Shown: positions 1 to 54,158 of the stretch, piece by piece
Layout: each line of letters starts with the position of its first letter
How positions within the stretch are numbered: position 1 is the first letter of the stretch
Origin: Alphaproteobacteria bacterium
Lineage (GTDB): Bacteria; Pseudomonadota; Alphaproteobacteria; Acetobacterales; Acetobacteraceae
Length of the DNA: 54,158 nucleotides
Direction: 5' to 3'
NCBI GenBank assembly: GCA_026400815.1
Contig: JAPLOI010000027.1
Span: 1 to 54,158, forward strand
Translations under genes and position numbers: made by a program
Notes under the pieces: generated by a model
The model's input: the letters and a program-made list of their open reading frames with translations, nothing else
What the model was told of the DNA's origin: nothing
Database searches by the model: none

Positions 1-2
1 AC

Positions 3-107
3 CGACGCCTGGCCCGCGATTTCGAGCGGCATTGCCGCATCGCCGCGGCCTTCGTGCGTATGGCGATGATCCGCATCATGCTGCGGAGACTGGCACCAAA
101 GCCCTGA
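3..107 (+). CDS. IS5-family transposase, C-terminal end (partial at window edge)
   Basis: Reading from base 3 gives 34 residues ending in TGA at 105-107, beginning RRLARDFERH and ending MIRIMLRRLAPKP. This arginine-rich tail (RLARDFER followed by a helix like MAMIRIMLRRLA) is the usual C-terminus of IS5-group DDE transposases. The rest of the gene lies to the left of the window, so whether the element is intact cannot be judged. I do not see a clear terminal inverted repeat in the next 100 bases. It marks an insertion boundary next to the membrane-protein trio and the tail island. Confidence 0.7.
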   Translation, partial: RRLARDFERHCRIAAAFVRMAMIRIMLRRLAPKP

Positions 108-109
108 GC

Positions 110-322
110 ATGATGCAGAACTTCCCGGATGGGTTCTCAGAGCATCAAATCTTGATCGTACAAAGCATCTATGCGTCCCTATTCTCCGATTTTGGGAATG
201 CGACTCGGGATCAAGAATATCCCAATCTGCCGCGCAGAAACGTGCGGAACACCCGAATCGGATTTCGTCTTTATCGGCAAGGCCAGTTCGACTTGGTCCC
301 AGAAAGCGAACGTGCCCGATGA
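110..322 (+). CDS. small hypothetical ORF beside the IS5 end, doubtful
   Basis: A 70-codon ORF could start at the ATG at 110, just after the IS5 transposase stop. Its TGA at 320-322 overlaps the ATG of the next gene as ATGA, which is typical of translationally coupled genes. The coding bias is weak and the DNA is clearly less GC-rich than its neighbours. No domain or signal peptide is recognisable. It may be the 3' end of a gene broken by the IS5 insertion rather than an intact gene. Confidence 0.25.
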   Translation: MMQNFPDGFSEHQILIVQSIYASLFSDFGNATRDQEYPNLPRRNVRNTRIGFRLYRQGQFDLVPESERAR

Positions 323-801
323 TTCCTCGTAACGCGGGTTGGATCCCGCTAGTCTGGCGTCGCCGCGTGGCCAGTGGTGCCCGCTGGGCGCTGCTGTGGC
401 TGCCGCTGGGAATCGGGCTGGGCATCGCGCGCCCCTGGGTGCCCCGCCATCCCTGCTGGGTGCAGGAGGAAGGCCCGGTGCAGCTCGCGCCGGATGGGGC
501 CCTGGCAGTGCAGCTCCAGCACGAGGTGTGTGAAACCGGATTGCTGTTCACTTATCTCCAAACCCGGCTTGAAGCGTGGCGCACCGCTGCACCGGAGAAC
601 CGCACCCTCCTTGCCACATGGGAGTGGTCCGGCGGGAAGCGCGGAGACGCAACGGTAGCCTGGACCGGACCGGGCGCGCTGCACGTGTCCCTCCGCGCCT
701 GGACTGGGGTGACACTTCCCCGCCCGCCGCTGCCGGGACTCATCCTCACGGTGACGCAGACGCCACCGGGGGCCGACGATGCGCGGGCCCATGTGCGGTA
801 G
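319..801 (+). CDS. membrane-anchored hypothetical protein, trio paralog 1
   Basis: This 160-aa protein has a basic N-terminus, one hydrophobic segment at about residues 22-38 (ALLWLPLGIGLGIA), and then a globular part presumably outside the cytoplasm. The soluble part shares a pattern with the next two genes: a Cys soon after the membrane segment, a 'PDGA' stretch followed by E-x-C, and near the end an 'AWTGPGALHVSL' motif. No known family is recognised. The start overlaps the upstream ORF by ATGA, and the 3' end overlaps the next gene by 23 bp. The last 72 bp are echoed at 1722-1793. Confidence 0.55.
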   Translation: MIPRNAGWIPLVWRRRVASGARWALLWLPLGIGLGIARPWVPRHPCWVQEEGPVQLAPDGALAVQLQHEVCETGLLFTYLQTRLEAWRTAAPENRTLLATWEWSGGKRGDATVAWTGPGALHVSLRAWTGVTLPRPPLPGLILTVTQTPPGADDARAHVR

Positions 802-1303
802 CGGTGGCACGCGGCAATTCCTCCGCATCGCGTGGGCCGTCATCTGCGTGGGGGCCGTGCTCTGGCTGCTGTGGTCGCTTTTTCTCTGGTACGTGCGCCC
901 GAGCCGGCTGGAATGTGAGATTCTGGAGATATCGCTGCCGCTGGCCTCGCCCGACGGCGCATTCACGGCGCTGACGGTGAAGGAAGCCTGTGTGGAGAGC
1001 ATCTTCTCCACGGTCGTCCGCACGCGGGTGGAGGTCGTGGCGGTCGATGTTGTGTCCGCCGCAGCCGGTGCGGGAGGCGGCGAGGATGCCACCGTGCTGA
1101 CGGTGTGGGAGACCCATATGCTGCGGCCCGCAGTGTTGATGGCATGGTCTGGGGGGGCGGAGTTGGAGATCCGGCTCACGGAACCGCGCGCGGCCCGGCT
1201 ACATCGGGCATTGCCGGCCGCTTTGTCCTTGCGCGTTCTGAGCGGGGGGCCTTCGGCGTCGCACGATCCGGCCCGTGCCGGCACGGCGAGCGACACGTGC
1301 TGA
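779..1303 (+). CDS. membrane-anchored hypothetical protein, trio paralog 2
   Basis: This 174-aa protein has a strong N-terminal membrane segment at about residues 15-38 (IAWAVICVGAVLWLLWSLFLW). The following region carries the trio pattern: a Cys just after the membrane, 'ASPDGAF', 'KEAC', a 'STVVRTRVEV' strand, and later 'RPAVLMAWSGG'. It overlaps paralog 1 at its 5' end and paralog 3 at its 3' end, so the three are probably translated as one operon. The function is unknown. An ATG at 791 is an alternative start. Confidence 0.55.
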   Translation: MRGPMCGSGGTRQFLRIAWAVICVGAVLWLLWSLFLWYVRPSRLECEILEISLPLASPDGAFTALTVKEACVESIFSTVVRTRVEVVAVDVVSAAAGAGGGEDATVLTVWETHMLRPAVLMAWSGGAELEIRLTEPRAARLHRALPAALSLRVLSGGPSASHDPARAGTASDTC

Positions 1304-1710
1304 AGGGGGGCATCGGCCTGGTGCTGGGGCTTGTGCTCGGCATTCTGGCCGCGTGGTGGCACGGCGACCCGCCGCCGTGCGAGGTGTTCGACCGGGGCGA
1401 ACCCGTTGCTGCGCCGAACGGCAGTGCCCAGGCCAACTGGCGGAACGAGGCCTGCGGCGATGGCTGGTTCGTGACGGTGATCTTCACTGTCGTTGAGGTT
1501 GCGGCCGGCGAAGCTGCGATCGCGCGCGACGTGGTTCGTGTTTCGGAAACCGACCTGGCCCGGCGGCCTGTGGCCATCGCCTGGCTGGGCCCGCAGCACC
1601 TTTCGGTTCACGTGCCGGCCGCGCTTGGCGTGAACGTGCGGCCGTTCGAGGTGCCGGGATTGACAGTGAGCCTCTCGACCGAGGCGGGCCGGGCGGCATC
1701 GGCCCGATAA
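1297..1710 (+). CDS. membrane-anchored hypothetical protein, trio paralog 3
   Basis: Starting at the GTG at 1297, which overlaps the stop of paralog 2, this is a 137-aa protein beginning with a hydrophobic segment (GGIGLVLGLVLGILAAWW). It then carries the trio features: 'PPPCEVF', 'AAPNGSA', 'NEACGDGWFVTVIFTVVEV', 'RRPVAIAWLGPQHLSVHV' and 'VPGLTVSL'. The spacing between the Cys, PDG/PNG, ExC and RPVxxAWxG elements is similar in all three proteins, which argues for descent from one ancestor. No family assignment can be made. The long in-frame extension upstream of 1297 lies inside paralog 2 and is rejected. Confidence 0.5.
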   Translation: MLKGGIGLVLGLVLGILAAWWHGDPPPCEVFDRGEPVAAPNGSAQANWRNEACGDGWFVTVIFTVVEVAAGEAAIARDVVRVSETDLARRPVAIAWLGPQHLSVHVPAALGVNVRPFEVPGLTVSLSTEAGRAASAR

Positions 1711-1721
1711 ACCGGTCGCCG

Positions 1722-1793
1722 CTGGCGAGACTGGTCCTGACGGTGACGCAGGCGCCACCCGAGGCAGACGACGCGCGGGGCCATCGGCGGTAG
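1722..1793 (+). pseudogene. orphan 3' end of a fourth trio copy
   Basis: These 24 codons read LARLVLTVTQAPPEADDARGHRR and a TAG. They match the last 24 codons of paralog 1 at 730-801 (LPGLILTVTQTPPGADDARAHVR). There is no matching 5' part. The segment follows paralog 3 directly, so it looks like the remnant of another tandem copy lost by deletion or recombination. Confidence 0.6.
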
Positions 1794-1829
1794 CGCCACC
1801 GGCCCGACACACAGACACAGGAGTGCGAG

Positions 1830-2552
1830 ATGTCCGAGTACCTGCTGATCGGGCCGGTGCTGCTGGAGGCGTTCGAGCTGCCGGCGCGCGTGGCCTGGGG
1901 CGGGCGGCAGCGCCTGGCGGTGCATCGCCTCCCCGGCGGGCGGCGCGTGATCGATGCGCTGGGCCGCGACGATGCCGATATCGCCTGGCAGGGCGTGTTC
2001 TCCGGCGAGGATGCCGCCGCCCGTGCGCGCGCCATGGACCTGATGCGCGCCGGCGGGCGCACCTGGCCGCTCTCCTGGGGAAGCTGGTTCTATAGTGTCG
2101 CGGTGCATCGCTTCGAGGCGAGCTACGAGCGCGACAACTGGATCCCGTATCGCATCGCCTGCACCGTGCTGCGCGATGAGGCGGAGGGACTGCTGGACGA
2201 CGGTGTTTCGCTCGCCGCGGGCGCGCTGGCCGATCTCGGCGCGCTGGGCGGGGCGGAGTTCGCGCAGCTCGCCTCCGTGGTGAATGTGGGTGCCATCGTG
2301 GGGCTCGCCAGCGCGCCGGGGGCGCTGCGCCAGGGCACCGTGGCCCAGCGCCAGGCCCGCGCCGCGCTGGCCGAGGAACAGGCGGCGCTGGATCGTGCCA
2401 TCGCCGCCCGCGGTGCCCGGCTGCGCGCCGCCGACCCGGGCACGCCCGCCGGGCTGCGCGCCGCGCGGCAGGATGCCGGCGCACTCGCCGAATTCGCCCG
2501 CGCCCGCGGCCCGCTCGGCCGGGCCCGCGCCGCCGCTGACGCCATTGGATAG
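1830..2552 (+). CDS. phage tail/baseplate adaptor-like protein
   Basis: This 240-aa protein opens the tail island and has a CAGGAG ribosome site 9 bases before its ATG. The first about 120 residues hold a compact beta-rich domain: 'WQGVFSGEDAAARARAMDLM', then 'WPLSWGSWFYSVAVHRF' and 'IPYRIACTVL'. This is the pattern of tail proteins encoded just before the LysM-like tail X and hub genes, and resembles the DNA-circularisation/Mu gpN type N-terminal domain. The rest is alanine-rich and helical, with a possible coiled coil near the end. The role is inferred from order: adaptor, tail X, hub, spike. Family assignment is uncertain. Confidence 0.55.
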   Translation: MSEYLLIGPVLLEAFELPARVAWGGRQRLAVHRLPGGRRVIDALGRDDADIAWQGVFSGEDAAARARAMDLMRAGGRTWPLSWGSWFYSVAVHRFEASYERDNWIPYRIACTVLRDEAEGLLDDGVSLAAGALADLGALGGAEFAQLASVVNVGAIVGLASAPGALRQGTVAQRQARAALAEEQAALDRAIAARGARLRAADPGTPAGLRAARQDAGALAEFARARGPLGRARAAADAIG

Positions 2553-2562
2553 GGGACATGCA

Positions 2563-2748
2563 TTGCGAACCATCCTGCAATCCGGCGGCACACTGTTTCA
2601 TGTTGCCGCCAGCGAACTTGGCGATGCCACGCAATGGCTGCGCATCGCCCGGCTGAACGGGCTTTCGGATCCGGTGCTGCACGGCGTGGTGGAGCTGAAG
2701 CTGCCGCCGGTGGACACACAGGCAGGAGGCGGCATTGCCGAGCAGTAG
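2563..2748 (+). CDS. LysM-like phage tail protein X
   Basis: Starting at a TTG preceded by AGGGGA (2551-2556), this is a 61-aa protein. It has the LysM-like core of P2-type tail protein X: 'GGTLFHVAASELGDATQWLRIARLNGLSDP'-like order, with a hydrophobic start, an 'A..LG....W..IA..NGL.DP' core and a closing proline-rich strand. These small proteins link the tail tube to the baseplate hub. The hub gene overlaps its 3' end by 14 bp, and its TTG lies behind AGGAGG inside this gene. ATG-only gene finding would miss both starts. Confidence 0.72.
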   Translation: MRTILQSGGTLFHVAASELGDATQWLRIARLNGLSDPVLHGVVELKLPPVDTQAGGGIAEQ

Positions 2749-3790
2749 CACTCGCCGCCCGCGCCTGCTCGCCACCGTCAACGGCGCGGTGGTGGCCAAC
2801 GCCATCACCGCGCGCATCATCAGCAACAATTTCTACGCCGCCGATCGCTTCAGCCTGGTGGCGGCGCTCGGCACCTCCACGCCGTACGACTGGCTGTCCT
2901 CCGACCGCATGGCGGTGCAGATCGGCGTGGCGTTGGATGGCGCCGGCGAAACGCTGATCGAAGGCGAGGCGGACCAGGTGGAGCTGGACCCGATCCGCCG
3001 CACCGCCACCCTCACCGGGCGGGACCTCACCGCCCGGTTGATCGAGGCGCGCACGCAGGAAAGCTTCTCCAACCGTACCGCCAGCGAAATCGCCACGCTG
3101 CTGGCGGGGCGCCGCGGGCTCTCCGCCGATATCGCGCGCACCACCACCCCGGTGGGCCGCTACTGGCAGCTGCAGCGCGACCGCATCACGCTGGATCAGT
3201 TCAGCCGCGCCACCACGGAATGGGACCTGCTGGTGACGCTGGCCGGGCTGGAAGGCTTCGATGTGTGGGTGCATGGCCAAACGCTGCACTTCCGCCCGCG
3301 CGCCGCCACCCCCGCGCCCAGCGCCACGCTGCGTGCCACGCCGGGCTTGGCCAACGTGACCGCGCTGCGCCTGGAACGCGCCCTGACCCTGGCGCGCGAT
3401 ATCGAGGTGGTGGTGAAAAGCTGGAATGCCCGCCAGCAACAATCCTTCCTGCGCCGCGCCCGCCGCCGCCGCGGTGGCTCCGCCGGTGAACCGCAACGCT
3501 ACGTCTACGTGGTGCCCAACCTCATGCCCGACGAAGCGCTGAAGCTGGCCCAGCGCAAGCTGGAAGAACTCACCCGCCACGAACGGCGCATCACCGCCGA
3601 AATGCCGGGCGAACTCAGCCTCACGCCACGCCAACGCATCCGCCTGGATGGCACGGGAACAGACTTCGACCAGGAATACTGGATCGACGAAATCACCCGA
3701 ACCCTGCACCCCAGCCAAGGCTTCACCCAAACCCTGCTCGCCCGCAACGCCAGCACCGGCAGCCAGGCCACAAGCCCCGTGGTGCGGTAG
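2735..3790 (+). CDS. baseplate hub protein (gpD / late-control D-like)
   Basis: This 351-aa protein starts at TTG 2735 behind AGGAGG (2724-2729). Its sequence follows the contractile-tail hub family (P2 gpD, T4 gp27-like). An N-terminal beta domain has 'FYAADRFSLVAAL'. A second has 'GEADQVELDPIRRTATLTGRDLTARLIEA' followed by 'SFSNRTASEIATLLA'. A middle part has 'WDLLVTLAGLEGFDVWV'. The C-terminal part has 'DEALKLAQRKLEELTRHERRI' and a closing 'RIRLDGTGTDFDQEYWIDEITRTL'. The hub forms the centre of the baseplate under the spike. It is followed by the first five-hairpin repeat and then the spike gene. Confidence 0.8.
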   Translation: MPSSSTRRPRLLATVNGAVVANAITARIISNNFYAADRFSLVAALGTSTPYDWLSSDRMAVQIGVALDGAGETLIEGEADQVELDPIRRTATLTGRDLTARLIEARTQESFSNRTASEIATLLAGRRGLSADIARTTTPVGRYWQLQRDRITLDQFSRATTEWDLLVTLAGLEGFDVWVHGQTLHFRPRAATPAPSATLRATPGLANVTALRLERALTLARDIEVVVKSWNARQQQSFLRRARRRRGGSAGEPQRYVYVVPNLMPDEALKLAQRKLEELTRHERRITAEMPGELSLTPRQRIRLDGTGTDFDQEYWIDEITRTLHPSQGFTQTLLARNASTGSQATSPVVR

Positions 3791-3797
3791 GGAAGGC

Positions 3798-3993
3798 AAG
3801 GCCAGGGGCTTTGCCCCTGGACCCCACCAAGGGCAGCGGCCCTTGGAACCCCATACCTGTTCCGCCTTCGGCGGGAGGGGCCGACCGGGCGGTTCGATCG
3901 GCCTCGATGGCCCCTCCCCGCCGAAGGCGGAACAACTGATGCCGGGTCCAGGGGCCGCTGGCCCCTGGCGGGTCCAGGGCAGAGCCCTGGCCT
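3798..3993. repeat. five-hairpin GC-rich intergenic element, copy A
   Basis: The gap between hub and spike genes is filled by consecutive palindromes. Hairpin 1 is CCAGGGGCTTTGCCCCTGG. Hairpin 2 is CCAAGGGC / GCCCTTGG. Hairpin 3 is a long stem with arms beginning TTCCGCCTTCGGCGGGAGG and ending in the complementary CGCCGAAGGCGGAA. Hairpin 4 is CCAGGGGCC / GGCCCCTGG. Hairpin 5 is CCAGGGCAGAGCCCTGG. The outermost ends (AAGGCCAGGG and CCCTGGCCTT) also pair with each other. A second copy lies at 10697-10888. Confidence 0.85.
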
Positions 3994-4021
3994 TTCTTCC
4001 TCACCACACCACGGAGGTTCG

Positions 4022-4525
4022 ATGGACCGGCTGTTGAATGCCTGGAAGGCCCAGGCGGCGGCGCTGGATCGTGCGCAGGGCCAGGCCAGGTTTGGCGTGG
4101 TGGCGAGTGCGGATCCCGGCCGCCATGCGGTGCGGGTTCGCTTGCAGCCGGAGGGGGTGTTGAGCGGCTGGCTGCCGGTGCTGTCGCCGTGGGTGGGGGC
4201 GGGCTGGGGCGTGTTCTGCCTGCCGTCGCCGGGGGACCAGGTGCTGGTTCTGGCGCAGGAGGGCGAGGCCGAGCATGGCGTGGTGGTGGGGGGCTGCTTC
4301 AGCGACCCCAGGCCGCCGCCGGGGGGGGCGGTGGGGGAGTTGGTGCTGCGCCATGCATCGGGCGCGGCGTTGCGGTTAGGGAATGACGGCGTGGTGCGGG
4401 TGCAGGGCGACCTGCATGTGAGCGGCCGGGTGTTCGACAGCCACGGGCCGCTGGATCGGTTGCGCGACCATTACAACCAGCATGGGCATGCCGGCCTCGG
4501 CGCGCCGCCGACGCAGCAGGATTGA
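4022..4525 (+). CDS. phage baseplate assembly protein V (tail spike)
   Basis: This 167-aa protein has GGAGG five bases before its ATG. The order fits gpV: an N-terminal helix, an OB-fold region 'ARFGVVASADPGRHAVRVRL', the typical 'LPVLSPWVGAGWGVFCLPSPGDQVLVL' segment, a 'VVVGGCFSD' turn, and a C-terminal repeated beta stretch ('VLRHASGAALRLGNDGVVRVQGDLHVSG') ending in His-rich 'HYNQHGHAG'. gpV forms the membrane-piercing trimer of contractile tails, and the terminal HxH fits metal binding at the spike tip. Homologues also occur in type VI secretion (VgrG), but the surrounding genes are tail-type. Confidence 0.85.
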   Translation: MDRLLNAWKAQAAALDRAQGQARFGVVASADPGRHAVRVRLQPEGVLSGWLPVLSPWVGAGWGVFCLPSPGDQVLVLAQEGEAEHGVVVGGCFSDPRPPPGGAVGELVLRHASGAALRLGNDGVVRVQGDLHVSGRVFDSHGPLDRLRDHYNQHGHAGLGAPPTQQD

Positions 4526-4535
4526 GGGGGGAACG

Positions 4536-4907
4536 ATGCCCGATCTGTCGCATGAGTTTGGGACCGATCTGCTGGCGGGGCCCACCGGTGATTTGGCGGT
4601 GGCGGCGGGTGCGGGGCTGGGCCGGCAGCGTGTGCTGCGCCGGCTGCTGACCAACCCCGGCGACTATATCTGGCAGCCGGACTATGGCGCCGGGTTGGGG
4701 CGCTTTGTCGGATCGCCCGCGGCGCCGGAGCGCATTCGCGCGGTGGTACGCAGCCAGATCTTCCGCGAGCCCGCGGTGGCGCGCAGCCCGGAGCCGGTGG
4801 TGGAGGTGCGGGCCGACCAGCAGGGCCGCGTGTTCGTGGCCATCCGCTACGCCGATGCCGAGAGCGGCGAGACGCAAAGCCTGAATTTCAGCGTGGGAGA
4901 GCGATGA
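4536..4907 (+). CDS. baseplate wedge protein, gp25/gpW family
   Basis: This 123-aa protein starts at ATG 4536 behind GAGGGGGG. It carries the gp25-like signature: 'RVLRRLLTNPGDYIWQPDYGAGL', where the D-Y-x-W-x-P-D-Y-G-A-G-L stretch is characteristic, then 'RIRAVVRSQIFREPAV' and 'VVEVRADQQGRVFVAIRY'. The protein is a wedge component of contractile baseplates. Its stop overlaps the start of the J-like gene (ATGATGC), so the two are probably translationally coupled. Confidence 0.85.
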   Translation: MPDLSHEFGTDLLAGPTGDLAVAAGAGLGRQRVLRRLLTNPGDYIWQPDYGAGLGRFVGSPAAPERIRAVVRSQIFREPAVARSPEPVVEVRADQQGRVFVAIRYADAESGETQSLNFSVGER

Positions 4908-6010
4908 TGCAGTTGCAGCTGAGGGATTTTGCTTCGCTGGTGTCGCAGGCCGCCGCCGCGGTGCAGGGAGCGTCGCGCGCGTTGATCGATCTGTCCGTGG
5001 GCTCCGTGCTGCGCGCGGTTCTGGAGGCGAATGCTTCCATCGCGCTGTGGCTGCAATGGCTGATCGTGCAGGTGCTGGGCATGACGCGGGCGAGCACCAG
5101 CGAGGGCGCGGACCTGGAGAGCTGGATGGCCGATTTCGGCATGGCGCGGCTGCCGGCGGTGGCCGCGGTGGGCCAGGTGCGGTTTGGCCGCTTCGCCACC
5201 ACGGAGCCGGCGCTGGTGCCGGCGGGCACGCTGGTGCGCACCGCCGATGCCGGCCAGGGCTTCGAGGTAGGCATCGATGCCAGCCATCCCGCCTGGAGCG
5301 CGGGGCTGGGTGGCTACGTGCTGGGTGTGGGCGTGGGCAGCGTGCTGGTGCCGGTGCAGGCGGAAACCGCAGGTGTGGCCGGCAATGTTCTCGGCGGGGC
5401 CATCGCGCTGATCGCCGATGCGCTGGCCGGGGTGGATACGGTTTCCAACGACAACCCGCTGGCTGGCGGGCTGGATGCGGAGAGCGACGAGGCGCTGCGC
5501 CTGCGTTTCCGCGACTATATGGCCAGCCTCAGCCGCGCCACGCCGGTGGCGGTGGGGTATGCCGTGGCCTCGCTGCGCCAGGGAATGCGCTGGCATGTGG
5601 CGGAGGATATCGGCACCGGCGTTTTTGTCGTGACGGTGGATGACGGCACCGGCGCGCCGGCACCGGCCCTGCTCGCCCAGGCGGCGAGCGCGATCGAGGC
5701 GGTGCGGCCGGTGGGCACCAGCTTCGCGGTGCAGCCGCCGGTGGTAACCACGGCGACCGTTACGCTGGCGGTTTCGGCTGACGGCGTGCCGCAGGTGGAG
5801 GCGGCGGCCGCGGCGCAGCAGGCGATCGTGGCGCATGTCGCGGGGCTGGGCATTGGCGAGGCGCTGCGCTGGTCTCGCCTGGCGCAGCTGGCCTATGGCG
5901 CCTCGCCGGCCATCACCAACGTGACGGCGGTGCTGCTGAACGGCGGCACGGCGGACCTGGTGCCGGGCGCGGATGGCGTGGTGCGGCCCGGCAGCGTGGT
6001 GGTGAGCTGA
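4904..6010 (+). CDS. baseplate J-like protein
   Basis: This 368-aa protein matches gpJ/Mu gp47: N-terminal helices with 'VLRAVLEANASIALWLQWL', the middle 'ARLPAVAAVGQVRFGRF', then 'VPAGTLVRTADAGQGFEV' and 'VPVQAETAGVAGNV', then 'NDNPLAGGLDAESDEALRLRF' (the N-P-x-x-G-G-x-D-x-E-S-D-E-x-L-R-x-R motif typical of the family), and a C-terminal beta domain 'AVRPVGTSFAVQPPVV'. It forms the periphery of the baseplate wedge. It lies one base upstream of the tail I gene. Confidence 0.88.
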   Translation: MMQLQLRDFASLVSQAAAAVQGASRALIDLSVGSVLRAVLEANASIALWLQWLIVQVLGMTRASTSEGADLESWMADFGMARLPAVAAVGQVRFGRFATTEPALVPAGTLVRTADAGQGFEVGIDASHPAWSAGLGGYVLGVGVGSVLVPVQAETAGVAGNVLGGAIALIADALAGVDTVSNDNPLAGGLDAESDEALRLRFRDYMASLSRATPVAVGYAVASLRQGMRWHVAEDIGTGVFVVTVDDGTGAPAPALLAQAASAIEAVRPVGTSFAVQPPVVTTATVTLAVSADGVPQVEAAAAAQQAIVAHVAGLGIGEALRWSRLAQLAYGASPAITNVTAVLLNGGTADLVPGADGVVRPGSVVVS

Positions 6011-6011
6011 C

Positions 6012-6700
6012 ATGGCGGGCACACCGGGCGACAAGGATGACATGCTGGCGCGGCTGAAATCCGTGCTGCCGGCGCGCTGGCTGGCGGAGGCGAGCACCAC
6101 GGCCGATGCGCTGCTGGCCGGGCTGGCGGAAGGCTGGGCCTGGCTGCACGAGATGGTGGAAACGCTGCGGGCGCAGGCGCGCATTGCCACCGCATCCGGC
6201 GCGATGCTGGACATGATCGCGGCGGATTTCTTCGGCCCGCGCCTGGCACGGCGCCGCGCCCCCCATGGCGTTCCATTGGGTGACGCGGCGTTCCGTGCCG
6301 CTATTCGCCGTGAGCTGCTGCGCGAGCGTGCCACGCGGCCGGCGCTGCTGGCCGCGCTGCGCGATCTGACGGGACGTGAGGCGCGGGTGTTCGAGCCCCG
6401 GCGGCCGGCGGATACCGGCGGCTGGGGCATCGGCGCCGGATACGCCAGCGCCGGTGGCTGGGGCAGCCTTGCGCTGCCATATCAGATGTTCGTCACCGCG
6501 CGGCGCCCGCAGGGCAGCGGCATTGCCGGGCTGAATGGCTGGGCCGGCGGGCTGGGTGGTTGGGGTGGCGGGCGCATCGCCTGGGCCAGCATCGCCCAGC
6601 TCGAAGGGCAGGTGACCGATGCCGATATCGCCGCCGCCGCCGCTGCCGTGCTGCCGTGCTGCCGCAGGGGGCCACGGCCTGGCTGCGCATCGAAGACTGA
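6012..6700 (+). CDS. tail protein I-like, frameshifted near its 3' end
   Basis: This protein of about 225 aa connects wedge to fibre (P2 gpI/Mu gp48 position). Clear features are 'ARLKSVLPARWLAEAS', 'LDMIAADFFG' and 'FRAAIRRELLRERATRPALLAALRDLTGREARVFEP', then a Gly/Trp-rich loop. The expected ending (an alanine-rich helix, then LPQGATAWLRIED and TGA at 6698-6700) is present but in another frame. It is displaced by a tandem copy of the 8-mer CTGCCGTG at 6643-6658. As the sequence stands, translation runs past this point and continues in frame into the fibre gene. The duplication could be real or an assembly error. Confidence 0.75.
6643..6658 (+). repeat. 8-bp tandem duplication (CTGCCGTG x2) causing a frameshift
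   Basis: CTGCCGTG occurs twice back to back and is followed by CTGCCGCA. Removing one copy restores the reading LPQGATAWLRIED-stop for the tail I gene. Eight bases shift the frame by two, which makes the tail I and fibre genes one continuous ORF. Confidence 0.75.
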
Positions 6701-6740
6701 CGGCGTCCGCCGTATCCGAAACTTCCAAGACGAGGGCTCT

Positions 6741-8000
6741 ATGGATCGCAACATCGTCTATCCCGGCGGCATTCCGCTCGATACCGACCTGCTAGAGACC
6801 AACCGCCATGCCATGGTGGCGCTGGGCGCGTTGATGCGTGCCGTGCTGGGCACCTCCCCGGTGGCCGATGGGCTGGCCGTGGTGCCGACCGTGCCGGCCA
6901 GCATGTCGGTGCAGGTGGGGCCCGGCAGCCTCACCTCGCTCGCCACCGTGGATGCCACCGCATACGGCTCGCTCGCGGCCGACACGGCTTCCGCGCTGGT
7001 GAAGATGGGCGTGAACCTGGCCGCCACCACCTTCGATGTGTCGCCGCCCGTTACTTCCGGCCAGTCTGTCACGCACCTGATCGAGGCGGCGTTCCAGGAG
7101 GTGGATGCGAACCCGATTGTGCTGCCCTACTACAATGCGGCCAACCCGGCGCAGCCCTATCTCGGCCCGGGCAATACCGGCGTGGCGCAGAACACGCGGC
7201 GCCTGCAGCGCGTGCAACTGCAGCTGAAGCCCGGCGTGCCCGCCGCCACCGGCACGCAGGTGGCCCCGGCGGTGGATGCCGGCTGGGTAGGGCTTGCGAC
7301 AGTGACGGTGGCGCAAGGGCAAACCACCGTCACCGCCGCGCATATCGCGCCGCTGGTGACCGCGCCCACGCTGGCGTACCGCCTGCCGGAGCTGCGGCCT
7401 GGCTTTTCCACCATGCAGAGCTTCGCCACCAATGGCAGCTTTGTGGTTCCGCAGGGCGTCACCCGCCTGCGCGTGCGCGCCTTCGGGGGCGGCGGCGGTG
7501 GCGGTGGCAATACCGGTAGCGGCGGTGGTGGTGGCGGCGGCGGCGGCGGTTATGCCGAGGGCATCTTTGCCGTGGGCCCCGGCCAGGTGATCACCGTGGC
7601 GGTGGGCGCGGCGGGCGGCGCGGGCGGCAATGCCGGCGGCTCGGCCGGTGCCAATTCCGGCGGAAATGGTGGGGCCAGCAGCTTTGGCGCCTTCCTCTCG
7701 GCTGCGGGCGGTCTGGGCGGGCAGGGCTCGCTGGCGGGCGGGCAGGGCAATTCCGGCGCTGGCGGTAGCGGCAGCGGCGGGGCGATGAACATGGCCGGCA
7801 GTGCGGGCAATGCCGGCCACAATGCCGGGGCCAGCGGCTTCGGCGGCCATGGCGGGGCTGCGGCGGCCGGCGGCGGCGCTGGGGCGGGCAGTTCCGGCCT
7901 GCCCAGTGCTGGCGGCTTCCCCGGCGGCGGCGGTGCCGGCGGCGGCGGCAATTTCGGTGGCGCCGCCGGTGCCGCCGGCCTCGTCGTCGTCGAATACTGA
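6741..8000 (+). CDS. phage tail fibre protein with glycine-rich C-terminal domain
   Basis: Starting at ATG 6741 behind GAGGG, this is a 419-aa protein. The N-terminal about 220 residues (starting MDRNIVYPGGIPLDTDLL) fit the base of a tail fibre: 'SMSVQVGPGSLTSL', 'LIEAAFQEVDANPIVLPYYN' and 'TRRLQRVQLQLKPG'. After 'FATNGSFVVPQGVTRLRVRAFGG' comes a glycine-rich domain with long polyglycine runs, ending 'GAAGLVVVEY'. This is the glycine-rich sandwich found at the tips of some phage fibres and used in host binding. The same domain ends the spike gene at 10934. As sequenced, this ORF is also readable as the C-terminal part of a 662-aa fusion with tail I. Confidence 0.75.
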   Translation: MDRNIVYPGGIPLDTDLLETNRHAMVALGALMRAVLGTSPVADGLAVVPTVPASMSVQVGPGSLTSLATVDATAYGSLAADTASALVKMGVNLAATTFDVSPPVTSGQSVTHLIEAAFQEVDANPIVLPYYNAANPAQPYLGPGNTGVAQNTRRLQRVQLQLKPGVPAATGTQVAPAVDAGWVGLATVTVAQGQTTVTAAHIAPLVTAPTLAYRLPELRPGFSTMQSFATNGSFVVPQGVTRLRVRAFGGGGGGGGNTGSGGGGGGGGGGYAEGIFAVGPGQVITVAVGAAGGAGGNAGGSAGANSGGNGGASSFGAFLSAAGGLGGQGSLAGGQGNSGAGGSGSGGAMNMAGSAGNAGHNAGASGFGGHGGAAAAGGGAGAGSSGLPSAGGFPGGGGAGGGGNFGGAAGAAGLVVVEY

Positions 8001-8013
8001 GGGAGCATCACGC

Positions 8014-8511
8014 ATGTCTGAAACCCTCGCCCGCGTCTGGCGCCCCAGCACCGCCCGCCGGGTGGTGCTGGATGGCTTCGCCCCGGTGCCCCGCGGCACA
8101 TATCCGTCCCCTGGCCAGCCCACCCCCCCACTGCTCGCCTGGCCCGCCAAGGACCCGGCGGATGTGCTGGACTACGAGCTGGACATCACCGCGGCCGTGG
8201 CGGGCCACGAAACCGACCGTATCGAGGCCGTGACGGTCATCCCCACCCCCGCGGGCGCCGGCCACCTGGTGGTGGGCGAGATCGCCGCCGATGGGCGGGT
8301 GGCGGTGGTGTGGCTCTCTGGCGGGCAGGCCGGCACCACCTATCGCCTGCAGCTGACGGTCACCACCGCATCCGGCCGCGTGCTGGGCCGGGCGGTGGCG
8401 CTGCCGGTGCTGGCACTCGCCGCCCAGGCCCCGCCCGCCGGTGCACTGCAAACGCCCGGCGGTGCGACCATCACCGACGAGGACGGCAACCCGATCCTGA
8501 TTGGAGGCTAA
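8014..8511 (+). CDS. phage fibre-tail adaptor-like protein
   Basis: This 165-aa protein starts at ATG 8014 behind GGGAG. It begins with 'VWRPSTARRVVLDGFAPVPRG', then has an Ig-like beta domain ('LDYELDITAAVAGHETDRIEAVTVIPT', 'VVVWLSGGQAGTTYRLQLTV' pattern), and ends in an acidic tail 'TITDEDGNPILIGG'. Small Ig-like proteins with the pattern W-L-S-G-G-x-A-G-T-x-Y are common between fibre and spike genes in alphaproteobacterial prophages and are regarded as adaptors. The role is inferred from position. Its stop codon at 8511 lies 4 bases before the next start. Confidence 0.55.
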   Translation: MSETLARVWRPSTARRVVLDGFAPVPRGTYPSPGQPTPPLLAWPAKDPADVLDYELDITAAVAGHETDRIEAVTVIPTPAGAGHLVVGEIAADGRVAVVWLSGGQAGTTYRLQLTVTTASGRVLGRAVALPVLALAAQAPPAGALQTPGGATITDEDGNPILIGG

Positions 8512-8515
8512 CCGC

Positions 8516-10681
8516 ATGCCGACGATCGACGAGCTCGACCCCGCCTTGGCGGCGGCCGATACCGACAACCTGCCCACCAGCCAGGGCGGCGTGCTGCGCC
8601 GCCTCACCCGCGCGCAGCTGGTGGCCGGGCTGCAGCCTGAGATCGCCACGCCGCAGGGCAGCCTGCTCGGCCGCGCCAGCACCGGCACCGGCGCGCCGGA
8701 GAGTATCGCGCTGGGTGCTGGGCTTTCGCTGGCCGGCGCTACCCTCTCCGCCCCCGCGCCCAGCGCGCTGCCCGGCGCCAACCTTTCCAGCGCCATGGCC
8801 ACGGCGACCGGAACGGCCGCGCAACGCTCCCTGGCAGACCTGCTGGCCGATGCCGTGGGGCCGGAAAGCTTCGGCGCCATTGGTGACGGGATCGCGGACG
8901 ACACCGCGGCGCTGTCCGCCGCCATCGGCTCCGGCCGGCCGGTGAAGCTGGGCCCGCGCGCCTATCGCGTGAACGGGCAATGGACCATCGCCCAGGCCAA
9001 CACCGTGCTGCTCGGCACCCCGGGCCTTTCGGTGCTGAAACGCGGCGCGCAGAGCGGCAACGGCGCCTGGATCAGCGTGCAGGCGCCGGGCTTCCGGGCC
9101 GATGGCATCATCTTCGATGCCAACCGCGCCCAGGTGAACGTGGAAAGCTGGGGCGTGCTGCTGACGGATTCCTGCACGGAGTCTGACCTGCATCGCTGCG
9201 CCTTCCGCAACGCCGCCGGTGCCACCCAGGGCTGCGGCCTGACCATCCTGGCCACCGCGCCGGAGGTGCTGGCCCGCCACGCCATCCGCGATTGCGAGTT
9301 CAACGGCAACGCCGCCCACGGCCTGTGGGTGCAGGGCACCGCCGGCGTGCAGGTGGAAGCCTGCCGCGCCTGGAACAACGGTGCCTATGGCCTGACCATC
9401 GATTTCAACGACAGCGCCCATGCCCGCCGCGCCCGCCTGGTGCAGGTGCTGGGCAACCGCAGCTGGGCCAACCAGCGCGGCATCGCCATCGGCAACTTCA
9501 ACGAGACCAACGGCGAACCGCCTGTCTGGGGCAACGCCTTTCCCGATGCGCTGGCCGTGCTGGTATCCGGCAACACCTGCCACGACAACATCTTCTACGG
9601 CCTGGCCGTGGCGGGCCGCGCGCTGCTGGTGCAGGGCAACCTGCTGGCCGATAACGGCACGCTCGCCAACAGTGGCGCCGGCCTGCTCGCCCATGTCGCC
9701 GCCAGCCGCGTGGCCGGCAACACCATCACCGGCAGCGCGCTGTTCGGCATCGATTGCGGCGGCAGCATCGACAGCGACATCAGCAACAACCACGTGTTGG
9801 GCCACGGCTACGGCATCAATTGCGGCGGCAGCCGCACTCTGCGCGTGGACGGCAACGTGGTGGCGGAGTTCGCCTATTGGGGCATCTGCGCCGCCAATGT
9901 GGAAACCGATGCGCTGGGCCAGAATTTCGGCATCGCCTGCGACCTGCTGGCCCTCACCGGCAACCGCATCGCCATGTCTGGCAGCGCCGAGGGCATCTGG
10001 CTGCGCGACGGGCCGAGCCGCGTGCTGGTGCAGGGCAACGACTTCACCGGCCGCACCGCCGCCCAATGCCTGCGTGCCGATACCGAAACGGTCACCATCC
10101 GCGGCAACCGCCACGACCTGGCCGCGCGCATCATCGCCAACCCAGTGCTGCTCGATGGTCGGCAGACCGTGGTGGCGCCGGATATCACCGATACCGTGAT
10201 GATCACCGCAGCGCCCAGCGGCGTGCAATCCATCCTGGGCAGCACCCAGGCCGCCTGGGCCGGGCGCATCAGCTTCGTGCGCGTGACAAGCCCCGGCACC
10301 GGCTACACCAGCGCCACCGTGGCGATCGGCGGCAGCGGCAGCGGCGCCGGCGCGGTGCCGGTGCTCAGCGGCGGCAAGCTGATCGGCATCATGGTCACCA
10401 GCTCCGGCACCGGCTACGGCCCGGTCGGCACCGCCGTGCCCGTGACCATCACCGGCAACGGCAGCGGCGCCACCGCCACCGCCTACGCCGCCGCCCCCCT
10501 GCCGGAAGAACGCCGGCTGCGCATCCGCTGCAATACCCAGGTGACCTTCGCGCGCAGCGGCAGCCACCCGCTGCAGGAAAACTGGACGCGCAACCCCCTC
10601 ACCATCGCCACCGACGGCGAAGTGGAATGGACCGCCACCTGGAGCATGTGGCGCGCCAGCCGCGTGACGGGGCAGGCGTAG
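8516..10681 (+). CDS. tail spike protein with right-handed beta-helix (pectate-lyase fold)
   Basis: This 721-aa protein starts at ATG 8516 (GGAGG at 8503-8507). The first about 110 residues, beginning MPTIDELDPALAAADTDNL, form an attachment region shared with the spike gene at 10934. Next comes a pectate-lyase-type entry, 'ADDTAALSAAIGSGRPVKLG', then many about 22-residue coils with NxI/GNxI ladders ('VSGNTCHDNIFYGLAV', 'VAGNTITGSALFGIDC'). After about residue 560 two Gly-rich repeats follow ('VTSPGTGYTSATVAIGG', 'VTSSGTGYGPVG'), then a C-terminal beta domain. Spikes of this fold usually bind or cut surface polysaccharide. The catalytic residues cannot be assigned from sequence alone. Confidence 0.75.
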   Translation: MPTIDELDPALAAADTDNLPTSQGGVLRRLTRAQLVAGLQPEIATPQGSLLGRASTGTGAPESIALGAGLSLAGATLSAPAPSALPGANLSSAMATATGTAAQRSLADLLADAVGPESFGAIGDGIADDTAALSAAIGSGRPVKLGPRAYRVNGQWTIAQANTVLLGTPGLSVLKRGAQSGNGAWISVQAPGFRADGIIFDANRAQVNVESWGVLLTDSCTESDLHRCAFRNAAGATQGCGLTILATAPEVLARHAIRDCEFNGNAAHGLWVQGTAGVQVEACRAWNNGAYGLTIDFNDSAHARRARLVQVLGNRSWANQRGIAIGNFNETNGEPPVWGNAFPDALAVLVSGNTCHDNIFYGLAVAGRALLVQGNLLADNGTLANSGAGLLAHVAASRVAGNTITGSALFGIDCGGSIDSDISNNHVLGHGYGINCGGSRTLRVDGNVVAEFAYWGICAANVETDALGQNFGIACDLLALTGNRIAMSGSAEGIWLRDGPSRVLVQGNDFTGRTAAQCLRADTETVTIRGNRHDLAARIIANPVLLDGRQTVVAPDITDTVMITAAPSGVQSILGSTQAAWAGRISFVRVTSPGTGYTSATVAIGGSGSGAGAVPVLSGGKLIGIMVTSSGTGYGPVGTAVPVTITGNGSGATATAYAAAPLPEERRLRIRCNTQVTFARSGSHPLQENWTRNPLTIATDGEVEWTATWSMWRASRVTGQA

Positions 10682-10696
10682 GGTTCGGCCTGGATC

Positions 10697-10888
10697 AAGG
10701 CCAGGGGCTTTGCCCCTGGACCCCACTGGGGCCTTAGGCCCCAGACCCCTCGACCTTTTCCGCCTTCGGCGGGAGGGGCCGGCCGGGTCTGTGTCGCGCA
10801 CCGAGACGGCCCCTCCCGCCGAAGGCGGAATGAATGTGGGTCCAGGGACCTCAGGTCCCTGGCGGGTCCAGGGCAGAGCCCTGGCCTT
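10697..10888. repeat. five-hairpin GC-rich intergenic element, copy B
   Basis: This second copy of the element at 3798-3993 fills the gap between the two spike genes. Hairpin 1 (CCAGGGGCTTTGCCCCTGG) and hairpin 5 (CCAGGGCAGAGCCCTGG) are identical to copy A. Hairpin 2 is CTGGGGCC / GGCCCCAG instead of CCAAGGGC / GCCCTTGG. Hairpin 4 is CCAGGGACC / GGTCCCTGG instead of CCAGGGGCC / GGCCCCTGG. The stems have therefore changed on both sides and still pair. Confidence 0.85.
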
Positions 10889-10933
10889 GGTCCGCGCCGC
10901 AGCCCCCGCCTTCCCTGCACACAAGGACATCGC

Positions 10934-14074
<3,141 letters not shown>

Positions 14075-14148
14075 TGGCCCCGGCGAAGATGGACCGCGCG
14101 ATGAACGACACACTTTCCCCCACATCCCTGTTCGAAGAGGATCCTCCC

Positions 14149-14427
14149 ATGGCCCCTGAAGGACGCACGCCCCGGCGCGCCACATCGCGCGCCGAGCTGA
14201 CCGAACTGTCCGAGCGCGTCGCGCGGCTGGAAACCACCGCCGAGCACCTGCAGGAAACCCTGGCGCGCGTGGATGCCGGCATGGCCAAGATGCAGGCCAA
14301 GATGGATGCGCTGGCCGGCACCATGGCCCAGGGCATTGGCGGGCTGCGCGTGGGTGCGGTGGCCGGGCAGGCGGCGTCGGCCGTGATCGGCTTCGTCGCC
14401 GCGCATCTCTGGCCCGTGGTCAAGTAG
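14149..14427 (+). CDS. small coiled-coil protein with C-terminal membrane segment
   Basis: This protein is about 92 aa long. A clear heptad-like coiled coil ('ELSERVARLETTAEHLQETLARVDAGMAKMQAKMDAL') is followed by a hydrophobic C-terminus ('VAGQAASAVIGFVAAHLWPVV'). ATG 14149 is chosen because GAAGAGG lies 8 bases upstream. ATG 14101 and the overlapping ATG 14074 are in-frame alternatives. It is the last gene of the tail strand. Similar small coiled-coil plus membrane proteins close phage tail or lysis modules, but no specific function can be assigned. Confidence 0.55.
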   Translation: MAPEGRTPRRATSRAELTELSERVARLETTAEHLQETLARVDAGMAKMQAKMDALAGTMAQGIGGLRVGAVAGQAASAVIGFVAAHLWPVVK

Positions 14428-14475
14428 CAGGTAGAGCCGTAGCCGCGCGCCGTGCCGCGCGGTATCATACACCAG

Positions 14476-14495
14476 TACCCGCTATGGCGCGGGTA
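14476..14495. terminator. hairpin after the tail island, possible terminator
   Basis: TACCCGC and GCGGGTA pair around a 6-base loop, preceded by a second short stem (CCGCGC / GCGCGG at about 14443-14462). There is no U-tract, so Rho-independent termination is uncertain. The stems lie in the 109-bp gap between the tail island and the next gene. Confidence 0.35.
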
Positions 14496-14536
14496 GCCCT
14501 ATCGAACGGCCCGCACCTGCGGGTGGGGGGTGCGTG

Positions 14537-16006
14537 ATGCGGTTCCTGCAATTGCACGGCCAGTCCGCCGATCTTGCCGGCTTCGGCCTGAACGCCGAGG
14601 CGGTGACGCGCGCGCTGCGCGGCGTGGCCACCATGGGGCCGGTGGAGCCGCCCCGCCCCCCGCGCCTGATGCGTGGCGTGCCGGGCGAAATCCGCGACTA
14701 TATCGGCCGCGAGTTCCATGGCGCCGGCATCTCCCTGGCCGGGCTGCGCGGCGGCGTGATGCGCTGCCCCGATCCCTGGACGGGGCAGTCGCTGGAAACG
14801 CTGGGCGTGTTCACCAGCCATTCCCGCGGCGGCATGCCGGCCGAGCTGCTGCCGTTGTTCTATGCCTTCCACTCCCCGGCCGGCGGCGAGTTCTGGCTGT
14901 GCCTGTGGGGCACCTACGGCAAGCCGGTGATGCTGGTGATGCCGCGCATCGAGCTGGCGGGGCATGATTTCCTAAGCCACGACGCGCTCAGCACCCCCGC
15001 CGGCCCGCTGCTGGATATGCTGCGCGGCTCGCTAGGCGCCTTTCGCGCCCTGCTGGCGGAATCCGCCCGCCCGGAGCGGCCGGAGCGCATCGGCCTGCTC
15101 GACATGCCGGAAAATTACGGCCACCAGATGCTGGAGAACCTCTCCGGCGTGCAGCGCCTGGCCGATGAGGGCCTGCTGCCGGCGCTGGAGGAGCTGTGGG
15201 TGACGGGCCCCGAGTTCTTCGGCCCGGTGGAGGAGATCTTCCCGGAGCTGCAGGGCCGCGTGCGCCGCTTCGCCAACCGGTGGGACCTGTTCGAGCCGCT
15301 GCTGCGCGTGCGCCACCGGCGCCTGTTCCGCATCGGCTCCAACGTGTTCCAGCAGCGCCTGCGCGCCCGCATCCTGGCCGCCTGCCCGGTGGCCGGCCGC
15401 CGGGCGGAACGCACGCAACGGCCCTGTATCGCCGTGACGGTGCGCAGTTCCGGCCGCAACTGCCTCAACCTGGCGGAGGCGGTGGGCGCGATGTATCGCA
15501 CCCTCTCTGCGCGCACGCCGGGCCTGGGCATTGTGCTGGATGGCTGGGTGTTCCCGGAATCGGAGCTGGTGCTGCGCTCCTCGGTGGCCACGGCACTCTC
15601 CACCCCCTACCTGCACCGTATCCAGGCCGAAATGGCCGAGGCCACGACGATCCGCGACGCGCTGCCGCCGCATACCGTGGTGGACAACCTGATCGGCCTT
15701 TCCATGCGCGAATCGCTGGGCGCGCTGCGCTCCATCCGCGGCTACCTCGCCCATGTCGGCACGCTGCAGCACAAGATCGCGCTGTTCGCCGATGCCGGCG
15801 GCGTGGTGCACGGGCCCACGCAGCAGATGAGCGGCATCGAGAGCGGCCCGTTCCAGAGCGAGGTGGGCAGCGCGCCGCGCTTCCTGCCAGCCACGGCGGT
15901 GGCCGACGCGCCGGGCGAAACCCCGCGCGGCGAACGCTTCCTGAGCTACCGGATCATGGATCCGGAGACGATGGCGGGGATGATGCAGGAGGTGTTGGAA
16001 GACTAG
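14537..16006 (+). CDS. hypothetical protein, possible glycosyltransferase-like
   Basis: This 489-aa protein is read from ATG 14537 (a GTG at 14534 is in frame) with a G-rich ribosome site. I do not recognise the family. There is no signal peptide or membrane segment. The second half, from 'RPCIAVTVRSSGRNCLNL', looks like the start of a Rossmann-type domain. It has 'LGIVLDGWVFPESE', 'VVDNLIGLSMRESLGALRSI' and 'AHVGTLQHKIALFADAGGVVHGP', which loosely recall GT-B glycosyltransferases that handle nucleotide sugars. Its place between the tail spikes and the glycan genes agrees with a surface-sugar role, but this is inference. It ends 5 bases before a three-hairpin repeat that also ends the convergent glycosyltransferase. 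Confidence 0.5.
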   Translation: MRFLQLHGQSADLAGFGLNAEAVTRALRGVATMGPVEPPRPPRLMRGVPGEIRDYIGREFHGAGISLAGLRGGVMRCPDPWTGQSLETLGVFTSHSRGGMPAELLPLFYAFHSPAGGEFWLCLWGTYGKPVMLVMPRIELAGHDFLSHDALSTPAGPLLDMLRGSLGAFRALLAESARPERPERIGLLDMPENYGHQMLENLSGVQRLADEGLLPALEELWVTGPEFFGPVEEIFPELQGRVRRFANRWDLFEPLLRVRHRRLFRIGSNVFQQRLRARILAACPVAGRRAERTQRPCIAVTVRSSGRNCLNLAEAVGAMYRTLSARTPGLGIVLDGWVFPESELVLRSSVATALSTPYLHRIQAEMAEATTIRDALPPHTVVDNLIGLSMRESLGALRSIRGYLAHVGTLQHKIALFADAGGVVHGPTQQMSGIESGPFQSEVGSAPRFLPATAVADAPGETPRGERFLSYRIMDPETMAGMMQEVLED

Positions 16007-16009
16007 GAA

Positions 16010-16114
16010 GAATGTTCTTTTTTGAAAAAAAGAACCAAAAAACTTTCATGGCCTGGCGTGCGCCAAGTCATGAAGTTTTTTTGCTTCTTTTTGTTCACAA
16101 AAAGAAGACTCTTA
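16010..16114. repeat. AT-rich three-hairpin element, copy 1 (bidirectional terminator)
   Basis: The element lies between two convergent genes. Left hairpin: GTTCTTTTTT / AAAAAAAGAAC. Central stem: CATGGCCTGGCG with CGCCAAGTCATG. Right hairpin: GCTTCTTTTTGT / ACAAAAAGAAG. The right edge CTTA supplies the TAA stop (16112-16114) of the minus-strand glycosyltransferase. The hairpins with flanking T-runs on both strands fit a bidirectional intrinsic terminator. Confidence 0.85.
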
Positions 16115-17404
16115 CTCCTCTTCCCAGGTGATGAGCTTCACCTCGGTCAGCGCGATCGACATCCGCCGGGCATCCTGCGTGTTCGGCACCACGTCGCGGA
16201 TGCGGTGGAATTCCGGCGGTTCCAGCGTGATCTCGTTGCGGCCGCGTTGCAGCGCCATGGGCTCGCTGAGCAGGATGCGCCAGCGTTCGCCCAGCGCGCG
16301 CAGGGAGAAGGCCACCGCCGCCCCGTTCACGCGCAGCGCCATGCGCTCCAGCGGGTAGGGGTCCATGATCATGTAGATGCCCAGCCCCAGCCGGGCCTGC
16401 GGCACCGCGGCCGTGACCACCAGCGTGCCCGCGCCACTGCCGGTGGCGGCATCGCCATCCCTGATCCAGAACAGGTTGGCGGAATCGCGCGGGTAGAACC
16501 CATCCAGCGCCGACACCTCGTCGGGGATCAGAACGCGGTCGGTCGGCGTTACCGCCTCGCCCGGCGCGCCGGGGGCGGTGGCGGCTTCGGCGAAGCGCAT
16601 CCGCGCCTCCACCAGCGCCGCCATCGCGGCCAGCGCGGTATCCTCCTCGGCGTTCACCATCGTGTCGCGGCCGGTGAAGTAATCCTGCGTCAGCCGCTTC
16701 ATGTCCCCGCTGTCGGAGACGGCGCCGCGCTGGCGCTTGCGCTGGTATTCGTTCCAGGATTTCAGGATGTAGTGGTGCAGCACCGGCCCGTGCACGGCCA
16801 CGATGGCCGCCTGCGCCTGGTGGTTGCCGGCCACCTGGCGCTGGCTGCCATCGGTCATGATGTAGCGGCCATCGCGCAGATGCGCGGTGTGGCTGAACTG
16901 GAACGTGGCCACGCATTCCGGCCGCGCGATGGTCTTCACCCAGAAGTGTTCGGGGTAGTCCAGCTTGGCGCGCTTGGTGAAGCGGCGGATCACCAGGTCC
17001 TCGTCATCGATCTCGATCCGGCCGGCGGAGCCGAACACGCGCTGGTTCACGGCAACGGCGCCGACATCATCCTCCAGCCCATCCAGCCAGTTGGGCAGCG
17101 ACCGCCATTGCGGGTCGAACAGGAACTCGTCGGCGTCCAGGAAGGCCACCCAGTCGTAGCGCCCGGTCAGCGCCTGGCAGGCATCGTTGAACGCGGATTG
17201 CTGGCGCTCGATCCCCGTCACCGTCCAGGGCAGCACCTCGATGTCGTAATGCGTCGCCAGCCGCGCCAGCAGCGCCAGGCTGCCATCGGTGCTGCCGTTG
17301 TCGTAGATGCGGAAATGGCTCACGCCCACCAGGGCATGGAAGGCCAGCCATTCCGCGAGGTATGGGCGCTCATCCTTGATCATCAGGCAGATCGCCAGGC
17401 TCAT
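16112..17404 (-). CDS. GT2-like glycosyltransferase with C-terminal extension
   Basis: This 430-aa protein is read from ATG 17404 with AGAGG 12 bases upstream (ATG 17416 is also possible). The N-terminal about 250 residues form a family 2/92-type glycosyltransferase: 'LAICLMIKDERPYLAEWLAFH', 'FRIYDNGSTDGS', then the metal-binding 'WVAFLDADEFLF' (DxD at about residue 93-95) and a conserved 'HHYILKSWNEYQRKRQRG'. The C-terminal about 150 residues are a separate beta-rich domain. No signal peptide or membrane segment is seen. It probably adds a sugar to a cell-surface glycan. It is transcribed towards the tail island, with convergent termination at the three-hairpin repeat. Confidence 0.8.
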   Translation of the reverse strand: MSLAICLMIKDERPYLAEWLAFHALVGVSHFRIYDNGSTDGSLALLARLATHYDIEVLPWTVTGIERQQSAFNDACQALTGRYDWVAFLDADEFLFDPQWRSLPNWLDGLEDDVGAVAVNQRVFGSAGRIEIDDEDLVIRRFTKRAKLDYPEHFWVKTIARPECVATFQFSHTAHLRDGRYIMTDGSQRQVAGNHQAQAAIVAVHGPVLHHYILKSWNEYQRKRQRGAVSDSGDMKRLTQDYFTGRDTMVNAEEDTALAAMAALVEARMRFAEAATAPGAPGEAVTPTDRVLIPDEVSALDGFYPRDSANLFWIRDGDAATGSGAGTLVVTAAVPQARLGLGIYMIMDPYPLERMALRVNGAAVAFSLRALGERWRILLSEPMALQRGRNEITLEPPEFHRIRDVVPNTQDARRMSIALTEVKLITWEEE

Positions 17405-17690
17405 CGGCGCAGACATCCTCTCGCGGCAGGTCTTCAGGCGCGGCACGGCGCCGGGTGAATCCCTACACAACCGCAGCCGGCATTCCTATGCACATGCGAA
17501 GCTTCCACAAAGATTGCCGGCTTTGGTCATGACGCTCACGAAAGTCTGAACGCGGCCAGAAGGCGGCGCCGCCCCGTCCGCGGCAGGGCAGGCGTGCTTG
17601 CGCGCGTGGTGATCCGGCGGGTAAACAAAGGCATCGTCATGCGTGCATGTTAATTTTCAACAGGCGTTCCCCAGCAGGAGATCCGTGCGA

Positions 17691-18257
17691 ATGCCGCGCA
17701 AGCTCGATATCGGACCGGACATGAAGCCCCTGGCGGGGTTCGAGGTGCTGGACGTGATGGGCCCAGGGCGCCCGCACCCCGCCGAGATACTGCGCCGCCT
17801 GCCCTATGAGGATGCCAGCTTCGACCTGATCCACATGGCCCATGTGCTGGAGCACGTGGCCTGGTACCAAACCGGCGAGGCGCTGGCGGAGATGCTGCGC
17901 GTGCTGCGCCCCGGCGGCGTGCTGGAGGTGTGGGTGCCCGATGCGCTGCGCATCGCCGAGGCCTTCGTGAACGCCGAGCGCCGCGGCCACGACCCGCTGA
18001 AGATCGACCCCTGGACGCGCTTCAACCCCGCCGGCGACCCCTGCGTGTGGGCGGCCGGCCGCCTGTTCTCCTATGGCGACGGCACGGGCACGCCCGGCCA
18101 TCCCGGCTGGCACCTGGCCATGTTCTCCCCGCGCCGCCTGCGCGAGGCGCTGTTGCAGGCCGGCTTCGTGGGGGTGCAGGAGTTGCAGTCCGGCCGGGTG
18201 CGGGGCCACAACCACGGCTGGATCAGCCTCGGCGCCACCGGCCGCCGCAAGCCCTAG
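17691..18257 (+). CDS. SAM-dependent methyltransferase (class I, type 11-like)
   Basis: This 188-aa protein starts at ATG 17691 behind AGGAG (17676-17680). It is short and lacks a clear GxGxG motif I, but it has the later half of a type 11 methyltransferase: 'LPYEDASFDLIHMAHVLEHV', 'ALAEMLRVLRPGGVLEVWVPD' and a C-terminal 'FSPRRLREALLQAGF'. Related proteins (SAM-domain, predicted SAM binding) are frequent in LPS/capsule clusters. The next gene starts 11 bases after its stop, so it leads a three-gene strand with the phosphoribosyltransferase-HAD and DUF4214-methyltransferase genes. Confidence 0.72.
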   Translation: MPRKLDIGPDMKPLAGFEVLDVMGPGRPHPAEILRRLPYEDASFDLIHMAHVLEHVAWYQTGEALAEMLRVLRPGGVLEVWVPDALRIAEAFVNAERRGHDPLKIDPWTRFNPAGDPCVWAAGRLFSYGDGTGTPGHPGWHLAMFSPRRLREALLQAGFVGVQELQSGRVRGHNHGWISLGATGRRKP

Positions 18258-18268
18258 GATATCGCGGC

Positions 18269-19246
18269 ATGAGCACGGCCCCCACGCCAGCCGCCACCCC
18301 GGCCATCGACCTGCGGAGCCTCTGGCACCGCACCACCGAAACGGTGCCGCCTCGCCCCGCCCAGGCGCTGAACATGCGCACCGTGGCGGACATGCACACC
18401 ACCATCAAGAAGCACCTGCACCGCGTTTCCGAAGGCTACGACTTCGTGGTGGGCCTGCCGCGCAGCGGCCTGGTGCCCGGCGCGCTGGTGGCGCTGCACC
18501 TCAACCTGCCGCTGGTGACACTCGCGGACCTCGCCACCGGCAAGCTCACCCAGCGCGACACCAACCGCTGGGGCCGCGCCCATCACCGCCTGGCCCGCGC
18601 CGGCGCCGATGCGGTCCTGAACGTGCTGGTGATGGACGACACGATCAACACCGGTGCCGCCATCCGCCGCTTCCGCGCCACCCATGCCGAGACGATCAAC
18701 AGCGGCCGCTACCGCTTCACCTTCGTGGCCATCTACAAGGCCGAGCACGACGCGCCCGATGCCGACCTCACCTTTGAAACCGTGCCGGGCCCGCGCGTGT
18801 TCGAGTGGAACATGATGCACCACTCCATGAGCGACGGCTTCCTCTGCGACCTCGACGGCGTGTTCTGCCCCGACGGCCCGCCGGAAAACTCCAACGATGG
18901 CGGGCTGTACGAAAACTACATCCTCAACGCGCCGCTGAAGCTGCGGCCGAGCTACAAGCTGGGCGCCATCGTCACCTCCCGGCTGGAGAAATGGCGCGGC
19001 CAGACCAGGGAATGGCTCGCCAGGCACGAGATCAACTACGACGAGCTGATCATGCTCGACCTGCCCACCGCCGAACGGCGCCGCCAGTTGCAGCTCTATG
19101 GGCGCTACAAGGCCGATGTGTACGCCGCCATGGGCGGGCGGCTGTTCGTGGAAAGCGATTCCGGCCAGGCGCACCAGATCGCGCAGATCACCGGAAGGCC
19201 GGTGTTTTGCACGGATACGGGGGTGTTCCTGAAAGGGAAGGCGTAG
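18269..19246 (+). CDS. phosphoribosyltransferase-HAD fusion protein
   Basis: This 325-aa protein has two parts. Residues about 55-180 are a type I phosphoribosyltransferase: 'YDFVVGLPRSGLVPGALVA' and the PRPP loop 'VLVMDDTINTGAAI' (DD at 123-124). From about residue 190 comes a HAD-like phosphatase domain with motif I 'CDLDGVFC' (Asp194/Asp196), 'LRPSYKLGAIVTSRLEKWR' around motif II, and a C-terminal 'GGRLFVESDSGQAHQIAQ' resembling motifs III-IV. HAD and PRT domains joined in one chain suggest transfer and dephosphorylation steps on a phosphoribosyl or nucleotide-sugar substrate, but the substrate is unknown. It sits 11 bp behind a methyltransferase. Confidence 0.78.
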   Translation: MSTAPTPAATPAIDLRSLWHRTTETVPPRPAQALNMRTVADMHTTIKKHLHRVSEGYDFVVGLPRSGLVPGALVALHLNLPLVTLADLATGKLTQRDTNRWGRAHHRLARAGADAVLNVLVMDDTINTGAAIRRFRATHAETINSGRYRFTFVAIYKAEHDAPDADLTFETVPGPRVFEWNMMHHSMSDGFLCDLDGVFCPDGPPENSNDGGLYENYILNAPLKLRPSYKLGAIVTSRLEKWRGQTREWLARHEINYDELIMLDLPTAERRRQLQLYGRYKADVYAAMGGRLFVESDSGQAHQIAQITGRPVFCTDTGVFLKGKA

Positions 19247-19311
19247 CCTGCCTCTTTCTTGGAACGTGGTGTAATCAATGCGATGCACGCGGTGCATTCG
19301 GGAGGCATGCC

Positions 19312-20289
19312 TTGCCCATCTCGGCAGACGACATTGCGCTTACCTACCGCTTCATGCTGGGCCGGCAGCCGGGGCCGCAGGAAACGGAGATGTGGCGCGG
19401 CCTGGCGTCGGTGGACGACCTGCGCAAGCAGGTGTTCCAGTCGGCGGAGTTCGGCGCCGTCTTGAAGCGCCACGGGCATGAGGCGCTGAAGGCGGCACCG
19501 CCCGCCCGGCTTTCGTTCAACATCCCGCCGCCGCAGATAGAGTGGGAAGCCGACGGTCCCAGCCAAGCCAGGCTGCTCGACCATGTAACGCGGACCTGGA
19601 CCGCCCTGGGGCGCGAGAAGCCGCACTGGTCGGTGCTGTCGTCGGATCAGTTCCTGCCCGGCAGGATCGAGCAGAACGAGCGCTCCTTCTATGCCTCAGG
19701 GGCAAACGACGCCCAGGGTATCGTCACCGCGTTGCAGCGCCATGGCCGCACGGTGCAGATGCATCCCCGGGTGGTGGAATACGGCTGCGGCGTTGGCCGG
19801 GTCACGCCCCATCTGGCGGGCCATTTCGCCCAGGTGACCGGCATCGACATTTCCGAAAGCCACCTGTCCATGGCGCAGGAAGCCGCCCGCACGGCCGGGG
19901 CGGGGAATGCCGCCTTCCACCTTGCCCGCGCGCCGGAGTTCGGCATGACGGAGCCGTTCGACCTGTGGTTCAGCTACATCGTGCTGCAGCACAACCCGCC
20001 GCCGGTGATCGCCCTGGTGTTGCGCCGCGCCTTCTCCATGCTGGCACCGGGCGGAATCGCGATCTTCCAGGTGCCAACGCATGCCGTGGACTATCGCTTC
20101 AACCTCGCCCGCTACCTCGCCAATCCAACCAGTACCGGCACGATCGAGGTACATTGCCTGCCGCAATCCGTGATCTTCCGCCTTGCCGCCGAGGCTGGCT
20201 GCGTGCCGCTGGAGGTGCGGGAAAACCTGGCCATGGGGCCACCCTCGCACTGGCTCTCCAACATGTTCGTCTTCGCAAAGGCACGCTGA
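19312..20289 (+). CDS. DUF4214-type N-terminal domain fused to SAM methyltransferase
   Basis: The 325-aa reading starts at TTG 19312, six bases behind GGAGG (19301-19305). No in-frame ATG precedes the conserved start. Residues about 5-50 ('ALTYRFMLGRQPGPQETEMWRG', then 'LRKQVFQSAEF') are a DUF4214/phycobilisome-linker-like motif, often found in proteins of glycan clusters. From about residue 120 comes a class I methyltransferase with motif I 'VVEYGCGVGRVTPHLAGHF', then 'VTGIDISESHLSMAQ' and 'FDLWFSYIVLQHNPPP', and motif III-like 'LAPGGIAIFQVP'. It is probably a glycan- or lipid-modifying methyltransferase in the cytoplasm. Confidence 0.75.
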   Translation: MPISADDIALTYRFMLGRQPGPQETEMWRGLASVDDLRKQVFQSAEFGAVLKRHGHEALKAAPPARLSFNIPPPQIEWEADGPSQARLLDHVTRTWTALGREKPHWSVLSSDQFLPGRIEQNERSFYASGANDAQGIVTALQRHGRTVQMHPRVVEYGCGVGRVTPHLAGHFAQVTGIDISESHLSMAQEAARTAGAGNAAFHLARAPEFGMTEPFDLWFSYIVLQHNPPPVIALVLRRAFSMLAPGGIAIFQVPTHAVDYRFNLARYLANPTSTGTIEVHCLPQSVIFRLAAEAGCVPLEVRENLAMGPPSHWLSNMFVFAKAR

Positions 20290-20319
20290 GGCGGGTCTTG
20301 CGGCCATTGCCGGGGGGGG

Positions 20320-21528
20320 TCAATCCGCTCCACACCCCGCCACCACCGGCTCCTGCGCCGGCGTGCCGCGCCGGCACAGCGTGAGCCCCGGCGCGGGCTT
20401 GCCGCCTTCGAACCCGTTGCCCGCCAGCCGGTTGCCGCGCACCTCCACCGCCACGCCCGCCACCCGCACCACGCCGCCGGAGCGCGAGACGTGGTTGTCC
20501 TGCAACTCGTTGCCTTCCACCACCACCCGCGCCGGCAGCCGGTCTTCGCCGCCTTCCGATGGCTGGTACGGCCCCACCGCCAGGGCCGGGTAGCCGCGCA
20601 TCCCGGCCACGCGGTTGTGGCGCACCATCACCAGGTCGGCATCGCCCGCCCGCACCAGGATGCCCGCGGTGTGCGCCCCGGGCTGCGGGGCGGCGATGTC
20701 GTTGTCCTCCAGCGTGATCGTGCCGGCGATCCGCCCGCCGCCGCGCCCCAGCGGGCTGACCCAGATGCCCACCCCGTTGGCGCCCTGCCCGCGCACGATG
20801 TTGCGCCGGGCGGTGAAGCCGCGCGACGTGGCCGGCGCGTTGCCGGTATCCACCGCGTTGAACAGGATGCCGTGGCCGTTGGCCAGGAAGGCGATGTTGT
20901 CCTCCACCACCGCGTCCTCGGTGCCGAACCAGTGGTCCCAGGCGGCGTTGCGCGTGCCGTGCGATAGGTTGTGCGCCACGCGCGTGCGCCGCCCGCCCAG
21001 CATGGCGGTGGCATCCATGCCCCCTTCGAACTCGCAGCCCTCCACAGACACGTCATCCACCCGGCGCAGCATCACGCCCATGGTCTCGTGGCGGATGCGG
21101 ATGGCGCGCACATGGATGTCGCGGTCCCGCACGGTGGAGGACAGCCAGTTGGCGTTCATCACCGTGCCCATGGACAGCAGGCCGACCTTGCCGAACACGT
21201 GGTCCTGCTCCAGCGTGGCCAGTGGCCGCCCCTGCGCCGATTGCGGCCCCTGCAGGCTCACGCCCGAAGGCAGCAGCACCGGCTTGGACAGGCGATAGGT
21301 GCCGGCCTGCAGCATCAGCGTCTGGCCGGGCTTCAGCCCCTGCAGCACCGTGTTGATCGCCTCGGCCACGTCTGCCCCGGTATCCGGCCGCACCCCGTGC
21401 GCCTCCAGCCGCACCGCGCCGGCGGGCACGGGGAAGATCGGCGGCCGCCACTCCGGCACACCCTGGGCCTGCGCGGCGGCACCCGCGGTCCACAGGACCA
21501 GCAGCAGCAGCAGGAAAAAGCGGGCCAT
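20320..21528 (-). CDS. secreted right-handed beta-helix protein
   Basis: This 402-aa protein has a signal peptide ('MARFFLLLLLVLWTAGAAAQAQG', cleavage likely after AxA). It continues with a pectate-lyase-like entry ('ADVAEAINTVLQGLKPGQTLML', 'AGTYRLSKPVLLPSGVSLQG') and repeated beta-helix coils such as 'VSVEGCEFEGGMDATAML' and 'TARRNIVRGQGANGVGIWV'. Four cysteines lie near the C-terminus and at coil positions. The fold matches polysaccharide lyases and epimerases, but active residues cannot be assigned. Its start lies 6 bases after the stop of the methyltransferase upstream on this strand (21534), so the two are probably one operon. A vestige of the same gene pair lies at 23121-23347. Confidence 0.72.
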   Translation of the reverse strand: MARFFLLLLLVLWTAGAAAQAQGVPEWRPPIFPVPAGAVRLEAHGVRPDTGADVAEAINTVLQGLKPGQTLMLQAGTYRLSKPVLLPSGVSLQGPQSAQGRPLATLEQDHVFGKVGLLSMGTVMNANWLSSTVRDRDIHVRAIRIRHETMGVMLRRVDDVSVEGCEFEGGMDATAMLGGRRTRVAHNLSHGTRNAAWDHWFGTEDAVVEDNIAFLANGHGILFNAVDTGNAPATSRGFTARRNIVRGQGANGVGIWVSPLGRGGGRIAGTITLEDNDIAAPQPGAHTAGILVRAGDADLVMVRHNRVAGMRGYPALAVGPYQPSEGGEDRLPARVVVEGNELQDNHVSRSGGVVRVAGVAVEVRGNRLAGNGFEGGKPAPGLTLCRRGTPAQEPVVAGCGAD

Positions 21529-21533
21529 GGCGA

Positions 21534-22226
21534 TCACCCCTTGCGTTGCAGCACGGCCATCTTGGGGGCCCAGTAGTTCACGCCGCCCTTGTCACTGCGG
21601 TGGATGAACACCTGGGCCGTGTTCGCCTCGATGAACCGTGCCTGTTCCGGCGAAATCGCCGCACTCTCCAGCTTACCGGTGCGCAGGAACTGCTCCAGCA
21701 GGGAAATTGTGCGCGGCACCTTCGGCAGGTCGGCATCCATCGGGTTGAACACGTGGATATCCTCGATCACGAAGAACCCGCCGGGCGCCACGCGGTTGAA
21801 CAGATGCGCCAGGGTCAGTTGCTGATGGTAGCTGGCGTGGCTGCCATCGTCGATCAGCAGGCGTAGCGGCGGCAGGGCGTCGTGCAGCTTCGTGAGCGAC
21901 TGGGCGCTGCCGGCATCGCCCTGGATGAAGGTGAAGCCCTCCATCTTCACCGCCGAGAAATCGGAGATGTCGAAGCCCCAGATCTTCGCGCGCGGGAAGT
22001 ATTTCCGCCACATGGCGATGGAGGGCGCCTCCTGCTCCACCCGGCCGCGCAGCTTGGATTCATCCAGCCCCCCGCGCTTCAGCCCGATCTCCAGCATGGC
22101 GAACTCGCGCTCGCGGAACTGCTCGAACAGGAAGGCATAGAGCCGCGCATAATCGTGCGCGTGGAACACGGCATCGCCCTTGTCGCTGCCGGCTTCGTTG
22201 GCGAGTTGGGCCAGGTTCAGGGACAT
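21534..22226 (-). CDS. SAM-dependent methyltransferase of the class with short GSDKG start
   Basis: This 230-aa protein has GGAGA before its ATG at 22226. It shows 'LANEAGSDKGDAVFHAHDYARLY', 'FAMLEIGLKRGG' (motif I), 'SIAMWRKYFPRAKIWGFDISD', 'LRLLIDDGSHASYHQQLTLAHLF' and 'VAPGGFFVIEDIH'. This order is typical of the methyltransferases found in polysaccharide and macrolide clusters (the E-x-G-x-x-x-G then D-D-G-S-H pattern; cf. MycE-like enzymes). The C-terminal residues 'HRSDKGGVNYWAPKMAVLQRKG' repeat the SDKG stretch of the N-terminus. A relic copy uses this identity as its deletion junction. Confidence 0.8.
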   Translation of the reverse strand: MSLNLAQLANEAGSDKGDAVFHAHDYARLYAFLFEQFREREFAMLEIGLKRGGLDESKLRGRVEQEAPSIAMWRKYFPRAKIWGFDISDFSAVKMEGFTFIQGDAGSAQSLTKLHDALPPLRLLIDDGSHASYHQQLTLAHLFNRVAPGGFFVIEDIHVFNPMDADLPKVPRTISLLEQFLRTGKLESAAISPEQARFIEANTAQVFIHRSDKGGVNYWAPKMAVLQRKG

Positions 22227-22468
22227 GGCGGCTGGCTCTCCATGGCAAACAGGGTTCTCTCGCCACACGCGAAGGTCTGCCGTCAATCCAGCCTATTGGC
22301 AAATTTGTGTGCGAAGGGTGGTTCCTGCAGTTTTTTCATCTTTCGGCAACCGCCGCCTCGCCGGCCGCCATGGTCCCGCGCACCGTCTTCGATGCGCAAT
22401 GTGGGGAGGCGATGCGTGGTGCGGGCGGGGCCACGTGGCATCCCACCCTGCGCGCAGGCTCGTTGGCT
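22227..22468. other. intergenic region, divided by methyltransferase upstream sequence
   Basis: This 242-bp gap separates the two methyltransferase genes on the minus strand. The part at 22227-22290 resembles the sequence upstream of the relic at 23348-23410 (both carry CACGCG followed by a CCGTCAAT stretch), so it is probably the promoter/leader of the methyltransferase-beta-helix pair. I see no gene or strong terminator in the rest. Confidence 0.4.
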
Positions 22469-23041
22469 TCAATCGGCAACGAAGGCGTATCCCCTGATCA
22501 TGTGCCGCACCTGGTTCTGGTCGTAGTCGGGGCGGCGCAGGAACAAGGTCAGGTAGCCGGCCTGGGCGACCGGGCGCATGAACGGGGCCACGACGTGGTA
22601 ATGGGTGCGGTTATCGTAGTCGTGGAACGCGATCAGCGCGTTTGACCGGGCGTGCAGCAGGATCTGCAGGCAGCAGGCGACGCGGAAGCGGCCATCGACC
22701 AGGAAGAGATCGGCGTTCGCCGCCATCGGCTTGTCCCAGATCCCGGTATGGTAGCTGGGCCACCGCGTGCGCGTGGTGGGATCGAGCGGGAAACCCCAGT
22801 TGCCTGTCGGCCCGATGTCGACGAACAACATCTGTGGTTGCACCCATCCCGGCTGGGCCGCGCATGTTTGCGTTACCTTCTCGACCCAGGTGAGGGAGGA
22901 ATCCACCGAGAGGATCGAGCCCTTGACCCGCGCCGCCGCTTCGCAGTTGCTGCCGCCGGAGCCGAACTCCAGGAAATTCTCTGAACAGGAAAGCGTATTC
23001 TCGAAGAGCCTGCGCTCGGGGGCGGTCATCGATGGCTGCAT
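22469..23041 (-). CDS. SAM-methyltransferase-like protein, 190 aa
   Basis: The sequence shows a glycine-rich motif I 'NFLEFGSGGSNCEAAARV', 'GSILSVDSSLTWVEKV', then 'LFVDIGPTGNWGFPLDP', 'ANADLFLVDGRFRVACCLQILLHA' and 'LIAFHDYDNR'. This arrangement (E-F-G-S-G-G-S, S-V-D-S, V-D-G-R-F-R) is seen in a family of short Rossmann proteins encoded near sulfotransferase and glycosyltransferase genes. They are annotated as methyltransferases or hypothetical. GGAG lies 11 bases before ATG 23041; ATG 23029 is an alternative. Its exact substrate is unknown. It lies between the intact methyltransferase and the relic copy. Confidence 0.65.
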   Translation of the reverse strand: MQPSMTAPERRLFENTLSCSENFLEFGSGGSNCEAAARVKGSILSVDSSLTWVEKVTQTCAAQPGWVQPQMLFVDIGPTGNWGFPLDPTTRTRWPSYHTGIWDKPMAANADLFLVDGRFRVACCLQILLHARSNALIAFHDYDNRTHYHVVAPFMRPVAQAGYLTLFLRRPDYDQNQVRHMIRGYAFVAD

Positions 23042-23120
23042 GGGATCAGCGGCTCCTTGGAGGCGAACGGGCCTTAGCAGCTATAACCCGTGGGTGTGCA
23101 CAATACGTCCATGGCGGCTT

Positions 23121-23240
23121 TCAGTGGAAATCCCGTGAGGCCGGCATCGCCGGTTGTCCGCCCTCCAGCAGCCCCGGCAGCACGGTTCGGTCCGCCAGCC
23201 CGGCCCACAGGGCCAGCAGCAGCAGGACCAGGCGGCGCAT
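23121..23240 (-). pseudogene. relic of a secreted beta-helix gene (signal peptide only)
   Basis: A 39-aa reading begins with a signal-like stretch 'MRRLVLLLLALWAGLA', paralleling the signal peptide of the beta-helix gene at 21528, and then ends in 'SRDFH' and TGA. The last five residues and about 19 surrounding bases match the C-terminus of DnaE2 at 23417 (17 of 19 bases). It looks like the start of a beta-helix gene fused by deletion to a duplicated dnaE2 end. Confidence 0.6.
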
Positions 23241-23245
23241 TTGCC

Positions 23246-23347
23246 TCAGCCCTTGCGCTGCAGCACCGCCATCCTCGGCGCATAATCGTTCACCCCACCC
23301 TTGTCGCTGCCGGCTTCGTTGGCAATCTGGGCCAGGTTCAGGGACAC
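23246..23347 (-). pseudogene. internally deleted copy of the GSDKG methyltransferase
   Basis: A 33-codon reading from GTG 23347 gives VSLNLAQIANEAGSDKG joined directly to GVNDYAPRMAVLQRKG and stop. The first half equals the N-terminus and the second half the C-terminus of the intact methyltransferase at 21534-22226. About 198 residues between the two SDKG stretches are missing and the frame is kept. It is followed 6 bp downstream by the signal-peptide relic, the same order as the intact pair. Confidence 0.75.
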
Positions 23348-23416
23348 GATGGCGCGCTTTCAATGGGCAATGAAAGCTGATCTCTGCACGCGATGGCGTG
23401 CCGTCAATCGAATGTG

Positions 23417-26400
23417 TCAGTGAAAATCCCGCGAGCGGGGAAGGGAGAGGGCATTTTCCTCCTCCGCCGGCGGCGTCCGGTTCGCCTCATCGGCCGGCGC
23501 GGGCGCGATCCGCAGCCCCTCCCCCTCCAGCAGCCCCAGCAGGGCGGTGCGGTCGGTCAGCGCATCGGCCACCACGTGCACCACGCCTTCCTCGGAGCGT
23601 TGCACCTTCCCCGCCACCTCCAGCACCTGGCTGCCCAGCACGGCGCGGCGGAAGCGCTCCATCACCGAGGGCCAGATCACGATATTCGCCACCCCGGTCT
23701 CGTCCTCGATGGTGGCGAACACCACACCAGAGGCACTGCCCGGCCGCTGGCGCACCAGCACCACGCCCGCCACCCGCACCTTCGCCCCGTCGCGGCGCGA
23801 GGTCGCCTCGGCGCAGGTCGCCACCCCCTCGGCGGCCAGCACGCGGCGCAGCAGCCGCACGGGATGGGCGCGCAGGGACAGGCCCGTGGCCTGGTAATCC
23901 GCCGCCACGTGCTCGCCCTGGCGCATCGCCGGCAGTGCCGCGTTGCCCGGCGGCGGATCGAGCATCGCCAGCAGCGGCGGTGCTTCATTCTCCAGGCCGC
24001 GCACCCGCCACAGCCCCTGCCGCCGGTCCAGCCCCAGCCCGCGCAGGGCATCGGCTTCGGCCAGCATCACCAGCGCCGCCCGCGGCAGCCCGATGCGCGT
24101 GAGGGCCGCGAAATCCGCAACCGGCCGTCCCGCTTCCTTTCGCCAGGCCACGATCCGCCGCGCCCAGTCCTCGCGGAACCCGTCGATCAACCGGAAGCCG
24201 AGCCGCAGCGCCACATCCCGGCCCGCCGCCTCCACATCGCAGTCCCAGGCGGAGACCAGCACATCGATCCCGCGCACCTGCACGCCATGCTCGCGCGCAT
24301 CGCGCACGATCTGCGCCGGGGCATAGAACCCCATCGGCTGGCTGTTCAGCAGCGCGCAGGCAAACGCCGCGGGGTGGTGGCATTTCAGCCAGGCCGAGAC
24401 GTACACCAGCTGCGCGAAACTGGCCGCGTGGCTTTCGGGAAACCCATACGTCCCGAACCCCTCGATCTGCCGGAAGCAGCGCTCGGCGAAATCCCGCTCG
24501 TAGCCGCGCGCCGCCATGCCATCCACCATCTTGCCGAAGAAGGTGTTGATCGTGCCCACGTGCCGGAACGTCGCCATCGCCCGGCGCAGCGCGTTGGCCT
24601 CCTCCGGCGTGAACTTCGCCGCCTCGATGGCAATGCGCATCGCTTGTTCCTGGAACAGCGGCACCCCCAGCGTCTTGCCCAGCACCCGCTCCAGCTCGTC
24701 CGGCGCCCCGTGCGCGGGATCGGGCGAGGGGAAGTGCACCGCCTCCTTGCCCTGCCGCCTTCGCAGATACGGGTGCACCATGTCGCCCTGGATCGGCCCC
24801 GGCCGCACAATGGCAACCTCGATGACGAGATCGTAGAACTTCGCGGGCCGCAGCCGCGGCAGCATGTTCATCTGCGCCCGGCTTTCCACCTGGAACACGC
24901 CCACGGAATCGCCGCGGCACAGCATCCGATACGTCGCCGCATCCTCGCGCGGCACGTCGGCCAGGTCGGTGATCGGAAACCCCCGCGCCCGCAGCAACGC
25001 AAACGCCTTGCGGATGCAGGTGAGCATGCCGAGCGCCAGCACATCCACCTTCATGATCCCCAGCGTGTCGATATCGTCCTTGTCCCATTCGATGAAATAC
25101 CGGTCGTCCATCGCCGCCGGCCCGATCGGCACCGTCTCGATCAACGGCCCGCGCGTCAGCACGAACCCGCCGACATGCTGGGAGAGATGGCGCGGAAACC
25201 CGATCAGCTCGCGCGCCAATTGCAGCGTGCGGGCAAGCGCCATGCTCTCCCCATCCAGCCCCACCTCGGCCAGCCGTTCCGGCGACCACAACTCCCCCGC
25301 GCCCGATCGGCTGCCCCAGCTCTGGCTCGACAGGATGCCAGTGGTATCCTCCGACAACCCCATCACCCGGCCGACCTCGCGGATCGCCATCTTCGGCCGG
25401 TAATGGATCACGGTGGCCGCAATCGCTGCCCTGTCATGCCCGTAGCGGGCATAGAGATACTGGATCACCTCCTCGCGCCGCTCATGCTCGAAATCCACGT
25501 CGATATCCGGCGGCTCCCGCCGCTCCGCCGAGACAAACCGTTCGAACAGCAGATCGATTTCCGTGGGATCCACTGCGGTGATCCCCAGCGCGAAGCACAC
25601 GGCGGAATTCGCCGCCGAGCCACGCCCCTGGCACAAAATCCCCCGTGCCCGCGCGAACACCACGATGTCGTGCACCGTGAGAAAATACCGCGCGTAGCTC
25701 AGCCGCGCGATCATCGCCAGCTCCTTGGCAATCGTCGCGCGCACCTTGTCCGGCACGCCGCGGGGATAGCGCTGCGCCGCCCCCTCCCAGGTCAGCACCG
25801 CCAGATGCTCATCCGCCGTGCGCCCCGGCGGCACCGGCTCGTCGGGGTATTCATAGGAAAGCTGGTCCAGCGAGAATTCCACCTGCGAGGCAATCTCCAG
25901 GCTCGCCGCCACCGCCTCCGGATAGGCCCGGAACAGCCGCGCCGTTTCCGCCGCCGGCTTCAAATGCCGCTCCGCATGCGGCGCCAGGGCCAGCCCCGCC
26001 TTCTCGATCGTGGTGCCCAGCCGGATGCAGGTCATCACATCGGCCAGCATCTTGCGCGCCGGGTGGTGGAACAGCACGTCGTTGGTGGCCACCAGGGGCA
26101 TGCGCACCAGCCGCCCCATCTCCGCCAATGCCGCCAGCCGGCGCCCATCCTCCGCCGAATGATCCCGCCGCGCCGCCAGCCAGATGCGCCGCCCGAACAC
26201 CTCCCGCAGCCCATGCAACGCCGCCGCCTCGCCCCCCATGGCGATCCCCACCAGCCCCTCCGCATGCGCCGCGAGATCGGCCCGCGTCAGCACGCACGCC
26301 CCCTTCTTCGCCCGCCGCTTGCCCAAGGTGAGCAACGTCGTCAGCCGCCCCCAGGCCGCGCGATCCGTGGGATACACCACCACCTCCGGCGTGCCGTCCA

Positions 26401-26611
26401 CGAACCCCAGCCGCGCCCCCACCAGCAACGGCAGCCCCGCTTTCCTGGCCGCCTCATGCGCCCGCACCACGCCCGCCACGGTGTTGCGGTCCGCCACCCC
26501 CAGCGCCGCCAGCCCCAGGGCGCGCGCCTGCCCCACCAGCTCCTCGGCATGGCTCGCGCCCTCCAGGAAGGAGAACGAGGTGGCGCACACAAGCTCAGCG
26601 AAGGAAGTCAA
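23417..26611 (-). CDS. dnaE2: error-prone DNA polymerase DnaE2 (ImuC)
   Basis: This 1064-aa C-family polymerase is the catalytic subunit of the ImuA-ImuB-DnaE2 mutasome that carries out SOS-induced translesion synthesis. The PHP domain is at the N-terminus ('FSFLEGASHAEELVGQARALG', 'VADRNTVAGVVRAH'). The catalytic 'PPDIDVDFEHERREEVIQYLY' lies near residues 367-387. The finger region includes 'GRGSAANSAVCFALGITAVDP'. An OB fold at the C-terminus contains 'KVRVAGVVLVRQRPGSASGV'. The start is TTG 26611. No ATG precedes the PHP motif, and the AAGAAGA of the adjoining three-hairpin repeat serves as the likely ribosome site. A GTG eight codons in is an alternative. Confidence 0.92.
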   Translation of the reverse strand: MTSFAELVCATSFSFLEGASHAEELVGQARALGLAALGVADRNTVAGVVRAHEAARKAGLPLLVGARLGFVDGTPEVVVYPTDRAAWGRLTTLLTLGKRRAKKGACVLTRADLAAHAEGLVGIAMGGEAAALHGLREVFGRRIWLAARRDHSAEDGRRLAALAEMGRLVRMPLVATNDVLFHHPARKMLADVMTCIRLGTTIEKAGLALAPHAERHLKPAAETARLFRAYPEAVAASLEIASQVEFSLDQLSYEYPDEPVPPGRTADEHLAVLTWEGAAQRYPRGVPDKVRATIAKELAMIARLSYARYFLTVHDIVVFARARGILCQGRGSAANSAVCFALGITAVDPTEIDLLFERFVSAERREPPDIDVDFEHERREEVIQYLYARYGHDRAAIAATVIHYRPKMAIREVGRVMGLSEDTTGILSSQSWGSRSGAGELWSPERLAEVGLDGESMALARTLQLARELIGFPRHLSQHVGGFVLTRGPLIETVPIGPAAMDDRYFIEWDKDDIDTLGIMKVDVLALGMLTCIRKAFALLRARGFPITDLADVPREDAATYRMLCRGDSVGVFQVESRAQMNMLPRLRPAKFYDLVIEVAIVRPGPIQGDMVHPYLRRRQGKEAVHFPSPDPAHGAPDELERVLGKTLGVPLFQEQAMRIAIEAAKFTPEEANALRRAMATFRHVGTINTFFGKMVDGMAARGYERDFAERCFRQIEGFGTYGFPESHAASFAQLVYVSAWLKCHHPAAFACALLNSQPMGFYAPAQIVRDAREHGVQVRGIDVLVSAWDCDVEAAGRDVALRLGFRLIDGFREDWARRIVAWRKEAGRPVADFAALTRIGLPRAALVMLAEADALRGLGLDRRQGLWRVRGLENEAPPLLAMLDPPPGNAALPAMRQGEHVAADYQATGLSLRAHPVRLLRRVLAAEGVATCAEATSRRDGAKVRVAGVVLVRQRPGSASGVVFATIEDETGVANIVIWPSVMERFRRAVLGSQVLEVAGKVQRSEEGVVHVVADALTDRTALLGLLEGEGLRIAPAPADEANRTPPAEEENALSLPRSRDFH

Positions 26612-26714
26612 GAGTCTTCTTTTTCTGAAGAAAAAGAAGCAAAAAGACTTTTATAATTTGGCTCGCGCCAGATTATGAAAGTTTTTTGGTTCTTTTTTTC
26701 AAAAAAGAGCATGC
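26612..26714. repeat. AT-rich three-hairpin element, copy 2, inside the imu operon
   Basis: The element fills the gap between imuB and dnaE2. It shows the TCTTCTTTTT / AAAAAGAAG-type hairpin, a central stem ATAATTTGGC with GCCAGATTAT, and the GGTTCTTTTTTTC / CAAAAAAGAG hairpin. It lies within three bases of the TTG of dnaE2 and ends at the TAA of imuB, so both gene edges are flush with it. Its terminator-like hairpins would be expected to reduce read-through from imuB. Confidence 0.8.
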
Positions 26715-28223
26715 TTATCCAAACACCCCATGCACGAACCACCGCGGGGCCCCCACCAGCCCGATGCGGAACACCCAGAACCGCCCGCCTTGCTGGTCTT
26801 CCACCCGGTAGTAGTCGCGGATGAAGTCGTGCAGTGGCCGGGTTGGGTCGGGCGTGCGCCGCCACCATTCGGCGCCGATGCGTTCCGGCCCCGTGGCGGC
26901 GCGAATGCGATGCACCCGCCCGCGCCAGCGGAACAGCAGCGGCGGGTCGTCCGGCACCGGCGCGGTGGCGTCGATCGGCTCCGGCGGCGTGAACAGCCGC
27001 AGCGGCCGGTCCGGCAGCTGCGCCGGCCAGGCGACCTCGGTCATCGGCCCCGCCCGCCCCACGGCGCGTTCCGGCACATGGCTGCCCATGGGGGCGGGCC
27101 GCCACAGCGCGCCCTCACCCAGCCGCGCGATCAGCGTGTCCAGCGTGGCGGCGAGGTCCGCCGCGGTATCCGGCTTGCCGTCCAGCGCCGCCTGCGCGGC
27201 CGAGAGCGGCCCGCGCGCCTCGGCCGCCAGCGCCACCATCTCCACCCCGAAGCCGGGATCCACGGTTTCCAGCTTCCCCGCCAGCAGCTTCAGCACATAG
27301 GCCCCGTCGCGTACCGGCCGCGCGGTGGCAATGCCGATGGCCGGCACCACGCCATCCACCCGGCTGAACCGGGCCACGAAGCGCCGCGCGCCGAGCCCCT
27401 CCTGCTCCAGCCGCCGCGCCAGCCGCCCCGCGAGCCAGGCCAGCGCGCGCGTGAGGTCCTCGGGTGCGGCGATCGGTTCGGCGAAGCGCCTGATCTCCTC
27501 CCACGGCCGCACCGGCATCGGCCAGGCGATGGGTTCCTCGGCAAGCCCAAACGCCTGCTCCAGCCGCAGCACCGGCACGGGCCCGAACCGCGCCGAAACC
27601 TCCCCGCGCGGCAGCCGCGCCAGCGCGCCGATGGTGCGGATGCCCACCCGCCGCAACGCCGCCACCGAGCGGTCATCCAGCCGCAGCAACCCGATCGGCA
27701 ACCCCTCCAACGCCGCCCGCTCCTGCCCGGCCGGCAGCACGCACTCGGCCTTCCCCGAGGCAAATCGCGCCAGCGCCCAGGCCGCGCCGGAGGCCCCCGC
27801 CACCGCCAGCCGGGCGGGAAACCCCACCTCCGCCAGCCGCCGCGCGATGGCCGCGCACAGCCCCTCTTCCCCGCCATGCAGGTGCCCGCAGCCGGCGATA
27901 TCCAGCCACAGCCCCTCCGGCGTGTCGGCGGCGGCCAGCGGCGTGAAGCGCGTGGCCCACTCCGCCAGCCGCGCCAGGGCCGCGTCATCCTCCTCCGGCG
28001 TCGCCTCGTGCACCTCCAGCTCCGGCACCAGCGCGCGCGCCTCGGCCAACGCCTGGCCCACGCGCAGCCCCGCCTCCGCCGCCAGCGGGCACACGCAGGC
28101 CAAACGCCGCTGCCCGCGCTCGCTGGTCACGGTGGCCGCCGGCACATCAGCCGACGCCGCGCCGCTGCGCCGCAGCCGCAGGATCGGCCAGTTCGGCAAC
28201 CACACGGACAGGATCCGCCGCAT
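26715..28223 (-). CDS. imuB: ImuB, Y-family polymerase-like mutasome protein
   Basis: This 502-aa protein is read from ATG 28223 behind AGAAAGAG. It has the Y-family architecture: 'RRILSVWLPNWPILRLRR', an 'LWLDIAGCGHLHGGEEGLCAAI' palm stretch, helix-hairpin-helix 'ALRRVGIRTIGALARLPRGEVSARFG', and a little-finger-like region. The C-terminal about 100 residues ('RGRVHRIRAATGPERIGAEWW') carry the ImuB-specific tail. ImuB proteins lack the usual catalytic acidic set and act as a hub bridging DnaE2, the clamp and ImuA. Its 5' end overlaps the ImuA gene by 77 bp. Confidence 0.9.
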   Translation of the reverse strand: MRRILSVWLPNWPILRLRRSGAASADVPAATVTSERGQRRLACVCPLAAEAGLRVGQALAEARALVPELEVHEATPEEDDAALARLAEWATRFTPLAAADTPEGLWLDIAGCGHLHGGEEGLCAAIARRLAEVGFPARLAVAGASGAAWALARFASGKAECVLPAGQERAALEGLPIGLLRLDDRSVAALRRVGIRTIGALARLPRGEVSARFGPVPVLRLEQAFGLAEEPIAWPMPVRPWEEIRRFAEPIAAPEDLTRALAWLAGRLARRLEQEGLGARRFVARFSRVDGVVPAIGIATARPVRDGAYVLKLLAGKLETVDPGFGVEMVALAAEARGPLSAAQAALDGKPDTAADLAATLDTLIARLGEGALWRPAPMGSHVPERAVGRAGPMTEVAWPAQLPDRPLRLFTPPEPIDATAPVPDDPPLLFRWRGRVHRIRAATGPERIGAEWWRRTPDPTRPLHDFIRDYYRVEDQQGGRFWVFRIGLVGAPRWFVHGVFG

Positions 28224-28899
28224 CTCTTTCTCCCGCTTCCACAATCCACTCGCCGGGCACGCCGCCGCGCGCATGCACCAGCGCCAGGCGCCAGCGCGGC
28301 GGCGCGAAGGGGCCCGCGCTGGGAACCCCCCCGATCCGCCACCGCGTCACGGCCGAGGGCGCCTCCTCCACTGCGTGTGCCGCCCGCCCATAGGGCCAGC
28401 GATGCAGCACCAGCCCCATCCGCCCGTGCCTGAGGCAGGCCAGCTGCAGCCGCCGTGCCGCGATGCGTGAAAGCCGCCCGGCCTCCGCCACCACCGCCGC
28501 GAAGGCCCCGCCGCGCAGCCCCGCCTCCATCGCCGCCAGCGTGGCCGCGTCATCCGGCGCGCAGGCCAGCACCAGCCGCCCGGGATCGAGCCCGAGCGCC
28601 ACCAGGCCGGGCGCATACAGATCCTCCCTTCCGGCCACCCACAGCCACGGCAGCGGGCCCCCCGCCCCCTGGGGCAGCCGCGCCAGCAGCCGCGCCGCGA
28701 ACCCCGCCACCACCGCTCCTTGCTGCACCTCCGCCCCATCCTCCGGCCCCACCTCGTGCAGCGCGCCCACCGGCAGCACCCCGCCGGGCAGGCAGGCCCC
28801 GATCGCCGCCCCCATCCCCACCCCCGGGCGCACCGCCGCCAGCCGCGCCACAAGGCCGGCGGGGGGGGAAAGGGCAGGGCGATGCGGCAGCAGGACCAT
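28147..28899 (-). CDS. imuA: ImuA, RecA-like mutasome accessory protein
   Basis: This 250-aa protein is the first gene of the operon. It has 'GGVLPVGALHEVGPEDGAEVQQGAVVAGFAARLLAR', 'LPWLWVAGREDLYAPGL', 'RLVLACAPDDAATLAAMEAGLR' and 'RLQLACLRHGRMGLVLHRWP', which is the pattern of short ImuA proteins related to SulA/RecA. It begins only 8 bases from the LexA box and has no recognisable ribosome site, so it may be leaderless or nearly so. It is followed by imuB with a 77-bp overlap. Confidence 0.85.
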   Translation of the reverse strand: MVLLPHRPALSPPAGLVARLAAVRPGVGMGAAIGACLPGGVLPVGALHEVGPEDGAEVQQGAVVAGFAARLLARLPQGAGGPLPWLWVAGREDLYAPGLVALGLDPGRLVLACAPDDAATLAAMEAGLRGGAFAAVVAEAGRLSRIAARRLQLACLRHGRMGLVLHRWPYGRAAHAVEEAPSAVTRWRIGGVPSAGPFAPPRWRLALVHARGGVPGEWIVEAGERDAADPVRVVAELADPAAAAQRRGVG

Positions 28900-28907
28900 G
28901 AGAACAT

Positions 28908-28922
28908 GTTCACGATTTGTTC
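28908..28922 (-). promoter_or_regulatory. LexA (SOS) box of the imuA-imuB-dnaE2 operon
   Basis: GTTCACGATTTGTTC on the plus strand (GAAC-N7-GAAC on the operon strand) is an exact match to the direct-repeat LexA site of alphaproteobacteria. It lies 8 bases upstream of the imuA ATG. A short palindrome GAACATGTTC overlaps its near end (28902-28911). The position implies that LexA covers the transcription start and that the operon is DNA-damage inducible. Confidence 0.85.
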
Positions 28923-29007
28923 TGCATTGATTCCCACAACCGCGCCGCGAGTCAACGCATTTAGGACGTGAGTCCTCCGAATTTCCGCGCGCCCGTCCTG
29001 CCCGCCG

Positions 29008-29775
29008 CTACAACCACCCCGCCCGCGCCAGGAAGATCGGCGCCTGCACGTTCATCGTCGCCGCCTCGCGCGCCAGGAAGCCCGGCAGGCCGGCCACGGG
29101 CACGATCGTCAGCCCGGCATATTCCTCGTCCCCGCCCGCCGCATGCCGCGCCCGCAGCGTGGCGGCATCGAGCGGCGTCTCGATGGCGATGCCGAGATCC
29201 AGCACATGGCTCCCCAAGCCGCCCCCTAGTCCCCCTCCTTCAAGCATGGGCACGGCATGCTCCACCAAACAAAGCGGGCGCGGGCTGTGCACATCGGCGG
29301 CGTGCAGCCCCAGCTCCTCCTCCAGCTCCGCATACAGCGTTGCCAGCACGTCCACCCGCCCCTCCGGTCGCTCCGCCCCGCCATCCACCGTGCCCGCCGG
29401 CGGCAGCTGCCATTCCCCGGCCTGGTAGATCGCCCGCGCCGGCCGCTGGCCGAACACCACCCCATCCGGCCCGCACAGCACCCCGCCCACGGCCAAGGAG
29501 CGCTGGCCCAGCACCGGGAACAGCTCGTGCCGCGCCATCTGGGCCACCACCCGGCGATATTCGCTCCAATGCCCGCAGATCAGCCGCGGCGTGATCACGT
29601 CGGCGCAGAACACCCGGCCGTTGAACAGCTTGCCCCCGGTACGCGCCTGCGCCTCGGCCCAGAGCCGGTCGATCTCCGCCTCCAGCCAAGCGGGCAAGGG
29701 CGGCATCGGCCGCGTTGCCGCCACCACCAGCCCGTCGGCCACCTCGTGGATGATCGCCGCTTCGCCCATGTCCAT
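29008..29775 (-). CDS. Nudix hydrolase-like protein
   Basis: This 255-aa protein has a Nudix-like segment in the middle: 'PPAGTVDGG' followed at residues 149-157 by 'AELEEELGL', matching the R-E-x-x-E-E-x-G-x box except that the usual Arg is Ala. Conserved segments on either side are 'LFNGRVFCADVITPRLICGHWSEYRRVVAQM' and 'QRPARAIYQAGEWQLPP'. Such proteins hydrolyse nucleoside diphosphate derivatives, but the changed box leaves activity uncertain. ATG 29769 is an alternative start. It is upstream of the imu operon on the same strand, but the LexA box separates them. Confidence 0.6.
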   Translation of the reverse strand: MDMGEAAIIHEVADGLVVAATRPMPPLPAWLEAEIDRLWAEAQARTGGKLFNGRVFCADVITPRLICGHWSEYRRVVAQMARHELFPVLGQRSLAVGGVLCGPDGVVFGQRPARAIYQAGEWQLPPAGTVDGGAERPEGRVDVLATLYAELEEELGLHAADVHSPRPLCLVEHAVPMLEGGGLGGGLGSHVLDLGIAIETPLDAATLRARHAAGGDEEYAGLTIVPVAGLPGFLAREAATMNVQAPIFLARAGWL

Positions 29776-29991
29776 CGCGCGCCTGCCGCCTTACCTGCGC
29801 CCGCATCACACCGGCCATGCGCCCGCCGGTCAAACCAGGCCCGGCAAAACTTCTGCCGCCCCGGCGGAACGCTCCTCCGCCGCGCGGTGTTACCCCGGCA
29901 GACAGGCTGCCTTGCCGATGCGCCCCGCCCATGTCGCGGGAGATGCACCCGGCCTTGAAGGCGGCCTCCCACAACCGAATGAGGTTCAATC

Positions 29992-30357
29992 ATGCGAATT
30001 CTTCTTTCCACGACAGCACTTGCCACCATGCTCGTACTGGGCGGCACCGCCTGGGCACAGGCACCGGGCGGGGCGCAGGGCAGTGCCCAGGGCGGCCAGG
30101 CGCAGAGCGAGCAGACGCAGGACGGCGCGGACGGCATGAGCAGCAACCAAACCCCGAAGAGCCCGATGCAGGCCAGCGGCATGACCAGCGACGAGCAGGT
30201 TCGCACCAGGCTTTCGGCCCAGGGCTTCAGCGACATCCAGGCCATCACCCGCAGCGGCAACAGCTACCAGGCCCGCGCCATGCAGAACGGCCGCCCGGTG
30301 GACCTGACCATCGATGCCACCACCGGCGCGATCCGCAGCCAGGCCGCCGCCCGCTAA
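29992..30357 (+). CDS. secreted PepSY-like small protein
   Basis: This 121-aa protein has a signal peptide ('MRILLSTTALATMLVLGGTAWAQA', AxA cleavage), a Gln/Gly/Ser-rich linker, and a C-terminal domain of about 50 residues. In that domain 'VRTRLSAQGFSDIQAITRSGNSYQA' and 'VDLTIDATTGAIRSQ' resemble a PepSY-type fold (helix, strands, closing D-x-x-T-G). It is probably periplasmic. It is followed closely by the CsbD gene, which suggests a shared stress role. Confidence 0.65.
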   Translation: MRILLSTTALATMLVLGGTAWAQAPGGAQGSAQGGQAQSEQTQDGADGMSSNQTPKSPMQASGMTSDEQVRTRLSAQGFSDIQAITRSGNSYQARAMQNGRPVDLTIDATTGAIRSQAAAR

Positions 30358-30385
30358 TGGCGGCCACACCACAGGAGACAGCACC

Positions 30386-30571
30386 ATGGACAAGGACCGC
30401 ATCGGCGGCATGGCCGACCAGGCCAAGGGTGCCATCAAGAAAGGCATCGGCAAGCTCACCGGCGACGCCAAGCTGCAGGCCGAAGGCGAAGCCGACACGA
30501 TGAAGGGCAAGGCCAGGAACGCGGTCGGCGGCGCCAAGGATGCCGTGCGGGACGCGGTGAACAAAAACTAA
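30386..30571 (+). CDS. CsbD family stress protein
   Basis: This 61-aa protein starts at ATG 30386 behind AGGAGA. It has the CsbD pattern: 'MDKDRIGGMADQAKGAIKKGIGKLTGDAKLQAEGEAD' and a Lys/Ala-rich C-terminus. CsbD proteins accumulate in stress and have no known enzymatic role. The stop is followed after 5 bases by the third three-hairpin repeat. Confidence 0.8.
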   Translation: MDKDRIGGMADQAKGAIKKGIGKLTGDAKLQAEGEADTMKGKARNAVGGAKDAVRDAVNKN

Positions 30572-30576
30572 GGCAA

Positions 30577-30711
30577 GACTCTTCTTTTTCTGAAGAAAAA
30601 GAAGCAAAAAGACTTTACTGAATTGCGCCTTGTTCTCCCGGCGAAATACCGGGGGAGCGAGGCGCAAAGTCATGAAAGTTTTTTGGTTTTTTTTTCAAAA
30701 AAGAACATCTT
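30577..30711. repeat. AT-rich three-hairpin element, copy 3
   Basis: The element lies between csbD-like and M3-peptidase genes on the same strand. It has TCTTCTTTTT / AAAAAGAAG on the left, a central stem GCGCCTTGTTCTCCCGG with CCGGGGGAGCGAGGCGC, and a right-hand GGTTTTTTTTTTC / CAAAAAAGAAC hairpin. The central stem is longer and different in sequence from other copies but remains paired. Confidence 0.8.
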
Positions 30712-30749
30712 GCTTGACGCCGCCCCAAGCCGCCGCCACCAAGAGGGGC

Positions 30750-32774
30750 ATGAGCACGAACCCCCTCCTCGCCCCCTGGCACACCCAATTCGGCGCGCCC
30801 CCCTTCGACCTGATCCGCCCGGAGCATTTCTCCCCGGCCTTTACCGAAGCCATGGCCGCCCATCTCGCCGAGATCGAGGCGATCGCCACCAGCGCCGAGG
30901 CCCCCAGCTTCGCCAACACCATTGCCGCCATGGAGCGCAGCGGCCGGGCGCTCAAGCGCGTCGGCGCCACCTTCGGCAACCTCGTCGCCAGCCACGGCAA
31001 CGCAGCCCTGCAGGAAGTGGAGCGCGAGATGGCCCCCCGGCTGGCCGACCACGGCAGCCGCATCAGCCTCGACCCCCGCCTGTTTGCCCGCGTCCAGGCG
31101 CTGCACGCCAGCCGCGCCAGCCTGGACCTCGCGCCCGACGAACTGCGCCTGCTGGAACGCAGCCATCTCGGCTTCGTCCGCGCCGGCGCAGCACTTGATG
31201 AAGCCGGCCGCACCCGTATGGCAGGGATCAACACAAGCCTGGCCACGCTGCACACCCAGTTCGGCCAGAACGTGCTGCACGACGAGCGCGACTGGACCAT
31301 GGCGTTGGACGAAGCCGGCATCGCCGGCCTGCCTGCCTTCGTGATCGAAGGCACAAGCCAAGCCGCCGCCGAACGTGGCCAGCCCGGCCACCTCGTCACC
31401 CTCTCCCGCTCGCTGATCGAGCCCTTCCTCACCTTCTCCCCCCGCCGAGACCTGCGCGAGGCCGCCTGGCGCGCCTGGACCAGCCGCGGCATGCACGAAG
31501 GCGCGCACGACAACCGCCCCCTGATCCCCCAGATCCTGGCGCTGCGGGCCGAACGCGCGAAGCTGCTCGGCTTCGACCATTTCGCCGCTTTCCGCCTGGC
31601 CGATTCCATGGCCGGCACGCCCGAAGCCGTGCACCGCCTCACCGGCGAGGTCTGGGATGCCGGCCGCCGCCGCGCCGGCGAGGAAGCCGCCCGCCTGCTC
31701 TCCGTCGCCTCCCAGGATGGCATCAACGACCAGATCGCCCCGTGGGACTGGCGCCACTACGCCGAGCGCGTGCGCGCCGCCGAGTACGACCTCGATGAAG
31801 CCCAGCTCAAGCCGTATTTCGAGCTCTCCCGCATCCAGCAGGCCGCCTTCGACACCGCCGGCCGCCTGTTCGGCCTCAGCTTCACCCACCGCCCCGACGT
31901 GCCGGTCTATCACCCCGATGTCCGCGCCTATGAAGTGGCCGACGCGAACGGCCATGTCGGCCTGTTCCTCGCCGACCACTTCGCCCGGCCAGACAAGCGC
32001 AGCGGCGCCTGGATGAGCAGCTACCGCGACCAGGAAGCCATGCCCGGCGAGCCCCCCTCCGCCCCCATCATCGTCAACAACAACAATTTTGCGCGTGGCA
32101 CGCCCACCTTGTTGTCATTCGATGATGCAACAACGCTGTTCCACGAATTCGGCCACGCCCTGCACGGCCTGCTCAGCCGCGTGCGCTACCCCAGCCAGTC
32201 CGGCACCTCCGTGCGCCGCGATTTCGTGGAGTTCCCCTCACAGGTCTACGAGCACTGGCTGGAAGCGCCGCAAACCCTGCGCAGCTACGCCCGCCACCAC
32301 GAAACCAACGCGCCCCTGCCGGATGCCCTGATCGACCGCCTGCTCGCCGCCCGCACCTTCAACCAGGGCTTCGCCACCGTGGAATTCCTCGCCAGCGCCA
32401 TCCTGGACATGGAACTCCACCTCCATCCGGACCCGGCGAGCCTGGACATCGAGCGCTTCGAGGAAGAGGCCCTCGCCCGCCTCGGCATGCCGAGAGAGAT
32501 CGCCATGCGCCACCGCCCGGCCCATTTCCAGCATCTGTTCAGCGGCGGCGGCTACGCGGCCGGCTACTACTCCTACCTCTGGGCCGAAGTGCTGGACGCC
32601 GACGGCTTCGACGCCTTCGAGGAAGCCGGCGACCCCTTCCACCCCGAAACCGCCGCCCGGCTGCGCAAGGTGCTCGAGTCCGGCGATACCCGGGATCCCA
32701 TGGAACTCTACGTCGAATTCCGCGGCCGCCCGCCCGAAACGGCGGCGCTGCTTCGGGTGCGGGGATTAGTATAG
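30750..32774 (+). CDS. M3 family oligopeptidase (thimet/dipeptidyl carboxypeptidase type)
   Basis: This 674-aa cytoplasmic zinc peptidase has the catalytic 'FHEFGHALHGLL' at about residues 463-474. The second zinc ligand region is further on, and the conserved 'FSGGGYAAGYYSYLWAEVLDADGFDAFEEAG' and 'RGRPPETAALLR' closing motifs are both present. The N-terminus 'FDLIRPEHFSPAFTEAM' is typical of PrlC/Dcp-like oligopeptidases that clear short peptides. The start is ATG 30750 behind AAGAGGGG; the ORF extends upstream into the repeat, and that extension is rejected. Confidence 0.85.
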   Translation: MSTNPLLAPWHTQFGAPPFDLIRPEHFSPAFTEAMAAHLAEIEAIATSAEAPSFANTIAAMERSGRALKRVGATFGNLVASHGNAALQEVEREMAPRLADHGSRISLDPRLFARVQALHASRASLDLAPDELRLLERSHLGFVRAGAALDEAGRTRMAGINTSLATLHTQFGQNVLHDERDWTMALDEAGIAGLPAFVIEGTSQAAAERGQPGHLVTLSRSLIEPFLTFSPRRDLREAAWRAWTSRGMHEGAHDNRPLIPQILALRAERAKLLGFDHFAAFRLADSMAGTPEAVHRLTGEVWDAGRRRAGEEAARLLSVASQDGINDQIAPWDWRHYAERVRAAEYDLDEAQLKPYFELSRIQQAAFDTAGRLFGLSFTHRPDVPVYHPDVRAYEVADANGHVGLFLADHFARPDKRSGAWMSSYRDQEAMPGEPPSAPIIVNNNNFARGTPTLLSFDDATTLFHEFGHALHGLLSRVRYPSQSGTSVRRDFVEFPSQVYEHWLEAPQTLRSYARHHETNAPLPDALIDRLLAARTFNQGFATVEFLASAILDMELHLHPDPASLDIERFEEEALARLGMPREIAMRHRPAHFQHLFSGGGYAAGYYSYLWAEVLDADGFDAFEEAGDPFHPETAARLRKVLESGDTRDPMELYVEFRGRPPETAALLRVRGLV

Positions 32775-32775
32775 A

Positions 32776-32897
32776 AAGAATGTTCTTTTTTGAAAAAAAG
32801 AACCAAAAAACTTTTATGACTTTGCATCGCGGCTAGCCCCGGCGCAAAGTCATAAAAGTCTTTTTGCTTCTTTTTCTTCAGAAAAAGAAGAGTCTTA
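32776..32897. repeat. AT-rich three-hairpin element, copy 4
   Basis: The element lies between the convergent M3 peptidase (stop at 32774) and the S12 hydrolase gene. Left hairpin: GTTCTTTTTT / AAAAAAAGAAC. Central stem: ATGACTTTGC with the complement at GCAAAGTCAT. Right hairpin: GCTTCTTTTTCTT with AAGAAAAAGAAG. The right edge carries CTTA, giving the TAA stop (32895-32897) of the minus-strand gene. Confidence 0.85.
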
Positions 32898-34430
32898 CTT
32901 CACCTTCCGATACTCAATCCGCCGCGCCAACCAGCACCCCACCTGCAGCCGGTCGCCATCGAACGCGAGCGTCCAATCCCCCGGCGCGGAGAAATCCAGC
33001 GAGCGCGGGCACGGCATCAGCCAGGTTCCGGCGGCGTAGGGGATCAGCGGCACCATGAACCCGTCGCCCAACTCGCCGGAGCAGGCCGCGTAGGGCACGC
33101 CACCGGCCACCGCGATGGTGATCTCCGCCCCCCACTCCTCGGAGCGGTACACCCCTTCGATGCCCGTCGGCGCCGTGCCGGAGACGGGCTCCAGCCAGGT
33201 GTCGATATTGTCGCTGCCGCGGGTCATCCGCACCCGCCCGCCCTCGGGCCGCAGCCGCAGCGTGCCGGCCTCGTAGCTGCCATCGGCGGCGGGGGCGACC
33301 ACCTCGGGGTGGCCGGCGAAGTGCAGGGCGGCCTGGCCGTTTGGCAGGGCATCGATGCGCGCGGCCAGGCCGGTTTCGGGGTCGAGATACGTCCCGGCCC
33401 AGCCGATCGGCGCCCCGGTGGCGGGGGCGGGAATGTCCTCGCCCAGTGCCGCGGCAAACACCTGCGCGGCGGCGGCGCGCGGGTCGGCCATGTGGTTGAA
33501 CAGCACCACCACGCCCAGGCGTTCGGCCGGGGCATGGAAGCGGAAGCTGCGCCAGCCGCGCAGGCCGCCGCCGTGGCCGACGATGTATCGGCCGAGCATC
33601 TTGCCGCGGGAGAGGCCCCAGCCATAGCCGGCGGTGGCGCCATCGGTGAAGGCGACGGGGACCGACAGGCGGCGATGGATCGATTCCGGGTTGTCGCGGG
33701 TGGCGTCGATATGGCGGTCCCAGGCGATGAGGTCATCGAGGCTGGCGGACACGCCGGCGTCGCCGGTCCAGGTGATGCGGTTGACGGCGGGGCGGAAGCC
33801 TTCCTCGCGCGAGCCTTCGTAGCCCACGGTGAAGCCGGGCACCTGGGAGGTATCGGCGTTCAGGCGCGCGGTGGGCATGCCGGCGCGGTCGAAAACGTGG
33901 TTGCGCATCAGCTCGCCCAGCGGGCGGCCGGCGCGCTCGGCGACGAGGTCGCCCAGGATGCGGAAATTCTGGTTGCAGTAGGAGTAGCGGGTGCCGGGCG
34001 TGAAGTGCAGCGTTTCCGTCCGGTCGGTCAGGCGGCGGGATTGCGCCTCGGTGAATTGGGCTTCCACCGGGGAGCCGGCGAGCGAGGTCAGCGCCCAGTA
34101 GTCGCGCAGGCCGGACTGGTTGTGCGCCAGATGGTGGGCGCGGGGGCGCTCGGCCATGCGGTTGAGGCGGGCGGCCAGGGCGGGTTCCAGCACATCGGCG
34201 TCGCGGTCGAGATCGGCGGTCATCAGCGCGGTGGCGCAGGTGAACTGCTTGGAGATGGAGCAGATCAGGAACATCGTTTCCGGCGTGAACGGGATGCGGC
34301 GTTCCAGGTCGGCGAAGCCCCAGGCGTGGCGGGCGACGATCTGGCCTTCGCGGATCACCGCCACGGCGCCGCCGGCACCGGGGAAGCGTTGCGGCAGGGC
34401 GGCAAGGACCTGGTCGAGGGATTCGGGCAT
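32895..34430 (-). CDS. serine hydrolase of the S12 (D-aminopeptidase / beta-lactamase) family
   Basis: This 511-aa protein carries the SxxK motif 'SISK' (Ser58, Lys61), the second motif 'YCN' at 151-153, and an HGG-type third motif 'VGHGGGLRGWRSF' near residue 290. The order and the long C-terminal region, including a lipocalin-like beta domain, match D-aminopeptidases (DAP) and D-stereospecific amidases. No signal peptide is seen at the N-terminus (MPESLDQVLAALPQRFPGAGG), so it is likely cytoplasmic. The ATG at 34430 is chosen. It is transcribed divergently from the threonine aldolase gene over 70 bp. Confidence 0.75.
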   Translation of the reverse strand: MPESLDQVLAALPQRFPGAGGAVAVIREGQIVARHAWGFADLERRIPFTPETMFLICSISKQFTCATALMTADLDRDADVLEPALAARLNRMAERPRAHHLAHNQSGLRDYWALTSLAGSPVEAQFTEAQSRRLTDRTETLHFTPGTRYSYCNQNFRILGDLVAERAGRPLGELMRNHVFDRAGMPTARLNADTSQVPGFTVGYEGSREEGFRPAVNRITWTGDAGVSASLDDLIAWDRHIDATRDNPESIHRRLSVPVAFTDGATAGYGWGLSRGKMLGRYIVGHGGGLRGWRSFRFHAPAERLGVVVLFNHMADPRAAAAQVFAAALGEDIPAPATGAPIGWAGTYLDPETGLAARIDALPNGQAALHFAGHPEVVAPAADGSYEAGTLRLRPEGGRVRMTRGSDNIDTWLEPVSGTAPTGIEGVYRSEEWGAEITIAVAGGVPYAACSGELGDGFMVPLIPYAAGTWLMPCPRSLDFSAPGDWTLAFDGDRLQVGCWLARRIEYRKVK

Positions 34431-34500
34431 GCGGAGGGGCCTTTCGCTGGTGGTGGGAGTGTAGCAGCGTAGGGCGCATCGGGAAGGTTCGGGGGTTGCG

Positions 34501-35607
34501 ATGGCGGATGCGTTAGGGACGGCGGCGGCAACGAGCGGGTTTCCGGATGCGGCGCTGCGGGCGCGCTGCACGCGCTTCCTGGCCGGGCACGGCCGTGCGA
34601 CGGCGAAGGGCTGGGTGGAGCGGATGGCGGCGCTGCCGGAGCTGGAGCAGGAGCTGGATGTCTATTCCGACGGGCCGGCGATGAAGCGGCTGGAGCAGGA
34701 AACCGCGGTGCTGCTGGGCAAGCCCGCCGGCATGTTCTTCCACAAGGGCATCACGGCGCAGCAGGCCGCCCTGCTGGCGCATTGCGATGCCACCAACCGG
34801 CGCGTGGTGGCGCTGCACCCTTCCAGCCATTTCGCCATGGACGAGCACGACACGCTCGATCGGCTGGCCGGGCTTTCGAGCCTGCGGCTGGGCAGCGACA
34901 TCCGGCATTTCACGGCCGCCGACCTGGAGCGCAGCGCCGAGCAGATCGGCTGTGTCACGCTGGAGGTGCCGTTGCGGCGCATGGCGTTCATGGCGCCGAG
35001 CTGGGACGAGCTGGTGGGCATTTCGGTGTGGTGCCGGTCGCGCAACATCCCGTTCCACCTCGATGGCGCGCGGCTGTGGGAAGTGGCGCCGCATTACGGG
35101 AAGTCGCTGGCCGAGATCAGCGCCCTGGCAGACAGCGTGTATGTGAGTTTCTACAAGGGCCTGGGCGGCATGGGCGGCTGCGTGCTGGCCGGCGACCGGG
35201 AGCTGGTGGCGGCATGCCGGCCATGGCGGAACCGGTTCGGCGGGGATCTGCCGACCATCTTCCCCTATGTGCTGACGGCGCTGGAAGGGCTGCGGCTGCA
35301 TCTGCCGCGCATGGGCGAATACCATCGCCACGCCTGCGCGATTGCGGCGGCGGTGGATGCCACGCCGGGGCTGCGGGCACGGCCCTCGGCGCCGCACGGC
35401 AACTCCTTCCAGGTGCACATCGCCGCCCCGCGCGCCGCGGTGGAAGCGGCAGCCACGCGGCTGGCGGCGGAAGGGGTGTGGCTGGTGAACCGGGTGGTAG
35501 ACACCGCCTGGCCCGGGGAAAGCATGGTGGAGATCGTGGTGGGCGCGGCCACGATGGAATGGGCACCGGCCGAGGCGGCCGCCGCGCTGGGCAGGCTGGC
35601 GGGCTGA
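34501..35607 (+). CDS. threonine aldolase / beta-eliminating lyase family protein
   Basis: This 368-aa PLP enzyme has 'YSDGPAMKRLEQETAVLLGKPAGMFFHKG', 'PFHLDGARLWEVAPHYGKSL' (Asp that contacts the pyridine nitrogen) and the PLP-lysine motif 'VSFYKGLGGMGG' (Lys219). It is closely patterned on low-specificity L-threonine aldolases, which cleave threonine to glycine and acetaldehyde, although the 'F-Y-K' context and the first 50 residues are slightly unusual. It is divergently transcribed from the S12 hydrolase, with a 70-bp shared promoter region. Confidence 0.78.
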   Translation: MADALGTAAATSGFPDAALRARCTRFLAGHGRATAKGWVERMAALPELEQELDVYSDGPAMKRLEQETAVLLGKPAGMFFHKGITAQQAALLAHCDATNRRVVALHPSSHFAMDEHDTLDRLAGLSSLRLGSDIRHFTAADLERSAEQIGCVTLEVPLRRMAFMAPSWDELVGISVWCRSRNIPFHLDGARLWEVAPHYGKSLAEISALADSVYVSFYKGLGGMGGCVLAGDRELVAACRPWRNRFGGDLPTIFPYVLTALEGLRLHLPRMGEYHRHACAIAAAVDATPGLRARPSAPHGNSFQVHIAAPRAAVEAAATRLAAEGVWLVNRVVDTAWPGESMVEIVVGAATMEWAPAEAAAALGRLAG

Positions 35608-35757
35608 ACGGCGGGCGCACGCCCCGGCCCGCGACATCAGGGGCGGGATGTGCCCTTGTGCCCGTGCGCGCGCGTGCAACCACGGCACGCCGGCCGCCGA
35701 CCCCCCTCATCGACCTGCCGGCATTCCGCGCCCGAGGTCCTTTCAAAGGCGCCGGAC

Positions 35758-36763
35758 ATGCATCGCGAAAGCACAACCCCCCCCGGTATGGGACACCAAT
35801 CGGCTGCGCATCGCCACGGATGCCGCCGGCGTCGCGCTGTGGTCCTGGAATGTCGATACCGACGAGATCGCGTTGGACGAGCGCGCCCATGTGATGTGGG
35901 GCGTGCCGAAGGACAACGCGCTGGTGGATTTCGAGACCCTGTCGGCGCGGATCCATCCGGAGGACCTGGACCGGGTGCGGGCGGCGTTCTCGGCCACGCG
36001 CCAGGTGCTGGGCGGCTATGAGCTGGATTTCCGCATCCTGCAGCAGGGCGAGGTGCGGTGGATTTCGGCGCGCGGGCGCGGCGAGGACCAGGGCATCGTG
36101 GGCCGGATCATGTTCGGCATCTTCCTGGACGTGAGCGAACGCAAGCTGGCGGAGGAAGCGCGGGAGATGCTGGCCGGGGAGATGAGCCACCGGGTGAAGA
36201 ACCTGTTCGCCATCGCCTCTGCGCTGACCGAGATCGCCGCGCGCTCCACCGCCACGCCGAAGGACATGGCGCGCGACCTGACCCGGCGGCTGCGCGCGCT
36301 GGGGGATGCGCATGAGCTGGTGCGGCCAACGCTGGGGCAGCAAAAAAAGGCAACATACCTGGCCGACCTGCTGGGCGTGCTGCTGAATGCCTATGACGAT
36401 GCCGGCGCAATCGGCGGGCGCATCCGGGTTGCGGTGCCAGACCTGCTGGTGGGCGAGGGCTCCATCACCACGCTGGCGCTGATCGTGCATGAGCTGGCGA
36501 CGAATTCCATCAAATACGGCGCGCTGTCGCGGGCGGCGGGCACGATCGATGTTTCGTGCACGGTGGAGGGGGGCGAGGTGGGCGTGGTGTGGACCGAGCG
36601 GGGCGGCCCGGCGGTGGATGTGCCCGAGGGCCAGGCGGGGTTCGGCAGCAAGCTGGTGAACCGCAGCATCGCCAACCAGCTGGGCGGCACGATCACGTTC
36701 GACTGGCCGGTGGCGGGGGCGGTGGTGACCCTGCGGATGAGCCGGGCGCGGCTGGGGGTTTGA
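35758..36763 (+). CDS. PAS-HWE sensor histidine kinase (start out of frame across a C8 run)
   Basis: This single-PAS, HWE-type kinase of about 330 aa has a PAS domain ('RLRIATDAAGVALWSWNVDTDEI', 'RIHPEDLDRVRAAF'), the phospho-acceptor 'MLAGEMSHRVKNLFAIASAL' (His near residue 143), N-box 'HELATNSIKYGAL', and the HWE box 'VVWTERGGPAV' with 'GFGSKLVNRSIANQLGG'. No membrane segment is seen. The best start, ATG 35758 with AAAGG 8 bases upstream, is one base out of frame with the PAS domain. Eight Cs at 35777-35784 separate them, and seven would restore the frame. The in-frame ATG at 35648 gives an implausible Arg/Pro/Cys-rich N-terminus. Confidence 0.7.
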
Positions 36764-37009
36764 GGCGCGGGGCTGGAGCGGGCGGTGGAGGCGGTATTGG
36801 GGGAAATCGCGGTGCCGCCGTGCGATATTCCCGCCGATGCAGCCTATGGCGAGATACGTGCGGCGCTGGAGACGACAGGGCGGCCGATTGGAGGGAACGC
36901 CCTGTTCATTGCGGCGCATGCCTCGGCGATGGGGGCAACGCTGGTGACGGCGAATGTGGGGGAGTTTGAGCGGGTGCGGGGATTGCGGGTGGAGAACTGG
37001 TTGGCTTGA
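36764..37009 (+). pseudogene. VapC-type PIN-domain toxin, N-terminally truncated remnant
   Basis: The reading begins immediately after the kinase stop and has no ATG (only a GTG at 36785). It shows the C-terminal half of a VapC toxin: 'DIPADAAYGEIRAALETTGRPIG', 'FIAAHASAMGATLVTANVGEFERV' and 'GLRVENWLA'. The N-terminal about 50 residues with the first acidic residues are missing. The usual 'IGPxDxLIAAHA' reads 'IGGNALFIAAHA', so the catalytic Asp is replaced by Ala. No antitoxin gene is seen nearby, which makes a functional toxin unlikely. Confidence 0.7.
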
Positions 37010-37266
37010 GCGTGGCGCAAGCCGCTCGACAGACCGGGCCCGTTTTGAGGGTCAACGCGTCACGACGCGTGCGGAGGCTCCTGGGCGAGCATCATCTGGT
37101 GGGCGTTGCGCGCGTGTCGGTGATGGTGGGGAACGGACCGCGCCACGCCAGCGAAGGTAGCCCGGCGCTCTGCAGCCCTGGGTTGCCGAGGTGCCGCAGC
37201 AATGTCACCCATCGGATTGGGTATGGGGAACCAGCACGTGCTGGCCCCTACTGATCGGACGACCCC
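37010..37266. other. intergenic region with short palindromes
   Basis: No gene is supported in this 257-bp stretch; an 82-aa reading at 37006-37254 lacks any coding character. Just before the next gene there is a perfect palindrome CCAGCACGTGCTGG (37231-37244) about 22 bases from the ATG, and a weaker stem CCCATCGGATTGGG (37208-37221). These could be an operator. Confidence 0.4.
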
Positions 37267-37671
37267 ATGCGTTTCCTGCTCCCCGCCGCTGTCTGCCTGG
37301 GCCTGGCGTTGTTGCCCCAGGGTGCCACCGCCCAGGCGGCCGACGCGCCCTCGGCGGCCTTCCGCAAGTGCATGGACAAGGTAGATCTCGGCGCCATGAA
37401 GAACAGCCAATGGCTCGCCTGCTACCAGGCCGAGCTGCAGCGGCAGGACAAGGTGCTGAACGACGAGTACCGCAAGCTGGTCGCCCGCACCCCGGCCGAG
37501 GCGCGGGACAAGCTGCGCGCGGCGGCGCGCGCCTGGATCGGCTTCCGGGATGGCTGGTGCGGCTTCGAAGGCAAGCTGGACGCCGCACCCTCGCCGGAGG
37601 TGAATGCCGCATCCTGCATGATGGACATGACAATCGCCCATGTCCGCCGCCTCAAGGACGCGGCGAACTGA
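37267..37671 (+). CDS. secreted LprI-like (DUF1311) protein
   Basis: This 134-aa protein begins with a signal peptide ('MRFLLPAAVCLGLALLPQGATAQA'). It continues with the DUF1311/lysozyme-inhibitor LprI pattern: 'CMDKVDLGAMKNSQWLACYQAELQRQDKVLNDEYRKL', 'ARAWIGFRDGWCGFEG' and a C-terminal Cys. Four cysteines suggest two disulphides in the periplasm. Members of the family can protect against lysozyme, but the function here is inferred only from the family. Confidence 0.75.
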   Translation: MRFLLPAAVCLGLALLPQGATAQAADAPSAAFRKCMDKVDLGAMKNSQWLACYQAELQRQDKVLNDEYRKLVARTPAEARDKLRAAARAWIGFRDGWCGFEGKLDAAPSPEVNAASCMMDMTIAHVRRLKDAAN

Positions 37672-37711
37672 TCGCCGGCATGCGTTGTCCGCTCCCGGGC
37701 CGGCCCCTGTC

Positions 37712-37960
37712 CTACCGCAGCCGGCAATAACCTCCACCGGCATCGGAGGTGCCGGACGGGCAGGCGGAGCCGCTGCGCTTCTCGACGAATTTCTGTCCTG
37801 AATTGCCGCGGCAATAGCCCCCGCCGGCATCGGCGCTGCCCGAGGGGCAGGCGCTGCCGGCCTTCTTCGGCACCATGCTGGAGTCCGCCAGGGCAGGGCC
37901 CGCGAGGCCCAGCCCCACGAGCACGGCCACAGCAAGCGAGAGGCGAAGGGCCCGGTTCAT
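37712..37960 (-). CDS. small secreted protein with two Cys repeats
   Basis: This 82-aa protein has a signal peptide (to about residue 26, 'GPALA'). It then has two copies of the motif G-S-A-C-P-S-G-x-x-D-A-G-G-G-Y-C-R (residues 35-51 and 64-80) joined by 'GNSGQKFVEKRS'. Each repeat contains two cysteines, which probably form a disulphide hairpin. I know no characterised family. It converges on the LprI-like gene at 37671, with a 40-bp gap. Confidence 0.6.
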   Translation of the reverse strand: MNRALRLSLAVAVLVGLGLAGPALADSSMVPKKAGSACPSGSADAGGGYCRGNSGQKFVEKRSGSACPSGTSDAGGGYCRLR

Positions 37961-37971
37961 CCGCGCCGCCC

Positions 37972-39459
37972 CTAGCCCATCATCCGGATGATCTTGCCGG
38001 GGTTCATGATGTTCTTCGGGTCCAGCGCCTGCTTGATCGCCCGCATCGCCGCCATTTCCACCGGGGAGGAGTAGTAGGCCAGCTCGTCCAGCTTCTCCTG
38101 CCCAATGCCGTGTTCGGCGCTGATGGAGCCGCCGAAATCGCGGATCAGGTCGTTGATGGCGCGGGTGATGGCCGGCTTGTACTGGGCGAACTGTTCCTTG
38201 GTCATGCCTTCCGGCGCCTTGAAGCCGTAATGCAGGTTGCCGTCGCCGATATGGCCCACGGGCGAGAGGCGGATGCCCGGCAGCACGGCGCGGGCGGCCT
38301 CGTCGCCGCGGGTGACGAATTCTGGGATTTTCGAGGTGGCCACCGACATGTCGTAGCTCAGCGCGGGGCCTTCGCTGCGGCTGGCCTCCGCATGGCCTTC
38401 GCGGATGTGCCACATGCCGCGCGATTGGGCTTCGGACTGCGCGATGACGGCATCTTCCACCAGGCCCTGTTCCATCATGTCGGCCAGGAAGGCTTCCATG
38501 CGGTCGGCCATGCCTTCGCCGCCATCGGGCTTCGGCCGGGCGGAGGACCATTCGGTGAGCACGTACCAGGGGCTCTCGCGGCTGGCGGTGTGGGGCAGCG
38601 GATCCTGCGTGCCGGGAACGTGCTTGAACACGCCATCCAGGCTCAGCCGGTGCATCAGCTCGAAGCTGGTGACGGTATCGCCGCTGGCGGCGTGGCTTTC
38701 GTTCAGCAGGTCCACGGCGGCCTGCACGGAGGGGATGGCGAGCCAGCCGGTGGCGACATCCTTCGGCTTCGGCCAGACCTTGATGACGGCCTTGGTGATA
38801 ACGCCGAGCGTGCCCTCGCCGCCGATGAACAGGTGCTTGAGGTCGTAGCCGGTATTGTCTTTCTTGAGGCCGCGCAGGCGGTTCCACACATCGCCGTTGG
38901 GCAGCACCACTTCCAGGCCGAGGACGAAGCTGCGGGTATTGCCATAGTGCAGCACCTGCGCGCCGCCGGCATTGGTGGAGAGGTTGCCGCCGATCATGCA
39001 GCTGCCCTGGGCGCCGAGTGAGAGCGGCAACAGCCGGTCGTTGTCGGCGGCAAGTTGCTGCAGGGTTTGCAGCACGCAGCCGGCCTCCACCGTCATGGTG
39101 GAGGATTTCGCATCCACCTCGATCACCCGGTTCATGCGGCCGAGCGAGAGCAGGATGCCGGTATGCGCCGGCCAGGGGGTGGCGCCGCCCATCAGCCCGG
39201 TGTTGCCGCCCTGCGGCACGATGGCGATGTCGTTGTCGTAGCAGAGCTTCACCACCTGGGAGACTTCCTCGGTGGAACCCGGGCGGACGACGACGGCGGC
39301 GTTGCCAGAGAGCTGGCCGCGCCAGTCCGTCACGAAGGGCTTGATGTCCTGGTCCTGCTCCAGCAGCCCGCGATCTCCCACGATGGCGCGCAGCTTCGCC
39401 AGGATCTCCGGCGTGACCGGGTTGGTGGGGATGGTGGGCGGGACGACCTGGTTGTCCAT
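37972..39459 (-). CDS. FAD-linked D-2-hydroxyacid dehydrogenase
   Basis: This 495-aa protein has a PCMH-type FAD domain ('AIVPQGGNTGLMGGA', 'TMTVEAGCVLQTLQQLAAD', 'GSCMIGGNLSTNAGGAQVLHYG'), then 'GGEGTLGVITKAVIKVWP', and a C-terminal FAD-oxidase domain with 'VGHIGDGNLHYGF' and 'SISAEHGIGQEKLDEL'. The His and GDGNLH motifs are those of D-2-hydroxyglutarate/D-lactate dehydrogenases. It probably passes electrons to an ETF or cytochrome. It is 11 bases upstream of the small Cys-repeat gene on the same strand. Confidence 0.85.
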   Translation of the reverse strand: MDNQVVPPTIPTNPVTPEILAKLRAIVGDRGLLEQDQDIKPFVTDWRGQLSGNAAVVVRPGSTEEVSQVVKLCYDNDIAIVPQGGNTGLMGGATPWPAHTGILLSLGRMNRVIEVDAKSSTMTVEAGCVLQTLQQLAADNDRLLPLSLGAQGSCMIGGNLSTNAGGAQVLHYGNTRSFVLGLEVVLPNGDVWNRLRGLKKDNTGYDLKHLFIGGEGTLGVITKAVIKVWPKPKDVATGWLAIPSVQAAVDLLNESHAASGDTVTSFELMHRLSLDGVFKHVPGTQDPLPHTASRESPWYVLTEWSSARPKPDGGEGMADRMEAFLADMMEQGLVEDAVIAQSEAQSRGMWHIREGHAEASRSEGPALSYDMSVATSKIPEFVTRGDEAARAVLPGIRLSPVGHIGDGNLHYGFKAPEGMTKEQFAQYKPAITRAINDLIRDFGGSISAEHGIGQEKLDELAYYSSPVEMAAMRAIKQALDPKNIMNPGKIIRMMG

Positions 39460-39602
39460 CGTGGGCGTTTCCTGGCTGCTTGCTGTGCCCTTGGGGGCGC
39501 GTTGCGCTTCTGTGGCGGGAGAGTAGCGCGCCGGCGCGTGGGGGCAACAGGGTTGCGGGCGCGCCGCTGCCGCGCCAGCCTTGTGGAAACGGGAGGAACC
39601 TC

Positions 39603-40685
39603 ATGGCACGCAAGCGGCGCATCGGCATTGTCGGGCTCGGCCGGATCTTCGATCTCAACGTGCGCGGCTACCTGGGCCATCCCGAGGCGGAGGTGGTGGC
39701 GCTGTGCGACACCTCCGAAAAATGGCGGGCGCAGCGCGCGGCCGAATTCCCCGGCGCGTTCCTGACGGATGATTTCGCCGCGTTCCTGAAGCAGGACCTC
39801 GATTTCATCGACGTGCTCACGCCGCATCCGCTGCACGCGCAGATGACCATCGCCGCCTTGCAGGCCGGGGCGGATGTGAGCGTGCAGAAGCCGATGGCGA
39901 TGACACTGGCGGAATGCGACGCGATGATCGGCGCGGCCAAGGCCGCCGGCCGGCGCCTCAAGCTGTTCGAGAACTTCGTCTTCTACCCGCCGCTGGTGCG
40001 GATGAAGCAGCTGATGGCCGAAGGGGCGATCGGCCGGCCGGTGCATTTCCGCATGAAGGTGGTCCTCGGCGATGCCAGCCAGGCCTGGCACGTGCCGGTG
40101 GAAAGCAACGCCTGGCGCCAGGCCGTGGCGGCCTCGGGCGCCGGCGGCCCGCTGGTGTTCGATCACGGCCACCACATGATGGCCGTTGCCCTGTGGCTGT
40201 TCGGGGATGTGGTGGACGGCTTCGCCTGCATCGACGAAACCCTGCTGCCCAGCGGCCGCCGCATCGACGCCCCGGCCAGCCTGCAATGGCGCCACGCCCC
40301 GCGCGAAGGCATCGCGCCGGTGCACGGCATGTGGGATGTGAGCGCCGCCCCGCGAATGACCCTGCGCACGGATTACTACCCGGACAATGAGCGCTTCGAG
40401 ATCCAGGGCGAGGAGGGGATCCTGCAGGTAACGCGGTGTTCCGACCGCCTGCTGGATGAGCCGGTGCTCACGCTCTACCGGGATGGCGAGGTGCGCAGCT
40501 TCCACAACCTCGAAAGCGACTGGGGCAACAGCTTCCGCCTCTCCACCCTGCACCACCTCGATGTCCTGGCCGGGCGGCAGCCGCAGATGGTGTTCACCGG
40601 GGAGCAGGGGCGCCAGGTGCTGGCGATGCACGACATGTTCGCGCGGGCGAATGCCAGCGGGGCGGTGGCGCGGGTGGGGGGGTAG
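39603..40685 (+). CDS. Gfo/Idh/MocA family oxidoreductase
   Basis: This 360-aa protein starts at ATG 39603 behind GGGAGG. The N-terminal NAD(P)-binding fold has 'IGIVGLGRIFDLNVRGYLGHPEAEVVALCD', and 'DVSVQKPMAMTLAECDAM' includes the K-P of the family's E-K-P motif (here Q-K-P). A C-terminal beta-sheet domain follows with 'FDHGHHMMAVALWLFG', giving the conserved histidine pair. Such enzymes oxidise or isomerise sugars and their acids. It is divergent from the FAD dehydrogenase gene, with a 143-bp gap. Confidence 0.82.
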   Translation: MARKRRIGIVGLGRIFDLNVRGYLGHPEAEVVALCDTSEKWRAQRAAEFPGAFLTDDFAAFLKQDLDFIDVLTPHPLHAQMTIAALQAGADVSVQKPMAMTLAECDAMIGAAKAAGRRLKLFENFVFYPPLVRMKQLMAEGAIGRPVHFRMKVVLGDASQAWHVPVESNAWRQAVAASGAGGPLVFDHGHHMMAVALWLFGDVVDGFACIDETLLPSGRRIDAPASLQWRHAPREGIAPVHGMWDVSAAPRMTLRTDYYPDNERFEIQGEEGILQVTRCSDRLLDEPVLTLYRDGEVRSFHNLESDWGNSFRLSTLHHLDVLAGRQPQMVFTGEQGRQVLAMHDMFARANASGAVARVGG

Positions 40686-40796
40686 CGGCGGGCGCTCCTG
40701 CCACCGTTGGATGCGTATTTCCACTATTTTGCAGACCGGAACGGTGTAGAGTTCCGCCATTCGGCCGCGATGCCGAAGGTTGGAAAGGTATGGGCC

Positions 40797-42764
40797 GTGA
40801 CCGAATACAGCGGCGTGATCGTGATCACGTTGAGCGGCGTGACGCCGCTGGGGCAACTGGTCTCGGCCAGCCTGCCGCTGTCGACACGGCTGTCGGCGAG
40901 CGTCCTGTCGCTGTCGACCGGCGCTGAGTTTCCGGCCCCGAAGAGCGGGTTCCAAGGCGTGTTGGATGGCACGGGCACGCTGGCGGCGGTGGGAACGGAA
41001 AACATGTCGGCCCAGATGCCCGTGGTGTTGGCGCCGAGGTTCGTCTTCACGGATGTCGGGTCGCCCAACCTGCCGATCGAGGATGGCCTGGCGGGCCTCG
41101 CGGTGACATGGGCGGAAGCGAACACATTCAACGACATGCGCTCAGCGCTGACCGTGTCGGCGGCGGGGCGGTTCAGCGGGATGATCGGCAGCGTCGAGGC
41201 CACCGGCACGATTGCGGCCAGCGGGGTGCTGGTGGCGACAAGCACGGGGTACAGCATCGTTTCCATCGCCACGAACGTGGCCGAGGGCGCGACGGGTGCG
41301 ACGGCATACCGCTACACCGTGGCGCGGATCGGCGATGCAACGGGAACCACCAGCGTGGCCTGGGCGGTGGGCGCGGAGGTTCTGACCCGGGCGATGTTGG
41401 GTGACCCATCGCACCGTTCGGCAGACGGTTCGGACTTCGTCGGCGGCGTGTATCCGAGCGGGGCGCTGACCTTCCTGCCGGGAGAGACGCAGAAGACGCT
41501 GACGGTGGAGGTGGCGGGCGACACGCTCATCGAGCCGGACGAGACGTTCAGCCTGACGCTGGAGGGCGGCTTCAGCGACGTCAGGGCGGTGACATCGTAT
41601 GTGACCAACCGGATCCTTAACGACGACATCGCGGTGTTCCGGATCGAGGCGGTGGATGCGGACCTGCCCGAGAGCAATGACGGGGAGATATCGTTCGCCA
41701 CCTTCCGGATCAGCCGCACAGGCGTGCAGGACCAGCAGGTCTCGGTCGCCTGGCACGTGAACGCCGCGGGTGAGCCGGGCATGGTGGTGGAGGATTTCTT
41801 GACGTCGCCGCCGGACTTCTTTCGGGGTGAGGTCACGTTCCTGCCCGGCGAGACCAGCCATGAGGTGCAGGTCGCTGTCGTTGGCGACACGGTGGCGGAA
41901 GGGAACGAAATCTATTGGGTGTCCCTGGACAACCCGCGGGGCGGGATCGTCGCGGCCGGGAATTCGTCCGCTTTCGGCTTGATCCTCAATGACGATGGCG
42001 GGGCTTCCGGGATCGCGGACAGCACGGCGGCGGACGAGACCTTCGACATGGGGGAGGGGGACGACCTGGTGCGGTTCTCGGCGCCGCAATCCTCCTATCG
42101 GATCGGCATCAGGGACAATCGCGCGCTGGTGGTGGGGCCCGACGGGACCGACATGCTGGTGGATGTGGAGCTGGTGAAGTTCGGCACCGAGTCCGCCAAG
42201 CCGCCATCGCATTTGCTGCAGGGCGCGGCGGAGGAGCTGCTGCGCTACCGGGCCGGGGCGGACGCCATGCGGTTCCTGCTGCCGCAGCGCTACGAGGGGC
42301 CGCTGGCGCTGGACTACATCATGGGCGGCGACCCGCAGGACAACTGGCTGGACGGAAGCGGGCGGAACGACTTCGCCGCGATGGGCGACGGCAACGACGC
42401 GGCGCAGATGTGGGGCGGGGACGACATTGTGGATGGCGGCGGCGGCAACAACTTCCTCACCGGCGGCGCAGGCAGCGACCAGTTCTTCCTCGATGGCCGC
42501 TTTGCCGCGCCGGTGTGGTCCTGCATCACGGATTGGGAGATCGGCGAGAGCCTGACCATCTGGGGCTGGCGGCCGGGCGTCAGCGTGGGCGCCTGGGGCG
42601 AGAATGCCGGCCTGCCCGGCTATCTCGGCGCCACCTTCTTCGCCGATATCGATGGCAGCGGCGCGGTGGAAACGGTGGTGACGTTCACCGGGCGCAGCGT
42701 GGCGGAGATGCCGGCGGCGGGGATCCTGGATGTCGGCGGGATCGGGGTGTTGAAGTTTGGGTGA
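40797..42764 (+). CDS. Calx-beta / RTX-type calcium-binding surface protein
   Basis: This protein of about 655 aa contains two Calx-beta-like domains ('ALTFLPGETQKTLTVEVAGDTLIEPDETF', 'VTFLPGETSHEVQVAVVGDTVAEGNEI'). Near residues 545-600 it has RTX-like nonapeptides ('GGDPQDNWLDGSG', 'GDGNDAAQMWGGDDIVDGGGGNNFLTGGAGSDQFFLDG'). The lack of an N-terminal signal peptide and the C-terminal RTX repeats fit type I secretion, with Ca2+-dependent folding outside the cell. GTG 40797 has AAGG 8 bases upstream; ATG 40770 and TTG 40707 are alternatives. No type I transporter lies in the window. Confidence 0.65.
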   Translation: MTEYSGVIVITLSGVTPLGQLVSASLPLSTRLSASVLSLSTGAEFPAPKSGFQGVLDGTGTLAAVGTENMSAQMPVVLAPRFVFTDVGSPNLPIEDGLAGLAVTWAEANTFNDMRSALTVSAAGRFSGMIGSVEATGTIAASGVLVATSTGYSIVSIATNVAEGATGATAYRYTVARIGDATGTTSVAWAVGAEVLTRAMLGDPSHRSADGSDFVGGVYPSGALTFLPGETQKTLTVEVAGDTLIEPDETFSLTLEGGFSDVRAVTSYVTNRILNDDIAVFRIEAVDADLPESNDGEISFATFRISRTGVQDQQVSVAWHVNAAGEPGMVVEDFLTSPPDFFRGEVTFLPGETSHEVQVAVVGDTVAEGNEIYWVSLDNPRGGIVAAGNSSAFGLILNDDGGASGIADSTAADETFDMGEGDDLVRFSAPQSSYRIGIRDNRALVVGPDGTDMLVDVELVKFGTESAKPPSHLLQGAAEELLRYRAGADAMRFLLPQRYEGPLALDYIMGGDPQDNWLDGSGRNDFAAMGDGNDAAQMWGGDDIVDGGGGNNFLTGGAGSDQFFLDGRFAAPVWSCITDWEIGESLTIWGWRPGVSVGAWGENAGLPGYLGATFFADIDGSGAVETVVTFTGRSVAEMPAAGILDVGGIGVLKFG

Positions 42765-42767
42765 CAG

Positions 42768-42900
42768 GAAGAATGTTCTTTTTTGAAAAAAAGAACCAAA
42801 AAACTTTCATTCGTTTGCGCCTCGGTCTCTCCCGATAGAACGAGGCACAAACAAACAAAAGTCTTTTTGCTTCTTTTTCTTCAGAAAAAGAAGAGTCTTA
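42768..42900. repeat. AT-rich three-hairpin element, copy 5
   Basis: The element lies between the convergent Calx-beta gene (stop at 42764) and the peptide-binding protein gene (stop TTA at 42902-42904). It has the GTTCTTTTTT / AAAAAAAGAAC hairpin, a central stem GTTTGCGCCTCG with CGAGGCACAAAC, and the GCTTCTTTTTCTT / AAGAAAAAGAAG hairpin. The stem sequence differs from copies 1-4 but remains paired. Confidence 0.85.
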
Positions 42901-42901
42901 C

Positions 42902-44527
42902 TTAGCTTCGTATCGTCGCAAAATTCCGTCCCTGGAAATCCATCACAAAGCTGCGCGCCGGCTTCCACTGCACGTCGCGGCGCTTGGCGGTGAAGTTGGC
43001 GGTTTCGTGCAGGATCAGCAGGGCGGGGTCCTCGTGCTCGATGATGTCGAGCATGCGACCGAAGGCGCTGCGGCGGGCGGCCATGTCGGTGCTGCCTTCC
43101 AGCGTGGGCATCAGGCGCTGCACCTCTGCGTTGCTGTAGTAGCCGAGGCGCGCCAGGTCGCCGTCGCGGCCGAAGCTGGAGGGGAAGAAACTGACGGGGT
43201 CGTTGAAGAAGGCGCTCATGGAGTTGTCGTTCAGCGCGCGGCCGGCGGGCTCCTGCACCTGGCTCCAGTTCTCCTTCAGCTGCATGTCCACGTTGAGGCC
43301 GACGGCTTTCCACATCTCGACCGCGATCTGCGCGGTGGCAAGCTGGTTGGTGTAGTAGTTCGGCATCAGGCGGTAGGGGATCGGCTCACCGCGATAGCCG
43401 GCCTCGCGCAGCAGGCGGCGGGCTTCGGCGGCATCGAAGCGCGGGGGCGCGCGGTCGGCCAGGAACATCGGGCCGTAGAACGGGTATTGGATGCCCTGCG
43501 GGATGCGGGTGCGCCCGCCCCACAGCGTATCGACGATCATCTGGCGATCGAGCGCCAGGCTCATGGCGCGGCGCACGCGCGGGTCGCGCAGGGCTGGGAA
43601 GCTGGTGTCGAAGTTCAGGCAGCGCATGTTGGTGATCAGCCCGCCGGCCACCTCGAAGCGCGGGTTGCGCTCGATGGCAGGGATCTGGTCGGGCGTCACG
43701 TCGCAGGCGAAGTCGAACTCGCCGGCGAACAGGCCGTTGATGCGGCTGGCGAGTTCCGGCACCTCGATGAAGCGCAGCTGGCGGATGGGCGGGCGGCCGC
43801 CCCAGTAGTCGTCATGGGCTTCCAGCACCAGGCGGGATTCGGCGCGGTATTCGGCCACCCGGTAGGGGCCGGTGCCGACTGGCTTGCGGGCCCATTCGAA
43901 CCAGCTCGGCGCTTCCCGGTGGGCGCGGGCGTTGACGATGCAGCCGGCGCGCATGGAAATCCGGCCCAGCAGCGTCACGTCCGGGGCCTTCAGCGTGATG
44001 CGCACGGTGCGGGCATCGACGGGGGTGACCTGCTCGATCCCGGCATACATGGTGCGCGCGCCGGCACGCACCTTGGCCGGTGCCCATTTCGGGTCGCGCG
44101 TGGCGCCGGCGGGGGCGGTGCGTTCGGCCTCGGTGCCGAACAGGCGTTCGGTGAAGGTGAACACCACGTCGTCCACGCTCAGCAGGTCGCCGTTGTGGTG
44201 GCGCACGCCGGGGCGCAGCGTGAACTCGATGCTGCGGTCATCCACCATGCGCCAGGATTCGGCGAGGCCGGGGCGCAGGGAGAGGTCGCCGGTCCAGTCG
44301 GTGTCGATCAGCGGTTCCTTGTAGGCGGTGTAGTGCCGTGTGCCGACATTGCTGGCCTCGTTCAGGATGCACAGCGTGTTGGAAGTGGCGATGCGCTGCA
44401 CGGCCACGGTGACGGTGGGGCGCTGGTCGGCCTGGGCGATGGCGAAGCGGGGCAGGCCCCCGGTCAGCGAGACGGCGGGCAGGGCGGCGGCGGCGGCAAT
44501 GGCAGCGCGGCGGGAGAGGGGGGGCAT
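42902..44527 (-). CDS. ABC transporter substrate-binding protein, family 5 (peptide/nickel type)
   Basis: This 541-aa protein has a Tat-like N-terminus ('PPLSRRAAIAAAAALPAVSL', twin-Arg) followed by the SBP_bac_5 fold: 'LRPGLAESWRMVDDRSIEFTLRPGVRHHNGDLLSVDDVVFTF', 'KPVGTGPYRVAEYRAESRLVLEAHDDYW' and 'RDPRVRRAMSLALDRQMIVDTLW'. It is a periplasmic binding protein, probably for oligopeptides. No permease or ATPase genes are next to it, so it is an orphan in this window. It converges on the Calx-beta gene via copy 5 of the repeat. Confidence 0.85.
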   Translation of the reverse strand: MPPLSRRAAIAAAAALPAVSLTGGLPRFAIAQADQRPTVTVAVQRIATSNTLCILNEASNVGTRHYTAYKEPLIDTDWTGDLSLRPGLAESWRMVDDRSIEFTLRPGVRHHNGDLLSVDDVVFTFTERLFGTEAERTAPAGATRDPKWAPAKVRAGARTMYAGIEQVTPVDARTVRITLKAPDVTLLGRISMRAGCIVNARAHREAPSWFEWARKPVGTGPYRVAEYRAESRLVLEAHDDYWGGRPPIRQLRFIEVPELASRINGLFAGEFDFACDVTPDQIPAIERNPRFEVAGGLITNMRCLNFDTSFPALRDPRVRRAMSLALDRQMIVDTLWGGRTRIPQGIQYPFYGPMFLADRAPPRFDAAEARRLLREAGYRGEPIPYRLMPNYYTNQLATAQIAVEMWKAVGLNVDMQLKENWSQVQEPAGRALNDNSMSAFFNDPVSFFPSSFGRDGDLARLGYYSNAEVQRLMPTLEGSTDMAARRSAFGRMLDIIEHEDPALLILHETANFTAKRRDVQWKPARSFVMDFQGRNFATIRS

Positions 44528-44714
44528 GGCGGGAACCTCCGGTCGGGGCCCGTCTGGTAGCAGCGGCGTGTTTCAGCTCGTGGCGAGGTTGCGTGGCGTT
44601 TGCGTGACGGTGCAGCGGACCCGGCCACGCGATGACAAATCGGCAAGTATTGCAGGCGGTTGCTTGATCGGCGCCGGGGGCGGGCCATCTGCGGTGTCCA
44701 GCCTGGAGGACGCC

Positions 44715-45116
44715 ATGAAGTGCCCGATCTGCGCCGTTGACCTCGTGATGACCGACCGGCAGGGCGTGGAGATCGACTATTGCCCGAAATGCCGCGGCGT
44801 GTGGCTGGACCGCGGCGAGATCGACAAGATCATCGAGCGTTCCGCGGCGCTGGAGGCCAAGGCGGTGCCGGCGCAGCCCGCGCCCCAGCCGGCCGCGCCC
44901 CAGCCGGCAGGCTTCGCCGCCCCCGCACCCAACTACGCCGCGCCCAGCTATGCCGCGCCGCCGCCCGCCTATGCCCCGCCGCCGCAACCCGGCTGGGCGC
45001 CGCAGCAGCCAAACTGGAAGCGCGACGACGACGACGACGATCACCACCGCAAGCACGGCCAGCCCTACGGCAAGAAGCGCAAGGGCTTCCTGTCCGACCT
45101 GCTGGATTTCGACTGA
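44715..45116 (+). CDS. zinc-ribbon protein, zf-TFIIB type
   Basis: This 133-aa protein starts at ATG 44715 behind GGAGGA. The N-terminal zinc ribbon has Cys3, Cys6, Cys23 and Cys26 ('MKCPICAVDL', 'DYCPKCRGVWLDRGEID'), followed by a Pro/Ala/Tyr-rich low-complexity linker ('AAPSYAAPPPAYAPPPQPGW'), an Asp run with two His, and a basic C-terminus. Such proteins are common in alphaproteobacteria and of unknown role. It converges on the small lipoprotein gene at 45147. Confidence 0.75.
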   Translation: MKCPICAVDLVMTDRQGVEIDYCPKCRGVWLDRGEIDKIIERSAALEAKAVPAQPAPQPAAPQPAGFAAPAPNYAAPSYAAPPPAYAPPPQPGWAPQQPNWKRDDDDDDHHRKHGQPYGKKRKGFLSDLLDFD

Positions 45117-45124
45117 CTGGCCCT

Positions 45125-45145
45125 GCGCGGCCGGTCCGGCCGCGC
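45125..45145. terminator. hairpin between convergent genes
   Basis: GCGCGGCC and GGCCGCGC pair around a GGTCC loop, 8 bases after the zinc-ribbon stop and 2 bases before the lipoprotein stop codon. There is no U-tract, so it is terminator-like only by position and strength. Confidence 0.45.
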
Positions 45146-45146
45146 G

Positions 45147-45263
45147 CTACAGCATGTCCGTGCCGTCGCCCAAATGGGGCGGCGGGTTGGTGATGCCGGG
45201 GCCGGTGCAGGCGGCCAGGGTCAGGAGAAGCGCGAACACGGCCGCCAGACGGAAAAGCTGCAT
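45147..45263 (-). CDS. very small lipoprotein
   Basis: This 38-aa reading has a complete lipoprotein signal ('MQLFRLAAVFALLLTLAAC', lipobox L-T-L-A-A-C with Cys at 19). After cleavage a 20-residue Pro/Gly-rich peptide remains, beginning CTGPGITNPPPHL. It resembles the tiny entericidin-like lipoproteins of alphaproteobacteria in size only. A weak AGGCAGA site precedes the ATG. It is too short for most gene finders. Confidence 0.6.
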   Translation of the reverse strand: MQLFRLAAVFALLLTLAACTGPGITNPPPHLGDGTDML

Positions 45264-45369
45264 GGGGGTCTGCCTGATGTGTGCCCCGAAAGGGTGGTGC
45301 CGTTTTGCCCGGCGCGCAACCGGAAGCTGCACCCTTTCGTGCCCCAAGCCGGCGGAGTAGAAGCGGCGG

Positions 45370-46146
45370 ATGATCCCAACTTCCATCCCGCGTGCGGCCC
45401 TGGTGACCGGCGGCGCCGTGCGCCTCGGGCGTGCCATCGCCCTGGCCCTGGCCCGCGAAGGCTTCGCGGTGGCAATCCACTGCAACGCCAGCCGCGACAA
45501 GGCGGAGGCGACGGCCGCGGAGATCCGCGCGCTGGGCGTGCAGGCGGTCGTACTGCAGGCCGATCTCTCCCAGGAAGCGGCGATGCACGGGCTGGTGCAA
45601 CAGGCCGCCGCCGCACTCGGCCCGGTGGGCGTGCTGGTGAACAATGCCAGCACCTTCGAGCGCGACGAGTGGCACAACGCCACCCGCGAGAGCTGGGACC
45701 TGCATCTGGAGCCCAATCTGCGCGCGCCCTTCGTGCTGGCGCAGGAATTCGCCCGCGCGCTGCCTGAAGGCCACGAGGGCGTGGTGCTGAACATGATCGA
45801 CATGCGGGTTTGGTCGCTCACGCCGCATTTCGTCAGCTACACCGTCTCCAAGGCCGGGTTGTGGGCGCTGACGCAGTCCCTGGCGCTGGCGTTGGCGCCG
45901 CGCGTGCGCGTGGTCGGCATCGGCCCCGGCCCGGCGCTGCCCAATGCGCGCCAGAGCCAGGAACAGTTCGACCGCCAGGCCGCCTCCACCCCGCTGCGCC
46001 GCGGCACCACGCCGGAGGAGGTGGCGCAGGCCGCGCTCGCCCTGCTGGCGCTGCCGAGCGTGACCGGCCAGATGCTGGCGCTGGATGGCGGGCAGCACCT
46101 GCAATGGGCGCCCACGCCCATGCATGGCGCGGACCTCGACGAATGA
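45370..46146 (+). CDS. SDR-family oxidoreductase, pteridine reductase/FolM-like
   Basis: This 258-aa short-chain reductase has 'ALVTGGAVRLGRAIALALA' (T-G-G-x-x-R-x-G, with the Arg typical of pteridine reductases), 'VLVNNASTFERDEW' (N-N-A-S) and the active Tyr/Lys in 'FVSYTVSKAGLWALTQ'. Its place next to folB supports a role in folate or pteridine reduction. The C-terminal region ends in 'HGADLDE'. The next gene (folB) begins 20 bases after its stop. Confidence 0.78.
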   Translation: MIPTSIPRAALVTGGAVRLGRAIALALAREGFAVAIHCNASRDKAEATAAEIRALGVQAVVLQADLSQEAAMHGLVQQAAAALGPVGVLVNNASTFERDEWHNATRESWDLHLEPNLRAPFVLAQEFARALPEGHEGVVLNMIDMRVWSLTPHFVSYTVSKAGLWALTQSLALALAPRVRVVGIGPGPALPNARQSQEQFDRQAASTPLRRGTTPEEVAQAALALLALPSVTGQMLALDGGQHLQWAPTPMHGADLDE

Positions 46147-46165
46147 TACCGCTGGAGTGCCGCCT

Positions 46166-46564
46166 GTGAGCTATGCCAGCGCGGCCGAGGGCCTGCGCCA
46201 TGTCTTCCTGCGCGACCTCGATTTGGCCGCGCGCATCGGCGTGCACCCGCACGAGCACGGCGCGGCGCAGCGCGTGCGCATCAACCTCGATCTCGCGGTG
46301 GAAGACCAGGGCGCCACCGGGGCCGCTGCCTCGGTGGGGGCGGACGAACTGGCCCGGGTGGTGGATTACGAGGGGCTGGCGGCGCGGGTGCGGGCCATCG
46401 TGGCGGCCGGGCATGTGCGGCTGGTGGAGACGCTGGCGGAGCGGATCGCGGTGGCCTGCCTGGATCACGAACGCGTGAAAAAGGTTAAGGTGACGGTTGA
46501 AAAGCTCGACGTCTTCGCAGATGCAGCAAGTGCCGGAGTGGCTGTGGAGCGGGTTCGGCGCTGA
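46166..46564 (+). CDS. folB: dihydroneopterin aldolase
   Basis: The 132-aa reading starts at GTG 46166 with GGAG 9 bases upstream. It shows the FolB pattern: 'HVFLRDLDLAARIGVHPHEHGAAQRVRINLDL', 'VVDYEGLAARVRAIVA' and 'LVETLAERIAVACLDHERVKKVKVTVEK'. FolB cleaves dihydroneopterin to 6-hydroxymethyl-dihydropterin and glycolaldehyde in folate synthesis. The catalytic Lys is present in the C-terminal segment. It follows a pteridine reductase-like gene, so the pair probably forms a small folate operon. Other folate genes are not in the window. Confidence 0.85.
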   Translation: MSYASAAEGLRHVFLRDLDLAARIGVHPHEHGAAQRVRINLDLAVEDQGATGAAASVGADELARVVDYEGLAARVRAIVAAGHVRLVETLAERIAVACLDHERVKKVKVTVEKLDVFADAASAGVAVERVRR

Positions 46565-46840
46565 TTTTGTCCACTTGGCGCAAGATTCCGCTGAGCTTAC
46601 CTGGGCATGAAGCCTTTTCCTCGTGGCTTAACAGTAATGTCATTGAGCCGCTTAATCATTTCAATGGCTTAGCTTGTGTGCCCAAATTCTGGGCATTTCG
46701 AGGGAGCCTCTGATTCTGCGGGATTTGCAGGTCTGGCGTGGGCGGTTGCCCACAAGGTTATCCACAGATTCGGTGGATGAATCCGTACTTCTACGGCAGG
46801 GCTTCGACGCCGCCTGCAAGAGGGGCATGAGGGCCAAGGT
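46565..46840. promoter_or_regulatory. folB-uvrC spacer with a DnaA-box match and hairpin
   Basis: This 276-bp region is clearly less GC-rich than the rest (46612-46690). It contains an exact TTATCCACA DnaA-box match at 46758-46766 and a weaker TTGTCCACT at 46567. The exact match lies in the left arm of a perfect stem ATCCAC-AGATTCG-GTGGAT (46760-46778). A smaller stem occurs at CCCAAATTCTGGG (46681-46693). It probably acts as the uvrC promoter/leader. I do not see the box clusters needed for oriC. Confidence 0.35.
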
Positions 46841-48757
46841 ATGACCAGCACCATCGGCCCGGTTCCGGGCCCCGAGAGCAACAGCGCGTCATCACCGCCG
46901 CCCGAGAAGGGTGTGGCGGTGATCGAACGCGCGCTGGAAACCATGCCGCTGTCGCCCGGCGTCTACCGCATGCTCGCGGCCAACGGCGATGCCCTTTATG
47001 TAGGCAAGGCGCGCTCGCTGAAGAAACGCGTCACCAGCTACAGCCAACTCGCCCGCCTGCCGGAGCGCCTGCGCCGCATGGTGAACGAGACGGTCTCGAT
47101 GGAGATCGTCACCACCCATACCGAGGCCGAGGCGCTGCTGCTGGAGGCCAACCTCATCAAGCGGCTCAAGCCGCGCTTCAACATCGTCCTGCGCGACGAC
47201 AAATCCTACCCCTGGCTGATGCTCACGGAAGACCACCCGTATCCGCAGATCGCCAAGCACCGCGGCGCGCGCACCCGCAAGGGCAGCTACTACGGCCCCT
47301 TCGCCTCCGCCTGGTCGGTGAACCAGACCGTAACGGCGATGCAGCGCGTGTTCCTGCTGCGCTCCTGCCGGGACACGGTGTTCCGCAACCGCACCCGGCC
47401 GTGCCTGCTGCACCAGATCAAGCGCTGCTCCGCCCCCTGCGTGGAGCGCATCAGCACCGAGGACTACGGCGCGCTGGTGGACCAGGCGAAGGCGTTCCTC
47501 TCCGGCCGCGCCGGCGGCGTGCAGCAGGCGCTGGCGGCCGAGATGGAGCAGGCAGCGGAGGCGCTGGAGTTCGAACGCGCCGCGGCGGTGCGGGACCGCA
47601 TCCGCGCGCTGACCAGCGTACAGGGCACGGATGTGATCAACCCGGCCAGCCTCGCCGATGCCGACGTGATCGCCGCCTGGCAGATCGCCGGGCAGACCTG
47701 CATCCAGGTGTTTTTCGTGCGCGGCGGGCGCAACAACGGCAACCGCGCCTTCTTTCCCACCCACACCAAGGGCGAGGACCGGCCGGAGGTGCTGGCCGCC
47801 TTCATCGCCCAGTTCTACGACGACAAGCCGCCCCCGCCGGTGATTCTGCTGAACGAGGCCCTGGCCGAGCAGGCGCTGGTGGCGGAGGCGCTCGGCATTA
47901 AGGCGAACAGCTTCGGCTCCGGCAAGCGCGTGGAGATCGCCGTGCCCCAGCGCGGCGAGAAGGCCGCCGTGGTCGCCCATGCCGAGACCAATGCGCGCGA
48001 GGCACTGGAACGCAAGCTCGCCGAGACCGCCGGCCAGGCCAAGCTGCTGGAGGCCACCGCCACCCTGTTCAGCCTGGACGGCCCGCCCGACCGCATCGAG
48101 ATCTACGACAACTCCCACATCATGGGCAGCAACGCCTATGGCGTGATGGTCGTCGCGGGGGCGGAGGGGTTCCGCAAGCAGGCCTACCGCAAGTTCTCGA
48201 TCAAATCCGCCCTCACCCCCGGCGACGACTTCGCCATGATGCGCGAGGTGCTCACCCGCCGCTTCGCCCGCGCGCTGAAAGAGGAGGAAGCCGGCGAGGA
48301 AACCGAATGGCCCGACCTCGTGCTGATCGATGGCGGGCTGGGCCAGCTCACCGCCGCCCAGGCGATCCTGGACGAGCTGGGCATCGAGGACGTGCTGCTG
48401 GTCGCCATCAGCAAGGGGCCGGATCGCGACGCCGGCCGCGAATGGTTCCACCGCACCGGCCACCCGCCCTTCCAGCTGCCGCCGCGCGACCCCGTGCTGT
48501 ATTTCCTGCAGCGCCTGCGCGACGAGGCGCATCGCTTCGCCATCACCACCCATCGGGCCGGGCGGTCCAAGGCGCTGGTGACCAGCGAGCTGGACGAAAT
48601 CCCCGGCATCGGCCCCGGCCGCAAGCGCGCCCTGCTGAACCATTTCGGCTCGGCGCGCGGCGTGAAGCAGGCCGGGTTGGCAGACCTGGAGGCGACGCCG
48701 GGGGTGTCGAAGGCGATCGCGAAGCTGGTCTACGCGCATTTCCATCCCAGCGCGTGA
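46841..48757 (+). CDS. uvrC: excinuclease ABC subunit C
   Basis: This 638-aa protein has an N-terminal GIY-YIG nuclease ('[30 protein letters not shown]'), the Cys-rich motif '[20 protein letters not shown]', a UvrB-binding UVR segment ('[24 protein letters not shown]'), the RNase-H-like nuclease ('[20 protein letters not shown]', '[16 protein letters not shown]'), and a C-terminal helix-hairpin-helix ('[21 protein letters not shown]'). It makes the 3' and 5' incisions in nucleotide excision repair. The first 25 residues are variable; the ATG at 46841 is chosen. A large inverted repeat follows. Confidence 0.95.
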
Positions 48758-48758
48758 G

Positions 48759-48945
48759 GAAGGAAGAAAGCGAAGGGGTCACAGAGAGCACAGAGGGCCA
48801 CAGAGAGCCACAGAGAGCACGGAGAGGCCGTTGGCCGTCGTGGCGCCCCAGCCTCAGGCCACCCCTGGCTGATGATCCCCTGAAGCCCTTTCTTCTCTGT
48901 GCTCTCCGTGGCCCTCTGTGCCCTCTGTGACCGCTTCGCTTCCCC
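48759..48945. repeat. large CACAGAG-type inverted repeat after uvrC
   Basis: Two arms of about 60 bases, at 48759-48826 and roughly 48885-48955, are built of CACAGAG-type 8-9-bp units (e.g. CACAGAGAGCACAGAGGGCC on the left). They are complementary on the right, with a loop of about 70 bases. The outer ends also match (GAAGGAAGAAAGCG with CGCTTCCCCTTCCTTC-type sequence). It starts right after the uvrC stop and could form one long hairpin acting as a terminator. Confidence 0.75.
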
Positions 48946-49010
48946 TTCCTTCCTGTCGTTGCCCGAAGCTTGCCCCCCGCGGCCCCATGGGCCATGACTC
49001 CCCCGCACCC

Positions 49011-50639
49011 ATGTCAGACCCCAGCCCCCCCACCCTTTTGGGCCATATCGACCAGGCCGACCGGCATTCGGTGACCGGCTGGGCGCTGGACCCGGCGCGC
49101 CCCGGCGAGCCCGTGCTGCTGGAGGTGGTGCTGGATGGCGCGGTGGTCGGCACCTTCCCCGCCGACCGCCACCGTGCCGATCTCGAACAGGCCGGGCTGG
49201 GCAATGGCCGCCATGCCTTCCAGCTGCAGATCCCCGATGGGCTCTCCCCCCATGCCGAACGCGTGCTGGAACTGCGCCGCGCCGGCGATGGCGCCATCGT
49301 GCCCGGCTCCCCCGTGGTGCTGCCCCGCGCCCCCCTGGCCGGTGAGGCCGCCCGCCGTGCCCTGCACGATGCCGTGGAAGCCGCCGCCCTGGGCGCCGAC
49401 GCCCCGGCGCTGGAAGCCCTGGTGGGCGAGCTGGTGCGCGCCATCCAGGCCCGCGAACCCCATCCGCCCGCCCATCACGCCGCGCTGCTGGCCCGCCTCG
49501 GCGCCGCCCCGCCCTCGCCGGAGCCGCGCCGCCGCGCCCTGGTCATCGACGAATCCATCCCCGATCCCGGCCGCGATGCCGGCTCCTCGGCCCTGCTGTC
49601 GCACATGCGCGCCCTGCAGCGCCTGGGCTTCGCGGTGGAGATCGTGCCCGGCTACGCCATGGAAGCAGCACCAGAGGCGGTGGCCCGCATGCGCGAGGCC
49701 GGCTTCACCGCCTGGGTCGCCCCCTGGGCCGCCTCGGTGGAGGAGGTGCTGCGCCACGGCGGCGAGGGCTACGAGGTGGTCTATGTCCATCGCCTCGCCC
49801 CGATGCTCAAATACGGCGCGCTGATCCGCCGCTGGTGCCCGCGCGCGCGCCTCGTCTACTGCGTCGCCGACCTGCACCATCTGCGCGCCGAGCGGGAAGC
49901 AGCGCTGGTCACCGGCATCGCCGGCAGCCCGGAGATCGAGGCACTGCGCGAGGCCGAACTGGCCGCCATCGCCGCCGCAGATGGGCCAATCACCCATTCC
50001 ACCGCCGAGCAGGCCCGCCTGGCCGCCCTGCTGCCCGGGGTGCGCGCGCATGTGGTGCCGTGGGAGGTGACCCTGCCGCCGCCCGTGGGCCCCGCCCTGC
50101 GGCGCCGCGGGGTGGCCTTCGTCGGCAGCTACGGCCACGCCCCCAATCGCGACGCGGCCTGGGAGTTGCTGGAAGCCGTGATGCCGCTTGTCTGGGCGCA
50201 GGACCCCAGCATCCCGTTCCTGCTCGCCGGCAGTTCCATGCCGGCGGAATTGGCGGAGGCCGCGCGCAAGGCGCAGGGCCCGGTGGAGGTGCTGGGCCAG
50301 ATCCCGGTGCTGGCCGATCTCTGGGGCCGCGCCCTGGTCGCCGCCGCCCCGTTGCGCTTCGGGGCCGGGATCAAGGGCAAGGTGCTGGACAGCCTGGCCG
50401 CCGGCATCCCCTGCCTGTGCACCGCCATCGCCGCCGAGGGGCTGCACCTGACGGACGAACTCGCCTCCCTGGTGCAGGACGAGCCCGGTGCCATGGCGCG
50501 CGAGATCGTGCGCCTGCATCATGATCCCGCCCTGGTGGACCGGCTGGGTGCCGCCGGGCGGGCCCATATCGCCGAACACTACCGCGCCGCGGTGATCGAC
50601 GCCGCCCTCGCGCCCGCCCTCGGACTGGAGACGACATGA
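49011..50639 (+). CDS. GT4-like glycosyltransferase with N-terminal alpha-proteobacterial domain
   Basis: This 542-aa protein (ATG 49011; ATG 48987 is also possible) begins with a domain of about 85 residues: 'GHIDQADRHSVTGWALDP', 'LEVVLDGAVVGTFPADRHRADL', 'GNGRHAFQLQIPDGL'. This domain occurs in front of several glycosyltransferases of the group. After a helical linker, a GT-B region follows: 'RRALVIDESIPDPGRDAGS', 'VVYVHRLAPMLKYGALIRR', 'GVAFVGSYGHAPNRDAAWELLEAVMPLVW', 'IPFLLAGSSMPAEL' and 'FGAGIKGKVLDSLAAGIPCLCT'. It probably uses a nucleotide sugar for a surface glycan. It overlaps the next gene by ATGA. Confidence 0.8.
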   Translation: MSDPSPPTLLGHIDQADRHSVTGWALDPARPGEPVLLEVVLDGAVVGTFPADRHRADLEQAGLGNGRHAFQLQIPDGLSPHAERVLELRRAGDGAIVPGSPVVLPRAPLAGEAARRALHDAVEAAALGADAPALEALVGELVRAIQAREPHPPAHHAALLARLGAAPPSPEPRRRALVIDESIPDPGRDAGSSALLSHMRALQRLGFAVEIVPGYAMEAAPEAVARMREAGFTAWVAPWAASVEEVLRHGGEGYEVVYVHRLAPMLKYGALIRRWCPRARLVYCVADLHHLRAEREAALVTGIAGSPEIEALREAELAAIAAADGPITHSTAEQARLAALLPGVRAHVVPWEVTLPPPVGPALRRRGVAFVGSYGHAPNRDAAWELLEAVMPLVWAQDPSIPFLLAGSSMPAELAEAARKAQGPVEVLGQIPVLADLWGRALVAAAPLRFGAGIKGKVLDSLAAGIPCLCTAIAAEGLHLTDELASLVQDEPGAMAREIVRLHHDPALVDRLGAAGRAHIAEHYRAAVIDAALAPALGLETT

Positions 50640-51628
50640 ACGAGCTGAGCGCCATCGACGGCATCGCCATCCCCACCCCCGCGATGATCGCCGCCACCCG
50701 CACGGAGCTGGCGCCGTTTGTCGCCACCACGCCGGTGTTCGCGCGCCAGGGGATCGCGGCGGGGCCGGAAGGTGCGACGCTGGAATTCAAGTTCGAGCTG
50801 CTGCAGAACGCCGGCACCTTCAAGGCGCGCGGCGCCTTCGCCAACATCCTGGCGCTGGACGAAGCGCAGAAAGCCCGCGGCGTCACCGCCATCTCCGCCG
50901 GCAACCACGCCATCGCCGTGGCCTACGCGGCGCAGAAGCTGGGCGTGCCCGCCAAGGTGGTGATGCTCGCCAGCGCCAACCCCGCCCGCCTCGCCCTCGC
51001 CCGCGCCTGCGGCGCCGAGGTGCTGCTGGCGCCGGACGGGGCCACCGGGTTCCAGATGGTGGCCGACATCCAGGCGAGCGAGGGCAAGTTCTTCGTCCAT
51101 CCCTTCAACGGCCTGCGCACCGTGCTGGGCACCGCCACGCTGGGCGCCGAATGGGCGGAACAGTCGGGTGGCCTCGATGCCCTGGTGCTCCCCATCGGCG
51201 GCGGCGGCCTGGCCGCCGGCGTGGCCACCGCGTTCAAGCAGGCCATGCCCGATCTCGTGATCTACGGCGTGGAACCGGAAGGCGCGAACGGCATGGCGCG
51301 CAGCTTCGCCGAGGCCGGGCCGATCAAGATGGGCGCCATGAGCTCCATCGCCGACAGCCTCTGCGCCCCGCACACGGAGGCCTATTCCTACGGCCTGTGC
51401 CGCCGCGCCATCACCGACCTGGTGACGATCAACGACGCCGACCTGCGCGCCGCCATGCACCTTCTGTTCGAGGAGCTGAAGCTGGCCGTGGAGCCCGCCT
51501 GCGCCGCCGCCACCGCCGCCGCCTGCGGGCCGTTGCGCGCGCGCCTCGCCGGCAAGCGCGTCGGCGTGCTGCTGTGCGGCAGCAACACCGACCTGGCGAC
51601 CTTCACCCGCCACATGGGCGCGGCATGA
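50636..51628 (+). CDS. threonine/serine dehydratase-like PLP enzyme
   Basis: This 330-aa protein has the PLP-lysine motif 'LLQNAGTFKARGAFANIL' (Lys63), 'AISAGNHAIAVAYAAQKLGV', and the glycine loop 'LPIGGGGLAAGVATAF'. It is of the tryptophan-synthase-beta fold and probably deaminates threonine or serine to 2-oxo acid and ammonia. It lacks the C-terminal ACT domain of the biosynthetic enzyme IlvA. It is translationally coupled (ATGA) to the glycosyltransferase upstream and to the next gene. Confidence 0.83.
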   Translation: MNELSAIDGIAIPTPAMIAATRTELAPFVATTPVFARQGIAAGPEGATLEFKFELLQNAGTFKARGAFANILALDEAQKARGVTAISAGNHAIAVAYAAQKLGVPAKVVMLASANPARLALARACGAEVLLAPDGATGFQMVADIQASEGKFFVHPFNGLRTVLGTATLGAEWAEQSGGLDALVLPIGGGGLAAGVATAFKQAMPDLVIYGVEPEGANGMARSFAEAGPIKMGAMSSIADSLCAPHTEAYSYGLCRRAITDLVTINDADLRAAMHLLFEELKLAVEPACAAATAAACGPLRARLAGKRVGVLLCGSNTDLATFTRHMGAA

Positions 51629-52809
51629 CAGCGGTGCTCCGCCTCGCCGGCGTGCTGCTGCTGGCGCTGGCCGGCGCGGCCCATGCCCAGGCCCCGGCGC
51701 GCCCGGCCGCGCCGCGCCCAGCCGCCGCCGATGCGCCCGCCGCGACCCCGGTGCCGGAGAAGCCGCTGGCACTGCGGATGGAGGGCAACATCACCCTGCG
51801 CGGCCCCGTCGGCCGCTGGGGCACCCCGGTGGTGGACGACCTGAACCGCCGCATCTACCTGCCGCGCGGGCCCGCGGGCCTCTCCGTGCTGTCGCTGGAC
51901 GGGTTCAAGCCGGTGGCCGAGGTGCCGGAAACAACCGGCAGCTTCGCCGTGGCGCTGGACCCCGAAACCCTGCGCGGCTTTTCCGCCGGCACGGCCGATG
52001 CCGCGGCAGACGGGCCGGCCGGCGCCATTTCCGTGTTCGACCAGCGCGGCTTCAAGCCCATCCCCAACGTGCCGGAGCCGGTGAAGGCGCTGCGCGTGCG
52101 CCACCTGCTCTACGATGCCGCCACCAAGCAGCTCGCCGCCGCAACCGAGGAAGGCGTGCTGACGCTGATCGACCCCGCCAAGCTGGCCATCACCGGCACG
52201 ATCCCGCTGCAGGGCAAGCGCGTGACCGCCCTGGCCACCGACCGGCGCGGCCGGCTGTTCGCCACCCGGGCGGACCAGGATGCGGTGGCGGTGGTGAACC
52301 TGGTCTCGCGTGAGGTCGCCACGATCTGGCGGCCGGAGGGCTGCCGCCAGCCGGTCGCCATGGTGTTCGACAGCATCGGCATGCGCCTGATCGTCGCCTG
52401 CCGCGGCAGCCGGGCCGAGGGCGCGCGCCCGGATGCCGAGCCGGCACGCGAATCCGCCGTCGTCATCGACCCGCTCGGCGGCCGGGTGCTGGGCCGCCTG
52501 CCGATCCCGGCCGGGACGGAAACGCTGATCCACGACCCCATCCAGCGCCTGGTCTATGCCGTGAGTGCCGCTGCCTCGGCCGTGATGGTGTTCCGCCAGC
52601 CCGATGCATACCGCTACGAGGCGCTGGAAACCGCCGGCACCCGCCCGCTGGCCGGCTTCGGCGTGGCCGACGGGCGCACCGGCCGGCTGCTGCTGGCCAC
52701 GGCGGAATACGTGGTGGTGGCCCCGCAACCCGACGGCACCGGCGGTGGCTTGCGCTTGCTGCCGAACAGCTACACCTTACTGTCGATGAAGCGGCTGCCG
52801 CTGGAGTAA
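51625..52809 (+). CDS. secreted beta-propeller-like protein
   Basis: The 394-aa product has a signal peptide ('MTAVLRLAGVLLLALAGAAHAQA') and a Pro/Ala-rich linker. It then has about six to seven short repeats around strands such as 'RRIYLPRGPAGLSVLSLDGFKPV', 'ISVFDQRGFKPIPNVPEP' and 'TRADQDAVAVVNLVSREVATI', resembling YncE/NHL-type beta-propellers. It lacks clear catalytic motifs. Its ATG overlaps the dehydratase stop. The function is unknown. Confidence 0.65.
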   Translation: MTAVLRLAGVLLLALAGAAHAQAPARPAAPRPAAADAPAATPVPEKPLALRMEGNITLRGPVGRWGTPVVDDLNRRIYLPRGPAGLSVLSLDGFKPVAEVPETTGSFAVALDPETLRGFSAGTADAAADGPAGAISVFDQRGFKPIPNVPEPVKALRVRHLLYDAATKQLAAATEEGVLTLIDPAKLAITGTIPLQGKRVTALATDRRGRLFATRADQDAVAVVNLVSREVATIWRPEGCRQPVAMVFDSIGMRLIVACRGSRAEGARPDAEPARESAVVIDPLGGRVLGRLPIPAGTETLIHDPIQRLVYAVSAAASAVMVFRQPDAYRYEALETAGTRPLAGFGVADGRTGRLLLATAEYVVVAPQPDGTGGGLRLLPNSYTLLSMKRLPLE

Positions 52810-52914
52810 CCACCCTCCCCTCCGTTTCGCTGAACGGTGCCTTGCGTCCATGCGGATTGGAGCGACGGCGGAATTGCGCTATGCCGCGTTCCCCACATTC
52901 ATGAGCAGAACCTG

Positions 52915-53280
52915 ATGGCCTTCAAGGGCGACAACTTCAAGGACCGCGCGACCGCCGCTGCCGAGGCCCGCAAGAAGCTGGCCGAGAAATTCAAGGCCAT
53001 GCCGAAGCCGGACGATCCGCGAATCCAGCAGCTGGCCGCCGAGCGCAAGGCCATCGCCGAAGCGCGCGAGGCCCGCATGGCCGAACGTGCCATCGCCAAG
53101 GCCGAGGAAGAAGCCCGCAAGGCCGAGGAAGCCAAGCTGCGCGCGGTCGAGGAAGCCCGTGCCGCGGAGGAAGCGCGCAAGCGCGCCATCGAGGAACGCG
53201 CCAAGCAGCTGCAGATCGCTGCCGAGCAGAAGGCAGCCCGTGACGCTCGTTACGCGGCGCGCAAGGCGAGGAAGAAGTAA
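52915..53280 (+). CDS. lysine/alanine-rich coiled-coil protein, DUF6481-type
   Basis: The 121-aa product starts at ATG 52915. It is nearly all charged helix: 'MAFKGDNFKDRATAAAEARKKLAEKF', then long A/E/K/R repeats ('AKAEEEARKAEEAKLRAVEE') ending in 'ARYAARKARKK'. This matches the DUF6481-type proteins often found near cold-shock genes in alphaproteobacteria. The role is unknown; the basic C-terminus suggests nucleic-acid or ribosome contact. The TAA stop is also the edge of the half-length copy of the three-hairpin repeat. Confidence 0.7.
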   Translation: MAFKGDNFKDRATAAAEARKKLAEKFKAMPKPDDPRIQQLAAERKAIAEAREARMAERAIAKAEEEARKAEEAKLRAVEEARAAEEARKRAIEERAKQLQIAAEQKAARDARYAARKARKK

Positions 53281-53322
53281 GAGTCTTCTTTTTCTGAAGA
53301 AAAGAAGAAAAAATACTTTTAT
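53278..53322. repeat. half copy of the AT-rich three-hairpin element, copy 6
   Basis: Only one hairpin (TCTTCTTTTTCTG with the AAGAAAAGAAG arm) and the start of the central stem are present. The TAA of the preceding gene is part of the left edge (TAAGAGTCTTC). The second hairpin is missing; an IS3-family element begins within the next 250 bp and may account for the loss. Confidence 0.65.
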
Positions 53323-53546
53323 CAGTTTGCTGATGGAAGCACCCTGACTTTCTATTTGAAAGCCGGGGAATTTCCATTTTTGTCTATAGATGGTGTCTCA
53401 GCCTTCCCTGCCGGCCACATGGCTGAAAGTAACTCGCGGTAGCAGATCGGTCCTTTTTGCTCAGAGATGGCTCGGGAAATTCGAACAGCCCGATAGGTTG
53501 ATTTCCTGCCTGACAGCGGCGATGTTGCCGCGGATCAGGGGCGAAC
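53323..53546. other. spacer before the IS3 transposase
   Basis: The 224-bp stretch holds no convincing gene. A 76-aa reading crosses into the transposase in another frame and is rejected. It should contain the left end of the IS3 element, but I cannot place an inverted repeat without the right end. Confidence 0.35.
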
Positions 53547-54158
53547 ATGACGAAACGCACACGGCGGACGCACAGCCCGGGCTTCAAGGCAAAGGTGGCT
53601 CTGGCGGCGATCAAGGGTGAGAAGACGCTTGCCGAACTGGCCAAGCTGTTTGACGTGCACCCGCACCAGATCACCGCCTGGAAGGCGCAGTTGCAGGAGG
53701 GTGCGGCCGGTGTCTTCGGTTCTGGTCCTGCGGCGGCCGATTCTGTGCCCGTGGTCGACTTGAAGGTGCTGCATGCGAAGATCGGAGAGCTGACGCTGGA
53801 GAAGGATTTTTTGTCCGGCGCGCTCAGCAAGGCCGGCCTGCTGAGCGCGATGATCGACCGCGTCCATGCCCTGCCGCTCGTGCAGCAGGCGTCGCTGCTG
53901 CGACTGAGCCGGAGCAGCGTCTACTATCTTCCTCGCCAGGTGCCACCGGCGCGGCTGGCGGTCATGCACCGGATCGATGCGCTGCATCTGGACTACCCGT
54001 TTGCGGGCAGTCGGATGCTGCGCGACCTGCTGCGGGCGGAAGGCATCGCGATCGGCCGGCTGGCGGTGGCCACGCTGATGCGGCGGATGGTCATCAAGGA
54101 GCTGTATCGCCGGCCGAATAGATCCAAACCCGCGCCCAGGCACAAGATCTATCCGTAT
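53547..54158 (+). CDS. IS3-family transposase, 5' part (partial at window end)
   Basis: From ATG 53547 the frame is open to the window end (204 codons). The first about 95 residues are an OrfA-type helix-turn-helix protein ('HSPGFKAKVALAAIKGEKTLAELAKLFDVHPHQITAWKAQL', with the 'EKDFLSGALSKAGLLS' leucine-zipper region). The frame then continues without a stop into OrfB ('MIDRVHALPLVQQASLLRLSRSSVYYLPR', 'LHLDYPFAGSRMLRDLLRAEG', 'VATLMRRMVIKELYRRP'). In most IS3 elements OrfA and OrfB need a -1 frameshift, but here they are in one frame. The DDE core lies beyond the window. Confidence 0.8.
   Translation, partial: MTKRTRRTHSPGFKAKVALAAIKGEKTLAELAKLFDVHPHQITAWKAQLQEGAAGVFGSGPAAADSVPVVDLKVLHAKIGELTLEKDFLSGALSKAGLLSAMIDRVHALPLVQQASLLRLSRSSVYYLPRQVPPARLAVMHRIDALHLDYPFAGSRMLRDLLRAEGIAIGRLAVATLMRRMVIKELYRRPNRSKPAPRHKIYPY

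Follow-up and report, generated by a model that had tools for sequence, protein, structure and literature searches.

The window analyzed here, a stretch of 54,158 nucleotides of Acetobacteraceae DNA, carries an A/T-rich palindromic repeat at the ends of several genes, which raises the question of whether such a repeat is a mobile unit, a signal for ending transcription, or both. In the original prediction, it was viewed as a MITE- or REP-like unit turned bidirectional terminator. The dispersal of the family, the existence of empty sites, the pairing of the central stem, the terminator layout, and the location at gene 3' ends all agree with this proposal, but neither the REP tag nor a cognate Y1 transposase was found. 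The repeat is probably a dispersing palindrome that has been inserted repeatedly behind stop codons and acts as a putative bidirectional intrinsic terminator.

Copies in the window and their anatomy

Inspection of the sequence, together with a repeat finder that returned both direct and inverted families, placed all six copies at the coordinates originally given, as follows.

16010 to 16114, - strand (L to R on the - strand): full copy 1, between convergent genes 14534-16006 (+) and 16112-17404 (-)
26612 to 26714, + strand: full copy 2, between tandem - strand genes, 3' of 26715-28223 and 5' of 23417-26590
26616 to 26639, + strand: L hairpin of copy 2, CTTCTTTTTC TGAA GAAAAAGAAG, read from the sequence
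26640 to 26689, + strand: central stem of copy 2 (A-tract, palindromic middle, and T-tract), with the layout of an intrinsic terminator on both strands
26689 to 26710, + strand: R hairpin of copy 2, read from the sequence
30577 to 30711, + strand: full copy 3, between tandem + strand genes 30386-30571 and 30750-32774, with a 60-nt middle
32776 to 32897, - strand: full copy 4, between convergent genes 30750-32774 (+) and 32895-34430 (-)
42768 to 42900, - strand: full copy 5, between convergent genes 40797-42764 (+) and 42902-44527 (-)
53278 to 53322, + strand: half copy (L arm only), directly behind gene 52915-53280 (+)

Rfam gave no matches in the window at the gathering score. In every full copy, a central stem lies between two outer A/T hairpins, and the four central stems quoted in the prediction are present exactly as written. 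The outer hairpins, described there as nearly identical, are so between copies within each of two types, L (CTTCTTTTTCTGAAGAAAAAGAAG) and R (GTTCTTTTTTGAAAAAAAGAAC), but the two hairpins of one copy differ in type. Similarly, the claim that the edges lie 0 to 8 bp from stop codons holds for edges facing gene 3' ends but not for two full-copy edges that, by codon-usage gene calls, face gene starts, namely, 26612 (start codon at 26590) and 30711 (start at 30750). In three copies, as predicted, the TAA stop codon of the adjacent gene is part of the element edge: 16112-16114 in copy 1 (gene 16112-17404, - strand), 32895-32897 in copy 4 (gene 32895-34430, - strand), and 53278-53280 in the half copy (gene 52915-53280, + strand).

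The repeat as a whole is a noncoding palindrome with a core of ∼110 bp and an AAGNAAG flank of ∼10 bp on each side; the outer flank consensus, AAGNAAGNNN, is common to both arms. The arms, each ∼35 nt long, are A/T-rich hairpins, with L and R inverted relative to each other and flanking a variable palindromic middle. One L and one R were found in 80 of the 81 full copies read in the genome that contains the window (hereafter, own copies). At orthologous sites, the arms are 98.4% identical (1313/1334) and the middles 85.6% identical (763/891), with four-fold sites (84.6%, 8669/10249) serving as the comparison value. The locked arms would be what a mobilizing or binding protein recognizes; homogenization between copies is another possible cause. 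The middle would need self-complementarity only, which could be kept by selection for an RNA hairpin, by repair of the palindrome through template switching, or by the two together.

Spread, gene context, and site occupancy

The family is dispersed far beyond the window, as expected from the prediction: a 25-base pattern of the left half, with up to 3 mismatches, has 245 matches in the 5.11-Mb genome and none when the pattern is reversed. Seven other congeners drawn for comparison carry 203 to 509 matches each, and matches were detected in 78 of 299 Acetobacteraceae genomes (this one included), representing 32 of 102 genera. A stricter pattern gave no matches in 140 sampled genomes from other families of the class; among the genomes sampled, the repeat is restricted to Acetobacteraceae. 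Copies are also present between phage structural genes and on plasmids; of two annotated places on plasmids of Pseudoroseomonas cervicalis, one fills a convergent gap and the other follows a stop codon. Among the literature matches listed (in part the best 10 to 15), no title or beginning of an abstract describes the repeat.

Elements were identified by a profile search, in which halves were paired only if inverted and within 250 bp; it replaced a regular-expression search that had yielded 38 pairs plus 31 solo halves, including a few double calls. Gene context was taken from a codon-usage gene caller trained on the fetched stretches (89% coverage), used in place of a GC3 caller with 77% coverage that put 4 elements inside genes. 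None of the 81 own full copies and none of the 27 lone halves is located inside a called gene. The full copies occupy 48 tandem, 31 convergent, and 2 divergent gaps, compared to 328, 85, and 144, respectively, among background gaps of at least 60 bp, so that divergent gaps are avoided (2/81, P = 2.6e-8). Divergent exceptions are also few in the congener G033 (1 of 30) and at other congener loci (2 of 38 full copies, with overlapping sites), while the 25 full copies with context in other genera include 13 convergent, 12 tandem, and no divergent ones. Facing stop codons fall within -3 to 20 bp of the copy in 95 of 110 cases (median, 8), which, together with the scarcity of divergent copies, bears out the proposed location at gene 3' ends. 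TAA accounts for 62 of the 95 stop codons beside copies, compared to 127 of 1017 elsewhere, and the element flank can read AAGTAAG, which contains TAA. A copy is found within ∼40 nt of 129 of the 1107 gene ends in the stretches read, some of which were chosen for holding copies and in which lone halves were padded by 45 bp.

It is highly improbable that these elements are paired DNA uptake signals doubling as terminators. In Neisseria and Haemophilus, inverted pairs of conserved uptake signals do form terminator hairpins, but their length is described as 9 to 11 nt and their number as generally at least 1000 per genome (PMC1852404), compared to arms of ∼35 nt and a few hundred copies per genome here. 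Besides, the arms are of two distinct types, mostly one L with one R, and no own full copy or lone half was found inside a called gene. This reading was rejected on arm length, number, and pairing.

Orthologous loci without the copy exist, as the prediction implied: of 36 rows that compare an own full copy with a congener, 13 are without the copy in the congener, and in 8 of them the gap spans no more than 30 bp. Because relatives have no copy at many of the same sites, the repeat seems to spread. The converse reading, that of immobile ancestral terminators inherited vertically and lost at different sites in each lineage, appears quite unlikely. It fits the close relatives G171, G212, G244, and G297, which keep at least one half in 20 of 23 rows (all four are occupied at the site of copy 4), as well as the partial deletions visible at window:16014 (in G171) and at L118:15056 (in G244 and G171). 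However, the distant congeners differ in both directions: only 3 of 13 own rows are present in G033, G119, and G274, and only 2 of 10 full copies of G033 are present in the own genome. Several empty sites are tight gene junctions, which also counts against an ancestral set, as do plasmid-borne copies and those amid phage structural genes.

In some cases (L118:3880 and L118:16338), a copy separates two genes that in relatives have overlapping or nearly overlapping stop and start codons. A possible short target duplication was seen at L118:3880 only, the flanks at empty sites being strongly diverged. A search of the fetched stretches for an autonomous parent with the same ends gave a single pair of lone halves facing each other at a distance below 6 kb; they are 787 bp apart. 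No mover was found among Y1 transposases, the one transposase family searched: five of the seven other congeners (G033, G119, G171, G212, and G274), the three richest in copies among them, lack a Y1 match at an E value of 0.001. RAYT was rejected as the mover; the only Y1_Tnp match in the genome has a different GTAG repeat on its flanks.

Terminator layout and pairing of the central stem

Both strands of the copies contain an A-tract, a stem, and a U-tract. When the tail is read from a fixed position downstream of the stem, its score is -2.5 or lower on each strand in 80 of 80 own copies, in line with the predicted layout of an intrinsic terminator on both strands. Intergenic A/T runs of at least 6 number 316 within copies (with lone halves padded by 45 bp) and 58 elsewhere, and no T-tract excess is seen at gene ends without a copy (T5 in 22 and A5 in 19 of 972). 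A generic terminator scan of positions 15001 to 34000, whose loop and G-C limits suit these stems badly, gave 6 sites compared to 10.2 (standard deviation, 3.7) in shuffled sequences, i.e., no excess; from the four full copies in that range, it listed the central stem of one (copy 2, + strand) and a side hairpin of another.

RNA polymerase coming from either side would form the central hairpin, pause on the U-tract, and stop, so that a single copy would end both convergent genes or, between tandem genes, the upstream one. Termination by the copies is predicted here from sequence; the copies between tight gene pairs count against it, because a strong terminator should be polar there. An alternative, which we consider unlikely, is that of a REP-like mRNA element whose hairpins shield the upstream mRNA against 3' exonucleases or delay translation at the stop codon without ending transcription, as stop-proximal REPs of Escherichia coli are reported to do. 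Copies inside operons would then be harmless, and 48 of the 81 copies are indeed found between tandem genes, some of them at gene junctions that overlap in relatives. The placement near stops fits the REPs within 15 to 20 nt of a stop codon, a class said to affect translation (PMC12306157), and the termini of GTAG REPs often supply the stop codons of flanking ORFs (PMC3733652). However, 80 of 80 copies have a U-tract behind the stem on each strand, whereas the REPs counted in PMC12306157 are the palindromes that remained after removal of the U-tailed ones; the arms also provide the A-tract/T-tract symmetry of bidirectional terminators.

The claim that both sides of the stem change together stands in a register-free comparison between copies but not in fixed-register columns or in RNAalifold. 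The two middle halves of one copy pair at -18.1 kcal/mol compared to -12.9 kcal/mol for chimeric combinations of halves from different copies (n = 43, those of the 45 own copies known then that had middles long enough; 0 of 2000 permutations). The signal is weaker in other genera (23 copies, 3 of 2000 permutations), and the congener chimera set (29) has sites in common with the own set, from which it is not independent. Stem register and length vary from copy to copy: a fixed-register column test of 40 copies gave 7.03 paired positions versus 6.95, a value reached by 361 of 1000 shuffles, and shows no signal because the register of the left side shifts by one or two bases. RNAalifold, applied to a MAFFT alignment of 33 own copies, recovered the two outer hairpins only, with a covariation term of -0.08.

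Pairing could be maintained by mutation rather than selection, through template switching that copies one arm of the stem onto the other, with blocks changing on both sides; we regard this as quite possible, a little short of an even chance. Among gap-free orthologous middles, no pair had changes at both of its positions, and 19 of the 33 single changes abolished a pair. Template switching may therefore be what maintains the stems, as no stepwise compensatory change was seen. Block differences separate some diverged orthologues, each of which is still self-complementary (the window copy at 32782 in G297 and G212; L118:16338 in G212), and the mechanism has been published for RNA genes (PMC8794818). 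On the other hand, paired sites differ less than unpaired ones (33/468 versus 34/149), a new insertion that replaces the entire copy would leave the same picture, and the own partner beats that of the orthologue in only 9 of 15 diverged pairs, a weak result. A sense-strand wobble excess in own tandem copies (G-T to A-C, 60 to 32; controls, 41:51 and 28:29) also speaks against template switching and points to RNA-level constraint or transcription. The wobble test covered 75 of the 81 own full copies (44 tandem and 31 convergent, leaving out divergent, L/L, and short-middle copies), and a test by element gave P = 0.017. The bias is absent in G033 (13:13), and C-to-T changes linked to transcription of the sense strand could cause it without selection. 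The covariation is not clearly due to selection on RNA.

A more far-reaching scenario, which we offer tentatively as somewhat unlikely in its entirety, is that of a selfish terminator: a mobile repeat that spreads by inserting behind stop codons, equips the gene with a new stop codon and a two-way transcription stop, and supplies a GC-rich genome with nearly all of its recognizable U-tract terminators. Its arms would be locked by a putative mobilizing protein and its middle rewritten by template switching at a nearly neutral rate, with pairing kept. If the copies do end transcription, part of a bacterial family would have handed transcript ending over to a dispersing repeat. The hundreds of paralogous and orthologous stems, with the locked arms as an internal control, offer a test bed for compensatory selection versus template switching. 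In annotation, copies mark gene ends in the Acetobacteraceae that carry them, and some real stop codons sit in the repeat edge.

Comparison with known systems

The GTAG- and CGTC-tagged, RAYT-linked REP/BIME sequences share with this repeat the hundreds of intergenic palindromes near stop codons (here, 245 matches, with none of the 81 own full copies inside genes), the inverted pairs, and the repeat edge that supplies a stop codon. In contrast to them, the arms here have no GTAG or CGTC tag and are A/T-rich, ∼35 nt long, and of two fixed types around a variable middle; there are U-tracts on both strands, and no linked Y1 transposase was found.

Like MITEs, the repeat is short, has terminal inverted repeats, is absent at some orthologous sites and present at others, and in some cases sits at overlapping stop and start codons. 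Unlike in MITEs, its arms are themselves hairpins; no parent transposase was found within the Y1 family and the fetched stretches, and no clear target duplication at the empty sites, whose flanks are strongly diverged. MIRU is a small insertion that resembles the repeat in being short, in its inverted ends, and in its overlapping stop/start sites; integron attC sites were considered by analogy only.

The terminators formed by Neisseria DUS and Haemophilus USS also consist of an inverted pair of a conserved genomic repeat behind genes, but the arms here are longer, of two types, less numerous, and absent from called genes. Bidirectional intrinsic (Rho-independent) terminators share the A-tract, stem, and T-tract on both strands as well as the location at gene 3' ends, and the tail scores of the copies pass a TransTermHP-type threshold. 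What sets the repeat apart from ordinary terminators of this kind is that hundreds of copies across genera share the same locked arms and that its occupancy varies between congeners.

Anatomy and spread of an A/T-rich repeat

The window, with 69.8% G+C over its 54,158 bases, carries five full copies and one half copy of an A/T-rich hairpin repeat; reading of the sequence and a repeat finder place them at the coordinates of the original prediction. In L-to-R order, the parts of a full copy are as follows:

flank AAGNAAGNNN
hairpin L (CTTCTTTTTC TGAA GAAAAAGAAG)
CAAAAAGACTT
variable middle
AAGTTTTTTG
hairpin R (GTTCTTTTTTTCAAAAAAGAAC)
flank NNNCTTNCTT

The flank has the form AAG-N-AAG, and the core of the full copies of the source genome (GCA_026400815.1) has a median length of 111 bp (range, 76 to 150). 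The L and R arms also complement one another, and as a result the predicted folds are of two alternating kinds: a single long hairpin, given by the window copies at 16010 and 32776 on both strands, and a form with three hairpins, given by the 42768 copy on its L-to-R strand and by the 30577 copy on its R-to-L strand. In 45 copies of the source genome, both strands fold better than dinucleotide shuffles (mean z, -5.0 and -4.5).

The repeat is real, patchily spread in one bacterial family, and not confined to the window: a 25-base left-half pattern, allowing up to 3 mismatches, has 245 matches (123 + 122) in the 5.11-Mb source genome, with none for a control made of the same letters backwards. 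The pattern occurs at least once in 78 of 299 genomes sampled from the family, source genome among them, in 32 of 102 genera; in the other congeners drawn, seven in all, counts run from 203 to 509, with 509, 368, and 421 in the distant congeners G033, G119, and G274, respectively. The order sample consisted of this family alone (47 of 200 genomes with matches) and mostly overlaps the family sample. In the class sample of 142 genomes, a stricter pattern matched the source genome only; 140 of the remaining genomes belong to other families and one to this family. A plasmid blastn search (72,556 records) with one window copy returned two records, both from Pseudoroseomonas cervicalis. No description of the repeat was found in the literature searched, among the matches listed.

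A profile search, which pairs halves solely in inverted orientation, detected 81 full copies and 27 lone halves in 61 stretches (1.244 Mb, window included) of the source genome, some tiled along contigs and others picked for holding copies, so that densities are biased upward. All but one of these full copies join L to R (80 of 81; the other is L/L). In 20 stretches (0.4 Mb) of G033, there were 31 full copies (24 L/R, 6 L/L, and 1 R/R) and 14 lone halves. L/L copies of G033 with a GTGAAC loop (L163:8215-8363, L201:17488-17644, and L202:16655-16807) raise the prospect that arm types may recombine or replace one another. One other genus has same-orientation copy pairs ∼0.9 kb apart, perhaps flanking one gene (G153:C18:2209011/2209972, G096:C49:7413/8290, and G288:C1:722463/723425).

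Of 28 stretches fetched from a virus collection, eight were inspected, and four (L242, L239, L243, and L260) have copies between phage structural genes (tail sheath, major head, portal, terminase, and baseplate). Two copies in L242, at 5536 and 11090, have middles identical over the part read and the same spacing as those at 71661-77215 of G037:C7. Phages are a possible route of spread; another of the eight stretches, L262 (32% G+C), appears to match by chance.

Position at gene ends and terminator layout

Gene context, taken from a codon-usage gene caller, was distributed as follows.

Gaps holding copies of the repeat
Source genome, full copies (81): 48 tandem, 31 convergent, 2 divergent
Source genome, lone halves (27): 15 tandem, 11 convergent, 1 divergent
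Background, gaps of at least 60 bp, copy-bearing ones included: 328 tandem, 85 convergent, 144 divergent
G033, full copies: 19 tandem, 10 convergent, 1 divergent, 1 contig edge
Congener loci, full copies, at sites overlapping those of the source genome: 23 tandem, 13 convergent, 2 divergent, 2 edge
Other genera, full copies with context (25): 12 tandem, 13 convergent, 0 divergent
Other genera, lone halves (12): 5 tandem, 5 convergent, 2 divergent

In the source genome, full copies are depleted from divergent gaps (binomial P = 2.6e-8) and enriched in convergent ones (P = 4.0e-7). In the stretches read, 95 of the 110 stops facing a full copy lie at -3 to 20 bp from the core (median, 8), as do 12 of the 52 facing starts (median, 30.5); lone halves sit more loosely (17 of 37 facing stops within 20 bp). 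Two independently annotated P. cervicalis plasmids agree with this 3'-end placement: in L265, a copy fills the gap between convergent coding sequences ending at 2497 and 2628, and in L266, a copy starts five bases past a stop.

The 95 genes ending within 20 bp of a full copy use TAA 62, TAG 20, and TGA 13 times, compared to 127, 260, and 630 times, respectively, in the 1,017 other genes; their terminal residue is Lys in 16 of 95 cases versus 47 of 1,017. The AAG-N-AAG flank with N = T reads AAG TAA, that is, Lys-stop, and the stop can differ between occupied and empty sites (TAA versus TGA or TAG at L100:4302; TAA in G033 versus TAG in the source genome at L196:11384), so the repeat itself seems to supply the adjoining stop codon. 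Selection favoring TAA next to a terminator would be another possible cause.

By the tail score set out in PMC12306157 (threshold, -2.5), computed at a constant position past the stem, all 80 source-genome copies scored clear the threshold on both strands (means, -5.3 and -4.2). Copies, with lone halves padded by 45 bp, hold 316 A/T runs of at least six in the stretches read, other intergenic DNA 58, and genes 15. The 972 gene ends with no copy within 80 nt display no U-tract signature (T5 run in 22, A5 run in 19), and looser terminator-like calls there number 110, with 101 when this DNA is read on its other strand. As evidence against, a generic terminator scan of 15001-34000 gave no excess (6 sites versus 10.2 in shuffles); its limits (loop of 3 to 8, at least 3 G-C pairs, up to 20 pairs counted) fit the repeat's stems poorly, and from the four full copies there it listed one central stem and a side hairpin of another copy.

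Conserved arms and pairing middles

In 20 orthologous pairs from 9 copies of the source genome, the arms are identical at 1,313 of 1,334 sites and the middles, gaps left out, at 763 of 891, compared to 8,669 of 10,249 four-fold degenerate sites of neighboring genes. Arm sequence, but not the middle, is thus held well beyond the four-fold rate, through constraint on each copy or homogenization.

The proposal that pairing rather than sequence is conserved in the central stem holds in a register-free comparison: in 43 copies, the real halves of the middle pair at a mean of -18.1 kcal/mol versus -12.9 kcal/mol in between-copy chimeras, a value matched by 0 of 2,000 permutations on either strand (3 of 2,000 for 23 copies from other genera). 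Fixed-register tests of the central stem, however, detected no between-copy signal. In gap-free orthologous middles, 201 pairs are unchanged, one-sided changes kept 14 pairs and broke 19, and two-sided changes are absent; differences fall at 33 of 468 paired positions versus 34 of 149 unpaired ones. Some diverged orthologs differ blockwise on both sides. The pattern fits template switching, which PMC8794818 proposes for RNA genes, acting together with constraint.

Sense-strand mismatches of tandem copies in the source genome are more often G-T than A-C (60 versus 32, P = 0.0046); when these copies are instead read from L to R, the counts are 41 to 51, and for convergent copies they are 28 to 29. 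The counts are 21 to 12 in congener copies (at sites common to the source set), 9 to 5 in other genera, and 13 to 13, with no bias, in G033. Sign-flipped per element, the bias has P values of 0.017 (44 source-genome copies) and 0.023 (66 copies once G033 and other genera are added). Two causes would fit, namely, selection acting on the hairpin once transcribed or changes of cytosines in the sense strand where a region is transcribed; either would imply that transcription enters the copy.

Dispersal and relation to known repeat families

Orthologous occupancy was scored in 36 element-by-genome rows in which the flanks aligned on either side, presence meaning at least one detected half. Full copies of the source genome are present in 20 of 23 rows for the close relatives G171, G212, G244, and G297 and in 3 of 13 for the distant G033, G119, and G274; loci lacking the repeat, a check proposed along with the original prediction, thus make up 13 of the 36 rows. 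In the reverse comparison, the source stretches have a counterpart for 18 of 18 full copies from the close relatives, for 1 of 2 from G119, and for 2 of 10 from G033. In 8 of the 13 empty rows, the gap between the aligned flanks is at most 30 bp, the others holding other sequence or remnants, such as a 48-bp hairpin remnant in G171 at the site of window position 16014. At L118:3880 and L118:16338, a copy stands where stop and start codons of some relatives overlap or nearly so. No clear target duplication was readable at the empty sites compared; the flanks at L118:3880, where the empty-site eight-base GGGTCTCC borders the copy on one side and a diverged form of it does so opposite, would fit a short one. 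In the stretches read, only one pair of facing lone halves lies within 6 kb (787 bp apart).

Several other repeats were seen. The window has an inverted repeat with 41-nt arms and a CACAGAGAGCACAGAG motif at 48768-48941, behind the gene at 46841-48757, at a site where G119 has the terminator-like repeat described here (L141:13464-13544). It also has two clusters of a G+C-rich palindromic repeat of CCAGGGCAGAGCCCTGG type (3797-3994 and 10696-10888), with similar sequence behind a gene in G033 (L163). The CGTCATTGCGAGCGAAGCGAAGCAATCC-like palindromes near lone halves in L102, L116, and L118 look like CGTC-tagged REPs, repeats that PMC3733652 reports absent from Acetobacteraceae.

The sole Y1 transposase match of the source genome has GTAG-CCCGCATCTTGATGCGGG repeats on its flanks, which belong to a different family, and was rejected as the mover. 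This lone RAYT-like transposase, in L139 (G000:C53:15978-16313 plus flanks), lies between GTAG-CCCGCATCTTGATGCGGGC palindromes, a second, classical REP family of this genome. Y1 matches number one each in G244 and G297 and none in G033, G119, G274, G171, and G212. Of the MITE- or REP-like unit turned bidirectional terminator that was originally envisaged, REP identity was rejected by the tests made; dispersal and the layout and position of a terminator stand. The repeat is a predicted bidirectional intrinsic terminator that dispersal would have placed at gene ends.
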